Assembly: GCF_040954645.1 (NCBI RefSeq)
Contig: NC_092813.1
Location: 15,974,136-16,038,135, forward strand
Reading direction: 5' to 3'
Origin: Diabrotica undecimpunctata
Taxonomy: Eukaryota > Arthropoda > Insecta > Coleoptera > Chrysomelidae
Length of the DNA: 64,000 nucleotides
Both the position numbers and the translations under genes were made by a program. Shown in pieces: positions 1 to 64,000 of this stretch. How positions within the stretch are numbered: the stretch's first letter is position 1; the number at the start of each line of letters is the position of its first letter. The notes beneath the pieces were generated by a model, which saw only the letters and a list, made by a program, of their open reading frames with translations, was not told the origin of the DNA and did no database searches.

Positions 1-1140
1 GGGCGGTAAGAAGTGGGCTTCTTCTTTAGATTTGTTGGGCTTGATGATGGGAATTATTACAGCCTGGGACCAAAGATCAGGAAATTTATGTTTTAGAAAA
101 CAAGTATTAAATAAATCTAGTAAAACTAGTTTAGCTGTAAATGGAAAGTTTTTTATAAATATTGGTGGTATGTCATCTGGTCCAGCCAGAGGCGTTTTTT
201 AAATCAGAAATAGCAAATTCTAATTCTTGAAGAGTTATAGCGATATTTAAAGGATCATTGGTATCGTTTATGGTGATAATAGAGGATTCTATAGTTTCCT
301 TGTGCGTTAACATTTCCTGAGGTATATCATTATTGCTAGAATTTTTTTGATATATATCAGCAAATGTTTCTGCAATAGCTTTGTGACAAGTAATTAGTGT
401 TTGAGGGCCTGCGTAGCGCAAGCGGTAGGATGCTTGCCCCGCAAGCCGGTGGTTCGGAGTTCGAATCCTACCGCCGGCAAGAACAACAAGACATTTTTAA
501 AAATGTCTATAGGCCCCAGGTCGACTCAGCCTGAATAAAAATGAGTACCTTGGGTAAAACCAGGGGTAATAATAGGCGGTTGAAGCGTAGCACTGGCCAT
601 GTTACCTTCCTTGTATACCGTAGGCCCTAGATATAGCAGACTATCCTGCTATACTCCCAAAGCCGCGAAGCGGTATAAAACGGGAGACTATTATTATATA
701 ATTAGTGTTTGACCATGAGTTAACGAGTTTATTTGTCTAAAAGAGTTGGAACCTTTGAGTTTACGAATTTTAGACCAAATGACAGCTGAAGGGGTCGATG
801 AATTTATAGAAGAAACATAATTTTCCATGTATTTCTTTTACTTTTTTTATGAGATATCTCGATCTTGCCCTAAGTTTTTGAAAACTAAGTAAATTTTCTT
901 CCGTATTATGCTTTTTAAGTTTATTAAACGCACGTTTGGTTATAGATGGAGCTAGTACGATTTCGCTTGTCCATCAAGGCACTGGTTGTCTATTACAGAG
1001 TTTAGTTTTACCGATATTAGTTAAGGCAGCTTCTGTTATGATATTATTTAAGGATCTAATATCAGAGTTTATGTCACTGCTTAATTGGAAATTTTCAATT
1101 TTCATTTGGATGTCGATCTGATAGGAGTTCCTGTTTGCAT
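1..1140 (-). pseudogene. LINE A ORF2 linker and start of reverse transcriptase, broken
   Basis: On the minus strand the stretch after the endonuclease translates piecemeal into the linker typical of I-like ORF2 proteins and then into the start of reverse transcriptase. A segment at 173-421 reads NASGW and is followed, after a frame change, by a GPDD-type motif that corresponds to GPDNIPF in the intact copy at 23931-27566. The SINE at 405-698 splits the segment. Stops and frameshifts make it non-functional. Short plus-strand open frames in this stretch are antisense shadows. Confidence 0.6.
405..698 (+). mobile_element. tRNA-derived SINE with perfect 14-bp target duplication
   Basis: A 294-bp insertion is flanked by the perfect direct repeat TAATTAGTGTTTGA at 391-404 and 699-712. 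The head carries RNA polymerase III internal promoter boxes: an A-box TAGCGCAAGCGG at 414-425 and a B-box GTTCGAATCC at 459-468. The region between them resembles a tRNA but does not fold into a clean cloverleaf, so it is a tRNA-derived head rather than a tRNA gene. The 3' end is a short TTA-type repeat (TTATTA). It interrupts the linker before the reverse transcriptase of LINE A and is therefore younger than that element. Such SINEs make no protein and are mobilised by LINE machinery; the partner LINE is not known. Confidence 0.85.
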
Positions 1141-1143
1141 TCT

Positions 1144-1842
1144 TTATTTTCCAAGATTGATATATTGGGAATTTAGGAGATTGAGATTTATTAAGTGAAT
1201 GGGGAAATGATCACTGTCGTGTAGTGATTCGAAAGTATTCCATAACAGATAAGTTGACAATGATTGGCTACATAATGTCAAATCTATGGCGGAAAATGAG
1301 CCGTTGGAAGAGTTAAATCTGGTCGATTTTCCATTATTAAGTAGTATTAAGTCTGAGGAATCAATGAAATGATTTAATAAATTACCGAATTTGTCAGTTT
1401 TATGACTTCCCCATGCCGGATGATGGCAATTCATATCACCTAAAATTATTTTTGGGTTTGGAATTTGATCTATAAGATTTCTAAATTCTTGTAAATTGAG
1501 ATCGTTGGGATGAGGCAGATAAATATTGCAAATGTTAATATGTTTTTGGTAAGTAACTGTTACAGCTACAGCTTCAAGACTAGTACGTAATGCAATTGGT
1601 TTAGCTTGTATATCTGTTCTAGTGAAAATAGCTACTCCGCCACTGGCTTGGTGTGCGTTTCTATTTTTTAGAAAACATTGGTAATTTCGGAGATTTATAT
1701 TAGTATTTTTAAAACGGGTCTCTTGAAGACAAAGTATTTTAGGAGATAGTTTATTTATTAAAAGTTTTAATTGTTCAATATGGGTGTAAAACCCATTAAG
1801 GTTCCACTGTACAATAAAAGAAGCTGGCATTAGATTTCCCAA
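1144..1842 (-). pseudogene. LINE A ORF2 endonuclease domain (exonuclease-endonuclease-phosphatase fold)
   Basis: An open frame of 232 codons encodes the apurinic-type endonuclease that nicks target DNA for target-primed reverse transcription. Family landmarks are visible: VQWNLNGFY near the N-terminus (conserved Asn), CLQETRFK (conserved Glu), GDMNCHHPAWGS (Asp and Asn) in the middle and SDHFPI (Asp-His) near the C-terminus. It starts at an ATG preceding the conserved block, unlike the sister copy at 27566. The frame ends shortly after the catalytic His, so the ORF is truncated relative to a normal ORF2 of about 1200 residues. The rest of ORF2 continues leftward in other frames. Confidence 0.8.
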
Positions 1843-1859
1843 TGGGATGGCGGTTCATC

Positions 1860-3168
1860 GGACTCTTCAATTGAAGATGTTTTATTGGGGTTTAGTTTCT
1901 TCTTTAAACGGGTAATGTTGTTTTTTAGTTTTGAATTGGAGATATAACAATGGATGAAGTTAAGAATATCGATTAGTTCAGTAGGTTCATTGGAATAATT
2001 TTTGGAGATTATTTCGGGATGTTGGGAATGTAGTGTGTTTTCTAGGAAATCGCAAATCTCATTATAATTTAGAATAAATTCGGGTGATCTGTTCTCTATT
2101 TTTTCTTTTATTGATTAAAGAGAAAGAGTGAGTTCATCGCGAGAAGTTTTATCTGATTTTTTGGATTTTTTCTTGGGTTTGTTTAGAGTAGGAGGCACAA
2201 AAAGTTCTGTGTTAGTTTGAGCATTGTTTTCGATAATGTCTTGAGAGGACGATATTTGTCTTTTACCTTAATTGGTTTTACTGGCAATGTTTATAGAAGG
2301 TAAAGATGTTTCCTCTGCTAAATTTTTGGTTAAATTGTTTGAGTCTGATGATGTATTGGGAGAAGGGTTTTGGGTAGTGTTGGTTATAAGTGTTACTAGA
2401 ATAGAGTCGGTTTCCATTGTTACATTTGTTTGCTCATTAGATTCCTGAACTGGTGTTCTAGATAGGATAGGTGCTAGGGAAGGGTTTAATGGGGTGAGAT
2501 CAGTTCTGTGAGGACATTCTGCTTCTTTGTGACCAATAGTTTTACAATTTGAGCAGTTATATCCATCTATGGAACGGTACAGACGATACAGGGTGTTATC
2601 ATGTGATATATTAAAAGAATCGGGGATAAAGAGATTTTCTAGGGGAGTGATAAATATTTGCCTTCTAAAACTGAGGACATGGCTGTATTATTTTTCTGGC
2701 ATACCTATTCTTAAGATAGTCATCTTAGACACAGCAATGATACCCATTTTTTGTAGTTATGCTTCTATAATATTGTTAGGAATTGTAGGACATGCATTAG
2801 GTACTATGAGTCTATCGGCTGGAGTGATCAATCTTCTTATTTCTATTTGTGATTCTTTTATGTTTACAAACTTGTAGGAGTGGAGAAGTGAGTCGATCGT
2901 GCTTTTTGAGGAAAGATAAATACAAATTCGGTTGTTAGAAATTCTTGATGCGAAGACGACATTACGTGGTCCTACTAGTGATCCTACAGCTATGATGTAG
3001 TCGTGAATTTTGGTATCTTCCATACGAGACAGGACAATAGCCTGTTGTTTTGTTGGGCGTTTAAAAGAATTTACTACACTGGAATGTTTAAGATGAGCTT
3101 TGTGGTTGATTCATGTTGATTGGGGTAGTGTTATTTAAAATAATATTGGTAGAAATCATGATATTTTA
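1860..3168 (-). pseudogene. LINE A ORF1 (gag-like) remnant
   Basis: The right part of LINE A holds a broken ORF1. The clearest block is at 2757-3023, which translates into a peptide with SNNRICIYLSS and a following RRLI-PADRLIVPNACPTIP stretch; these align with SNNRVCIYLA and RRLISPSQRLVLSNVCPSIP of the intact ORF1 at 27630-29012. A possible start codon lies near 3168, and a frame change separates it from the conserved block. ORF1 of these elements binds the element RNA; the zinc knuckle region near 2520-2560 is only faintly visible. Multiple stops are present. Confidence 0.6.
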
Positions 3169-3199
3169 AGATGCCGTAAGTCCGGTCCTGCCGCCAGTT

Positions 3200-3462
3200 C
3201 GAAAACTGGTCGTCGTTCCGGATCCAGACTCAAACTTGTTTTATCTTTGTGTATTTTGCAGGTTATATTTCTGATAATATTGTTTATATTAATGTAATTT
3301 CGAGTACTCACGTCTGTCTATATTGGTGAGCACTAGTGTAGCACTATAACTTTTTGCACAGATGAAATAAAAATTTTTGAAAGGTAATTTACCATTCAAA
3401 ATAATTTTATTTTTGGACGGCTTTAAACGTGGTATATTGTACCTTAGTCAGGACCGTACTCC
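3200..3462. other. Unassigned spacer between LINE A and the Gypsy remnant
   Basis: No gene is visible. The plus strand at about 3443-3457 contains CAGGACCGTACTCCA, which also occurs (opposite strand) in the 5' leader of the I-like element just right of 29035. A weakly similar leader also precedes ORF1 of LINE A at 3178-3195. This may be a short inverted fragment of a related 5' leader, but the similarity beyond the 15 bases is weak. Confidence 0.3.
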
Positions 3463-3608
3463 ATGGAACTTTTGTTTAATAATGAAATTACAAATTTAAA
3501 AGATCGTTGAAAAATGTATGTTGCACCTATTTATTGGTCAGGTTATGCTTCCGTCAGAGTCTGCTTCCGGGTCATCGGTCGGCTTGGGTCGCTGAGGATT
3601 GCATTTCT
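3463..3608 (-). repeat. Partial 3' LTR of the errantivirus-like element
   Basis: This segment is about 85-90% identical by eye to 8380-8516, for example the shared run GGTCATCGGTCGGCTTGGGT. The C-terminal codons of the env remnant (stop at 3572) lie inside it, as in other elements of this type where env runs into the LTR. The outer end present in the right LTR (8307-8379) is missing here. Confidence 0.75.
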
Positions 3609-5000
3609 CCTTCCTCCTCTGGAATTGACTTCGACCTCGAAGTCTGGGAAACTTCTGCGATGAGCTGATCTAGAATTTGAATTTGGGCTGGCTGTAGTTT
3701 GGGCCCAAAAAGTAATCTGGAAATCCTTTTTTTCTTTTTTATTAGAAAAATAAAAATGAATAATAAGAGGAAAACTATTAAAATTAAACTGGTGGTGCCA
3801 AGTCCCGTTGAAATTTGTGGAAGAGGGTCCAATGTTTCTATTGGCTGAAGCTGGCTATGGGTCTCTGGAATTTTGAGTTTTTCAATTTGAATCTTATGCT
3901 CGGGTATCAATTTTATGGGAACGACTTCTGGGGTGGAGATTTCTTGTGTAATCTTTTTATTATATTTGGTTCCTTCTATGATAATTGGTTCGTCCGTCAT
4001 TATGATACCACTGGTTATGACTTCTTTTTCTTGAATTTTTATTGGATTGACTACTCCTAATAAAATTACTTTATTGGTTTCTTGAAAGAAGTTTTCTGTG
4101 ACAACGACTTTCGGGCAATTTTGAACATTGGGTATGGAGCATCTCGATTTGACCAATTTCGTACAAACTATGTACTCAGCATGTCCCTTACAGTCTTCGT
4201 ACCATTTATTGTTAGCATAGAAATGTGTGGGTGGCAATATCATAATGTGATCTGAATTAGAGATAGGATAAATTCTATAGGTGAGGTATAGGTTAATGTC
4301 AAGGATAGGAATTTTTATTATTATGAGCATTGTTTGAAAAGTGACACAAATAAGGGCTTTAGATGCTTCTATAAGTTCATAAGGATGATTATCATCGATG
4401 AGGAGGGCATTTCTTGAATAAATTTGAAGAAGATTTTCTTTTAAACTTTCGAGTTCATTTAATGTAAATAATTCAATATTTGGGATATCTAAATGAGATA
4501 AAGTGATTGTTCTGATAAGTTTCATAAGAAGTTCATTAATATTTTGAAGGTTAATTATTTCATTATGTAGAGCAATATAGCCGTCAAAATCGGCAGATAA
4601 TTTATTAACTGCGGATAGAAGTACGAAACTATTGTTATTATTTTGTTTATAAGTTTCTCGAATCTCGTATCAATTGACTGTCCAAATGAGATTTGATTGT
4701 TAAATTTTTTATGATTTCATTTTCTTTAAGTTCAATAATAGCTGTAATGTGTGTTCTTACCATATCTAGATCTGAATTATCGGGATTGCCCGCTACATAT
4801 TTAATAGCTGTACCAAGAAAATTAAAAAGTCCTTTTTTCTGTTTTCTAGTTATTTTATGTAAATTGTCTTTAGGTAGGTCATATAAATGATTATACTGGG
4901 AATACAATGAGGACAGGGGTCCATTTTTAATAGGGGTTTTAAAATAGTAAATAGGATCTCTTTCTAAGGTTTCTTTTAATTTTTGTAAATTTATGTGCAA
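3572..5000 (-). pseudogene. Env-like membrane protein remnant (errantivirus type)
   Basis: Two frames (4647-5000 and 3572-4525) together cover most of an envelope-like protein of the kind carried by insect errantiviruses, related to baculovirus F proteins. The upstream frame has a basic stretch followed by a hydrophobic glycine-containing segment, where a processed fusion protein would have its cleavage site and fusion peptide. The downstream frame has several cysteines and, near residues 240-265, a single strongly hydrophobic membrane span followed by KKKKR, then a short cytoplasmic tail ending inside the LTR. The two frames are separated by a break near 4530-4650, so no complete protein is made. 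Confidence 0.7.
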
Positions 5001-5298
5001 GATATGTCTGTGATAATGTGAGGTTTCTCTGGATTTTCCAACTTCTTCGACAAAATAACCATTATTCGGAATTTGTTGGATCGTGAGAAGATGTCCCAGG
5101 TATAAGATCGTTCTGTAAAAAAGTTTTGTTTATAAGTTTTCGGGCTCTTTTTGCAAATTTTAAGTAAGTGCTTGTTTCGTTTTCTTTGTCAGTTTTACCG
5201 GCTACTTTTGTCTTAATTTGTTTATCGGGGCGTAATATATGTAGAATAGTTTTGCAAGATTTATTTCAGGTATCTCTTCGGCAGTCTCGTTTGCTTTG

Positions 5299-5760
5299 TC
5301 AAATATGTTTTGTTTTTTTTTTTGTTTTTTGTATGTGTTCTATAAAAGGTTGAAGTTCATCTTTATGTCTTTGGTTATAGATTTCATATACCGGAAGATC
5401 AAAATCGAAATATATTTCTTCGGCATAAGGTCCGTAGAGAATAGAAAAAAGAGAATAATTAGTGGCACTATGGATTGATTGATTATAAATTAACACAGCA
5501 TGGGTGAAGATATCATTAAATGGATCGTTTGGATTTTGGTCTTTTAAAGTTCTAAGCTTTTTGATAAGGGTAGAATGAAATCGTTCTACAGGGGAGTTCG
5601 AAGATGAATTATTTACTGTAGTGAAATGTAGTTCCATTTTGTGAAGATTCATGAATTCTTTAATTATGGAGGAATTAAATTCTGTACCACTGTCGCATAC
5701 TATTTTTTTGGGATAGTTGTGGTGTGAGAAGTAGTGTCTGAGTTTTCTTAGGATTGACAA
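5299..5760 (-). pseudogene. Integrase catalytic core and C-terminal part
   Basis: This frame carries the second and third acidic residues of the DDE integrase core: IVCDSGTEFNS (Asp) and SNSPVERFHSTLIKKLR (Glu). The first Asp should lie between 5760 and 5910, where frame and reading are broken. It then runs through FNDIFTHAVLIYNQSIHSATNYSL and ends in a lysine-rich tail. Env remnants follow downstream. Confidence 0.75.
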
Positions 5761-5910
5761 CGAAGTTTTGTCAAGTATTTTGTAACACTGTCCATACTTT
5801 GAGAATTAATCAATAACTGTCAAATAGAGATTTTTGTTGGAATAGAATAAATCTAGGTGTAAGATATCAAAAGGTTTTTGTCCAAGTAAAGATCCTAACT
5901 GTGGAAGTTT

Positions 5911-6366
5911 CTAGGGACGTCTTTCATACTTATTTTTAGGGTAAATTTCGCATTGGTTAATATAGTTTGAAATAGTAGTTTGCATATTAGGCCAGCAAAA
6001 TTTATTTTTTAAATGTTTGTAGGTTTCTACGATACCGTTATGATTCTCGGTATGGTATTTCTTTACGCATTCGATTTGTCTTTCTTCTTCTTCTTCAATG
6101 TCTTGCAGTATTTTATTGCAGAAAAAGGTTTTAACGGTTGAGTCTATATTTTCTCTAAAGTAGTTGCAAATAAAAGGTCTAAATTTATGAGATACTTTTA
6201 TGACAAATTTTTTTTTGGGTCTTAAAATATTTTTAAAAGAATCTGGTATTTCTATTTTCCAATCTTCTGTGACATTTACATTGTATCTATGTTTGTTTAA
6301 TATTTTTCGATAAACTAAATCGAATTTTTCGGAGTTACCAATAATTATAATTTGATTTGTCGACAT
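5911..6366 (-). pseudogene. Integrase N-terminal zinc-binding (HHCC) domain
   Basis: A 151-codon frame ends in the H2C2 zinc-binding module of retroviral-type integrases: KKYHTENHNGIVETYKHL followed by the FCWPNM and YINQCEIYPKNKY segment. The second Cys of the expected CxxC appears replaced (QCEIYPKN), which would weaken zinc binding. The upstream part lies in the poorly conserved region between RNase H and integrase. The frame stops at 5911 and the core domain resumes at 5760. Confidence 0.7.
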
Positions 6367-6956
6367 ATTAATTGGTTCTTCCGAAATTTTGATTCCAGAA
6401 ATGGGATTTTCAACTGCAGTGTGTTGCGTATCGTCACAATTTTACAGTCGGTCATATTGTTCCAGAATTCGTCTGGGTCGAACTGTTCATCAATATCTAA
6501 AGGTTCGGCACAGTTTGAATTGGTACTTAGAGCATTAATTTGTACTCTAGAAAGGGCGTCAGCAACTTGATTTTTCTTTCCTTTTTTATATTTTACATCA
6601 AAATTATATTCATCAAGTTTTAGTCTCCAGCGTGCTAATCTAGACGTAGGATCTTTAATTTTATAGATCCAGACAAGGGGATTATGGTCCGTTTCGACCA
6701 AAAATCTTTGGCCATATAAATAGGGACAAAAATGTTTGCAAGAATCTATGATGGCTAAGAGTTCCTTTTCAATTGTGGAGTAAGCTTGTTCAGCTGAATT
6801 TAGAGTTCGCGAGTAATACGCGATTAGATGATTGTCCTGAGAAAGCACAGAACCAATAGCTACATTGGAAGCATCAGTAGTGAGAACAAAAGGTTTTGAA
6901 AAATCTGGATATTGGAGTACAGGGGCATTGGTTATTAATTGTTTGCATTTTTTAAA
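6345..6956 (-). pseudogene. Gypsy RNase H domain
   Basis: The frame at 6345-6848, extended a little upstream, encodes the RNase H that removes RNA from the RNA-DNA hybrid. Visible landmarks are [32 protein letters not shown] and [20 protein letters not shown] followed by NQVADALSR. The start of the domain lies in the region after 6848 with the motif [13 protein letters not shown] sequence readable on the minus strand. It overlaps the next frame, so a frame break separates it from integrase. Confidence 0.75.
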
Positions 6957-7361
6957 TTATTTTAGAAAATTAGGATTCCTAGGATCGACTACGACTCCTT
7001 TACGAGTACATCTGGAAAGAGGGGATGTAATTTTCGCAAAATTTGGTATAAATTTACGATAATATCCTATAAGACCTAAGAAGGATTTGATTTCTTTGAC
7101 TGATTTTGGCAATGGACATTTTTGGATAGCTTCTATTTTGCTAGGATTTGGTTTAATACCATCAGCGGTTACTAAGTGACCAAGAAAAGCAACTTCTTTC
7201 GTCAGGAATTCTGATTTATCCAATTGTACTTTCAGATTATTATTTCGGAATGTATCGAATATTGTAGCAATATGAACAATGTTCATGTAAAGACTTGAAA
7301 AACATAATAACATCGTCCATATATACGAAACAAAATTTATGAAGAAAAGGTCTAAGAACAT
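6957..7361 (-). pseudogene. Reverse transcriptase C-terminal part (thumb/connection), frameshifted
   Basis: This frame overlaps the preceding RT frame and continues it after a frameshift near 7290. It contains the typical Gypsy connection sequence LGHLVTADGIKPNPSKIEAI and FLGLIGYYRKFIPNFAKI. It normally lies between the YxDD-containing palm and RNase H. The first ~35 residues of the open frame are out-of-frame sequence and should be ignored. Confidence 0.75.
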
Positions 7362-8142
7362 TGTCCATCAATTTTTCGAAAGTGCTTGGGGCATTTTTTA
7401 AACCAAACGGTATCCTCGTAAATTCAAAATGACCATGAGGAACTGTGAAGGCACTGTTCTCGATGGAATTAGAATGTACCTCGATTTGGTGAAAACCTTG
7501 AGCAAGATCGAGAACTGTGAAATATGTGGCTTTACCGAGATTGTCTAATATCTCGTCAATTTTGGGTAAAGGGTATTTATCATCTATCGTATTTTCGTTC
7601 AGTTTACGATAATCAATTACCATCCTGAATTTTTGCTCTCCGGATGCATCGGCTTTTTTCGGTACGATCCAGAGAGGAGCAGAAAACGGCGATATGGAAG
7701 GCCTAATAATATCATTATCTAATAATTTATTTACTTGTTTTGTACGTCTATCGCCATATTTAGCGAGTAAAGCTGGCCGAATTTCAGTCCAAATAGTTTT
7801 ATTGGAATAATTTAAAAAATCTTTAGGTTCGCCCTTGATACGAGAAGCGATATTGGCATTTAAAACAAATTCTTGTGACTGTGTAATATCTTGTGTACCC
7901 AAAAATACAATTAGATTATCAACAGATCTAATAAATGTGGAGAGATTATCTCCAGTAGAAAATTCAGACAAAGTAGCGCATACGCTAGAAATATCAGCGT
8001 TTGACATAGGCATTCTTGATTTATTTAGAGATTTTTTAGAATTACGAATATTATATTTAGAACTATAACTAGCAGTACCTAAAATAAGATTTTTAAATAA
8101 AACTTCCAAATTATTTCTAGAAATATCGTTTAAAATGCTCAT
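7240..8142 (-). pseudogene. Gag fused in frame to reverse transcriptase by internal deletion
   Basis: A 300-codon frame starts at an ATG 145 bases inside the LTR. Residues 1 to about 130 look like the N-terminal half of an errantivirus Gag. Around residue 135 (near 7740) the sequence switches without a frame break to the pre-RT region with DNDIIRPS-SPFSAP. Reverse transcriptase landmarks follow: FRMVIDYRKLN, YFTVLDLAQGFHQI, IPFGLKNAPSTFE and the catalytic VYMDDV near residue 275. The rest of Gag, the protease and the very start of RT are absent. The frame ends shortly after YMDD; the remainder of RT continues at 6957-7361 in another frame. The fusion is most simply an in-frame deletion. Confidence 0.75.
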
Positions 8143-8286
8143 AAAGGAAAAAAAGGAAAATTGACTTACAGGATGACGATCAGTGATGATGTTCTCTGCA
8201 TGCTCTTCCTTCTGATCCCAGGTTCAATGGATTCTCGCCGAACAACTGAAGTTGACCAGGAAACGGATGGATTCTGTACGAAGAAT

Positions 8287-8302
8287 CCTGTTCGCAGCGC
8301 CA
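8287..8302 (-). promoter_or_regulatory. Primer-binding site of the errantivirus-like element
   Basis: The minus strand reads TGGCGCTGCGAACAGG four bases inside the LTR end. It begins with TGG, complementary to the CCA end of a tRNA, as expected for a reverse-transcription primer site. The primer tRNA was not identified. Confidence 0.6.
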
Positions 8303-8306
8303 GAAA

Positions 8307-8510
8307 TGTTGGGAACACTTAAACTTATATTTAAAAAAAAAGGTTTAATTTGATAAATCACAAATTTACAAATTATGGAACTTTTGTTTAACAATGAAAT
8401 TACACATTAAAAAGAACGTTGAAAAATGTATGTAATTGCACCTATTTATTGGTTCGGGTATGCTGAGTCTGCTTCCAGGTCATCGGTCGGCTTGGGTCAC
8501 TGAGGATTGC

Positions 8511-8516
<6 letters not shown>
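8307..8516 (-). repeat. Partial 5' LTR of the errantivirus-like element
   Basis: On the minus strand the LTR ends in ...CCCAACA, with the canonical terminal CA, at 8307 and is followed by a short spacer and the primer-binding site. The start of the LTR is lost at 8516, where the sequence changes abruptly to (TA)n. Positions 8380-8516 match the left LTR copy. Confidence 0.75.

Positions 8517-8562
<46 letters not shown>
8516..8562. repeat. (TA)n microsatellite
   Basis: About 23 TA dinucleotides. The tract begins exactly where the right LTR of the errantivirus-like element stops. Confidence 0.95.
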
Positions 8563-8564
<2 letters not shown>

Positions 8565-9878
8565 AGATGATTGGTGTTTAAAGAAAATAATTTATAAGTT
8601 ATATACTAGATAATATTAGATATAACAAGTATTTGGCTATTTTAATAAGTTATATACTAGAAAATTTTATAAAAATTATTTATGTGAGGGCATTTTTAAG
8701 AAATTAGCATATAATAATTGTAAAAAGTTGTATTTTAATAATTATAATATTGTAGATATATTTAAGTGAGCCATATGACTAGGCAACCAAAAATACTCTT
8801 TAAAGTGACAGATAGAAATTCATAATTAGGAATATAAATGGGGTTATAATATGTTGTTTAAAATGTGTATTTTATTAAATTAGAATGTTAAGTTACTAAT
8901 TTAAGTGTATATTCTGATCTGAAAAGCCTAAATGTCAACAAAATTATCAATAGAAAAGTAAGGAATTCTCTAGATCACCGGAGATGGCCTTGTTTGCGAA
9001 ATGGTTTGTTCCAGAAAATTCAGACATGTATTTAATAGAACAAATGGAACATGATTTCTTGCTAGATGATTCTGGAACATGAAAAAATATATAAATACCC
9101 GGTGATTTGGATTCAAGATGTCCATTCAGTTAGTCAATCAGTTATGAGTTACAGTTACTATGATGGCCAGTTTTAGTATGAAAATTAGTTAGAGGCAGTC
9201 AATCAATTACAATTGTTCAATATAGTGAGTTAAATCAAGATTAAGAAACAGTATAAAGAAAATATTATTGAAGATTAAAAATTATGTTATGTATAAATGA
9301 TGATAATGGAAGAAGTATTAATTGAATATTAAAATTAAATAATATTTTTGGTGATTGGATATTGATATATTGAAAAGAAGAATAAAAATAAATGCTGTTT
9401 GCTGGTTTGCTTGGTGGTTTATAAATGCTGTGAAGAAAAATATCTTAAATTGGTGGAAGCTGATAATTGGAAAAAGCAATTTCACAAAAACAAGGATAAC
9501 CGAAGCTGAGAAGAAGATATTTGAGTGGTGATTATAATCTATATAGTGGAAAACAGTTCATTTGGGCATTCAGTGACAGAAAGGTACAAAATTTTGTTAA
9601 TATAATTTAGTTAGTGTCATAACAATTTCAATTTTGAAGATAGTTTGTTTAAATTTTACATTGTCTATAGAATTTAATTAGTTTCATAAGAATTTCAATT
9701 TAAAGATAGTTTATTTTAAATTTACATTGGCTAGGTTAGATATATATGTGTTTCATAATAGATATAATAAAGATAATAAAAAAAAGTACTTACAAACTAA
9801 TTCTTTGAGAACCGCGATAAAAACCCTATATTATTAAAAAAACACTCATTGCTTATCATTCACAAACAATACATCATC

Positions 9879-9881
<3 letters not shown>
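8563..9881. other. AT-rich region without a gene; LTR-like promoter around 9088-9130
   Basis: No open frame of note was found. A TATAAATA at 9090-9097 is followed at 9126-9130 by TCAGT inside the repetitive TCAGTTAGTCAATCAGTTA run. That arrangement resembles the promoter of an insect LTR, so the interval might hold a solo LTR. No flanking duplication or TG...CA ends were found. Short direct repeats such as TTATAAGTTATATACTAGA-like runs occur at 8590-8660 and similar motifs recur near 9640-9720. Confidence 0.25.

Positions 9882-9945
<64 letters not shown>
9882..9945. repeat. (TA)n microsatellite
   Basis: An uninterrupted run of about 32 TA units, directly followed by the 90-bp repeat that also follows the tract at 11978-12044. 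Confidence 0.95.
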
Positions 9946-9948
<3 letters not shown>

Positions 9949-10033
9949 GAAAAGGAGTACGACCGTCAATCCAATATAAATTAAGGATCACTCAGAAGAG
10001 TGGTGGGTTTTTTCGGTCAAAAGGTGGAGAAAA
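9946..10033 (+). repeat. 90-bp direct repeat, copy 1
   Basis: Starts CGAGAAAAGGAGTACG and contains AAGAGTGGTGGGTTTTTTCGG. The same block, with small gaps, follows the (TA)n tract at 12045-12132 in the same orientation. Both copies are preceded by (TA)n, so TA tract plus block is probably one terminus of a dispersed mobile family. The adjacent GAAGACGTTTCGCTTTCTT at 10067-10085 is found only next to this copy. Confidence 0.65.
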
Positions 10034-10934
10034 AAGACAAAGTTGATGGCTACTTCATCTATTGATTGAAGACGTTTCGCTTTCTTAATCAGAAATCATC
10101 ATCAGTTCATCTAAAAAGAACAATATGAAAAAACCACACAAGCATGGAAAAGTTGTTACATGTGTTACCTTAAAAAAATATGTAGCAGTCAGTGATATTA
10201 AAGTTGTAAAGACACTTAAGTAAATGGACATTATACGATAACGATGTATAAACAATAAATTGAACTAAATAAGTTAACAATTTGTTCAAACTAAGCACAG
10301 CAAAAAGAACATGTGGTTTTGTTTTTTTTATATAAAAATGTATAAGTAAAAAAACATTGAAAAAGAGAATAAAGAACTAAGAAAATCATAGATGCACTTC
10401 CAACAATACAGCAATAGTTATGATTTGATTTTAACTTTAGGTAGCATTATTGTATTAATTAATATTGAAATTGAATAATTTAATGTATAATGAAATTACC
10501 ACTCCTGGCTTCTTGAATGCTGCCGGTAAAATGGTGTTTTATTAAGACAAACACGCCACCAACGTAAAAAAACAGTAGAACCTTGTAGTCATTAATTATG
10601 ATAGAACAGCAAGGTAAATTACCTACCCTAATAATAGAGCGGTTTATTTAAATGATAAGATGAGTTTGGGTGACAACCTGCGTGTAAGGAACCAATAAAT
10701 GAAAGGAAAGGTGGTTAATAACACCGAATTTTCCCCATTGATCAGCTAAGAAAAAACAAACAAACAAGTGAAGTCAAACCAAAAACTCATATATAAATCG
10801 TCAACGTTGTGGCTGGTTAATCAGCCACAGGTGAAGATCAATTATAATTTCCAACAGTCCAAGGTTCATACACTTGGAGCTGCAAAGAAAAAAGGATTCT
10901 ATAAATCAATTCTCAACTGCTTTCAAAGAAGAGC
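10034..10934. other. Intergenic DNA, no gene seen
   Basis: AT-rich sequence without a convincing coding frame. A small perfect hairpin GTGGCTG-GTTAAT-CAGCCAC lies at 10809-10828. The last part, from about 10840, may belong to the 5' part of the Tc1-like element but no terminal inverted repeat could be matched. Confidence 0.3.
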
Positions 10935-11708
10935 TTAGAGGGGTCCGAGGTGTAGTTACTAGCGTTTGGACAGTCGGAAGAAGACTTAAAGCAGCCAACC
11001 TGACACCAAAAAGAGCAGCTACGAGTCCCAAGCTAACTGCAGCCCAGAAGTAAAGGCGACTAGAATTTGCTCGTGAACATCTGGATTGGGACGACTATCA
11101 ATGGAGTCAGGTGTTATTCTCCGACGAAAGTAGGATCTACCTACATGGCAACGAAAAGAGGCGTCGAGTCTATAGAAGGCCAGGAGAACGATTTGCTCAA
11201 TGTTGTATACGAGAAATTGTGTCATATGGAGGCCGTTCTTGTATATTTTGGGTAGGCATTTCCATGGATGGGAAAACCGAGTTGCTTTTCGTGCCTGGTC
11301 GAGGACGACGTGGTGGAGGTTTAACGGCGGATCGGTACATCAGAGATATTTTGGAGAAAATGTGGTTCCATACGTGGGATTTATTGGTGATGCTTTATTT
11401 TATTGCATGATAATGCACGATGTCATACCGCACGAGTCACCACCACCTATCTGACTGAGATCGGTATACCTACAATAAATTGGCCTGCGTTGAGCCCGGA
11501 CATAAATCCAATAGAGTATGTTTGGAATGAGCTTAAACGAAGGGTCAGAAATGGAAATCATGCACCAAGGAGCATAATGGAATTAAGGGGTGCGCTTGAT
11601 GATGAATGGGAAGCAATGCCTCAAGAATTTATTAGAAAAGTCATCCGATCCATGCGAAATCGACTGGAACGTGTAATTAGTAATAAGGGTGGTAAACTCA
11701 GATATTGA
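10935..11708 (+). pseudogene. Tc1-like DD34E transposase, broken
   Basis: The plus strand encodes most of a Tc1/mariner transposase. A helix-turn-helix remnant (SVWTVGRRLKAANLTPKR) lies near 10965-11020. The catalytic core follows with SDESRIYLHG (first Asp), HDNARCHTARVT (second Asp) and WPALSPDINPIEYVWNELKR (Glu). Exactly 34 residues separate the second Asp from the Glu, which is the DD34E signature of Tc1. An in-frame stop lies near 11050 and two frame changes lie at about 11350-11405, so the frames 11111-11410 and 11403-11708 are pieces of one gene. The N-terminal DNA-binding part is mostly missing. Neither a left nor a right inverted repeat was identified; the sequence runs into a (TA)n tract at 11978. 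Confidence 0.85.
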
Positions 11709-11976
11709 AAAATAAACAAATTCATTTCGTAATTGATGATTTCTCTGTTCATTATGTCTTTCTTGGGATAGTTCCAATGACGAATATTTGAGTAACTTTG
11801 TTCGTATAGCATATTGTTTTTATAATGTGTCTTCCAAATAATAAAATAGCGGTTTTTGTAAGTTCAATAATAAAATTACTGTTTGCACATTACATCTTGT
11901 TATTTTCATACTTCTTACATTAAAACAGAAGGTGTAATCTCAAATATCGCTTTTGAGTCGATTGTTTTGCACTCAA

Positions 11977-11977
<1 letters not shown>

Positions 11978-12044
<67 letters not shown>
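11978..12044. repeat. (TA)n microsatellite
   Basis: About 33 TA units with one G interruption near 12037, immediately followed by the second copy of the 90-bp block. Confidence 0.95.
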
Positions 12045-12132
12045 CGAGAAAAGGAGTACGTTCGTATAAAATAATGCAAAATAAACTAAGGTACACTCGA
12101 AGAGTGGTGGGTTTTTCGGTCAAAGTGGAGAG
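12045..12132 (+). repeat. 90-bp direct repeat, copy 2
   Basis: CGAGAAAAGGAGTACG...GAAGAGTGGTGGGTTTTTCGG, in the same orientation as 9946-10033. The two copies with their TA tracts bracket the Tc1 remnant. Confidence 0.65.
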
Positions 12133-13930
12133 TGGAGTGGAAGAGTCCTTCTGTTGTCGCAATTGGTTAATTGTACATTATTGTACATTTCATTTATTCA
12201 TAACACCCATGTCAGAGTTCTGAAACTATGTATAAAATTTTAAAAAATTGAATTATCAATAAATCAATATAGCTGTGCCAAACAGAGTGTTTAAAAAGGC
12301 ACATAATACATTTTAAACAAATTATCCAAAATATATACTCATATAATAGTTTTGTGAAAAATAGTTTTAGATAGTTTTTGAAAAAAAACATTTTTATCAT
12401 TTTCTTGATAAAATTATAATAAAAATTCATTAATAAACCAGTTATTGCAAATCAGTTTAAAAATTGTTTCAATAATAAATATTTAAGTAGTCTATCTTTA
12501 GTAAAACAGCAACAGGTGGTGTTTATGTCACATATTTTAAAAATTTACTAAAGACAACAAAACTCAAATATTATTGTACTATTATGCTGTACGCAGTTTT
12601 CTTTTCAGATGTGTCCAAAAGGAAAAGTGCCAAAAAAATATAACACTAAATTAGAGTATAATGGGTCCTAAATATAGTTTAATACAGTATCACACTATGG
12701 AAAAGTAGCAAACGAAAATTATAATTAGTTCCAATATATTAGGAGCGGTTTAAAATTGAAAGATAGAAAACTACAACGAAAACGATACTGATCAATGTGT
12801 TATCTCAATAAGATGGCTTTTGGCCTATTTCACTGGGACCTTTTTAGATCTATTGGTCCTTTAGTAACAAGGTATAATTGCAACATGTAAAATAAACAAG
12901 AGAAAATTATGCTAAATGGAAGTGTCCAAGATAAAATTCAGGATAGTATGTACATGAATATGAGTGCAGTATGGTATATTAGCAAAAGAAAATGATGCTA
13001 GATTAAGGTGATACGTTCCAGGATATACAGGTGTAGTATAGTTGGTGTATAATAGCAGGACCCAGAATACATGTATTAATTACTGTTCAAAATAAGCTAT
13101 AGAAAATTATTTAACTAACCTGTTTCTTAATATTCTATGTGTTCTTTTATGTACCACAATATTCTACCTTGGAAGAAACATTGTAAAGCTTCTAATTTCC
13201 CATAGTATAGCAGATCAACATTTTCATAACAGAACATGGCGGTAGCTTCGTTTACTAAATGCAGGTAATATTTTCTAGTGAAAAAGTCTTAACAATTAAT
13301 ACTTTATTAAATATATTCTTTTGATGATACTTTTGCGTTAATTTGACCCAAACTCCAGACAACTGTTGCCACCAATAACCTCAGCAAAGCCAAATTCGCC
13401 AACAAAATTTTTTGCAACTACTTGGATCTCGTCCATTGGATCTTCCGTTGGAATTGGAATTGAAAATTGAAACGTCGTAATAGGTCGCACTCTAAATTCG
13501 TCACATGTACGTTTTAATTTTTTTTTATTGTTGCCATTGAAAGGGGATGCCATTTTAGAATGCATAGAATACATAGATTTTAAACCACCAAAATTTTCTT
13601 CTAGTAATTCACTGATAGTTGAAAACTACTAATTGTGTTCCTTGATTTAATTTTATAATTACCTCTATAAGTTTTTAATGATTATTGTCACAACATTCCA
13701 CTTTGCCCTTAGATTTTCGACTAATGTAAAAATACATCGGCACTCTCTTCTACTCTTCTATGATATGGTGAAAATTGTCTCCCGATAATTATATCATATC
13801 GTCGATATTGTTTATTCTTCAAGTCGTTTGTTTATTCACATTATTAATATTGAGGACTACCAGTTTCGTTTTTACCTTCAAACGATAAGGATATTCATAC
13901 TAATCGTTTTCGGTACAACAGCCTGCTAAT
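12133..13930. other. Intergenic DNA, no recognisable gene
   Basis: AT-rich sequence with only short open frames. The longest minus-strand one (13338-13574, 78 codons) has no recognised domain and no supporting promoter. No terminal repeats were noticed. Confidence 0.3.
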
Positions 13931-14000
13931 TAGTTTCAAGATTTTTACTTGTATTGTGGTGTATTTTTATATTAGAACCAAATTGTGTGTTTTCAAATAA

Positions 14001-15348
14001 ATGCAATCCCAGTTGGGGACTCATAAAAATCTAAGAACGTCCTCTTCGACGAAAGAAATAAATATGGATATGATTAGTGAGAACAGTGCATTGGAAATTG
14101 ATGATGAAACAACGCAGGAAAAAGATGGTTTACAGCCCACGAAAACAAAGATAAAGCATTTTAATTTGCTATCAGATAAGTACAATTTAAATAATATTTG
14201 AGTATATCTTGAAAAAATCCGTGAAGAAAACTTGGGTAGGTTGCACCCAATGACTGTAGGACATGTGTTTAAGATATTAAAACTTAGTAATATACAAGAA
14301 ATTAAGAGTATTGGTCGGAATCGAATAAAGATTTTAGTAAATTCTCGTATAGATGCCAATGAATTAGTTAATATTAAGTCACTAAAAGAACATAATTTAA
14401 GAGGATATATACCAAATCACTTATTGGAAGTGAAAGGGTTGGTTAGGGACGTAGATACTTTGTACGATATTAATTATTTAATGGAGAATATTGAATGTAC
14501 GTCTAAAGTTTTAAGTATATATAGAACAAAGCGTAAGATTCAAAAAGAATCAACAATAGAGTATGTAGATAAGAAAACTGTAGTTATTACTTTTGAGGGA
14601 AATATTTTTTCCAGTTTCGTAGCCTTCAATCGAGTTTATTTTCCCGTTTAGCAATTTGTTGGTAGAGTTGTACAATGTTACAGGGGTCTGAAATTTGGAC
14701 ATGTTTCTAAACAGTGTAAAAGTATACAGGATTCCTGTATACAATGTGGTGAATTAAAAAATGCAGATCATAAATGTGAAAACACCAAGTTTGGCATACA
14801 CTAAAAATAGTGACCATTTAACAATATCTAAAAGCTGCCCTTTTTATGAAAAGCAGAAGGAAATTTTGACCAATATGGTAGAGCAACAAACTACGTTTTT
14901 AAAAGCAAAATTATACTGTGAAAATTCATTATATGGCCAAATTAGTCACAATCCTTTTTCTGTTCTTTCAAATTATGATAAAGAATTTTCCACACTCCCT
15001 GTAAATAATAAAAATATTTTTATAAATCGACCCAATATGAGTATGAGACAAACTCAGATTCCAACACACCATCAAACTAATTTTGATAGCGAAAACCTTT
15101 CTACAGGAAAGAAAAGAAAAGCCAATTCCCCTTCTATTCAATCACCAGTACAACAACCAATTTTTCCCTTCACATTTGGACCCTCACAACCCTTACCTCC
15201 TAACCCATACAAAACAATCTACAGAAAAAATTATAACAAAAATAAATTAGCTAAATTTGTGTCAACTTTTATAATCAAGCTTTTAAGTAACATTCGTACA
15301 TTGGAAGACATTACAACAATAGACGATAAAACAATAATTTCAGGTTAA
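14001..15348 (+). pseudogene. LINE B ORF1 (gag-like, CCHC zinc knuckle)
   Basis: ORF1 begins at the ATG at 14001. An in-frame TGA at 14199 separates residues 1-66 from the next block (14232-14651), which continues in the same frame with the RNA-binding gag-like region. A frame change near 14650 leads to a zinc knuckle region readable around 14660-14800 (CYRGLKFGHVSKQCK then CIQCG), and the C-terminal part occupies 14761-15348, rich in Asn, Pro and Gln. The protein would coat LINE RNA. Length of about 440 codons fits the family. It is inactive because of the stop and frameshifts. Confidence 0.7.
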
Positions 15349-15385
15349 GAAGAGGTATTTCATATAATAGATAATAGTAATTTTA

Positions 15386-15757
15386 ATGTCTCTTATACAT
15401 TCTTTTAAAATAAGTCAGTGGAACTCTAGATCTGCGGTTGCCAATAAAGGCAGCCTAACGAATTATTTAAACAAAGAACAAATAGACATTCTTCTTCTCA
15501 GTGAAACATGGATTACAATCTTATCACGACGAATGACAGGCACGACGGTTTTGGCGGCGTTGTCAAATTAATTCATAATTCAATTTCTTTCAGTGAATTA
15601 AAGTTAAATTGTAATTTTAATAAGAATATTCAAGTTTGTGGTACAAAGATTAAATACAAAAAATTGAATTAAGCATATTATCTATATACAGATCGCCTAA
15701 AAGTAAAAGCACAGTAGATGATTGGACGAATATTTTCTTGGAAGTAAGTAAACCAGC
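15386..15757 (+). pseudogene. LINE B ORF2, N-terminal half of endonuclease
   Basis: The ATG at 15386 opens ORF2 with ISQWNSRSA (conserved Asn) and ILLLSETWI (conserved Glu). Frameshifts follow near 15510 and 15550; the sequence runs to 15757, where the RTE element is inserted. The other half of the endonuclease begins at 18988. Confidence 0.75.
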
Positions 15758-18700
15758 CAGTCTTAGCTTGTGTAGAGGAGGGACGCTGAACTGAGTAAGG
15801 GCCTTTAGTACTTTGTACAAGACAGACTGGGCGTGGAAGTCCTCAACCCCGACACGGCGCGTCCCAATGTCTGATAGGAAAACTTTCTGTAGATATGCAG
15901 GACAAGTATGAATAAGGCCAAATAAGTACCCGCGGATCAACGGAGAACATGACACAGATCATCAGCTGTGGCCCGTGGCTAAGGAATACAATTCCTGACA
16001 GGTGCGGTACCACAAAGTCGTAGGCGAAAGTCAAATACTGATTTAACCGGCTGTGATACTGCGAACAATCACCAACCCGTCCGGCAAGCATGGTGCTTTA
16101 ATGCCATTATACCCCTCAAAACCCTTCACTTGAAACAAAGTGAAACGATACCCCAGGTGGGTAGAGCTAGCAGCTCAGAATCCCACACCGGAAAACCGGT
16201 CAGACTCACGGATTTTGGGAGAGGCACAAGCTCAACAAAACGCACCAAAATAGATACTAACAAACAAAAACAGTTACTACTAGCCACATATAACATCCAA
16301 TCTGTGGCTAAAGATGAAAAGGTCTACGAATTACAAGAAGAACTATCCAAGAAAAAGTGGGATATTGTCGGACTGTCAGAAGTGAAAAGAAGAGGCGAAC
16401 AATGCATCCATTTAAACTCTGGAAATCTATACAGGAAATATAGACGAAATATATGGTGAAATAGGATTTCTTGTCAAAAAGTATCTCTCATACATTTCTA
16501 CATATAAAAGTGTTTCTGATAGAGTAGCTTATATTATAATAGACCTAGATAATAAAACCAAGATCAAGGTTATACCAGTGTATGCTCCCACAACAAAACA
16601 TCAGAAAGAGGCAGTTGAAATGTTCTACGAAGATTTGATAACTGCATAAGAAGAAAATGATACAAAATATACCACCATTGTGGGAGATTTCAACGCAAAA
16701 TTAGGTAAAAAAGAAGAAAATACTGAAACCAAAATAGGGATGCATTGTTATGGCACACGAAATGAAAGAGGAGAAAAATTATATAACTTCTTAGAACAAC
16801 AAAATTTATATGCCATGAACACACACTTTAAGAAACCAGCAAACCGAAAATGGAGTGAATATCTCCCGATAAAAAGACAAAAAACGAGATCGATTACTTT
16901 TTGTGTTGAAACAAAGACATTTTTGAAGATATAACTGCTCTCAATCGATTCACAACTGGCAGCGATCATCGCCTTTTGAGAGCAAGGATTCTTATTAAAC
17001 AGACGAAAAAAAGTAGGAACAGGCCACATAATTATTGAAATGAAATAGATCAAACTAAAATACGACAGAAGGGAGATGAGTACAGAGAAGTCTTAAGAAA
17101 AGAATTTGTAGAACATTATCAACAAGAATATTCCGACATGAACACAATTAATAAAGAAATGCAACGAAAGCTCTTGAAAGCAGGACTGACTGTTGCAAAG
17201 AAAACGAAAAATAAAGAAGACCGAATAAGTAAAGGAACAAAACGGTTGATGGAAAAGAGATGCACATTTCTAAGCGAAGGAAAGCGAAACACCATTAGGA
17301 AAGCCTATAATAATCTCATTGAAGGATAAAGATGGAAAAGAAATAAGAGAAAAGAACGAAATCCTAAAAGTTACTCAGACATTTTACCGTGATTTATATT
17401 CCTCAAACAAGAACTCAGATAACACTGCAAAGGAAGACCTTAAGAGAAAGATAACGAATGTCAATTCAGAAATACTCCCTAACATATAATTCTTTGAAAT
17501 AAAACAAGCTATAGCACAACTAAAGAACAATAAGGCTCCTAGTCCAGATCGAATACTTGAAGAAATGTTGAAGGAGGGGAATAAAATTATTCTCGAAGAA
17601 TTGAAAAAAACTTTTCAACGAATGTCTTCACAGAGGAGAAGTCCCAGATGATTGAAATGCAAGTTTGACATTACTTCTATTCAAACAGAGAGACAGGGAA
17701 GATCTCAAGAACTATAAGCGAATCTCCCTGCTGTTCCAAATGTACAAATTGTTTATGAGAGTAATAACTAACAGATTAACGTCAAGCTCGATAGCTATCA
17801 ACCGGTAGAGCAGGTAGGATTCCGAAAAGGTTACAGTACAGCGGATCATCTTTTTACAGTCAGAACTCTAATAGAGAAAGCCAATGAATATCACTTGAAC
17901 TTATATATTGGCTTCGTTGATTATGAAAAGGCATTCGACTCCATAGAACTTTGGACAATAGGGAGAGCTATGAACAACTGCAGGATAGACTCCCGATATA
18001 GACTGCTCATACACAATATTTACAAGAAAGCTACAATAAAAATTCAAATTGATGCGAAAACCAAAGCTATACCAATCAACAGAGGAGTTCGCCAGGGAGA
18101 TGTTATCTTACCAAAGCTATTCACACTTGGACTTGAAGACGTGTTCAAAGACATTATATAAGGCAGATAAGGGCAGATAAGGGAGTAAATGTTAATGGAA
18201 GAAAACTGAGTCATTTAAGATACGCTGATGACATTGTAATATTCGCTACAAGTTTCGAAGAACTACAGACCATGATGACGCAACTAGTTCAAGCTTTGGA
18301 AAAAGTATGTCTTAAGATAAACTTGGAAAAAACAAAAATAATGACAAATACACCTAATATTCCAAAAATAACATTGAACGACATAAATTTAGAAACAGTA
18401 AGTGAATACATCTACCTGGGACAGATAATGAAAATTAACAAAGAAAACCAAACTGCTGAAATTACCAGAAGAATAAAGTTAGCGTGGGCAGGATTTGGAA
18501 AACTGAGTTGGATCTTGAAAAGCACTATAATAGAACAGTATTTGAAAACCAGAATTTACGATCAGTGTATCCTCCCTATACTCACGTATGGTTCACTCAC
18601 CAAGTCCAATATGGATAAAATAGTAAAAGCACAAAGAGCGATGGAAAGATCAATGCTCGGGGTAAGACTTATAGACAAAAAAAACAAGCAAATGGATTAG

Positions 18701-18987
18701 AAGCAAAACCAAAGTAAAAGACGCTGGAGAACATGCTGCCAAATTAAAATGGAGCTTCGCAGGACACAATGCCCGACTGAAGGATAAGAGATGGAACCAC
18801 GAAATACAACAGTGGAGGCCATGGTTAGAAAAGAAAAGCTAAGGAAGACCACAAATGAGATGGGCTGATAACATTAAGAAGATCGGAGGACACAACTGGA
18901 AGCAAGTGGCGTAAAATAGAAGACACTGGATTGATTTGGGGGAGGCCTATGTCCAAAGTTGGATTACTTAAGGCTGAAAAAAAAAAG
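15758..18987 (+). mobile_element. RTE-like non-LTR retrotransposon inserted into LINE B
   Basis: A 3.23-kb LINE with precise boundaries: the 12-bp direct repeat AAGTAAACCAGC occurs at 15746-15757 and 18988-18999, and removing the insert plus one repeat rejoins the LINE B endonuclease. It has a 5' leader (15758 to about 16130), one long ORF with endonuclease and reverse transcriptase but no RNase H, and a short A-rich tail at 18976-18986. These are the features of the RTE group. All 5' sequence seems present, so this is a full-length but decayed copy. Confidence 0.9.
16130..18962 (+). pseudogene. RTE-like endonuclease-reverse transcriptase polyprotein, broken
   Basis: Domains in order: endonuclease at 16260-16960 (LATYNIQSVA, VGLSEVKRRG, VGDFNAKLG), a linker at 17040-17500, and reverse transcriptase at about 17500-18300 (QVGFRKGYSTADHLF, FVDYEKAFDSIE, RGVRQGDVILPKLF, LRYADDIVIF). 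The C-terminal RTE region follows with AQRAMERSMLGVRL near 18650 and, at the very end, a WIDLGEAYVQSW-type ending common to insect RTE copies. Stops and frameshifts occur around 16460, 16650, 16935, 17330, 17490, 17790, 18165 and 18700. The catalytic YADD motif itself is intact, but the element cannot make a full protein. Confidence 0.85.
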
Positions 18988-21980
18988 AAGTAAACCAGCA
19001 ATTATAGGTGGAGACTTCAACGCTCATCATACAATCTCGGGATCGAATTTTAACGACGTAATTAAGAAACAACTTATAACAGCTGCAGATGATTTGGGTT
19101 ATTTAGTAATGAATAACGGCCAACCAACTATTCTTACCCGACCTGATCAAAATATTTCAGCCATCGATGTAACTTTCGCCTCACCTTAACTAACTAGTAA
19201 AATAATCTTGTCCGTCTATCCAGATAGGTTAGGCTCAAACCATTTTGTCATCAACATGGAAATTAATTGCAAGAATAAAATTAAAAAGATTAATCCTGCA
19301 ATCAAGTGGAATATAAAAAAGGCCAATTAGTATTTATATGCATTTTCTGTTAAACAATTTTTTAATAAGCAGTACCAAATGGAAAATATATCAGAAAAAT
19401 ACAGTTTCTTAGTAGATGGGATCAACCAGGCAGCAGAAATTTCAATTCCACAGTATTAACTTTTTAAAAACAAAATTCAAAACCCTCCCTCTTGGTGGAA
19501 TAGAGACTGCGATATAGTCATCAGTAAGAGACAAGAATCCATTTCAATATATAAACATAATTCGAATTTTGAAAATTATTTGAAATGCCAAGAGACCATA
19601 GCAAACGGTAAGAAAAAACTAAAAGTAATATCCAAACAAAGTTGGAAAAATTTTGTCTCCGCCTTAAATAAAAATACTCCGTCATCAGCTTTATGGAATC
19701 AAGCCAGGAAAATAAACAGAAAACCAATATCGAACATAAAATGCTTTGACAGTACATTAGAGGAACAATTTTTAGATCAAATAACACCACCATCTGTAAT
19801 ACCACGGAAAATTACAATACATTCTACATACAACGAAAAGGAATTTTTACTAGAACCATTTAATATTAGTGAATTAGAGTATACACTTAAAACAGAAATA
19901 ATTTATGTCCAGGATTGGATAATATTAAATATCTTATGATTCAGTTCCTTCCAAAAATTGCTAAACTATTTTTATTGGATATGTTCAATGACCTAATTAT
20001 CAATAATTCAGTTATTCATAAATTTAAAGAGGTAATTATCATTTCTATTATCAAACCAGGTAAAAATCTCAATTTATCCGAGTCATATAGACCCATTTCC
20101 CTGATGTCTTGTCTTGTAAAAACATTAGAACGAATGATCAAACATAAACTGGAATGGTGGTTGGATAAGAAGAAATTACTTCCAGACCTTCAATTTGGAT
20201 ACAAAAAAGGATGTGGTACTATAGATGCTCCTGTTACATTAGTAACGCACATTCAGAACATATTTTCCAATAATACATACCTACCTACAATATGTTTGGA
20301 CATAGAAGGTGCTTATAATAATGTTTGTCTTGACATACTTATGGAAAAAATGATTAGACATTTTCATATACCAGGTGCATTAGTGAAAAGCATTCTCAAC
20401 TTTTAGACTTGCAGAAAAATTTATTTAAGATCAAATAACAATAAAATTATAGGTCCTCGATATAACAACCTAGGACTTCTACAAGGATCAGTTTTGAGCC
20501 CTTTATTATTTAATCTATATACATCTAATTTGCACAATGTCTCCATAGTAAATAACAGTTTTAATATAATACAATACGCTGATGATAAGTGATAAGATAA
20601 GTAAAAAGGGTTCGAAATAGCACCAAGTAAATCTAGTCTATATATTTTCACCAGGCATAATCTCCCAAAAATAGACAAGTTAACAGTGAACAGTCGGGAA
20701 AATTATTTGTGTTCTTCATTTAAATACTTAGGGATGATTCGTGACCGTAAATTAACTTAGAAGTTACACATTGACTTCATGTTAAATAGATGTAATAAGG
20801 GATTAAATTTCCTTAAAGTAATTACTAAAACTTGGTGGGGAGCCGATGTAGAAACTGCTTACTTTTTTATCGATCGTACATATAAGATCAATCATAGGGA
20901 ATATAGACGTGTTTCAAAATACAACATTACGGATTTGCCTAGGTACTATGAAATCAACTCCAACCAATTAGTTATATGTTGAAACACTAGAATTTCCACT
21001 CAAATATAGAAAAGAATATCTTAGTAAAACATTTCTGATTAACATTAGGCATAGAAACCTCTCGTTTTACTGCAGTATTAGCAAATTTAATAATGCAGAT
21101 TTAAGAAATAAATATTGGATCCACAAAAACTCTCCTTCACTTTGTGACGTTTTTAGAAATCTCTCAAATTGCGATTAGACCAACTCATACACATACAATA
21201 ATTCAAACTTTAAAGAATTTTTATGTTTTTTGCAAACTGTTACGGTAATTAAACCAAGGTACCATGTAAATACTACAATCGGCTACAATATTTTAAGGAA
21301 TTTATTAGAAAACTGGCCAGCATCAACAGCCATTTATACAGACGCATCAAAGTCTTCTTTTGGCACTGGATGCGCTTTTTATATTCCTTCAAAAAGTATA
21401 GAAAACATGTTTACTCTAGATCATAATTTTTCAATTTTTACTACTGAAGCCATAGCAATTTATGAAGCATTAAAGAACTTTAAATAAGTATGTTTGAATT
21501 TCAACAGGAACAAAGAACAGTTTGATTTTTGTGGATTAAAGCTCACATAGGGCTTGAGCATAATGAATTAATGAGCATGTAGATATATTAGCTAAGAAAG
21601 CCGTTGATTTTGGTGCGAAAATAGATTATAAGCTCTGCATACCAGATATATTTGTAACAATTAAGAATATTGTAAACAATCAGTGGAAACAAGAATATCA
21701 TGAATATAGTCAACACTATAACTAACAATATAATATGCACTCATACAACCCACAATCCTGAGTGAATTTTGGTTTCAAAATTACTCTGTTCCACGTAGAT
21801 ACATTACATCTATTATCAGAATGAAATCAGGATGAGCCGGATAACGCATGTTATCCAGCTTATCCTGCAAAACTTAAAATTGTAAATTCCAATTTATGTG
21901 AAGTTTGTAAAAAGAAGCAGATTTAAACCACCTTTTCTTTGAATGTACAAAATATATACAAAAAGCTGACGACTTAATAA
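18988..21980 (+). pseudogene. LINE B ORF2 continued: endonuclease end, reverse transcriptase, RNase H
   Basis: After the RTE insertion ORF2 resumes with IIGGDFNAHH (endonuclease Asp/Asn) and ISAIDVTF. The linker at 19480-19900 has the PPSWWNRDC and SWKNFVSALNKNTPSSALW segments typical of I-like ORF2. Reverse transcriptase follows at 19900-20700 (YRPISLMSCLVKTLERM, FGYKKGCGTIDA, TICLDIEGAYNNV, LLQGSVLSPLLFNLY, then YADD at about 20574-20585 directly before a stop). RNase H lies at 21230-21600 (AIYTDASKSSFGTG, FTTEAIAIYEAL, WIKAHIGLEHNE). A C-terminal Cys/His segment is readable near 21895-21960. Stops and frameshifts are frequent. Confidence 0.8.
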
Positions 21981-22050
21981 AACATTTAATCAAACATAAA
22001 ATCCTTCCACCCTCTAACCCTCTTTGTTACCTTTTGTCATTAATAGACTT

Positions 22051-22160
22051 CGGCAAATATGCAAATAAAAATGTAAAAAATATGCGCATAAATATGCACG
22101 TGTTTACCCGAAAATATGCAAATATTTTACAAAATATGCATACAAATAAATAAAAAAATC
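22051..22160. repeat. Subterminal AAATATGC cluster, presumed hAT 3' end
   Basis: Five copies of AAATATGC (as GCAAATATGCAAAT, AAAATATGCGCATAAATATGCACG, GAAAATATGCAAATATTTT and ACAAAATATGCATAC) in about 100 bp next to the hAT coding region. hAT transposases commonly bind short repeats near the ends; that these are binding sites is inferred. Confidence 0.45.
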
Positions 22161-22203
22161 GTAAAATAGTAACAATTTTATTTAAAAAAAAAAGTGTACA
22201 TAA

Positions 22204-22510
22204 CTAAATATTTCCTACTATTATTATACTACATGACGCAAATTCTGTTATTAATGCTGTGGTTTCGAACAATGACAGTTTTGGTGATTCTAACTGAGTA
22301 ATTGTTTTTTGAACAAAACTAAAATTTGATTTTATAAATGAAAGTTCTTGTTGAAGCAAGTTACTCTGAAAAGTTTGTTTAGAATCCAAAAGAGATTGGG
22401 AACTTTCATCTGTTAACGTATCAATTATGTTCTTTATTTTAACAAAATGATCTGCATAAAAATTAGCTGCTTCTAAAGTTTATTCGTTTACCAAATTCCC
22501 ATCAGTAAAC
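22204..22510 (-). pseudogene. hAT transposase C-terminal fragment
   Basis: A minus-strand frame (22204-22389), extended upstream through one in-frame stop near 22483, reads LEAANFYADHFVKIKNIIDTL and then a LQQELSFIKSNFSFVQ segment. This is the kind of sequence that follows the RW motif in hAT transposases of this BED-finger type. It is separated from the upstream RW block at 22826-22930 by about 350 bp of unrelated DNA, so the gene is interrupted here. Confidence 0.5.
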
Positions 22511-22825
22511 ATGAGCACGTGTTGATATTCGCCGTCTCATTCGTCAAAAGCCTATTAATTTTAATTTATTACCTTAAGCGAGACAGATTCTCATGTTACA
22601 GACCCCAAATTGCGAGCATTTTAAATTCAAATTGTATCGTGTTGATTTTTAAGTTAATATATTGTGTTATATTTATGTTATAGTTATTGTTAAGTTATTT
22701 ACTGGTCGTGTTATTTTTTAGAGTTTAATTTAATTGTGATATAATGATTAAATTTCAAGAAATTCTTACACTAACAGTTTCAAAAGTAAATATTTTTAAA
22801 AATCATATGATACATAGGTCGTACA

Positions 22826-23725
22826 TCAGTACGACCCTGTTTGGCTTACACGTGGTTCTATTGACGATTGGGAATTTGTAGAATGTATAGGGTTTAACCA
22901 TGTTTCCCATCGCGTTAAAATAGGTTGTGGTGGAAGAGGAATGTTAGGTAACATTTCTTTATAAAGTTGAATTCTTATAGGAGATTTAAGAAATACTTTT
23001 TTGACACTGGATATCATGGTATTTACAAGAGGAAACTTTTTTCGTATTTCCTCTGCAACTCTGTTTAATCTATGCGCTACACAAGTAACATGTATTAAAT
23101 CTGGGAAAAATATTTTTAAATTTTGTCCTGCTTTCACCATATAAGGAGCAGCATCCGATAAAATAAGCAGTAATTTATTAGAAGGAATAGTTGTCGGAAG
23201 AAAAAAAGTTGCTAATGTTTCTTATATAAAACGCGAAATTGTTAAAGCTTTTGTTTTCTCAAGTTGCTGGCATGAAATAAGATGAGATTTTGGTAAGGTA
23301 TCTTCTTTAAGAACACCAATCAATAAATGAGCAATATACTTTCCTGATGAATCAGTGGTTTCGTCTACAGATATGTAAAAATAATTATCTGCAATTTCTT
23401 CCTTAATATTAATTAACACCGACGAGTATAGCCCGTTCACATTATTTTTTCTTAGAGACCGATCACTTGGAACATTAAGTTTGCAATATTTTTTTAGAAA
23501 CGAACTAAAATTTACATTTGCTAATTTTGAAAGCGGTATGTTTGCAGACACTAATGCGCGACACAAGCCTTCATTAAAAGTTTCTTGCTCATCTAATTTT
23601 TTTGAAGTAGATTGGAAACATTTAGCCATTGAAGTTTGATGTTTTCCTCCTATTTTTCCTTTTTTTGCAATGTGTGAAGCAGTTCTCACATGTTGGTCTA
23701 TCTGAAATTTCTTCTCACATGCTAT
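22826..23725 (-). pseudogene. hAT transposase, main exon (end of BED finger and catalytic region)
   Basis: The exon begins at 23725 behind an AG splice acceptor (TTTATAG). It starts with ACEKKFQIDQHVRTASH, the second half of a BED zinc finger (two His), and continues through NYFYISVDETTDSSG, containing the first catalytic Asp. A single in-frame TAA at 23222-23224 interrupts it; the frame then continues with [28 protein letters not shown] and the hAT hallmark RWETWL. After that, near 22860, the homology stops and a terminator follows. The stop and the break make the gene non-functional. Confidence 0.8.
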
Positions 23726-23761
23726 CTATAAATAAAAATAAAAACCTTTATTTTAACCCAA

Positions 23762-23800
<39 letters not shown>

Positions 23801-23930
23801 TTTATTAACGCATCAACCACGCAGGGTCATTAGCGTATTTAGATTAATACAATATAGATACAATAAGTAAAATATACATTAGTTTACAATAATAATAATA
23901 ATAATATCTTTGTATGTTACAATGTTCATT

Positions 23931-26900
23931 TTAGATCTTTTGAAGGAGTTGGCAGTCTTTAAGATAGGAAAATATTTTTCGGGTGTCTGTATTTTCTTCT
24001 AGGGCATCTCTTAGGGAGTTGGGTATGTTATATTTTAGTCGTTCACTATTATATTTGGGACACTGTATTAAAAAATGTTTAACCGTTAGAGCACTGTTGC
24101 ACACTTCACACACTGGTTTATTTTTGCGCTGGAATAAATAGTCATGAGTAAGTCGTGTATGGCCGATACGGAGACGGGTAAGTATCACTTGCTCTCTCCT
24201 GTCTTTTATTTTTGGTTTCCAAAGATGTGAATGTTTGTTGACTTCGTATAGCCTTGATGGAGTGTTGTTCCAAGTTTCTTGCCATTTTTGAATTATTTTT
24301 TGTTTTAGGTATGGTTTTAAATCGTTTTGTACCAATATATTACTTTCTTCGGACATCGGGTTAGTTGGTGCGTTCTTAGCCAGTTTATCTACAACTTCGT
24401 TACCTTCAATTCCTATATGAGAAGGCACCCATAAAAAGTGAACTTGGATGTTCTTATTTGCAATGTTTTTAAGTTCTTTTTTAATTAGAAGTAGAAGGGG
24501 GTTGTCACAGTACAATTGAGTCAGTGAGGATAATGAACTTAAAGAATCTGTGATTATTATATATCTTTCTTTGTTTTTGTTTTGTATTAACAATAGTGCT
24601 TTTAGGATTGCAAATAATTCAGCCGAAAAGATGGTTGTAATTGATGGCAATTTGAAACTAACTGAGGAGTCTTCCGAATAAATTGCTGCTCCAACTCTGT
24701 CTTCATTTTTTGACGCATCGGTGTATACGTTGTAGGTATTGCCATATCTGTTTAATAGTGTATAAAACTTTTGTTTAATGACGGTTGATGATATTTCTGA
24801 TTTTCTTAGGCTTGTTAGACTGATGTCGATATCAGGAATAGATATTGTCCATGGTGCTGGGTTGTGGATTGAAGAGGTATCATAGGTTTTTGGAAATTGA
24901 AAATTTAATTTGGATAAGTATGATTTTATACGAAAGTAAAAAGGATGATCAATTTGATGTGTTTGTTGGAATTTATTTGTAAATCGATCAGCAAAAACGT
25001 TATGCAGTACTGGATTATTTCGGTTTGATGAGACTGCCGCTGCATATGTTAGGCTTAGATATTGTCTTCTGAAAGAAAGAGGAAGTTCTCCACTTTCCCA
25101 ATAAAGACTTTGAATGGGACTTGTGTAGTGAGCACCTAAAGAAATACGTAGACATCTATTTTGGATAATATCCAGTGACTTCAAATGTGTTTTTTTGGAG
25201 GAGTTGTAGACGATGGCTCCATAGTCAAGTTTTGATCGAATTATGGATTTGTAAATAAGTATTAAACTTGAATAATCGGCACCCCAGTTTTTAAAGGCAA
25301 GGGATCGTAGTAAATTTTTACCAGGTAGACAGGATTTTTTCAGCTGTTGAATATGTGTCTTCCAAGTTAATTTTTTATCAAACGTCATACCCAAAAATCG
25401 GATTTCTTCTACATAATCTAGTTTTTGTTCGTGTAGATATAATTCTTTTGTTTGGATTTGATTTCTCTTTGAGAAACATATTGCTTTCGTTTTTGTAGTG
25501 TTAAACTGAAGTCCACTTGTAGCTGACCATTTCTCAATGTGTGTTAACGCTTTTTGAATGTGATTGTGAATCGTTGCTATGTTTTTTCCTCTACAGAAAA
25601 TAACTAGGTCGTCAGCGTATAATCTAGCTTTGACGGGGTTTTCAATTTGTGTTAATATCGAATTTATTGCTACTAAGAATAAAGTTGTGCTTAAATTTGA
25701 TCCTTGTGGTATACCATTTTGTTGAATTTTTGTTTGAGAATATGTTCCGTCAACTCGAACTTGAAATTGTCTGTTTTCAAGAAAATTTGAAATGTATTTT
25801 AATATATTACCCCTTATTAACCAGCTGCTGAGTGTTTTAATGATTGAATATTTCCAAACTGTATCATATGCTTTGCTTATATCAAAAAATATTCCAACAC
25901 AATGCTGTTTTATTGCAAATGCTTCGTGGATTTCTGATTCTAAGTCAACGAGATTGTCTAAAGTTGAGCGATGTTTTCGGAAACCACATTGTTCTGGAAT
26001 AATTAATTTGTTTGCTTCTAAATACCACATAAGCCTATTGTTTATTATCTTTTCTAATATTTTACCTATGCTACATGTGAGTGATATCGGTCGATATGTT
26101 TGTGGATCTGATTTTGGTTTAGTTGGTTTTTGAATAGGTATTATGATTGAATTTTTCCATGATTTAGGAAATACGTTTCTGGATAAGATTATATTGTAGA
26201 TTTTGAGTAGGTGTTCTTTAGATTGAGGGCCTAAATTTTTAAGAAATATAAACGGTATATTGTCGGGTCCAGGACAAGTGTTCTTACAATTCTGAAATAC
26301 ATTTTCTAATTCTTCCTTTGTTATTTGTATATTGAGATCGTTATTGTTTTGATCGTAATATTCTATAGGATTTTTTTCTTCTTTTATTTTGATTTTTAAG
26401 AAATTGGAAGTATAATTTAAGTTACTTGAGTTATATTCATAAGTAGATGCTAGTATATTGGATATTTCTTCTGGGCTTTTATAAATAGTGTTATTTTGAG
26501 TTAAAAAGTTTATTGATTTATGGGGTTTGGAACAAGACATTTTGTTGACTTTTTTCCATATAGCTGTTATAGGAGTTGAGCTATGTATTGTGGTGACATA
26601 TTCTCTCCAAGAGTCACGTTTGGCTTTTTTAATGGTATACCTAGCGACTGCCCTTAATTTTTTGAATTCTATAGAATTTTCTTGAGTTTTTTGTCGTTTG
26701 AATTTATTAAAAGCTTGTTTCGATTGTTTTAATGCTTCTTTGCAGTCATGATTCCACCAAGGTACCGACTGATGTTTGTGATCGTACTTAATTATTCCAA
26801 CATACTTTTTTGCTGATTCTGTGATTAGGTTTGTCAGAGAGTATATTGTTTTGTCTATATCTACATTGTCATTTAGGTTTTGCAGGTTGTTTTCAACGTA

Positions 26901-27566
26901 ATTTTGAAATTCTGTCCAATTTGCGCCTTTTAAATTCCATTTTAGTTGTTGCGGGGTAGTTGATTGTAGTTCATTGCTTATTATGATAGGGTAGTGATCA
27001 CTATCATATAGATCTGGTAACACATCCCACGTAAGAGTATGTGTAATTGATGGTTCGCAAATACATAGATCTATACAAGAGCCTTCACCTGTTCTTGTGT
27101 CAAAGCGCGTATGTTGTCCGTCGTTAAGAATATTTAGGTTGACTTCTTCTATTATTTTTTCTATTTTTCGACCTAGAGATGTTAGTTTTGCTGAACCCCA
27201 TAACGGATTATGTGCATTGAAATCTCCAATTATTATCCTTGGAGCAGGTAGTTGATTTAATAAGTTTGAAATTTCTTTTGAATCGGGTTCTTTATTGGGG
27301 GGAATGTAAATATTGCAAATTGAAAAAGAAATTGTGTCTGTGACTCTAATTCCAATTGCTTCAATAGTTGTTGTGAGTTTTATCAGTTTAGCGTCAAAGC
27401 TATCTTTTATGTAGATTGCTACCCCTCCGCTTGCAATTTTCGAATTTTCTCGATTTCTAAAAAAACAATTGAAATTCTTCAAGTCATGAGCTTTGTTGTT
27501 TTTGAAGTGGGTTTCTTGTAAACATATCAGACTAGGTTTATGTTTTGAAATTAGTAATTTTAACAT
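23931..27566 (-). CDS. ORF2 of LINE C: endonuclease, reverse transcriptase, RNase H
   Basis: A 1211-residue protein able to nick DNA, reverse-transcribe the element RNA at the nick and degrade RNA in hybrids. Endonuclease, residues 1-210: CLQETHFKN, IIGDFNAHNPLWGS, DSDHYPII. Reverse transcriptase, about 430-720: RPISLTCSIGKILEK, FFDISKAYDTVW, NGIPQGSNLSTTLF and the catalytic LYADDLVIFC. RNase H, about 960-1085: VYTDASKN, FSAELFAIL, ITDSLSSLSS and WVPSHIGIEGNEVVDKLA, with all acidic residues present. A C-x2-C-x7-H-x4-C zinc motif (CEVCNSALTVKHFLIQC) lies near the C-terminus. The conserved start of the endonuclease (IQWNINGYYTH) lies upstream of the first ATG, so the true start is probably a non-AUG codon between 27567 and 27626, or this copy has lost its ATG. 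Confidence 0.95.
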   Translation of the reverse strand: MLKLLISKHKPSLICLQETHFKNNKAHDLKNFNCFFRNRENSKIASGGVAIYIKDSFDAKLIKLTTTIEAIGIRVTDTISFSICNIYIPPNKEPDSKEISNLLNQLPAPRIIIGDFNAHNPLWGSAKLTSLGRKIEKIIEEVNLNILNDGQHTRFDTRTGEGSCIDLCICEPSITHTLTWDVLPDLYDSDHYPIIISNELQSTTPQQLKWNLKGANWTEFQNYVENNLQNLNDNVDIDKTIYSLTNLITESAKKYVGIIKYDHKHQSVPWWNHDCKEALKQSKQAFNKFKRQKTQENSIEFKKLRAVARYTIKKAKRDSWREYVTTIHSSTPITAIWKKVNKMSCSKPHKSINFLTQNNTIYKSPEEISNILASTYEYNSSNLNYTSNFLKIKIKEEKNPIEYYDQNNNDLNIQITKEELENVFQNCKNTCPGPDNIPFIFLKNLGPQSKEHLLKIYNIILSRNVFPKSWKNSIIIPIQKPTKPKSDPQTYRPISLTCSIGKILEKIINNRLMWYLEANKLIIPEQCGFRKHRSTLDNLVDLESEIHEAFAIKQHCVGIFFDISKAYDTVWKYSIIKTLSSWLIRGNILKYISNFLENRQFQVRVDGTYSQTKIQQNGIPQGSNLSTTLFLVAINSILTQIENPVKARLYADDLVIFCRGKNIATIHNHIQKALTHIEKWSATSGLQFNTTKTKAICFSKRNQIQTKELYLHEQKLDYVEEIRFLGMTFDKKLTWKTHIQQLKKSCLPGKNLLRSLAFKNWGADYSSLILIYKSIIRSKLDYGAIVYNSSKKTHLKSLDIIQNRCLRISLGAHYTSPIQSLYWESGELPLSFRRQYLSLTYAAAVSSNRNNPVLHNVFADRFTNKFQQTHQIDHPFYFRIKSYLSKLNFQFPKTYDTSSIHNPAPWTISIPDIDISLTSLRKSEISSTVIKQKFYTLLNRYGNTYNVYTDASKNEDRVGAAIYSEDSSVSFKLPSITTIFSAELFAILKALLLIQNKNKERYIIITDSLSSLSSLTQLYCDNPLLLLIKKELKNIANKNIQVHFLWVPSHIGIEGNEVVDKLAKNAPTNPMSEESNILVQNDLKPYLKQKIIQKWQETWNNTPSRLYEVNKHSHLWKPKIKDRREQVILTRLRIGHTRLTHDYLFQRKNKPVCEVCNSALTVKHFLIQCPKYNSERLKYNIPNSLRDALEENTDTRKIFSYLKDCQLLQKI

Positions 27567-27629
27567 TTCTAAATGGGTGTAATACCCATTTATGTTCCAT
27601 TGAATTAGAGAGTTTAAAATGATGTGTTA

Positions 27630-29012
27630 TTAATTTTCTATTGATGCGTCGCTTTCTAAGTCTGTTTGAAGGTCTAAGTTGATTTGCTTTAATATTTTAT
27701 TTTTTATTCGAGTGCATTTGACTTTAATTTTTCGGTCCTTTAGGTAAGGGTATATATTAGTTAATAGATCTGTGACCTCTGCTGTTTCTTCTGTATACAT
27801 TTTGGTGACACTTAACGGGTCTGGTGAGTTCTCACAGTTTTCAAAAAAGTCTAATAACTGTTTGTAAGTTATAGGGTAGTTGGAATTTGGGTTCTCAAAT
27901 AAAGGTTTACAGTATCTTAGCATTTCTTCTAGTGTTTTTTGTGGTTTGACATTTTGATCTGATTTTACTTTCTTCTCTTTATTTTTTGGTGTAATAAAAG
28001 TAGGTTCCTCTGTAGATGTAGTAGCTGGTGGAGAAACTTGGGAGATTGTGCGTTTGTTTTGTGCTTTCCCTGTGTTTATATGCGTTGCCTTATTTTCTAT
28101 ATCTATTTTTGGGTAGTTTGTTGTTTCTGAATCTTCTTTGGTTAGCTGCATGTGTGGTTTTTCTTGTTGGCTATTTTGTGGTTGGGTTTCTTGTTGTGTG
28201 CTTTCTTCTTTTGATTGTTGTTGTTTAGTGTTTGTCTGGGTTTTTTGAGTTGATAGATTAGTTGTATTTTCAATTGGGTTTATATTTGGAACTGGATTAT
28301 TTGATGTTGAATTATCTGTTGTAATCGCAGTAGACATTGGACAATTTTTTGTTAAGTGGTTGGTTTGTTTACATGTTTGACAAGCTTGGTTATCTAATGA
28401 AAGGAAAATTCTGTATGTCGTTTCCTCATATGTGATAAGAAAAGAATCAGGTAAGGGCTGGTTATTTATTGGAGATATGTATGTTTGGCGTCTGAAACTC
28501 AAAATATGTTGGAATTGTGGTGTTGATGTGCCTATTCTTAGGAATGTTATAGGTGACAGAAGATTTAATCCATGTGATTTTAATGCGGATATTAGGACTG
28601 AGTGTGGGATTGAGGGACAGACATTGGACAATACTAATCGCTGACTGGGGCTAATTAGTCTACGAGCTTGTAGGAGTTGATGGTTTATTTGAATTTTTTC
28701 ATTTCTGTTTATGAAATCCTCAGCTAGTTTTTCGTTTGCTAAATAAATACATACTCTATTATTTGATAATTTTGAACAGAAGGATATCTGGGTTGGTTGT
28801 ATCAGATGACTCAAAGCGGACAAGTAATCATCTAGTTTGGTATTTTCAATTGAATCAAAAATAATTGCTTGTTTTCTTGATGGAAATATATTGGATTGTT
28901 GTGTTTGATTGGTTACGGAAGAATATGTAGGTGATCCATTAAATTGATATGATGAGGAGCTGTTTGGTGTATTGTTAGTTGTAGGAATTTCAGATTGAAT
29001 AGAACTATCCAT
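27630..29012 (-). CDS. ORF1 of LINE C: gag-like RNA-binding protein
   Basis: A 460-residue protein starting at ATG 29012. Residues 1-50 are Ser/Asn/Gln-rich. Residues 50-200 form the conserved gag-like region (SNNRVCIYLA, RRLISPSQRLVLSNVCPSIP). A zinc knuckle CQTCKQTNHLTKNC (C-x2-C-x4-H-x4-C) lies near residue 215. A long polar Gln/Thr/Asn tail follows, with a lysine-rich patch PKNKEKKVKSDQ near 345 and an acidic C-terminus. It is expected to bind LINE RNA and form the ribonucleoprotein. It ends in two consecutive TAA codons in the same frame as ORF2. Confidence 0.9.
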   Translation of the reverse strand: MDSSIQSEIPTTNNTPNSSSSYQFNGSPTYSSVTNQTQQSNIFPSRKQAIIFDSIENTKLDDYLSALSHLIQPTQISFCSKLSNNRVCIYLANEKLAEDFINRNEKIQINHQLLQARRLISPSQRLVLSNVCPSIPHSVLISALKSHGLNLLSPITFLRIGTSTPQFQHILSFRRQTYISPINNQPLPDSFLITYEETTYRIFLSLDNQACQTCKQTNHLTKNCPMSTAITTDNSTSNNPVPNINPIENTTNLSTQKTQTNTKQQQSKEESTQQETQPQNSQQEKPHMQLTKEDSETTNYPKIDIENKATHINTGKAQNKRTISQVSPPATTSTEEPTFITPKNKEKKVKSDQNVKPQKTLEEMLRYCKPLFENPNSNYPITYKQLLDFFENCENSPDPLSVTKMYTEETAEVTDLLTNIYPYLKDRKIKVKCTRIKNKILKQINLDLQTDLESDASIEN

Positions 29013-29323
29013 TTTTAATTATCATTTGTAACTGGAGTACGGTCCTGGCAAACAACCTTCTTAGTCTGTAGTGGAACAGGTTTGGTATAAATACCTGTCC
29101 TAGATTTTGTAGGTTATCCAAAATAATATTTGATAATAGTAAAAACTGTTATGTTTAAAGTAACTTACTATCTCTGTTGTGTTTATTTTTGTTATTTCAC
29201 TGCTGGATCACTAATTAACGAAAATATTTTTAGTATTTCACTAGTTTTTAAATTAATTATGAGAGCTCGATTTAAAACACGTATTAGCTACTATGTTCCT
29301 AACCCAACCTTTAAAATATAAAA

Positions 29324-29846
29324 ACATACAAGGTGTTTTTGGTTAATCAAATAACTGGTTTGGAAAAAAAAAACATTCGCTAAGTGTTTTAAATGCAGTA
29401 TTAATCCACAAATTAGTTTTTGTTACTAACCATTAGTACCTCATATAACTTATTTTAAAATTCAACAAAAGTTTTTTTTTGTTAATTCAATTACAATAAA
29501 AATAATTGTGTTTTAGAATAGCTGACTTCATAAAAAAAAGTAAAGGTGCAAAATTTTTCTAAATACACACCATTGTATTGTACCATGGACAATTTTTTCT
29601 CACTAAAGGAAGCTATTTTTCATTTAAAAACAACCTACGAGTACTAAATTTCAAGTAAATACGTTTATTGGTTTTAAAGTTATTGTTGTTATTAACTAAA
29701 AGAATTTAATTTTTTTTAATTTTAACACCCTGTATCTCGAAAAGTAAATAAGTTTGACCCCTCATTAACTATATCGTTTTGTTCAATTTTTCGAGAAGTA
29801 TCTACAGTCAAACGTTGTAAGTGTCATTTGGAAACACCCTGTATGT
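29324..29846. mobile_element. Putative MITE in the hAT intron, TIR ACATACARGGTGTTT
   Basis: The segment begins ACATACAAGGTGTTT and ends AAACACCCTGTATGT, inverted copies that differ at one of 15 positions. It is 523 bp with no coding frame, as expected for a non-autonomous DNA element. A second internal ACACCCTGTAT occurs at 29726-29736 facing the same way as the right end, so the right part may be a nested or duplicated terminus. No certain target duplication was found. Confidence 0.45.
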
Positions 29847-29887
29847 ATGAAATATTAGATATTTAATAGAAAATATTAGATACTTAC

Positions 29888-29983
29888 AATTTTGCCACAG
29901 ACTGAACAGTAGATTTTTCCCATATCCATAGACAGCTCTTTATAAGGTTTAATCCAAGTTGAAGCACTGGTTGTTTTAGGCAT
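29888..29983 (-). pseudogene. hAT transposase exon 1 (first half of BED zinc finger)
   Basis: A short minus-strand frame starting at ATG 29983 (the frame stays open to 30058) reads MPKTTSASTWIKPYKEL and ends with YCSVCGKI. The two cysteines of a BED finger are followed immediately by a consensus splice donor GTAAGTA at 29881-29887. Joined in phase to the exon at 23725, it would give a CxxC...HxxxxxH finger with normal spacing. The intron is now over 6 kb because of the LINE at 23767-29299. Confidence 0.75.
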
Positions 29984-30313
29984 TATAAAATCACAATCTT
30001 CCGTTTTGTTACGCACAACAGTCATTAAATAACAAAATTTTATATAATTACTTAACAAAATTTATTTCGAGAAATAACCTAAATTTCTAAGCCCAGTTAA
30101 AATAGTAACCTTTGTTTTATTCCATTTGTTTTAAACCTATTATCCGTGACCCAGTCTAGTTTATGTTTTAATTCAATGTCTTGATGAGTCGCTAGACAAG
30201 AAGCGAGTAACCATGTTTGTTCCTTTACTGATAACCAAATATGCATTGTAATAATTATTTTCTCTTCTTTCCTTTGGGAAGAACTTAAAAAAGTTGTGAC
30301 TTTTTTACCTTTT
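29984..30313. other. hAT 5' flank, no certain gene
   Basis: A 75-codon minus-strand frame at 30097-30324 resembles no family known to me. One AAATATGC motif at 30236-30243 matches the subterminal motif of the other hAT end, but it is single. Confidence 0.25.
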
Positions 30314-32913
30314 AGCACCTCCAAACGAACTCAATTTAAATTTACGAGTTTTGTCAAAAGATACCAACAGAAAACAGCTCCAAATTTAATAGACCTACAG
30401 AATGTGTTTCATTTTTCATCTAAAACAAAAATATTTTTCGTCTGGTCTGATTAACTCTATTTTATTTACGTGGTAAACAAAACTTGTTCTATTTATATCA
30501 TAAAGATAAACAACAGATAAATATATGAGTTTTATGTAAAATAACAAGGAAAATCAGTTCCAATTTTACTAGGACAATACCGTGTGTTGTATTTTCCTTC
30601 TTAAACAAAATAATTTTTCTTCAATTCCAATTCACTGTATTATGTTTACATTGAACAGGAAACTCCTTTTACTTGCACCATCAGACAAACTCGATTTAAG
30701 TTTAAAACTTTAACAAAAGGTACCAACAGAAAACAGCTCAAAATTTATTAGTCCTATAGAATGTGTTTTATTTTCCATTTAAAACAAAAATATTTCTCGT
30801 CAGGTGTGATTCACTCTATTATATTTACGCGGTAAACAAAACTTGTAAAACTATTTATAGCATAAAATAAACAACAACTAAATATACGAGTTTTACCTGA
30901 AAGAACAAAGAGAAACCAGCTCCAATTACACTAGGGCTATACCATGTGTTTTATTTTTCATCGAAAATAAAAATATTTTTGGACATGTCCGCTTCACTCT
31001 ATAATATTAATGTTGCACAGGAAACTTCTTTTATTTGCACCATCAGATAAAATCGAGCTAAATATACGAGTTTTATAAGATGTGACAAACAGAAAACAGC
31101 TCCAAGTTTTGTCAGGATTCACTCTAATATATTTGCATTGTAAAAGAAACTTATTCTATTAATATCATAAGAGAAGCACCAGCTAAATATATGAGTTTGA
31201 CCTAGAACAGAGACAAAATAGATTCACTCTTCCTAGGGCTATTCCATGTGTTTTACTTTCCATCTAAAACCAAATTATTTTTCGTTAGGTCAAATTCACT
31301 GTATTATATTTACGTTGTACATGAAACTTGTTGCTGCACCATGCGTTTTATTTTCCTTCTAAAACAAAATTATTTTTCATCAGTTCAGATTCACACTACT
31401 ATTTTTTCGTTTTAAACGAAACTTGTTCTATTCATATCATAAGATAAACATGAGTTTAATATATGAGTTTTGTTGGAAGGTACCTATAGAAAACAGCTCC
31501 AAATTTACTAGACCTATAGAATGTGTTTTATTTTCCCTCTAAAACAAAATTAGTTTTTGTAGGTATGATTACACTGTATTATATTTATTTTGTACAGGAG
31601 ACTTGTTAATGCACTATTTTAATGCACGTATGTTTTAATATCCTTCTAAATAAAATTATATTTCGTCATGTCCGATTTACTGTATTTTATTTACCATGTA
31701 CAGGAATCTTGTTCTATTTATAACATAAGATAAATACGAGCTAAATATACGAGTTTACCTTAAAAAATAAAGAGAAAATAAATCCAATTACACTGGGGCA
31801 ATACCATGTGTTTTATTTTCCATCTAAATTAAAATCATTTTTTGTCGGAACTAATTTACTGTATTATATTTACGTTTTACAGGAAACTTGTTGTTGCACC
31901 ATGTGTTATATTTTCCTTCTAAAACAAAATTATTTTTTGTCAGTTCAGATTCACACTACTTTTTTTTTCATTGTAAACGAAATTTGTTCTATTCATATCC
32001 TAATATAAACACCAGCTAAATATACGAGTTTTACCTAAAAGAACAAAAAACAAATAGCTCCAATTTTACTAGCACTACACCATATGTTTTATTTTCCTTC
32101 TTAAACACAATAATTGTTTGTCAGGTCCAATTCACTGTATTAAGTTTACGTTGAACAGAAAACTCTTTCTATTAGCACCATCAGACAAACTCGATTTAAA
32201 TTTACGAGTTTTGTCAGAAAGAACCAACAGAAAATAGCTCCAAATTTAGTAGACTTACAGAATGTGTTTTATTTTCCATCTAAATTAAAAATATTTTTCG
32301 TCAGGTCTAATTCTCTGCATTATATTTATGTTTTAGAGGAAACTTGTTGATGCATCATGTGTTTTATTTTCCTTTTAAAACAAAATTAGTTTTCGTATGT
32401 CCGATTCAGTGCTTTATATTTATGTTGTACAGGAAACTTGTTCTGTTGATAACATAAGATAAATACGGGCTAAATATACGACCATTACCTAAGAAAACGA
32501 AGAGAAAACAGATCCAGTTCTACTAGGGCTATACCATGTATTTTATTTTCCAAATAAAACAAGAATATTTTTCTTTAGGTCCGATTCACTCTATTATATT
32601 TACGTTGTAAACAAAACTTGTTTTATTAATATCGTAAGACAAATATCAGCTAAATATATGAGTTGTGCCTGAAAGAAAAGAAAAAATGGGCTAAATTATC
32701 CTAGGGCTATATGATGAGTGTTATTTTTCATCTAAGGCAAAATTATTTGTTAGGTTTGATTCTCTGTATTATACTTAAGTTGAATACAAAACATATTGAT
32801 GCACGATGTGTTTTATTTTCATTCTACGACAAAATTATTTTTTATCAGTTCAGATTCAGAGAAAACAGTTTTACTTTTAGCAGGGCTATTCCATGTGTTT
32901 TACTTTCCATCTA
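30314..32913 (+). repeat. ~180-bp satellite array, left block
   Basis: Diverged tandem units recur about every 180 bp. Landmarks repeated in each unit are GAAAACAGCTCCAA, TGTGTTTTATTTTCCATCTAAAACAAAA, TTTTTCGTCAGGTC, TTCACTGTATTATATTTACG and AAATATACGAGTTTTACC. Some units are shortened. The same array, in the same orientation, resumes at 53920 on the other side of the 21-kb palindromic element. Confidence 0.9.
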
Positions 32914-33429
32914 AGTAAAAGGGCTAGGACAGTTGTGGCTATTTTCCCATGTTAAATCCCATAAGAAATCGCTAAGGTCCATTCTGCTCGTTTTTGGCTC
33001 ATTTCGTGGTGGGGGTAAAACAGCTCATCGGATCGCGACGTATGAGGTATTGTTGGAACCGTACGCGCAACGGGTTTCGCGCAGCTATGGGTAACACTGT
33101 TTTGGCTACGGGGTGGTGGTGGTAGGGCGAAGAAGTGGCGAGTGGGGCCGTCGAGGGGTGCGGGGGGACGGGGGTACTCGAGGTGTCGTCGATACATGAA
33201 AATAGCGTTAATTCTTTTTCTTTTGTGAAAAATCGTCCAAACGTGAAAATAGCGTGAATTCTTCTTCTTTTCGTATCGTTCAAACTTGAAAATAGCGTCA
33301 ATTCTTTTAAAGTGTAACAGGAGTTGTTGGAAAAAGGCGGCGTTGGCTCGGCGGATCGCGATGTATGACATGTCAAACGAACGGGAAGGGGACGGGGAAC
33401 ACGTAGAGAGAAAAAACAAAGATGGCGGC

Positions 33430-34460
33430 ATAGTCAAAACGACACTATAACGTATCGCCGGGTCTATTGGTCCGATTGCAACGTATGAGGCGTCAAACGA
33501 AAGGTGAGAGAATAACGAATACATCAAAATTAAAACATGAAACAAAATCAATGCCAAAACGACACTATAACGTATCTCCGGGTCTATTGGTCCGATTGCA
33601 ACGTATAAGGCGTCAAATGAAAGAGGAAGGGGTAATAAATACATGGAGATACAAAACAACAACGTATGAGGTATCAAACGAATATAATGTACAGCAGCGG
33701 CTATCGCCGGAAATGAAAAGAATGGGAATGTACAACATCGTGACATGTGAGGTATCGTTGGAAAGGGGAGGAGGTAACGAATATGTTAAAGCAAAAAAAA
33801 ACAAAGATGGCGGCATTGCCAAAAGGATACTAAGCTTGTAGCGTCTAAACGGCTTAACGTATAACAATGTGTAAGGTATCGATGGAAAGGGGAGGGACAA
33901 ACGAATACTTTAACATGAAAATAAAGATGACGTCATTGCCAAAAGGACACTAAGCTTGTAAAGCCTAAACAGCTCAACGAACAACAACGTGCAAGGTATC
34001 AATAGAATTGGGAGGTGGTAACGAATATGTTAAGACAAAAAAGCAAAAGCAAAGACAATGCCAAAACAGCACTATATCGTTTTTGTGTTGTTATTAGTCA
34101 GATTACTACTTGTAACACGTTAAATAAAAGAGGGGGGGATATCCAATACTTTTACACAAAAACAAAGACAAGACATTGCCAAAAAGGCACTACACCATAT
34201 CTTCGTTTCTATTGGTCCGATCTTCGCGAATGAGGGCTCGTTGGAAAGAGGAGAAGATATCAAAATATGTTATCATAAAAACAAAGACAAAGACATTGTC
34301 AAAATGGCACTATATCGGATTTTTGTTGCTATTGATCGAATTTTAGCATAATAGACGTTGAAGGAATGGAGAGTAGTCACTGAGGCTAACAGAGAAACAA
34401 ACATGACAACACTGAAAACGACGCTAAATCATATCTTTGTTGCTATTGGACCTATTTAGA
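33430..34460 (+). repeat. ~120-bp tandem repeats, left arm
   Basis: About nine diverged units, marked by the recurring core GCCAAAACGACACTATAACG followed by TCTATTGGTCCGATT, at 33435, 33554, 33816, 33937, 34060, 34177, 34296 and 34410, spaced 114-123 bp (one double gap). Related inverted units lie at 51990-53480, a 240-bp version in the centre and a stray dimer at 56780-57045. Confidence 0.8.
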
Positions 34461-34869
34461 AGGGGATTCCACGAACATTACAGTTCATCGAAATAATCGA
34501 CCAATGGTGGTATAGGAACATCCACAAGTAAACGCCTGAATGGTGACATGTCAACGCCCAATGATGACATGTAAACGCCCCAAACCGTGGTGTTACGTAT
34601 TCTCGTATCACCAGGCCCTAACCAATACGTACCCTCATGCACCACACCCCAACATGTATCGACCACTGATGACATAGGAACGGTAAGTAAACACCTGAAT
34701 GGTAACATGTAAACGCCTCTCAAAACAATGAGAATGAAGTCATGACCAAAGAGATTCCACCCCGAGGCGCGCAGTCGAGTGGGATAAAAGTCGACCTGAT
34801 AGAGGTTACATGATTGAATAAAACTCAGTATGTATCAAGCCTTCTAAGAAGTAAGATGGATAAATCAAG

Positions 34870-35247
34870 TTGTTCAGAGGTCCGAACGCAGTCAGAAAAA
34901 TAAAACGCTTAAATTTAGATGATATACTTATTGATCAATGGATGACAAACACAGAAATTACCTGCTATATCTTTTATATCAGCGAAGAACCAGTACCGTT
35001 TGTTCTATTATCAAAATGCACCTTTGATCCACTCAGACAGCGTGATGTACCAAGAGTATTAGATTACGTATATACATTACCTCATCATCGAAAAAGAGGA
35101 TACACATGCAAACTTATAGAACATGTAAAGAAAAATAACCAATTCACAGCATTTTGCTCCAACAAAGAATCGGAACGGTTGTTTGGTAAATGTAAATTTG
35201 TTAATCATGGAATAACGAATTATACTGTAATGTTTAGATATCCATAA
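34870..35247 (+). CDS. GNAT-like acetyltransferase, left-arm copy
   Basis: A 125-codon frame that resembles the GCN5-related N-acetyltransferase fold. Residues 55-85 give LDYVYTLPHHRKRGYTCKLI, with the acetyl-CoA loop pattern R-x-x-G-x-(A/T) (RKRGYT) following a strand, and residues 95-115 give AFCSNKESERLFGKCKFVNHG, matching the last motif where an Asn precedes an (L/Y)-(F)-x-K-x-(G)F segment. Substrate unknown. An in-frame TAA lies a few codons before 34870 and the first in-frame ATG is internal (residue 27), so the N-terminus is unresolved: splicing, a frameshift from the ATG at 34857 or a non-AUG start are possible. The stop codon overlaps an AATAAA signal (35246-35252). The near-identical copy at 51206-51583 supports selection or recent duplication. 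Confidence 0.6.
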   Translation: MFRGPNAVRKIKRLNLDDILIDQWMTNTEITCYIFYISEEPVPFVLLSKCTFDPLRQRDVPRVLDYVYTLPHHRKRGYTCKLIEHVKKNNQFTAFCSNKESERLFGKCKFVNHGITNYTVMFRYP

Positions 35248-37004
35248 TAAAATCGAAATAAACATATAAACAACATATCGTGCTTTATTTCTTCCACACT
35301 TATTTCAGTCTACCACACTGTACTCTATAATAACGGAATAGGTAATAGAATATAGAAAAACGTGATATTCTCAAAGGACATACGATGGGTATATCGCATC
35401 AGAATGACTAGAAAGTAATTCACAGGTAACCTATCGATGTTTAGCAATTTTAAACTTCGGACAACAACATGTAACGTACCCTAACTGTAAACGAACTGTA
35501 ACAGATATCTAACGCGATCGAACATATAGCAGACGTATACCTGACACTATCTAACGCATAGGAGATGTATAGCAGACGCGTTCTAACTCATATCAGACGT
35601 ATAACAGTTGTATACTAGACTCAAGATAGGACAGAACAATCGCTAAAGAAAATCTGTCGGAAAAAAAAACGAAATTTGTCAGAGTAAGAAATGAAAGAAT
35701 AGTAAGAAATTATGTGCGTTAATCAGAGAATAACGAAGGACATCGCAACTACACTGGTATGGACACGTCCACAAAATGGGCGACAACAAAATAACAAAAA
35801 AGTATTATATTGGACACAACAGGAAAGACGGAAATGTAGGTCATCAGCTACTATACATAAATATATAAATCTCATCTAAGCAGTCATTATAAGTATCCTC
35901 CGAATAGTAACTACTATACACAACTCACAAATACGATTATTGGTATGCGATAACGTTTTATTGCATAATATATTTTATCTACAACAATTACTATTTTACA
36001 ACGATATTCAGATATAATCCAATTATAACGAGGACTAAAAACGAATTTACCATTCTTCCAGTATGTTCAAACAACTAGCGAATATTACTCGACATAGAAA
36101 TGAGTTGGATGATCACAAACCGACAAGGACCTAAACGTTCTCTACAAGCCACTTCTGAACGACCACTACTATACACAAATCTCCACTGAACGTACAATTC
36201 GACAAGAGTCTCCGCTGAACACTCACTAATACACACAGATCTCATCTGAACGTATAATTAGTCAAGAGTCTTATCTACATAGCCACTATTATACATAAAT
36301 CTCCAAGATGACTATTTTTCGATTTGATGCATATTATATTTTATCTACATAATTACCATTTTACAATGATATTCAGATATAATCCAATTATGACGAAGAC
36401 TAACCAACGAATGATTACCATCCATAAATTATGTTCAAATAAACTAACGTGCCGAAAGACCATTACAATATATCTTCGTTGTTATTTATCCGATTTTGAC
36501 GTACAAGGCGTCAAATGAAAGGTGAAAGGAAAGCGTAAATATGTGCATACTATAGTTTATCTACGACGAGCAAGTAATTTATTGTTTTAAAGTGGATAAT
36601 GAACATATTGCGCTCTGTAAGAATATATGTTGGTCATAGACGGTTCTTCGATAGCCATCAGGCAACAATTTCCCCTGATCATGTTTATAAAACGTACGGA
36701 ATGCACTGTATATACCTTACCCTAGTTGACAGCGCACTTTGCAGGTCCCGTCTCACGATCAACTAATAGGTTTAAGTACAACTCCCTTCGTGAAGGTACA
36801 CAAGCGTGAATCCGTGCAGAAAAATGTCGACCATCCTTTTTATACTCCGGAAAGGACCATCAAATATTCAACGTTAAAATATTTCAGGTGTATTAACAAA
36901 GAAAAATTAAATTAAATACATTTTTAGAGTATATATAATTATAGAGTATATATAGTTTTAGAGTATATACTTTGGATGTGAAAATTGAAAGTAAATATAT
37001 TATG
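35248..37004. other. Left-arm non-coding region
   Basis: No convincing gene. A ~100-bp segment with TTCAGATATAATCCAATTAT is present twice (35970-36060 and 36330-36430). Repeats of an ACTACTATACACAAATCTCC type occur at 35900-36300. The block 36600-36850 (ending near CTTTTTATACTCC) is well conserved in the other arm at 49960-50230. It contains the short palindrome CCTTCGTGAAGG at 36788-36799. Confidence 0.5.
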
Positions 37005-37566
37005 TTAGATAAAAGAAAAACTCAGCCATCGAGTAAAGATATGACTACCACAATACGCTACGGTAACTCTAAGACAGAAATGATGTACATGAAATGATAG
37101 AAAAACATGTATAAAATATCTGATATAGAACCATGTAAGACAGAAAGCATGGACAATAATGATGGAAAATGTATAAAATATCCGACATAGAAACACATAA
37201 AAAATAAACGCTGTACATAAAATGATAGAAAATGTGTGAAATATCTGAAATACAAACACGTAAGGCAGAAAGCATGGACAATAATAATAAAAAATGTATA
37301 AAATATCTGACATAGAAACATGTAAGACAGAAAAGCTGTACATAAAATGATGGAAAATGTATAAAATATCTGACGTATAAACACGTAAGAAAGAAATGCT
37401 GTACATAAAAATGTATGAAATACCTGACATAGAAACACATAAGGCAGAAAGCATGGACAATAATGAATGAAAATGTATAAAATATATGACATAGAAATAC
37501 GAGAGGCAGAAAGCATGAATAATAATGATAGAAAATGTATAAAATTGCATGTTTTAAATAATACAT
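37005..37566 (-). repeat. ~61-bp minisatellite, left arm, open in three frames
   Basis: About eight units with the core GTATAAAATATCTGACATAG spaced close to 61 bp. On the minus strand the array is open in all three frames (165, 152 and 181 codons), each giving a Phe/Tyr/Ile/Cys-rich repetitive peptide. Because 61 is not divisible by three, one frame passes through all three registers of the unit. Inverted counterpart at 49258-49819. Whether any frame is translated is unknown; see the promoter at 37941-37975. Confidence 0.7.
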
Positions 37567-37940
37567 AAATTAATAAACAATATGAAAAAACCTGGAAAAA
37601 AATAATGGATAACAGATTTGGTATAAAACCAAAATTTTAAAATATTTTTTGTATGTCTCTATTTTTTTTAATCAACAATTACTTTATTATTTGTGAAATG
37701 CACTGTTCCATTTTAAAAACGAGAAAATTAAACAACATATTTACAAATAATATTGCATGTTTTAAATAATGCAGAAATAAATTACATACATAATGACAAA
37801 CTTAGAATGATGGTGTATAAAATTAAATACAAGCCCTCTAAAATATATAAAATAGTACATACTTTGTTTAAATTGTTTTACTTGTAGCACAAATTTTTTG
37901 TAACACAAAACGAACACGTTATTACAAAGGTGAACTGCAG

Positions 37941-37975
37941 ACTGAGTATAACAGAATGGATTCGTTCATTAAATA
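37941..37975 (-). promoter_or_regulatory. TATA/initiator promoter, left-arm copy
   Basis: On the minus strand TATTTAA (37969-37975) lies 32 bp before the A of TCAGT (37941-37945), the spacing of an arthropod TATA-initiator core promoter. It would start RNA 393 nt before the ATG at 37550 of the minisatellite frame. The CRE-like TTACGTCAT of the other copies is mutated here to TTACCTCAT. Confidence 0.55.
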
Positions 37976-38441
37976 GGCAGGCTGGTATGAGGTAACTCGA
38001 CTGGAAATTATCGAGAATTGCAAGCTAAAGCTTGTTTACACGTGCACCGGATATTCTCGACTGTGAAAACGCTGAATCGTGAGAGAATGTTAAAAAGGAA
38101 TGTAATAATATCCGCTAAAGTTCTCGTTAGCAGTATTTCGCATCATATTACGTCCAGCCGTATATGTATACCTATATGACTAACAAGCTGATTCTTGAAA
38201 AAAATTGTTGCACGTGTTTCCAACGACCGTGTGAGAAATGTTAAAAGGAAATGCACATCCGCTGGTTGGAATATTTATAAAGATTTATAAGTTTAATTAT
38301 ATAATATACGAAGTTACTCGCAAATTACTAGTAATATATAAATTGAAAAATCAACGAATTTTTGGTATTAGACTATTCGTTGTGGATAAAATATATACGA
38401 GGTTGATTAAAAGTTACTCGTAAAATATAAATTGAGAAAAT

Positions 38442-38902
38442 TTAAAAGTTCTTAGAAACACGTAAAAAAGAAATGTTGTATATAAAATGATAGAAAATGT
38501 ATAAAATATCTAACATAGAAACACGTAAGAAAGAAATGCTGTACATAAAAATGTATGAAATATCTGACATAGAAACACGTAAGAGAGAAAGCATGGACAA
38601 TAATGATGGAAAATGTATAAAATATCGAATAAAAATTGAGAAGTACTGGAAAGGATGATAAAAAATGTATAAAATATCTAACATAGAAACACGTAAGAAT
38701 GAAAGCATGGACAATAATAATGTAAAATGTAAAAAATATCTGACATAGGAACACGTAAGAAAGAAATGCTGTACATAAAATGACAGAAAATGTGTAAAAT
38801 ATCTGACATACAATCACGTAGGGCAGAATGCATGGACAATAATGATAGAAAATATATAAAATATAACTGCTGTACATAAGATGATATGCTTCGCGGCACC
38901 AC
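38442..38902 (-). repeat. ~61-bp minisatellite, second left-arm block
   Basis: About seven units of the same minisatellite as at 37005-37566, open in several minus-strand frames (up to 141 codons). Its inverted partner is 41795-42240. The palindrome ends inside this block at about 38886. Confidence 0.7.
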
Positions 38903-38959
38903 CTAACCTAATAAATTAACCATCGCTCAACCATCGCTAACTTTACTCCAGAGACGAAA

Positions 38960-39245
38960 TGACGCTTTACTCCTATGTTATCCATATGTAAGGTGTGACG
39001 TGTTGACTTTAAAACGTGACGTTTTTGACGTGATTTGTGAAGTTTTGACGTGACGCGTGATGTCTTCACGTAAAAATGTGGCGTTTATACATGATATGTG
39101 GCGGGTGACATTTTGATGTTAAAACGTGACGTTTGGACGCAAAAGTGACGTTTTGACGTGACGCGTGACACGAGTTAACCTAATAAATTACCTATCGAAA
39201 CTCTGTCTAAGTTTAATTACGTTGACATTTGTAGGGGGCGTGACG
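38960..39245. promoter_or_regulatory. Cluster of CRE-like TGACGT motifs
   Basis: At least seven TGACGT hexamers lie in about 250 bp. The longer string GTTTTGACGTGACGCGTGA occurs twice (about 39042-39060 and 39149-39167). TGACGT is the half-site bound by CREB/ATF-type bZIP factors. The density suggests an enhancer or replication-associated repeat; function is inferred. Confidence 0.5.
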
Positions 39246-39247
39246 TG

Positions 39248-39397
39248 GTAAAAGCGATGAAAAACTGTCGCTTTTCATCGTTTTACGTACTTGTTGATCC
39301 CATATAGAGACATGTAAAATCATTGATAAATAGAAATTTTTTAAAAATGTTAAAAAACCATGTAAAAGATGAAAAGTGATCGCTTTTCATCGCTTTT
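39248..39397. repeat. Two related imperfect palindromes
   Basis: Palindrome 1 (39248-39286) has arms GTAAAAGCGATGAAAA and TTTTCATCGTTTTAC around a short centre. Palindrome 2 (39362-39397) has arms AAAAGATGAAAAG and CTTTTCATCGCTTTT. Both share the GATGAAAA/TTTTCATC core. They resemble the ~30-bp palindromes of baculovirus homologous regions in form, although not in any sequence I can confirm. Confidence 0.6.
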
Positions 39398-39420
39398 TCA
39401 ACGCTTAATTATCACTTTAT

Positions 39421-40560
39421 TTTATACTCAGTCATAGGTCTTCTTCGACTCAATAAATTAAAATTTTTCTTATAGGATAAATCTATTACCATCATTAGTA
39501 GCCTATTATATAACGTATTTCACTATAATTTTATTATTATTAAAAATGGTGTATCGGGCCCTTTTATTAGTGGTCATGTTTTGTTTTTCTATCATAATAT
39601 ATTTGTTAGCTCTTCCCCTTTCATTTGATGTGTCACATGTTAGGTTTCGACTGGATGTTTGTTTTAGTGTGTCAGACGCCTTCTTTAGGTCAATAAATGT
39701 AAGTTGATATTATACTGTGTCTATTATCGTCCATAGCATCATATTGTATGACGTATGTCACTATAAGTTCATTAATAGCAAAGATAGTGTATAGAGCCTT
39801 TTTAGTGTTCAATATGTTTTGTTTTTCTATCTTAGTATATTCGTTAAATCTTCCCCTTTCATTTAATGTGTCATATGTTAGGATTCGACTGGCTGTTTGT
39901 TTTTTACTGCATCAGACGCCTTCCTTAGGTCAATAAATACAAATTTACTTTATAGTGTTTCTATTATCGTACATAGTATCATATGATGTCACATATGTCA
40001 CTATACTGTCATTAATATCAAAGATAGTGTATAGTGCCTTTTTTAGTATTCATTATGTTTTGTTTATCTATCTTAGCATATTCGTTAAATTTTCCTCTTT
40101 CATTTGATGTGTCACATGTTAGGATTCGACTGGTTCTTTGTTTTTTCTGTGTCAGACGCCTTCTTTAGGTCAATAAATACCAATTTACCTTATAGTGTGT
40201 CTATTGCCGTCCATTGTATTATATGATGTCACATATGTCGCTATACTTTCATGAATAATCAATATAGTATGTAGCGCTCTTTTAGCAGTCTCCATATCTA
40301 TTTTTATATCTCAACATATTCATAATATCATCGTACTTTCCTTGGATGTGTCGTATGTATGGATTCGGTGGTTTGTTTATTTAATGCTTAGTCTGAGGCC
40401 TTCTTTATATCAATAAATTAACATGTATATTACAGCATATATAATAATATTAGTGTCATATATCTCGTATGTTACTATATATTCATTAATAACGCTAAAA
40501 TTAGTTTTACTTCATAATTTTTAATTACCCCCGGTATAATTACTAATAAAAGTTTTCATA
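39421..40560 (+). repeat. 240-bp tandem repeat, 4-5 units
   Basis: The landmark GACGCCTTCTTTAGGTCAATAAAT recurs at 39435, 39675, 39915, 40155 and 40395, exactly every 240 bp. A second landmark, CCTTTCATTTGATGTGTCA, sits between. The unit appears to be a diverged dimer of the ~120-bp repeat of the arms, because the TTTCATTTGA-GYC segment also occurs there. Confidence 0.85.
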
Positions 40561-40616
40561 TATCATAATAATTCCTTGAAATATTATATTATAAAGAAAA
40601 TCTGTTGTTTGCTATC

Positions 40617-40756
40617 TGACGTCACCGGATGTAATTGAATTCCAATCACTATTTTCGTTCTCACATCTTCGGCTTGCAATTCTCGGTAATTTCCAGTCGA
40701 GTTACGTCATGCCAGCCTGCCTATTTAATGAACGAATACATTTTTATACTTGCAGT
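40617..40756 (+). promoter_or_regulatory. TATA/initiator promoter with CRE sites, central copy
   Basis: A perfect CRE palindrome TGACGTCA lies at 40618-40625 and a CRE-like TTACGTCAT at 40702-40710. TATTTAA at 40722-40728 precedes the A of GCAGT (40752-40756) by 32 bp, the correct arthropod spacing. Transcription would run rightward toward the minisatellite frame at 41518-42261. The block is about 85-90% identical to the right-arm copy. Confidence 0.55.
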
Positions 40757-40909
40757 GTGCAGTTAACCTTTGTGATAGCGTGTTCGTTTGGTGTTTGTGC
40801 TACAAATAAAAATTAAAAAGTGGATACTATTTTATATATTTTAGAGGGCTCGCATTTGATTTTTTACACCATCATTCTAAGTTTGTCATATTGTTAATTT
40901 ATTTCAGCA

Positions 40910-41089
40910 TTATTTAAAACATGCAATATTATTTGTCAATATGTTTAATTTTCTCGTATTACGTTTAAAATTCTCACTCTTTTGCTGAATAATATTTTTG
41001 TACACACCATATTTTGTTAAAAATATTGTTGTTAAGTGTTCCCGCAGGTATTCTATTAGAACATGTTCTTCGTATTTACAATAGGCCAT
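40910..41089 (-). CDS. Hypothetical 59-residue protein in the palindrome centre
   Basis: No family recognised. The frame starts at ATG 41089 and encodes a mostly charged peptide (MAYCKYEEHVLIEYLREHL at the N-terminus, basic in the second half). A minus-strand TATAGTA (around 41125-41131) lies 32 bp before the A of TCAGT (41097-41101), so a core promoter sits about 10 nt ahead of the ATG. That coincidence is the main argument for a real gene. Its 3' end overlaps the promoter-like repeat block. Confidence 0.35.
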   Translation of the reverse strand: MAYCKYEEHVLIEYLREHLTTIFLTKYGVYKNIIQQKSENFKRNTRKLNILTNNIACFK

Positions 41090-41164
41090 TTCAACAACTG
41101 AGTTATAAACAAACAAAAAACAAATACTATAAACATTACTTTTATTTATATCCTAGCATCTGTA

Positions 41165-41365
41165 TTACAGCAAAAACCATTTTTTTTTGTCGTATTTGAA
41201 CTCTAGAGTACCATTACAATATGCCGACGTCGATTTACTTTTACACACTCCTGTTTTCATCGTAACACCATCCGAGTAGACCTTCGCCTGTTGGTAATAT
41301 TCAGTGTTAGCGATGTTTGTGATGGGGATAATAAAGATTTTGTTGTTGTTTACATCTATGCTCAT
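41165..41365 (-). CDS. Hypothetical 66-residue protein in the palindrome centre
   Basis: No family recognised. Starting at ATG 41365 it encodes MSIDVNNNKIFIIPITNIAN, then a soluble, Lys/Tyr/Ser-rich peptide with two cysteines. It lies 75 bp upstream of the other small minus-strand frame. It is single-copy within the element and could equally be a chance open frame. Confidence 0.3.
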   Translation of the reverse strand: MSIDVNNNKIFIIPITNIANTEYYQQAKVYSDGVTMKTGVCKSKSTSAYCNGTLEFKYDKKKWFLL

Positions 41366-41489
41366 TGTTGGCAATTGAATAATATGTTAGACCCTGCTGG
41401 TTTCGACATATAATTATTCTCTATTCAGCAAATTTTACATGTAAATCGTTCATTATTACCCATGCTTTCTGCCTTAAGTGTTTCTATGC

Positions 41490-42261
41490 CATATATTTTA
41501 GACATTTTCTTTCTTACATGTTCCTATGTCAGATATTTGATACATTTTACATCATTATTGTCCATGCTTTCATTCTCACGTGTTTCTATGTCAGATATTT
41601 TATACATTTTTCTATCATTTTATGTATAGCTTTTCTGTCTTACATGTTTCTACGTCAGATATTTTATACATTTTCCAACAATATTGTCCATGCTTTCTGC
41701 CTTACGTGTTTTTATGTCAGATATTTGATATATTTTTTTTTATCATTATTTCCCATGCTTTCTGCCTTACGTGTTTCTATGTCAGATTTTTTCTATCATT
41801 TTATGTACAGCAGTTATATTTTATATATTTTCTATCATTATTGTCCATGCATTCTGCCCTACGTGATTTTATGTCAGATATTTTACACATTTTCTGTCAT
41901 TTTATGTACAGCATTTCTTTCTTACGTGTTCCTATGTCAGATATTTTTTACATTTTACATCATTATTGTCCATGCTTTCATTCTTACGTGTTTCTATGTT
42001 AGATATTTTATACATTTTTTATCATCCTTTCCAGTACTTCTCAATTTTTATTCGATATTTTATACATTTTCCATCATGATTGTCCATGCTTTCTGTCTTA
42101 CGTGTTTCTATGTCAGATATTTCATACATTTTTATGTACAGCATTTCTTTTTTACGTGTTTCTATGTTAGATGTTTTATACATTTTCTATCATTTTATGT
42201 ACATTTTTTTTTCGTGTTTCTAAGAACTTTTAAATTTTCTCAATTTATATTTTACGAGTAA
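41490..42261 (+). repeat. ~61-bp minisatellite, right-arm block, with a 247-codon frame
   Basis: About twelve units of the minisatellite, some partial. A plus-strand frame of 247 codons (41518-42261) and one of 140 codons in another register span it. The right part (from 41795) pairs with 38442-38886; the left part has no partner, so units were added on this side. Confidence 0.65.
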
Positions 42262-42679
42262 CTTTTAATCAACCTCGTATATATTTCATCCACAACAAAT
42301 AGTCTAAAACCAAAAATTCGTTGATTTTCCAATTTATATATTACTAGTAATTTGCGAGTAACTTCGTATATTATATAATTAAACTTATAAATCTTTATAA
42401 ATATTCCAACCAGCGGATGTGCATTTCCTTTTAACATTTCTCACACGGTCGTTGGAAACACGTGCAACAATTTTTTTCAAGAATCAGCTTGTTAGTCATA
42501 TAGGTATACATATACGGCTGGACGTAATATGATGCGAAATACTGCTAACGAGAACTTTAGCGGATATTATTACATTCCTTTTTAACATTCTCTCACGATT
42601 CAGCGTTTTCACAGTCGAGAATATCCGGTGCACGTGTAAACAAGCTTCAGCTTGCAATTCTCGATAATTTCCAGTCGAG

Positions 42680-42734
42680 TTACGTCATACCAGCCTACCT
42701 ATTTAATGAACGAATCCATTCTGTTATACTCAGT
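42680..42734 (+). promoter_or_regulatory. TATA/initiator promoter, right-arm copy
   Basis: CRE-like TTACGTCAT (42680-42688), TATTTAA (42700-42706) and TCAGT (42730-42734), with 32 bp from the start of the TATA box to the initiator A. Without the Gypsy insertion the start site would be about 390 nt before the minisatellite frame beginning at 49274, mirroring the left arm. Confidence 0.55.
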
Positions 42735-42938
42735 CTGCAGTTCACCTTTCTAATAACGTGTTCGTTTTGTGTTACAAAAAATTTGTGCTACAAGTAAAAC
42801 AATTTAAACAAAGTATGTACTATTTTATATATTTTAGAGGGCTTGTATTTGATTTTATACACCATCATTCTAAGTTTGTCATTATGTATAAAATTTATTT
42901 CTGCATTATTTAAAACGTGCAATATTATTTGTAAATAT

Positions 42939-43278
42939 TGTTGTGAATTTATTAAAAGGTTCAATATTTATAACACTTATGGATTTAATTTTTTTTTTAT
43001 TTATATTAACTTATCTGACAATAATTTATATATATCCGTACGTAACAATTAAATTCGCGAGCGCGTCTTCAGAATTAACTGTCTGCTTCAATGAAAAATC
43101 CATTATTATATATGAAGCCACAACTGGCCTAGAATTCTCTGATTTATACTAGAAGTTCATCGTCTGACCGGTTTTCTATTCTGCCAGCAGGTAGGATCAC
43201 CTCGTATAATCTACAACATATTAGAATTAGTCATCATATATTTACAGTTATTTTTAGGCCAGGATATTTATCGTAACA
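42939..43278 (-). repeat. 3' LTR of the macrodomain Gypsy element
   Basis: 340 bp, starting TGTTGTGAATTTATT and ending ATTTATCGTAACA on the plus strand. It matches 48746-49083 with few substitutions and two small length differences. The element's coding frame ends just inside it (stop at 43268-43270). Confidence 0.95.
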
Positions 43279-44329
43279 TTGCCCCCCTCTTAAAAGATGG
43301 TTCCTCCTGGAACCTTGTCGGGACTGGAACCGGAACTGTATGCTGGTATCGGCAACTGGACCCTCTTTTACAACTTCCAGTTGTATAAAAATGACAAGGG
43401 ACGGTTTTCTCTCCGCACCAGTAACTATGGGGATTGCAACAGACTAACACCTGGACTTCGGTGTCTTTGAAGATCTCCTCCACCATATTTCGGATAACCC
43501 TCCAATCTAATTGGCGGCACTCCAACTTTGGCATGGCTAACTTTTGCACGTCGGACTCTAGTACGTGCTCTCTCAATTGAAGTAAGGCTTCTCATACATC
43601 TCGGTACGTAGGTTGGTCACGGGCAGTGTCTTTTGTCACCAGGTAGAAAAGGTAACGTGATGCATCTTGGAGTTTCAAGGTTTTACCGGGAGCTGGCACT
43701 TGGCATTGAAGTTCTGCAACTCGACCAAACTTCCTTCGAAAGACGGATGCCAACCCTGGCGCGTCTTTGATACTGGCCGGGACGGTAAGGGCCAGCGAGT
43801 AGTCATCGGGGAGCGCGAGTAGATCTTGCTTTTCTTCAGTGGTAACACCATGTCCCGCTTTACCGGTACCTCCATAGGCACCCATGAATTCCTCAAACGT
43901 GAGGTCAGACACATCGTGGACTTGGTTTACTTCCACTTCTTCATCTACGTCGTGGTCACCTTCGAAAGATGCCAACCGGTTATGGTGTACTATCATCGGC
44001 TTTCCCCTCGGAATCTTGCTTATTCGGTAGATGACATCGTTGATCTTCTCCATGATGAGGTATGGACCTTCCCAAAACTGCTGCAATTTGGGAGAACAAC
44101 CTTTTCGCTTCTTGGGATTATACAGCCATACTTTGTCGTTCTTCTTAAAGCAACCCTTTTCGGCTTGTGTATCGTACCGTTTCTTCATTCGGTCGCTAGC
44201 GATCTGAAGGTGGGAACGGACCAACTCATGTACATCGTCCATTCTTCTTCGTAATTCGATCACATAATCTTCACCTGCTACATCTTCTCCAGGTCGACAT
44301 CCAAACTCGAGATCACAAGGTAGTCGCAT
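43268..44329 (-). CDS. Integrase C-terminus fused to TARG1-like macrodomain and CCCH zinc finger
   Basis: Residues 1-120 complete integrase (MRLPCDLEFG, ending in the GPY/F-type module QQFWEGPYLI and IVHHNRLASF). An acidic linker follows. From about residue 172 (43816) the sequence resembles the OARD1/TARG1 class of macrodomains: DDYSLALTVPASIKD, PGLASVFRRKFGRVAEL, SRYLFYLVTKD, PTYRDV, then, after an in-frame TGA at 43592, LAMPKLECRQLDW and MVEEIF. Such domains bind or remove ADP-ribose. The GxGLD-type loop carrying the catalytic Asp in TARG1 seems shortened, so binding without hydrolysis is possible. At 43337-43396 is a CCCH finger CHFYTTGSCKRGSSCRYQH (C-x7-C-x5-C-x3-H), likely RNA-binding. 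The frame ends inside the 3' LTR. The TGA may be decay. Confidence 0.8.
43279..43296 (-). promoter_or_regulatory. Polypurine tract
   Basis: The minus strand reads CTTTTAAGAGGGGGGCAA immediately before the 3' LTR, the expected plus-strand DNA priming site. It is also translated, encoding the last residues of the polyprotein. Confidence 0.8.
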
Positions 44330-44591
44330 TTCGCGTCCGAATAGGACTTTGGCCTGGTGTCTGGCCTGTTGTTTCGTTAACAGCAGATCTGTAGGCCATT
44401 GTGAAGAACGGAAGGTATTGGTCCCAGTCTCGCTGATGATCGGACACCATCTTTGTCAAATACTTGCCAACTGTCCTATTCATTCGTTCTACCATACCAT
44501 CCGATTGCGGATGATACGCGGTAGTTCTTGTTTTCTTCATGCCTAGTCTATCACATATTCCTTGGAATAGATCGGTTTCGAAGTTCCTGCC
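44313..44591 (-). pseudogene. Integrase core, second part
   Basis: After the TAA at 44592 the same frame gives GRNFETDLF, TAYHPQSDGMVERMNRTVGK (third acidic residue, Glu) and FTMAYRSAVNETTG. A frameshift near 44370 then moves the reading to the frame 43592-44329. Confidence 0.8.
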
Positions 44592-45866
44592 TTAGTCACT
44601 ATGTATCTCCAAAGGCACTCCAAATCGGCTGATATATTCTTGGATCAACTTATCTGCAACGGTGGCGGCCTTCTGGTCGGGAAGTGCGTAAATCTCGGCC
44701 CACTTAGTAAAGTAATCCATTACTACCAACATGTACTTGCCTTCATTTTCACTTTCTGGAAATGGCCCAGCGATGTCCAAAGCTATTCTTTCAAACGGGC
44801 TTCCAACATTATATTGTCTCATAGGAGCTCTCCTTTTTCGGTAAGGCCCGTTACTCGTGGCACAAATAGTACATTTTTTACACCAGTTTTTTACATCGTC
44901 GGAACTGTTCATCCAATAAAACCGTTCCCGAATTCGCTGAAGGGTTTTCTTTACACCAAAATGCCCTCCCGATGGACTGTCGTGTAACTGACGAAGTACT
45001 TCGGCTATTCTGCTCTTTGGGATCACCAACTGTCTTCTCTTCTCTGAACCGTCATCATTTTCCAGGACTCGTTTGAGCAAGCCATCTTCGATGATAAATG
45101 AGTCCCACTGGGCCCAATACGTCTTATCTACTGAGCATAGGTTTGATATTTCCTGCCAAGGCGGTCGACGGTTTTCCTCTTTCCATTTTCGGATTTTCTG
45201 TATAACTGGATCTCTCTCTTGTTCTTCCCTTATTTTAGTAGGCGTCCAGTCGTCGTTGACAATCGTCGTTCTTAGCACTGCTGCTTCCTTGGATTCCGTT
45301 TTGTTGCAGTAGGAACACTCTGCTGGGCATGGCCTTTTGGAAAGAGAATCAGCGTTTCTATGGCTAACTCCGGCCAGGTGCTCAATCTTAAAATCGTATT
45401 CTTGGAGTCGTTCGATCCACCTGGCTATCTGACCCTCTGGATTCTTAAACTGCATCAACCACTTAAGGGCGGCATGGTCGGTTCGGATTAGAAACTTTCT
45501 GCCATAGAGGCATTGATAGAAGTGCTCTACTGATTTCACTACTGCCAGAAGTTCTCTTCTCGTGACGCAATAATTCCGTTCAGGTTTTGAAAGAACTTTA
45601 CTAAAATATCCGAGAACTCGTTCCTGTCCTCCTTGAATCTGAGACAGCACTCCTTCAATTCCCACATTACTTGCATCCGTATCTAAGATGAACTCTCCTT
45701 CTGGCAGTGGATACCCTAAAATTGGTGCTGTTATTAAATGCTTTTTTAAGGTCTCAAAGGCATTTTGGCAGTCTGTATCCCAGCGGTATTCTCTTGCTTC
45801 CTCTGTAAGTCGCGTTAATGGCTTAGCGATATCTGCAAACTTCTTAATAAACCTCCGGTAGTACAT
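44592..45866 (-). CDS. RNase H and integrase (zinc domain and start of core)
   Basis: 424 codons. RNase H at residues 40-150: FILDTDASNVGIEGVLSQ, YCVTRRELLAVVKSVEHF, IRTDHAALKWL, HRNADSLSKRP. Integrase zinc module at about 285-335: LHDSPSGGHFGVKKTL with the two His and WCKKCTIC with the two Cys. The catalytic core starts at about 355 with IALDIAGPFPE (first Asp) and ends at the second Asp (EIHSD). The next codon is TAA, in place of an expected sense codon, so integrase is cut in its core. The sequence continues in frame toward 44313. Confidence 0.9.
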   Translation of the reverse strand: MYYRRFIKKFADIAKPLTRLTEEAREYRWDTDCQNAFETLKKHLITAPILGYPLPEGEFILDTDASNVGIEGVLSQIQGGQERVLGYFSKVLSKPERNYCVTRRELLAVVKSVEHFYQCLYGRKFLIRTDHAALKWLMQFKNPEGQIARWIERLQEYDFKIEHLAGVSHRNADSLSKRPCPAECSYCNKTESKEAAVLRTTIVNDDWTPTKIREEQERDPVIQKIRKWKEENRRPPWQEISNLCSVDKTYWAQWDSFIIEDGLLKRVLENDDGSEKRRQLVIPKSRIAEVLRQLHDSPSGGHFGVKKTLQRIRERFYWMNSSDDVKNWCKKCTICATSNGPYRKRRAPMRQYNVGSPFERIALDIAGPFPESENEGKYMLVVMDYFTKWAEIYALPDQKAATVADKLIQEYISRFGVPLEIHSD

Positions 45867-46888
45867 AGTCCAAGAAAACTTCTCACTTGATGTTTGTCAG
45901 TTGGTTTTGGCCATTCCTTAATGGAATCGATTTTTCCCTTATCCACAGCCACTCCTTCTTTACTGACTATATGACCCAGATAATTGACTTTACCTTGAAA
46001 TAGCTGGCACTTCTTGGGGTTTAGCATCAATTGGGCAGCTTTAAGTCGATTAAAAACGTTTTCTAAATTCTTCAGATGTTCTTCGAATGTCTCCCCCAAG
46101 ACGATTATGTCATCTAAATAAACCAGGCATGTTTTCCAAGATAACCCTCTCAACACATTTTCTATAAGCCTCTCAAATGTCGCAGGAGCATTACAGAGTC
46201 CAAATGGCATAACGTTGAATTGCCACAATCCAGATCCTGTGGTGAAGGCTGTCTTTTCTTTATCTACTGGGTCCATTTCTACCTGCCAGTATCCAGACTT
46301 CAAATCCAAAGTAGAAAATAATTTACTTCTAGCCAATGTGTCCAATGTGTCATCGATCCGAGGCAGAGGATAACTATCATTCTTGGTAACGTTGTTCAGC
46401 AAACGGTAATCCACACAGAACCTCGTCGTTTCGTCTTTCTTCTTAACCAGGACCACCGGAGAGACCCATGTGCTCGTAGAAGGTTCTATCACCCCGTCTT
46501 TCTTCATTTCCTGAACAATCGTTTCAGCCTCCTCTCTTTTCGCCTGTGGTAATCGTCGAGCTGTTTGACGAATTGGCTTAGCATTACCAGTATCAATTTT
46601 ATGCTTAACAACGGTAGTTCTTTCCGTCTTTCCTCCTTTCGGTACGAAAATATCACGATACTGCCGAAGAAATTCCCTTAATTTCCTTTTCTCCATCTGA
46701 TTTAGAGACTGTCCTGCAACTGCAACCATTTGGTCGAATTTGTCGTTGGCATTATCAGATGTTGTCGCCTGACGGATTATGGATGTCACAGGTACACAAG
46801 TTCCTACCTTTGTCTCTTTCTTGATGGTCACTGGGTAGTCATTGACATTGATAAGCCTCACAGGAATTTCCTTAGCCAAAGTCACCAA
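45815..46888 (-). CDS. Reverse transcriptase of the macrodomain Gypsy element
   Basis: A 357-codon frame beginning in the -1 register relative to gag-protease. Landmarks: HKIDTGNAKPIRQTARRLP, EPSTSTWVSPVVLVKKKD, FCVDYRLLNNVT, FSTLDLKSGYWQV, MPFGLCNAPATFERL and the catalytic VYLDDIIV, followed by YLGHIVSKEGV and RSFLGLC. Just after FLGLC a frameshift (near 45865) sends the reading out of register; the following domain continues in the frame 44592-45866. Confidence 0.9.
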   Translation of the reverse strand: MVTLAKEIPVRLINVNDYPVTIKKETKVGTCVPVTSIIRQATTSDNANDKFDQMVAVAGQSLNQMEKRKLREFLRQYRDIFVPKGGKTERTTVVKHKIDTGNAKPIRQTARRLPQAKREEAETIVQEMKKDGVIEPSTSTWVSPVVLVKKKDETTRFCVDYRLLNNVTKNDSYPLPRIDDTLDTLARSKLFSTLDLKSGYWQVEMDPVDKEKTAFTTGSGLWQFNVMPFGLCNAPATFERLIENVLRGLSWKTCLVYLDDIIVLGETFEEHLKNLENVFNRLKAAQLMLNPKKCQLFQGKVNYLGHIVSKEGVAVDKGKIDSIKEWPKPTDKHQVRSFLGLCTTGGLLRSLQISLSH

Positions 46889-48174
46889 TTCCTTTCCACG
46901 GCCATTATGATTCCACGGCCAACCTCATCGTCGTGGTTCCAAGGCTCCATCATAACAGGTCTCCCTTCGTCCACAATTCCCTGTAGCCGCGCTACTATGA
47001 TCGTTTCGCTTCTCGCAGGCACGACTGTATCTTCTTTAATGGCTGCTTGCACAGTGTTGTCATTATGTGGATGGAGAAATACTTCCTCGTTGCCAACTTT
47101 GATTACCTTATTCTTAAAATCCAATTGGAATCCATGCATATTCATTACGTCCATTCCTAATATAACATCCTCTTCGATGTCAGCAACTATAACAGTATGG
47201 ACAAACTTTTCTGCTCCAATTCCCAATTGTACCTGGATTTCTCCATGAATGTTGGCATTTTCACCTGTAGCGGTCCGAAGTCGCAACCTCGTTGGTAACA
47301 GTTTCTTTCGGCTGTTTATAACTGTCGGGCGTATAATGGTTCTGGTCGCTCCGGTATCCACCAACAACGTATGTCTTTTACCATTTATTTCTCCATCTAC
47401 ATATACACTATCTTCACGACATTTCAAAGAAGCTATTAGTATAAGAGGGTCTTTGGAAAAGTTCCGGGTCGAAGCTGCTCCCCTAAAGCCGACTCGTTCT
47501 GGTTTTCCTGATGGTGAGTTTCTTGATTTTATGGTCTTCGTTTTCTTGCATGTACTAATTTTCATCATATTAACGAGCTGGTCAAGTTTATCTTCATCTC
47601 CTTTCTCTTTTACAGTCCTAACTTTACTGTATCCTCCAGAGGCCTGCGTAGCTGACTCGTATTCGAGGGCGGCGGATAAGACATCAACCAGCGTCTTGTG
47701 ACGAGCTAATCGTAGTGTTCTCTGCATTTCATGATCACGAAGACCATCAATAAACGTTTGAACGGCCAACTTTTCCATCATATCTTCGGGAGCTGTTGGA
47801 TAAGCATATCGTACCAATCTGGCAATATCTACCTCATATTCTTGAAGAGCCTCATCTTTCTTTTGTCTTCGATTTTTAAGCTGCGACTGATATACATGTT
47901 CCAAATGTTCGTGGCCATATCGCATATTTAACCTCTTCTTCAGTTGTTCGAAATCATCGGTCTCCTCTACGGCTATGGTCTGAAGCACATCTAAGGTATC
48001 TCCTCGAAGAGCGATAGTCAGGTTTACAGCCTCTTCTTTTTCAGACCATCCATTCGCTATTGCAGCTGATTCGAACTGTTTCATGTAGTTATTCCATGAC
48101 GATTTTCCGTCGAAAGTTGGGACCTTCACATGGGCAGAACCTCCACTTCCTTCAAATTTCGGCCGTATTTCCAA
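46882..48174 (-). CDS. Gag capsid region and aspartic protease
   Basis: 430 codons in the same frame as the SAP-coiled-coil part, with no ATG at the start (first codon TTG after the TAG). Residues 15-170 look like a Ty3/Gypsy capsid (VPTFDGKSSWNNYMKQFESA, ALRGDTLDVL, RLARHKTLVDVLSAALEYE). A nucleocapsid zinc knuckle is not evident; instead there is a basic KKTKTIKSRNSPSGK patch near 215. The protease lies at about 250-350, with catalytic LLVDTGATRTII and the flap-side VILGMDVM segment. It ends at 46882 where the polymerase frame overlaps by a few bases in the -1 register, suggesting programmed frameshifting. Confidence 0.85.
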   Translation of the reverse strand: MEIRPKFEGSGGSAHVKVPTFDGKSSWNNYMKQFESAAIANGWSEKEEAVNLTIALRGDTLDVLQTIAVEETDDFEQLKKRLNMRYGHEHLEHVYQSQLKNRRQKKDEALQEYEVDIARLVRYAYPTAPEDMMEKLAVQTFIDGLRDHEMQRTLRLARHKTLVDVLSAALEYESATQASGGYSKVRTVKEKGDEDKLDQLVNMMKISTCKKTKTIKSRNSPSGKPERVGFRGAASTRNFSKDPLILIASLKCREDSVYVDGEINGKRHTLLVDTGATRTIIRPTVINSRKKLLPTRLRLRTATGENANIHGEIQVQLGIGAEKFVHTVIVADIEEDVILGMDVMNMHGFQLDFKNKVIKVGNEEVFLHPHNDNTVQAAIKEDTVVPARSETIIVARLQGIVDEGRPVMMEPWNHDDEVGRGIIMAVERNW

Positions 48175-48675
48175 CTAACATTTCGTCTCGTCTTCTTTTA
48201 TCTCCACTGTAATCGGATTGTTACCTCTCTCTGCTGTCCCTGTTTCCTTAATCTTCCTTTCCATCTCTTTAATCTTTTCTTCGAAGGCCAACATATCGGC
48301 AGCAACTTGATTTTTTAACGAAGACATTCTATCGTCCAGGGCAGACATCTCAGAAGTGACTTTAGAGATTTCCGAAGAGATGTTAGCAGAAACTTTGCTT
48401 TCCAGAGAAGAAATCTCGTTAGAAACTTTGTTCTCCAATGATGCGATGTCACCAGAAACTTTCGAAATGTCACCAGAAACTTTCGCAATCGACGAGATAA
48501 CAGCAACATGCTTGTCTTCAAATATATAAGTTTCCGGATTCAAACCTTCTTCTTTTAAAGCGTTCTTTAGTCGTTGGACTAAATCAGCCTTTTTCTTGGT
48601 AGAAGCTAATTCCCTATCTTCAAGATGCCTTCTTAAATCCGTAACTGTGAGCTCATAAATCGTAGTCATTTTCAC
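48175..48675 (-). pseudogene. Gag N-terminal region: SAP domain and coiled coil
   Basis: A 166-codon frame starts near the 5' LTR. Residues 7-41 (ELTVTDLRRHLEDRELASTK and KKADLVQRLKNAL) match the SAP motif, a helix-extended loop-helix usually binding AT-rich DNA or chromatin. Residues 58-150 form a long coiled coil with ISKVSGDI and SSLESKV repeats. A single TAG follows, after which the frame continues without shift into the capsid-like part at 46882-48174. So this is either Gag with a recent stop or a protein made by stop-codon readthrough. Confidence 0.7.
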
Positions 48676-48723
48676 AATTTATAAATATTCACTTGTATTA
48701 TTATTATAAGTCTAATTTATGTT

Positions 48724-48743
48724 CGATCCAACTTCTAACACCA
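48724..48743 (-). promoter_or_regulatory. Primer-binding site of the macrodomain Gypsy element
   Basis: The minus strand reads TGGTGTTAGAAGTTGGATCG two bases inside the 5' LTR. It starts with TGG, complementary to a tRNA CCA end. The sequence is of the type assigned to tRNA-Leu in some insect Gypsy elements, but this was not verified. Confidence 0.7.
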
Positions 48744-48745
48744 TT

Positions 48746-49083
48746 TGTTGTGAATTTATTAAAAGGTTCAATATTTATAACACTTATGGATTTAATTTAT
48801 TTTTTATTTATATTAACTTATCTGACAATAATTTATATATATCCGTACGTAACAATTAAATTCGCGAGCGCGTTCAGAATTAACTGTCTGCTTCAATGAA
48901 AAATCCATTAATATATATGAAGCCACAACTGGCCTAGAATTCTCTGATTTATACTAGAAGGTCATCGTCTGACCGGTTTTCTATTCTGCCAGCAGGTAGA
49001 ATCATCTCGTATAATCTACAACATATTAGAATTAGTCATCATATATTTACAGTTATTTTTAGGCCAGGATATTTATCGTAACA
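48746..49083 (-). repeat. 5' LTR of the macrodomain Gypsy element
   Basis: 338 bp, near-identical to 42939-43278. The transcript would start in this LTR and read leftward. Confidence 0.95.
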
Positions 49084-49257
49084 ATATGTTGTTTAATTTT
49101 CTCGTTTTTAAAATGGAACAGTGCATTTCACAAATAATAAAGTAATTGTTGATTAAAAAAAATAGAGACATACAAAAAATGTTTTAAAATTTTGGTTTTA
49201 TACCAAATCTGTTATCCATTATTTTTTTCCAGGTTTTTTTATATTGTTTATTAATTT

Positions 49258-49819
49258 ATGTATTATTTAAAACATGCAATTTTATACATTTTCTATCATT
49301 ATTATCCATGCTTTCTGCCTTACGTGTTTCTATGTTATATGTTTTATACATTTTCATTCATTATTGTCCATGCTTTCTGCCTTATGTGTTTCTATGTCAG
49401 GTATTTCATACATTTTTATGTACAGCATTTCTTTCTTACGTGTTTCTACGTCGTATATTTTATACATTTTCCATCATTTTATGTACAGCTTTTCTGTCTT
49501 ACATGTTTCTATGTCAGATATTTTATACATTTTCTATCATTATTGTCCATGCTTTCTGCCTTACGTGTTTGTATTTCAGATATTTCACACATTTTCTATC
49601 ATATTATGTACAGCGTTTATTTTTTATGTGTTTCTATGTCGGATATTTTATACATTTTCCATCATTATTGTCCATGCTTTCTGTCTTACATGGTTCTATA
49701 TCAGATATTTTATACATGTTTTTCTATCATTTCATGTACATCATTTCTGTCTTAGAGTTATCGTAGCGTATTGTGGTAGTCATATCTTTACTCGATGGCT
49801 GAGTTTTTCTTTTATCTAA
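49258..49819 (+). repeat. ~61-bp minisatellite, right arm, open in three frames
   Basis: Inverted counterpart of 37005-37566. It is again open in all three plus-strand frames (165, 181 and 152 codons), with the same lengths as in the left arm, so no stop has arisen in any register of either copy. Confidence 0.7.
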
Positions 49820-51205
49820 CATAATATATTTACTTTCAATTTTCACATCCAAAGTATATACTCTAAAACTATATATACTCTATAATTATATTTATTTTAA
49901 TTTTTCTTTGTTAATATACCTGAAATATTAACGTTAAATATTTGATGGTCCTTTACGGAGTATAAAAAGGATGGTCGACATTTTCCAGCACGGATTCACG
50001 CTTGTGTACCTTCACGAAGGGAGTTGTACTTAAACTCATTAGTTGATCGTGAGACGGGACCTGCAAAGTGCGCTGTCAACTAGGGTTAGGTATATACAGT
50101 GCATTCCGTATGTTTTATAAACATGACCAGGGGAAATTGTTGCCTGATGGCTATCGAAGAACCGTCTATGACCAACATATATTCTTACAGAGAGCAATGT
50201 TCATTATCCACTTTAAAACAATAAATTACTTGCTCGTCGTAGATAAACTATAGTATGCACATATTTACGCTTTCCTTTCACCTTTCATTTAACGCCTTGT
50301 ACGTCAAAATCGGATAACTAACAACGAAGATATATTGTAATGGTCTTTCGGCACGTTAGTTTGTTTGAACATAATTGGATGGTAATCATTCGTTGGTTAG
50401 TCTTTGGAAGAATGGGAAATTCGTTTTTAGTCTTCGTTATAATTGGATTATATCTGAATATCGTTGTAAAATAGTAATTGTTGTAGATAAAATATAATAT
50501 GCAATAAAACGTTATCGCATACCAATAATCGTATTTGTGAGTTGTGTATAGTAGTTACTATTCGGAGGATACTCGTAATGACTGCTTAGATGAGATTTAT
50601 ATATTTATGTATAGTAGCTGATGACCTACATTTCCGTCTTTCCTGTTGTGTCCAATATAATACTTTTTTGTTATTTTGGTGTCGCCCATTTTGTGGACGT
50701 GTCCATACCCGTGACGTTGCGATGTCCTTCGTTATTCTCTGATTAACGACCATAATTTCTTACGATTCTTTCATTTCTTACTCTGACAAATTTCGTTTTT
50801 TTTTCGACAGATTTTCTTTAGCGATTGTTCTGTCCTATCTGGAGTCTAGTATACAACTGTTATACGTCTGATATGAGTTAGAACGCGTCTGCTATACATC
50901 TCATATGCGTTAGATAGTGTCAGGTATACGTCTGCTATATGTTCGATCGCGTTAGATATCTGTTACAGTTAGGGTACGTTACATGTTGTTGTCGGAAGTT
51001 TAAAATTGCTAAACATCGATAGGTTACCTGTGAATTATTTTCTAGTCATTCTGATGCGATATACCCATTGTATGGCCTTTGAGAATATCACGTTTTTCTA
51101 TATTCTATTACCTATTCCGTTATTACAGAGTACAGTGTGGTAGACTGAGATAAGTGTGGAAGAAATAAAGCACGATATGTTGTTTATATGTTTATTTCGA
51201 TTTTA
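49820..51205. other. Right-arm non-coding region
   Basis: Inverted match of 35248-37004. Includes the conserved block 49960-50230 and the CCTTCACGAAGG palindrome near 50010-50021. No gene seen. Confidence 0.5.
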
Positions 51206-51583
51206 TTATGGATGTCTATACATTACAGTATAATTCGTTATTCCATGATTAACACATTTACATTTACCAAACAACCGTTCCGATTCTTTGTTGGAGCAAA
51301 ATGCTGTGAATTGGTTATTTTTCTTTACATGTTCTATAAGTTTGCATGCGTATCCTCTTTTTCGATGATGAGGTAATGTATATACGTAATCTAATATTCT
51401 TGGTACATCACGCTGTCTGAGTGGATCAAAGGTGCATTTTGATAATAGAACAAACGGTACTGGTTCTTCGCTGATATAAAAGATATAGCAGGTAATTTCT
51501 GTGTTTGTCATCCATTGATCAATAAGTATGTCATCTAAATTTAAGCGTTTTATTTTTCTGACTGCGTTCGGACCTCTGAACAA
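51206..51583 (-). CDS. GNAT-like acetyltransferase, right-arm copy
   Basis: The inverted counterpart of 34870-35247, also 125 codons. It differs at only a few residues (V to I before LDYVY, T to A after RKRGY, F to C in the final motif, and two at the C-terminus). The Ala in RKRGYA fits the GNAT acetyl-CoA loop better than the Thr of the left copy. The upstream in-frame stop and the AATAAA overlapping the stop codon are retained. Both copies are transcribed toward the centre of the palindrome. Same reservations on start codon as for the left copy. Confidence 0.6.
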   Translation of the reverse strand: MFRGPNAVRKIKRLNLDDILIDQWMTNTEITCYIFYISEEPVPFVLLSKCTFDPLRQRDVPRILDYVYTLPHHRKRGYACKLIEHVKKNNQFTAFCSNKESERLFGKCKCVNHGITNYTVMYRHP

Positions 51584-51989
51584 CTTGATTTATCCATCTT
51601 ACTTCTTAGAAGGCTTGATACATACTGAGTTTTATTCAATCATGTAACCTCTATCAGGTCGACTTTTATCCCACACGACTGCGCGCCTCGGGGTGGAATC
51701 TCTTTGGTCATGACTTCATTCTCATTGTGTTGAGGGGCATTTACATGTTACCATTCAGGTGTTTACTTACCGTTCCTATGTCATCAGTGGTCGATACATG
51801 TTGGGGTGTGGTGCATGAGGGTGCGTATTGGTTAGGGCCTGGTGATACGAGAATACGTAACACCACGGTTTGGGGCGTTTACATGTCATCATTGGGCGTT
51901 GACATGTCACCATTCAGGCGTTTACTTGTGGATGTTCCTATACCACCATTGGTCGATTGTTTCGATGAACTGTAATGTACGTGGAATCC

Positions 51990-53480
51990 CCTTCTAAATA
52001 GGTCCAATAGCAACAAAGATATGATTTAGCGTCGTTTTCACAGTGTTGTCATGTTTGTTTCTCTGTTAGCCTCAGTGACTACTCTCCATTCCTTCAACGT
52101 CTATTATGCTAAAATTCGATCAATAGCAACAAAGATCCGATATAGTGCCATTTTGACAATGTCTTTGTCTTTGTTTTTATGATAACATATTTTGATATCT
52201 TCTCCTCTTTCCAACGAGCCCTCATTCGCGAAGATCGGACCAATAGAAACGAAGATATGGTGTAGTGCCTTTTTGGCAATGTCTTGTCTTTGTTTTTGTG
52301 TAAAAGTATTGGATATCCCCTCCTCTTTTATTTAACGTGTTACACGTAGTAATCTGACTAATAACAACACAGAAACGATATAGTGCTGTTTTGACATTGT
52401 CTTTGCGTTTGCTTTTTTGTCTTAACATATTCGTTCTTCTTCTCGTGCCACTCCTAGCGGAGATTGGAAATCATCCTGGCCACTGCGACTTTGTTAGCAG
52501 CGCGCCTAAAAAGTTCAATCGAACTACACCCGAACCATTCACGTAGATTACGAAGCCACGATATTTTTCTTCTTCCCACACTTCTTTTGCCCTTAATTTT
52601 GCCCTAAATGATATTTCTTAAAAGTTCGTACTTTTCACCTCTCACAATGTGTCCCAAGTATTCCATCTTTCTAGTTTTTATCTCATTTAGAATTTCGCAT
52701 CTTTTGTCTAAAGTTTGGAGTACTTGCGTGTTAGTGACGCGGTCCATCCATGATATTCTGAGAATGCGCCTATAGCCATATTCGTTACCACCTCCCAATT
52801 CTATTGATACCTTGCACGTTGTTGTACGTTGAGCTGTTTAGGCTTTACAAGCTTAGTGTCCTTTTGGCAATGACGTCATCTTTATTTTCGTGTTAAAGTA
52901 TTCGTTTGCCCCTCTCCTTTCCATCGATACCTTACACATTGTTATACGTTGAGCCGTTTAGACGCTACAAGCTTAGTATCCTTTTGACAATGCCGCCATC
53001 TTTGTTTTTGTTTTTTGCTTCAACGTATTCGTTACCTCCTCCCCTTTCCATCAATACCATGCACATTGTTGAACGTTGATTCGTTTAGACATTACAAGCT
53101 TAGTATCCTTTTGGCAATGACGCCGTCTTTGTTTTTTTTTTGCTTTAACATATTCGTTACCTCCTCCCCTTTCCAACGATACCTCACACGTCACGATGTT
53201 GTACATTCCTATTCTTTTCATTTCCGGCGATAGCCGCTGCTGTACGTTATATTCATTTGATACCTCATACGTAGTAATCGGGCCAATAGACCCTGAGATA
53301 CGTTATAGTGCCGTTTTGGCATTGATTTTGTTGCTTGTTTTTTATCTCCATGTATTCATTGCCCCTTCCTTTTTCATTTGACGCCTTATACGTTGCAATC
53401 GGACCAATAGACCCGGAGATACGTTATAGTGTCGTTTTGGCATTGATTTTGTTTCATTTGAAGCGTCATACGTCGCGATC
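51990..53480 (-). repeat. ~120-bp tandem repeats, right arm
   Basis: Inverted counterpart of 33430-34460, with one or more extra units around 52860-53150 and 53270-53330, for example repeated CTTTTGGCAATG and GGACCAATAGACCC-GAGATACG segments. Unit number therefore differs between the arms. Confidence 0.8.
52436..52776 (-). mobile_element. 5'-truncated LINE fragment inserted in the right arm
   Basis: A 341-bp insertion absent from the left arm, flanked by the 10-bp direct repeat CATATTCGTT (52426-52435 and 52777-52786). The minus strand translates into the C-terminus of a LINE polyprotein (ILRISWMDRVTNTQVL, MEYLGHIVRGEKYELL) and ends in a short GAA repeat next to the left duplication, as expected of a LINE 3' end. 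The left arm around 34015-34030 shows the empty site. Confidence 0.85.
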
Positions 53481-53919
53481 CGCCGAGCCAACGCCCCCTT
53501 TTTCCAACAACTCCTGTTACACTTTAAAAGAATTGACGCTATTTTCAAGTTTGAACGATACGAAAAGAAGAAGAATTCACGCTATCTTCACGTTTGGACG
53601 ATTTTCATAAAAGAAGAAGAATTAACGCTATTTTCATGTATCGACGACACCTCGAGTACCCCCGTCCCCCCGCACCCCTCGACGGCCCCACTCGCCCCTC
53701 CTTCGCCTTACCACCACCACCCCGTAGCCAAAACAGTGTTACCCATAGCTGCGCGAAACCCGTTGCGCGTACGGTTTCAACAATACCTCATACGTCGCGA
53801 TCCGATGAGCTGTTTTACCCCCACCACGAAATGAGCCAAAAACGAGCAGAATGGACCTTAGCGATTTCTTATGGGATTTAACATGGGAAAATAGCCAGAA
53901 CTGTCCTAGCCCCTTTACT

Positions 53920-56280
53920 CATCTAAAACTCTAAAACAAAATAATTATTTTTCGGTAGGTAAAATTGACTGTATTATATTAACTTTATAGAGGACACTTG
54001 TTGAAGCAGCATGTGTTTTATTTTCCATATAAATCAAAACTATTTTTCGTTAGGTCTAATTTACTGCATTATGTTTACGTTTTACAGGAAACTTGTTGAT
54101 GCAAAATGTGTTATATATTACTTCTTAGAAAGAAATTTTGTTTTATTAGTTCAGATCCACACTACTATTTTTTCGTTGTAAACGAAACTTGTTCTATATA
54201 TAACTTAAGATAACGACCAGCTAAATATACGAGTTTTACCTGAAAGAACAAAGAGCAAACAGCTTCAATTTTACTAGGACTACACCGTGTGCTTTATTTT
54301 TCTTCCTAAACAAAATAATTTTTCACCAGTTCAGATTTAGAGAAAAGAGCTCACTTTTACTAGGACTATTCGGTGTGTTTTACTTTCCATCTAAAACAAA
54401 ATTCTTTTTTCGTTAAGTAAAATTCACTGTATCATATTTACGTTGTACAGGAAACTTGTTGATGCACCATGTATTTTATTTTCCATCTAAATGAAAACTA
54501 TTTTTCGTCAGGTCTAATTCACTGTATTATGTTTACGTTAAATCGTAAACTCCTTCTATTTGCACGATCAGACAAACTTGATTTAAATTTACGAGTTCTG
54601 TCGGAAGGTACCAACAGAAAACAGTTCTTAATTTACTAGACCTATAGAATGTGTTTTTTTTTATCTAAAACAAAATTATTTTTCGTTAGGTCAAATTCAC
54701 TATATTATATTTACGTTGTACAGGAAACTTGTTGGTGCACCATGTGTTTTATTTTCCTTCTAATACAAAATTATATTTCTTTAGGTTGGATTTACTGTAT
54801 TATATTTACCATGTACAGGAAACTTGTTCTATTTATAACATAAGATAAATACGAGCTAAATATACGAGCTTCACCTTAACTAACAAAGGGAAAATAGATT
54901 CAATTTTACCGAGGCAATACCATGTGTTTTATTTTCTTCTTAAACAAAATAATTTTTTGTCAGGTCCAATTCACTGTATTATTTTTACGTTGAAAACTAA
55001 ACTCTCTCTATTTGTACCATCAGACAAACTCGTTTTAAATTCACGAGTATTGTCAAATAATACCAACACAAAACAGCTCCAAATTTACTAGACCTATAAA
55101 ATGTATTTACTTTTCATCTAAAACAAAAATATTTTTCGTCAGGTCTGATTCACTCTATTATACTTACGTGGTAAACAAAACATGTTTTATTTATATCATA
55201 AAGATAAACAGCTAAATATACGAGTTTTATGTGAAAGAACAAAGAAAAAACAGCTCCAATTTCACTAGGACTATACCATGTGTTGTATTTTCCTTGTCAA
55301 TCAAAATAATTTTTTGTCAGGTCCAATTCACTGTATTGTCTTTACGCTGAACAGAAAACTCCTTCTACTTGCACCATCAGACAAACTAGATTTAAATTTA
55401 CGAGTATTGTCAAATGATACCAACAGAAAACAGCTCCAAATTTACTAGACCTATAGAATATGTTTACTTTTCATCTAAAACAAAAATATTTTTCGTCAGG
55501 TGTGATTCACTCTATTATATGTACGTGGTAAACAAAACTATTTATAGCATAAAATAAACAACAGCTAAATATACGAGTTTTACCTAAAAATACAAAGTGA
55601 AAACAGCTCAAATTATACTAGGGCTATACCATGTGTTTTATTTTTCATCTTTAATATAAATATTTTTTGTCATGTCCGCTTCACTCTATCATATTAATTT
55701 TGCACAGAAAACTCCTTTTATTCGCACCATTAGATAAAATCGAACTAAATATACGAGTTTTATAAAATGTTACAAAACAGAAACCAGCTCCAAGTTTCAT
55801 CAGATCGGATTCACTTTATTATATTTGAGTTGTAAACGAAACTTATTATATTAATATCATAAGATAAGTATGTATTAGCTAAATATACGAGTTTGACCTG
55901 AAAGAACAGAGACAAAACAGCTTCACTCTTCCTAGGGCTATTCCACGTGTTTTACTTTCTATCTAAAACTAAATTATTTTTCGTTAGGTCAAATGCACTG
56001 TATTATATTTACGTTGTACAGGAAATTGGTTGCTGCACCATGTGTTTTATTTTCCTTCTTCAACAAAATTATTTTTCATCAGTTCAGATTCAGAGCAAAT
56101 AGCTCCACTTTTACTAGGGCCATTCCATGTGTTTTACTTTCCATCTTAAACGAAATTATTTTTCGTTAGGTCTAATTTACTGCATTATAATTACGTTTTA
56201 CAGGAAACTTGTTGATGCATCATGTGTTTTATTTTTCTTCTAAAACAAAATTATGTTTTATCAGTTTAGATTCACACGCA
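53920..56280 (+). repeat. ~180-bp satellite array, right block
   Basis: Continues the array of 30314-32913 in the same orientation after the CATCTA duplication (53920-53925). The last clear unit ends with TTTTATCAGTTTAGATTCACAC near 56277. Confidence 0.9.
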
Positions 56281-56700
56281 TTCAAATTTTCGCATTTTCA
56301 AAGATTCTATTTCGACATCCTCTTTTAGGTGCTTTTGTCTAAAATCTTTTACTTAATTAATATCTCTTCTCGTCTTATCTCATCTCATCCCCTCTCTAAA
56401 TTCCTTATTTTCCTTCCTAATTTCTTTCAGGTCTCCCATCATCTTCTTGAACATACTCATAACGTTGTCTTCATTCTCTGAATCTTCTTCCCTTCTGCCA
56501 TGCATTCAAATCCAACCGCTATTTCTGATTTAATAAGATGTTAACACTGATTTTGAGAATTATCCGTTAGAAAAGCTTAGCTGATGGAACATTAGCCCAA
56601 ATTGTTAAAAAACGTTACTTTCAAAGAACTGTCTTGGCTAGTTTATAGAATAGATAGTATTAAAATTTTTAAATATTTTACAAAATATTATTCACATTTT
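56281..56700 (-). pseudogene. Possible LINE ORF1 fragment with coiled coil
   Basis: The minus strand near 56370-56510 translates to MFKKMMGDLKEIRKENKEFREG, a short coiled-coil stretch of the type found in ORF1 proteins of some insect LINEs. It is brief and followed by a stop. The rest of the interval is featureless; a long pyrimidine-rich run lies at 56360-56470. Confidence 0.3.
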
Positions 56701-56779
56701 AATAATAACTGCTAAAATTATAATTATTCATTGTTTTTGCATTATGTGAACTGCTTTCTATGAAAGAAGCAGACTTAAT

Positions 56780-57045
56780 GTACCCCCTATCCTTTTCGAC
56801 GATACACGTCACGATTGGACCAATAACAACGGAGATATGCTGTAGTGCCGGTTTGGCTATGACTTTGTGTTTGTTTTTTGTGTTAACATATTCCTTACCC
56901 TCTCCTCTTTCCGATGTTACCTCACACATCAGGATTGGATCAATAACAAAGGAGATATGCTGTAATGTCGTTTTGGCAATGTCTTTGCGTTTGGTTTTTT
57001 ATGTTAACGTACTTGTTACCCTCTCCTCTTTACGCGTAGAAGTAA
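56780..57045. repeat. Isolated dimer of the ~120-bp repeat
   Basis: Two units with TTGGACCAATAACAACGGAGATATGCTGTAGTG and its close copy begin 121 bp apart (about 56814 and 56935). They match the ~120-bp repeats of the palindromic element but lie outside it, embedded in the dispersed repeat that also surrounds the piggyBac element. Confidence 0.65.
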
Positions 57046-57129
57046 GTATTGAGATTGCCACTTTCATAGAACACAGATATGTCACACAGTTGGTTCGGTC
57101 TCTATCCATGTTACCATTTTCCTAGTTAA

Positions 57130-59945
57130 GAGGTTAAGCGCCACGGCGGACACGGGTGTCCTAGTGACTTTAAATTTTTCATTATCCTTCCTCGGCCGCG
57201 AGGACACGATTTTATGCGGTTTTAACATAGGAATATGTCCGCTATGGCCCTAAGATATAGAATGTTGAACCAGGTTCTGTGTAGCAATTCCGATTAGAAA
57301 AATCTGCGGTAAAAACTATCTTGATTTCTTTCATTAAGTCTAGAAATAAGAATACATACATTTGATAAAAAAATTTAATATAATAGAAATACATATCTAT
57401 TATATGTGTGTACATACGTTTATTTCAAAAAAATGAATGAGTTTTGTGAAATAAATTGAAACATTTCAAACAAAACCTAGGATTATTTCCACACTGCGAA
57501 CAGTACGTTATTACCTTCTTCATTTTATTTTTGTCTATAAGTCCATCCTGTTTTCTCTTGTAACATCCCTTGTATTACCATCTATTTTCCCGTGACTTAC
57601 AGTCTAGTTTTGTGAACACAGGAGCATTGAGGTTTACTTTTGCAGGACGTGTAGGTTCATAAAAATGACTGCCTTCAAATTTTAATAATTCTTCGATAAC
57701 TGCATACCTAAACTCATTTATCGATATGTGGGACTGTTCGGCCTCCTTGTATATGAAATGGGCATTAACGATTGAAGTACCTAATAAAATTTCTATAGCT
57801 ATTTTCTTGTACCAACGTACAGTTCGTCGCAGCGCCGTACTGTAACTCGACATCCGATCAGATAAATCAATGGAGCTTTTACCTGAATTGTAATCGACTA
57901 CAACTTTGGGTTTTTGGATATTATTTCCCCGACGTTGAAGATGGACCATTTCAGCATTATGATAGGTGGATAAAACCAAGACATCTTTTTTGTCATGCCG
58001 CTTGAGGACACATATTCCTCTTTCATTTTCTCTGGCAATTACTTCACCTTTTTTAAGTTTTTTATTAATTAGTTCGTCTAAATTACCCTTGCGATTACTT
58101 CGCAAAGTTCCGAGACAATGGGTATTGTTATCCAAAAGTATGTGCGCTAATTGAAGGCTTGTATACCAATTATCAGTTATACAAATTCTACCAGACCCTA
58201 AAAGACCTCGCGACAATTTTAGCATTACACTGGTGGATGCAGCTAATTCACCTTGCTTCTCTTTGCCTGCATATACACTTAGGTTCCACGTATAACCATT
58301 CTAAGCACATAATTTAAATATTTTAATGCCATATTTATGCCACTTTTGTGGATTGTACTGCTTGAAGAGTAAACGTCCCTGAAACGGTACCATGGTTTCA
58401 TCAATGCAAAATGTTTTTCCTGGTGTAAATATTTTTTAATAATTGGTTATGATTTGGTATATAAGTGGTTGCACTTTATACATTCTCCTTCTGGACACTT
58501 AGAGTTATCTGAGAAGTGCCACATTTTCAGAAGTAACTTAAATCGGTTACGGCTCATAATATTAGAAGCAACATTATTTTTGAAAATCCACTTCGTTGAC
58601 CAATAATCCCGAATGGAATTCATTCGCACTATTCCCATGTAGGCCAGCAAACCTAGAAATTGTGCAATTTGCTTTCTATTGGTTGGCTCCCATGCTTGAG
58701 CACGGGCTTTGTTGGAAATACTCTCGTTTTCCATAAGGAACTTAGTTGCATACAAATTTGTTTGGTCGGTCATATCATCCAGGATGTTAATGTCAACAAG
58801 AGCTAAATAATAATCTATTGTCTTAAGATCTTGTAATGCAGCTTGCCAATCAGGATTTATACCACTTCTGTAAGTTTGCTCAAATTCTAAATGATTTCCA
58901 ACTGGGTCACCCCAAACTGAAATAGACAAATCACGCAAGTCGGTTGCTATTCTGGTGTCAGGTTCTTGTACAACTCGAGCCGGCTTATCCTCAATATCAG
59001 GTCTTTCTTTTTCTGACGCTGGGACTATGGCTAATGCTAATGAGCCTATGGCTCATTATTTGGTTCTTGTGCTGATTCATCTTCGATGCACTTAGTTTCA
59101 AGTCTGCGACGTTTACTTGGACCATGATTAGATGTGCTGGGCATATCATCAAAATCGAGGTCATCGCTGTCGTATTTATTACTGTCACTGCTGCTGGGTG
59201 GAATAAATTCTGCGTCATCTTCAGAATTGTAGCAAAATGGATCATTTGAGTAATCACCTAAAAGTGTGTATTTTACATCTTCTATCAAATTGAATAAGTA
59301 CTATTCCATAAAACAAATACAACGAAGTAAGAATACTATATCGATATAATTTGTTATCTAAATGATTTTCTTACATTTCGTCTTACATCACTGTACTGTT
59401 TTTATACAATAGCACCATCAAAATAAAATCATAATTCAACTTCAGATAAAAAAACTTACTGTCACTGTCATAGTCATTTTCTTTCTCCAAAGCTAACTGC
59501 ACTATTTTTTTTTTGGTCGATCACTCATTATTATTATTTTAAAGTTTCTCTTTTTACACAAAAACCTTATAACAATATGTAACGTCTTCAAGTCGTAAAA
59601 CTAAACAATTATGTAGATATAAATATGAAACTAACTCGTCCCGACAAGCAACGATAGACTGGCGCCGCGCGTCGGACATCAGCAGTCATCGGACATTCCT
59701 ATGAATAGAGTGTCCGCTCGTTCCGAACGTCTCCGGTGGGCCATTGCGGAAACAGGTGTCCTACGCAGTTCGCGCCAGGCCAAAGCGGTCACCGGTGACC
59801 GCTCTATTTTTTTTAAAAACTGTTAACAAAAATACGTTCAAACACTGGGGATTCGATTTGAATGCGGATTACCTGTTAAATTTTTGTTAAATATTGCTTT
59901 GGCCCAGGGGATAATTTTGGTGAAAAATGCTTGGCGCTTAACCTG
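57130..59945 (-). mobile_element. piggyBac-like DNA transposon, decayed
   Basis: The element is bounded by TTAA at 57126-57129 and 59946-59949, with terminal repeats GAGGTTAAGCGCCA and (inverted) CAGGTTAAGCGCCA that differ at one of 14 positions. Removal of the element leaves TTTCCTAGTTAAAGGAGA, which matches other copies of the surrounding repeat (for example near 63340), so the boundaries are firm. It encodes a broken transposase on the minus strand. Confidence 0.9.
57425..59288 (-). pseudogene. piggyBac-like transposase, broken
   Basis: Order on the minus strand: an acidic N-terminal part with a basic SKRRRLETK patch (59046-59288), a segment interrupted by a stop near 59045, the DDE_Tnp_1_7 N-terminal part (58447-58938: YLALVDINILDDMTDQ, FLGLLAYMGIVRM, MSRNRFKLLLKMWHFSD), a damaged stretch with FCIDETMVPFQGRL around 58400 (first catalytic Asp), and 57575-58225 with ICITDNWYTSLQLA (second Asp) and VVDYNSGKSSIDLSDRMSSY (third). 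After an in-frame TAA at 57575 a Cys-rich C-terminus follows (GCYKRK, YCSQCG, FCLKCFNLFH), which in this family binds the transposon ends. At least four stops or frameshifts disable it. Confidence 0.85.
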
Positions 59946-59949
59946 TTAA

Positions 59950-62900
59950 AGGAGACCGATGCTACGGCTTTTTGCTTGTGGTGTATAAATAAATCAAAAT
60001 ATAGTGCAATTTGTTTTACATATTTCAGCGTAGCTGAAATAGGTAAAACCATACAATATGTTATAACATGAACACAGTATTATTAAATAGTATCGTGACA
60101 GGCATGTATATTAAAAGCTTATTGTTAACACATTTAAACCTATTATCCGATAATTAACTATTGCTACGATTACAGTTTATCATTATTTTGCTTTATATGA
60201 AATGTTCTCTACAATGTATGCAAAATAAACCCGATCAGATTTAATTTAGAATTAAATTACTCATTGAATAGAAAACAGTTCGAAATTGGTTTGATTTCTG
60301 TTTATGCCACAATCTTTCTATAACAAATGAGAAAAGTTTAATGGATTTTTATTTTCTTCTGGTGCACAAAGAAACCTGGTTAACAAATGCTGCAAACTAA
60401 TTGCGAGAATTGACTAATAGGAAGAATTTGGGTGACCAAACCATAGCTAAAAAATAATAAGTTTACGAAAAGATATGGATGGATAATATTATAGATACCA
60501 ATTATAAGACTTAAATAACTTATTTAATATATACTTTATCCATTATCCAGAACTTAACACTTACTTGTACCATTACAATTAGTCATTGATTCTGCGGCGT
60601 GGAAACTGTTTTCTACTGACCAAATAAATTTAATCAGATACACGAGTTTAAATTTGCTACCTAATAGAAAACAGTTCGAATAAAAGTTGATTCGAGCTCT
60701 GCACTTGCAGAGTTTAAGTATACCGACAATTCAGTGGTTATCTCAATTTCTCAAAAATTTTAATATCTACCCAGAACAGAGTTGTAACTAACACAGATCA
60801 GGATTGTTTCTATTAATAAGTGATTAATTGAATAAACTTGATAACAATGAAATAATAATCATGACTTAAAAATAGTGATATGGAGAGGTTATAAAACAGA
60901 TTTAAGACAGTAATAAAGATATTTTTGAAATGTTGATTAAAAACTTTAAAAATATTGATTATTTTTGCCTTATTTAAATTGATTTCTACGAGACAACTTA
61001 ATGAATAACTATTAAATAAATAAACGAATTCAACAGTAGTTCGACTTCTATCGGTAAAAGTATTTCCTAGTTTCTGTTTTTAAAATACATAAATAAAAAC
61101 GTTACAGAAACAAACCAAGGGATGCGGCAAATTTATTCAAAGAATTGACCCGACAACAAAATTGAACTGAAGCACGGTAGGTAAATATAAGAAAAAATCT
61201 GTTTGCGGTTAATAATACACCCAAATAGACTAAGAAAACAAAAAAATAATTTAACGAAATGTTCTTTACTTAAAATTTTGCACATTCTGAAAACTGATTT
61301 CGAAAATTGACCAATAAAAGAAAGTAGCTAATGCAATGATAGCTCACATTGTTTAAAGAAAATCATTTTAATCCATACTATTTTGGATAGGTTAATAACA
61401 TTTGGTAACAATACTTCAAATATTTATAAGAAGTTTGAATAAGGCCACAAATAATACCTACTCATAATTTATCATTTGGTGCTACAATTATAATTATTCA
61501 TTGTTTGTAGATCCTTTCGTGGTGCACAAGTAAACCAAATATTTCAATTAGTTTCCGAGAATTGTCTGGCACAGATTAACTTAAACTGAACTAAAATAGG
61601 TAAAACCACAGAATATTATTAGTTATTATGTTATAGTATAAATATACTGCTAGTTAATAGATTGGCGATAAAATTAAACACGCATGTTAAAATTTTTTAA
61701 CAATAAAAACGATTATCCAGAAGTTCGATTCGATATTAAACTCCTAACATAATTTTCCAGCTCAAAGAAAAAAAATTTAACTAATTGTTCGTTACTTCAA
61801 ATTTTGCACCAAGGAAGCAACATATTCTAAAAACTAATTATAATTATAATTAGTATAAAATAATTAATTATTAGAGCAGCTAATAACTATATTGGCGACA
61901 ATACTACACATATCTATAAGAAGTTTAAAGTAAGTTACAAATGATACTCACAATTTATAAACTAGTGATACAATTATAGTTATTCATTGGGTTTGCATTA
62001 TGTATACTAAAATCAAATCAAATATACATTTTTGGAGTGACTTCTTTATAGAACACAGCTCTATATTGGTTTTATCTCTATCCATTTTCATATATTCCTA
62101 GTCAAAACGGATCAATACAACGGTTTTTACTTTAGTGGTGCAAAATAAACCAAATAATCCAATGGGTTCTCAAGAATTGCCTGGCAAAGAGATTTAGGTA
62201 TATCAGCAGTAGCTGAAATAGATAAAATCATATCAATTTATTAGTTATTATGTTGTAATATGAATATAATATTAGTTGATAGATTGGCCATAAAATAAAA
62301 GATGTATGTTAAAAGTATATTACACACTAGAAACGGTTATCCAGAAGTTTGGTATGACATTAAATTTAACAGTGATTAATCGACAATTGTAACCGAATAC
62401 CGCATAAACATAGAGTTTAACTTTCACGTGCCAATACAAAACAGTTTCAGAATATGTCGTCCACAAAAAAACTATGTATGCTGCAATGACAAATAATCCT
62501 TGATTTGGGTTACAAAGTGATTTTTACAAGGCTTGCAAAAGTAACTGGCTTAGATATCAGACTGCTTAGAATATAAAAGAGAATTCGAAATTGGAGTAGA
62601 ATTTCTATCGCCAACACAATTTTCTAAGTCAAAAAAAATCCAACAAACTTTTCTTTAGCTTTAATGCTGCACAAAGAACCAGAACATTGTGAAAACTGAT
62701 CTCAAGAAATAATTAATAGAAAAACGTCAGTAGCCTAAAATTAATTAAAATAGAATAATATGTTTTCTTCAAAAGTGGTGTTTTCGACCCCTAATAAAAT
62801 TTTTCAGCTCAAAGAAAAAAAAAAATAAACCAATTGTACGTTACTTCAAATTTTGCACTAAGGAAGCAACACATTCTAAAAACTAATTTCGAGAATTGAT

Positions 62901-64000
62901 TGATTGATTGATAGGAAAACGGAAGGGTAACTCACCTTGGTAAAAAGAGAATCATAAATTTACTTCAAAAGTACTCTTTGTATTAAATATACTGGCGATA
63001 ATACAACACATATCTATAAGAAGTTTAAATTAAAAATGATTTACTATTTAAATGGGAATAAGCCACAATTAAAAGTTAAAGTACGTTTATTAACGTTTCA
63101 ATTTCTACTTCGGAAATCGTTCTCAAAATACAAACATTTAAATTTAATTAAAAAGGTTACAAATAATACTCACAATAAATTTATAAACTATTGATACAAT
63201 TATAACTATTTATTGGGTGATATATATGTGAACTACTTTTTAAGAAGAAATTAAACCAAAGATCATCAGATATAAATGTTTGGATTGACTTCTCCATAGA
63301 ACACAGCTCTAAATTGGTTCCATCCTTATCCATTTTCAGATATTCCTAGTCAAAGGAGATCAGGGTTTTTCTTTCATGATGCATAAATAAACCAAATATT
63401 CCAATTATTTCCCGAGAATGGCCTGGCAAAGGGATTTAGGTATTTCAACAGTAGCTGAAATAGGTAAAACCATGTCATATTATTAGTTATTATGTTATCA
63501 TATGAATATAATGTTAGTTCAAAGATTGGCCATAAAACAACATATGTTTGTTAAAAGTATATAACACAATAGAAACTTTTATAGAATATGTTTTATAAAT
63601 ATATTAAATAGGAAACAGTTTCGGAATATCTTGTCCACAAATTAACTATTAAAGCTACGTTTCTTCTACAAAGAAAACAAACCAAACACGATTAGATATA
63701 CATATTGGGATTGGCCTATTCATAGAACACAGTCCTAAGTTGGTTCCATACCTATCCATGTTCCCATATTTCGAGTCAAAGAAGATCGTTACAACGGCTT
63801 CTTCTATCGTGTTGCATAAATAAACCAAATATTCTAATTGGTTTCCGAGAATTATCTGACAACGAGATTTAGGTGTCTCAATAAACTGAAATATGCAAAT
63901 ACCGTATAATAATTATTACGAATTAAAACACATATTTTAAAATTTTATAGCACAATCGAACAGAAGTTTGATTCGATATTATATTTATATTATGTAATTA
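59950..64000. repeat. Diverged dispersed/tandem repeat region, no gene
   Basis: AT-rich DNA with recurring blocks: TAGAACACAGCTCTAAATTGGTT followed by TATCCATTTTC and CCTAGTCAAAGGAGAT at about 62050, 63290 and 63720; CAGTAGCTGAAATAGGTAAAACCAT at 60025, 61590, 62205 and 63455; and AAATAAACCAAATATTCCAAT at several sites. The same repeat flanks the piggyBac element on the left (56640-57125). Irregular spacing (0.4-1.2 kb) suggests an old, rearranged satellite or overlapping copies of one dispersed element. No coding frame was found. Confidence 0.6.

What the first reader, a model, noticed from the sequence alone, without database searches (positions are those of the whole stretch)
32914..53919. 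A 21-kb palindromic element with ~6-kb inverted arms inserted in a satellite array
Seen in sequence: the 5'-AGTAAA... end, its inverted match at the far side, arms that are near-identical inverted copies, and the 6-bp repeat CATCTA on both sides; deleting the element restores the satellite unit TTTCCATCTAAAAC. It contains GNAT-like ORFs and arrays of repeats but no recognisable transposase or polymerase. Known: 6-bp duplications and 5'-AG ends occur in Polintons, whereas Foldback-type elements make 9-bp duplications. Inference: an undescribed giant inverted-repeat transposon, or a derivative of a Polinton or integrated DNA virus that lost its core genes.
Basis: partly seen in the sequence, partly recalled or inferred. 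Interest (0 to 1): 0.9.

Follow-up and report, generated by a model that had tools for sequence, protein, structure and literature searches.

The report
Palindromic transposon family with viral-type polymerase
This is one copy of a mobile DNA family in a leaf beetle whose members include giant mirror-image sequences related to elements that carry a virus-like DNA polymerase, which suggests that they copy themselves by folding back on themselves.

Summary
Correction: the right arm carries a later Ty3/gypsy retrotransposon (42939-49083); without it the element is about 14.9 kb. The host is very probably Diabrotica undecimpunctata.

It belongs to a large family. 24 of 26 end pairs examined have perfect 6-bp duplications, at 19 different targets. 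GNAT genes form 34 inward-facing pairs within 35 kb and no outward-facing one. Relatives with similar ends and the same 120-bp repeats are 16-17 kb elements carrying one GNAT and one family-B DNA polymerase (46% identical to an adintovirus PolB). A second palindrome class has PolB in both arms (9 pairs among 38 scored copies, all outward-facing), some near-perfect with a 10- or 81-bp loop. Some palindromes of both classes share an apex motif. In 4 of 4 PolB palindromes read, the two arms match each other best; PolB is under purifying selection.

Best explanation: one-ended, fold-back palindromic derivatives of a Polinton/adintovirus-related element, with arms remade at replication and integrated in trans. 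No integrase or capsid gene was recognised, so it is filed as Polinton-related, not as a Polinton.

The parts
32908..32913 (.). left target-site duplication CATCTA
53920..53925 (.). right target-site duplication CATCTA
32914..38886 (+). left arm of the palindrome (about 6.0 kb)
49084..53919 (-). right arm, outer part; inverted copy of 32914-37735 (97.1%)
41794..42937 (-). right arm, inner part; inverted copy of 37725-38886 (98.1%)
32914..32932 (+). left terminus AGTAAAAGGGCTAGGACAG; 125 sites within 2 mismatches in the assembly against 17 in the control
53901..53919 (-). right terminus AGTAAAGGGGCTAGGACAG
33436..34459 (+). subterminal array of ~120-bp iterons, 9 matches; a tenth lies at 36456-36548
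51993..53438 (-). subterminal array of the same iterons, inverted, 10 matches; an eleventh lies at 50255-50347
39590..40130 (-). diverged iterons in the central 240-bp tandem array (5 matches)
34864..35247 (+). GNAT-like reading frame, left arm; opens after the place where the relatives start, so no start codon there (probably inactive)
51206..51589 (-). GNAT-like reading frame, right arm (96% identical protein; 5 nonsynonymous and 1 synonymous difference from the left copy)
38887..41793 (.). central unpaired segment
38889..38917 (+). apex motif CTTCGCGGCACCACCTAACCTAATAAATT directly at the inner end of the left arm; the same motif lies at the centre of some PolB palindromes
42939..49083 (-). 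nested Ty3/gypsy LTR retrotransposon, a later insertion, not part of the palindrome; LTRs 42939-43278 and 48745-49083, TSD ATAT
30309..32913 (+). flanking satellite array, left
53920..56274 (+). flanking satellite array, right, same orientation

Best explanation
The element is a non-autonomous, palindromic copy of a mobile element family related to Polintons/adintoviruses. Shown: the family has full-length members (16-17 kb, about 1.6-kb terminal repeats, one GNAT gene at one end and one family-B DNA polymerase gene at the other) and two palindromic classes, each a mirror duplication of one end: GNAT-end palindromes (this copy) and PolB-end palindromes. They share AGTAAA... ends, 120-bp subterminal iterons and 6-bp target duplications, and some palindromes of both classes share one apex sequence. 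Inferred: during protein-primed strand-displacement replication a displaced strand folds back at an inverted sequence near the middle and is copied round, so one half of the element becomes both arms. Such a palindrome has a replication end at each side, can be copied by PolB, and has its arms made identical at each round. It is then integrated with a 6-bp stagger by a Polinton-type integrase acting in trans. After insertion the arms drift; here a gypsy element then landed in one arm, and the left arm probably lost about 2.9 kb next to the apex.
For: Perfect 6-bp duplications, never 7, in 24 of 26 end pairs (window, 18 pairs L009-L044, 4 pairs, 3 short elements), at 19 different targets. Flanks are not mirrored in 21 of the 22 genome pairs compared (100-bp ungapped identity 0.21-0.41; the exception is C1:86809908) nor in the window (0.40). 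GNAT: 117 copies; among 40 neighbour relations within 35 kb, 34 inward, 0 outward, 6 same-strand. PolB: 38 scored copies, 9 outward pairs, 0 inward; a second PolB lineage in the same genome shows no inverted pair among 36 scored copies. Six places have one GNAT and one PolB on the same strand; two were read in full. Near-perfect palindromes: C1:24566873-24584331, 17,459 bp, arms 99.9%, 10-bp loop; C8:48.55 Mb, no mismatch in 3214 bp on each side of an 81-bp loop. No inner termini in the four PolB palindromes read. PolB identity within palindromes 98.7-100% vs 93.7-97.3% between them, 4 of 4. PolB dN/dS 0.09-0.23, also between two palindromes. Apex motif: 68 sites, control 0; 22 inside GNAT or PolB pairs (expected 0.03), 10-12 bp from the midpoint in three PolB palindromes.
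Against: No integrase was recognised in the two full-length copies read, so the integration step is unproven. The apex motif (within 3 mismatches) is in 14 of 34 GNAT pairs and 6 of 11 PolB pairs, so not universal; C8:48.55 Mb has another apex. The two full-length copies are 17-19% away from the palindromes in PolB nucleotide sequence and lack the apex 10-mer; a one-PolB copy closer to the palindromes (C1:98530697, 90-94%) lacks it too and has no GNAT match. So a full-length parent with GNAT, PolB and apex was not seen, although C10:4138959 has a 75-bp stretch of the apex region. Beyond GNAT the window arm had no match to the C5 full-length copy at the cut-off used. 40 of 68 apex sites have no known GNAT or PolB copy within 15 kb, though only part of the PolB copies was scored. 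Ends read AGTAAA, not the doubled AGTAGT of vertebrate Mavericks. High arm identity could also come from gene conversion after insertion.
Confidence: 0.62

Rival explanations
1. A conventional foldback DNA transposon: long inverted repeats built of tandem repeats, moved by a cut-and-paste transposase (Mutator or P type) supplied elsewhere. The PolB copies would then be captured cargo.
For: Long inverted arms with tandem repeats, no own transposase, and short derivatives with the same ends, as described for Tetris.
Against: 6-bp duplications in 24 of 26 pairs, against 8-10 bp for Tetris (PMC4079207 passages). PolB is under purifying selection. No transposase match among the frames scanned in the two full-length copies.
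Confidence: 0.12
2. The palindromes are composites: two elements in opposite orientation fused by recombination, then moved as one unit from the outer ends.
For: Both arms carry the same gene in mirror orientation.
Against: No inner termini within 3 mismatches in the four PolB palindromes read. Some arms end at the same short apex. Four of 11 PolB pairs span almost the same length, 13.86-13.95 kb. Arms within a copy are each other's closest relatives in 4 of 4.
Confidence: 0.1
3. Chromosomal palindromes: inverted duplications made by host break repair or by hairpin-capped replication errors at short inverted repeats, unrelated to the element's own polymerase.
For: Host replication can make hairpin-capped inverted copies (title and abstract start of PMC10766183 in the listing). 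One locus, C1:86809908-86831222, has flanks that are inverted copies too.
Against: At 21 of 22 genome pairs the mirror symmetry does not go on into the flanks, and 20 of the 22 have a 6-bp duplication, so the palindromes among them existed before insertion. A second PolB lineage in the same genome shows no inverted pair in 36 scored copies.
Confidence: 0.08
4. Assembly artefact: false palindromes from reads with missed adapters or from merged haplotypes.
For: Perfect palindromes are a known kind of assembly error (recalled); C1:86809908 looks like one.
Against: Unmirrored flanks at 21 of 22 genome pairs and a 6-bp duplication at 20 of 22. In the window the arms differ by 147 substitutions and only one carries a gypsy element. 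The satellite runs in the same direction on both sides.
Confidence: 0.04

Closest known systems
Polinton/Maverick elements and adintoviruses
   Same: Family-B DNA polymerase (PF03175, E 2.8e-16 on a 326-aa piece; 46% identity to Megastigmus wasp adintovirus PolB over 99% of the query); 6-bp TSD; inverted repeats starting AGT (PMC8097293, section 7 and passages); 16-17 kb full length.
   Different: No integrase, capsid, ATPase or protease recognised in two full-length copies; palindromes with 6-8.7 kb arms against inverted repeats of 46-1447 bp; AGTAAA instead of AGTAGT or AGAGAG.
Foldback elements (Tetris; Galileo and FB recalled)
   Same: Long inverted repeats built of tandem repeats, middle domain, non-autonomous copies.
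   Different: 6-bp rather than 8-10-bp duplications; linked to a DNA polymerase instead of a transposase (passages of PMC4079207).
Subgenomic molecules of the protein-primed phage phi29
   Same: Shortened molecules arising mainly from one genome end, linked to polymerase template switching (passages of PMC4974454). That some are palindromic is my recollection, not read.
   Different: Those are molecules seen during infection; here the palindromes are integrated, numerous, and their PolB is under selection.
Bidnaviruses and related segmented PolB viruses
   Same: PolB related to that of adintoviruses and a genome divided into segments with terminal inverted repeats (Vesanto virus passages of PMC8363768).
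   Different: No capsid gene recognised; the candidate segments here are palindromes integrated in the host; no particles known.

Membership tests
[quoted passage not shown]
   Not in the window copy; met in full-length relatives and PolB palindromes with the same ends. Protein priming itself was not tested.
Polinton/Maverick | 6-bp target-site duplication | tested here: met
   24 of 26 pairs
Polinton/Maverick | terminal inverted repeats with the doubled end motif (AGT)2 or (AG)3 | tested here: inconclusive
   ends AGTAAA, only the first triplet agrees
Polinton/Maverick | retroviral-type integrase | tested here: not met
   no integrase match among the Pfam-scanned reading frames of two full-length copies; in L081 from 2200 on, all frames of 45 aa or more were listed and read by eye, not all scanned. 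The gypsy integrase in the window is nested and later.
Polinton/Maverick | capsid proteins, packaging ATPase, protease | tested here: not met
   no Pfam match in the scanned frames
Adintoviridae | PolB of the adintovirus group | tested here: met
   P0106, PolB of Megastigmus wasp adintovirus, 46% identity, 99% coverage; no tree was made
Adintoviridae | integrase, capsid, protease and FtsK-like ATPase genes | tested here: not met
   gene list from PMC8363768 passages
Foldback element (Mutator/P type) | 8-10-bp target-site duplication | tested here: not met
   6 bp and not 7 in 24 of 26 pairs
Foldback element (Mutator/P type) | long inverted repeats made of tandem repeats around a middle domain | tested here: met
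Bidnavirus-like segmented virus | packaged single-stranded segments in particles | not testable with these tools
   no particle or extrachromosomal data

The most novel reading that the evidence does not exclude
A divided, self-mirroring mobile genome: the PolB palindrome, the GNAT palindrome and possibly gene-poor palindromes are separate 'segments' that share termini, iterons and an apex hairpin. Each replicates as a hairpin or palindrome from protein-primed ends, and its two arms are rewritten to identity at every round. The PolB segment would supply replication for all and a foreign Polinton integrase would supply insertion.
Probability: 0.27. Interest if true: 0.95.

Novelty: new variant of a known kind. 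Interest (0 to 1): 0.82.

Why it matters
Polintons are considered ancestors of most eukaryotic double-stranded DNA viruses (abstract start of PMC7805220, listing), but how they replicate has largely to be inferred. Integrated palindromes with 99.9-100% identical arms, defined apices and target duplications look like frozen replication products. Dozens of copies of different age in one genome make a fold-back (template-switch) model directly testable by sequence and by looking for extrachromosomal palindromes. If the arms are remade at each round, arm divergence is a clock for each insertion. The family also shows that large perfect palindromes, normally unstable, can spread as transposons.

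Tried and rejected
Terminus scan of viral contigs: 0 hits. GNAT alignment against viral and prokaryote contigs: 155 and 29 pattern matches, none confirmed. AlphaFold model of the window GNAT: mean pLDDT 35.6, useless, so no fold search was made. PDB sequence searches: 25 matches for GNAT, best E 0.59, none convincing; 0 for PolB. Rfam: none. PHROGs: weak acetyltransferase matches only. PF03175 gave no match on the whole 1233-aa PolB although a 326-aa PolB piece of another copy matched at 2.8e-16; I attribute this to the program's filters and rely on the homolog list as well. Guessing the ends of six further full-length copies by offset: only L071/L072 and L075/L076 gave ends with a 6-bp TSD, four did not show both ends; these 6 are not in the count of 26. 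C5:76000541 has no TSD and C1:86809908 has inverted flanks; both are counted as misses. The 18 pairs L009-L044 were chosen by eye from the listed places, which lists only part of the 125. The 26 pairs include full-length and short elements, not palindromes only. GNAT and PolB counts are lower bounds (159 candidates, 150 scored; 2137 candidates, 38 scored; 1727 candidates, 36 scored). A seventh intact GNAT, C11:23136858, has no scored PolB partner. Two of the 11 PolB pairs used (C5:76.0 Mb, C2:89.5 Mb) come from sequence read, not. Third-class palindromes: ends not reached. A capsid-family search of the genome (accession recalled) never ran, the machine being busy. Literature on palindromic Polintons: none recognised in the listings (titles and abstract starts seen); 'palindrom' has 0 occurrences in PMC8097293 and PMC6431247. 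This is a library of open papers only.
Full report
What was checked. The terminus occurs twice in the window within 3 mismatches, the two element ends, against 0.16 expected by shuffling. Arm identity is 97.1% (4224 of 4349 aligned bases) for the outer piece and 98.1% (1122 of 1144) for the inner piece, with 15 and 2 gap events. Deleting the element restores a satellite monomer apart from about 11 extra bases on the right. The satellite has the same direction on both sides.

Positions 42939-49083 are a Ty3/gypsy retrotransposon on the minus strand: Retrotrans_gag, gag-asp_proteas, RVT_1, RT_RNaseH and Integrase_H2C2, LTRs 333 of 338 identical, duplication ATAT (read). It sits in one arm only, so the two arms are distinct DNA. 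The LTRs differ by 1.5% and the arms by about 2-3%, which suggests that the palindrome is older. Without the insert the element is about 14.9 kb: two arms of about 6.0 kb and a 2.9-kb centre.

Host. The GNAT frame found only two relatives (E up to 0.01, 3 candidates, a search limited to shared short words), both Diabrotica (74% and 72% identity). Four contig lengths of the assembly (81904310, 33851832, 135379683, 2246460) equal those given for Diabrotica undecimpunctata proteins; two others differ by 1-3 kb (162782489 against 162785928, 160216187 against 160217234). So the species is very probable, perhaps in another assembly version. The window is G000:C11:15974136-16038135.

Family. The terminus pattern has 125 sites within 2 mismatches in 1.74 Gb, against 17 for the reversed control. 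I read the ends of 18 facing pairs chosen from the list: 16 have a perfect 6-bp duplication; the two misses are C5:76000541 (none) and C1:86809908 (flanks are inverted copies of each other). Four further pairs, three short elements of 0.4-3 kb and the window all have one. That is 24 of 26, at 19 different targets, and 6 rather than 7 bp each time. Mirror symmetry does not go on into the flanks at 21 of the 22 genome pairs (100 bp, ungapped identity 0.21-0.41; 1.00 at C1:86809908). Six copies, the window included, share the satellite target CATCTA/TAGATG with the same flank, so they are probably one insertion amplified with its satellite on C11 (and C53).

GNAT palindromes. 136 GNAT matches merge to 117 copies. 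Of 40 neighbour relations under 35 kb, 34 are inward-facing, none outward-facing, 6 same-strand. The window is one of the 34. 49 copies are in no such pair.

Full-length members. C5:71909647-71926541 and C4:108872106-108888920 were read in full, each as two separate pieces. In the C4 copy the terminal repeat is 1556 bp (99.2%); its ends read AGTAAAAGGGCAACAAGAG, a sister of the window's ends, whereas the C5 copy has the window's own 19-base end. Both have one GNAT (149-aa frame with a methionine), a frame with a weak PP1c-binding match (24.2 and 24.3 bits, cut-off 26.1), frames related to DUF8207 proteins (homologs P0124, P0125; split in the C5 copy) and one PolB frame (1298 aa in C4, 1233 aa in C5). 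Six places have one GNAT and one PolB on the same strand 7.6-8.3 kb apart. No integrase, capsid, ATPase or protease was recognised. A further one-PolB copy, C1:98530697-98546408 (15.7 kb, TSD CCTGAT), is closer to the palindromes (PolB 90-94%) but has no GNAT match. PolB: 742 proteins at E of 1e-10 or better among 4893 candidates; the named ones in the 120 listed are insects, apart from one filed under a Rickettsia endosymbiont of a weevil and PolB of Megastigmus wasp adintovirus (46%, 99% coverage). PF03175 matched at 2.8e-16 on a 326-aa piece but not on the whole protein.

PolB palindromes. Of 38 scored PolB copies, 18 form 9 outward-facing pairs; none are inward-facing. The second PolB lineage of the same genome (P0092 type) has no inverted pair in 36 scored copies (one same-strand pair; Fisher p 6e-7). 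Four PolB palindromes were read; none has inner termini. C1:24566873-24584331 is 17,459 bp, 99.9% symmetric, 10-bp loop; the centre of C8:48.55 Mb is symmetric without mismatch for 3214 bp on each side of an 81-bp loop. A 2.98-kb element at C7:70727159 is itself a 97% palindrome.

Arms match their partner best: PolB identity within the four palindromes 100.0, 98.7, 99.5 and 99.4%, between palindromes 93.7-97.3%, to the two full-length copies 81-83%. PolB dN/dS is 0.09-0.11 between lineages, 0.20 between full-length copies and 0.23 between two palindromes. GNAT is 0.32-0.39 between subfamilies; the two window copies differ by 5 nonsynonymous and 1 synonymous change, as expected of sequence drifting after insertion, though the number is small. 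This fits a cycle in which the arms are made identical at replication and diverge after insertion; gene conversion is the alternative.

Apex. The inner end of the window's left arm (38886) is followed at once by CTTCGCGGCACCACCTAACC...; the same motif lies 10-12 bp from the midpoint of the gene pair in the C1, C3 and C15 PolB palindromes (the C1 centre was read; C3 and C15 by position). Genome-wide there are 68 sites within 3 mismatches and 0 in the control; 22 lie inside GNAT or PolB pairs (expected 0.03), in 14 of 34 GNAT pairs and 6 of 11 PolB pairs; in the GNAT pairs the offset from the midpoint ranges from 86 bp to 5.9 kb (4.3 kb in the window, which has a gypsy insert). 40 sites have no known GNAT or PolB within 15 kb. 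Four of these were looked at: two (C7:28.13 Mb, C1:117.59 Mb) are centres of large palindromes without GNAT or PolB in the stretch read, one (C4:82.70 Mb) matches PolB-palindrome inner sequence, one (C2:112.0 Mb) is related to the first two with partial symmetry. The C7 case is symmetric over practically all of the 14.9 kb fetched; no family-type end was reached, so its membership is open.

Iterons. One ~120-bp repeat, 28 matches in the window (26 in the element, 2 at 56778-56974), is found in 22 of 22 pieces tested; those near an element end read inward.

Mechanism. Shown: mirror duplication of either end of a PolB-bearing element, symmetry ending at the insertion boundary, an apex shared by part of the copies, arm renewal or conversion, selection on PolB. 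Inferred: fold-back of a displaced strand during protein-primed replication, by analogy with template switching in phi29 (passages of PMC4974454), and integration in trans. The unpaired 2.9 kb in the window is best read as what is left of the right arm after a one-sided loss in the left arm next to the apex; this was not tested.

Comparison. Vertebrate Mavericks: 6-bp TSD, ends (AGT)2 or (AG)3, inverted repeats 46-1447 bp, intact elements 12.7-24.6 kb (PMC8097293, section 7 and passages). Foldback Tetris: 8-10-bp TSD (PMC4079207 passages). The adintovirus gene set includes integrase, capsid, protease and FtsK (PMC8363768 passages). The family works like a Polinton-related replicon but fails the integrase and capsid criteria in the copies read. 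I found no report of palindromic Polintons in searches (listings seen).

Noticed in passing
assembly contig C11 (33.9 Mb), which holds the window: 36 of 117 GNAT copies lie on 1.9% of the assembly, several in a satellite with the same target; perhaps a sex or otherwise special chromosome.
   Followed up: partly
assembly C1:86809908-86831222 (L039, L040): The flanks of this palindrome are exact inverted copies of each other over the 100 bp compared: a larger inverted duplication or a false palindrome.
   Followed up: no
L093, L094, L096, L097 (C7:28.13 Mb, C1:117.59 Mb): Very large near-perfect palindromes (97.7-99.9%) centred on the apex motif but without GNAT or PolB in the stretch read.
   Followed up: partly
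L081:2626-2952: Small frame with a weak match to the PP1-binding family PF10488 (24.2 bits, cut-off 26.1), next to GNAT in full-length copies.
   Followed up: no
assembly, P0092-type PolB copies: A second PolB lineage with at least 36 copies at 97-100% protein identity to the query, apparently young, not in mirror pairs among those scored.
   Followed up: partly
window 56778-56974: Two degenerate copies of the 120-bp iteron outside the element, beyond the satellite: probably a remnant of another copy.
   Followed up: no
window 23931-29018, minus strand: Non-LTR retrotransposon with two long open frames (1231 aa with endonuclease, RT and RNase H matches; 462 aa without a match).
   Followed up: no
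window 57575-59052, minus strand: Pieces of a piggyBac-type transposase (DDE_Tnp_1_7).
   Followed up: no
window 11391-11708 and 22826-23221: Fragments of a DDE_3 (Tc1/mariner-like) transposase and of a DUF659 protein (33.4 bits, just below cut-off).
   Followed up: no
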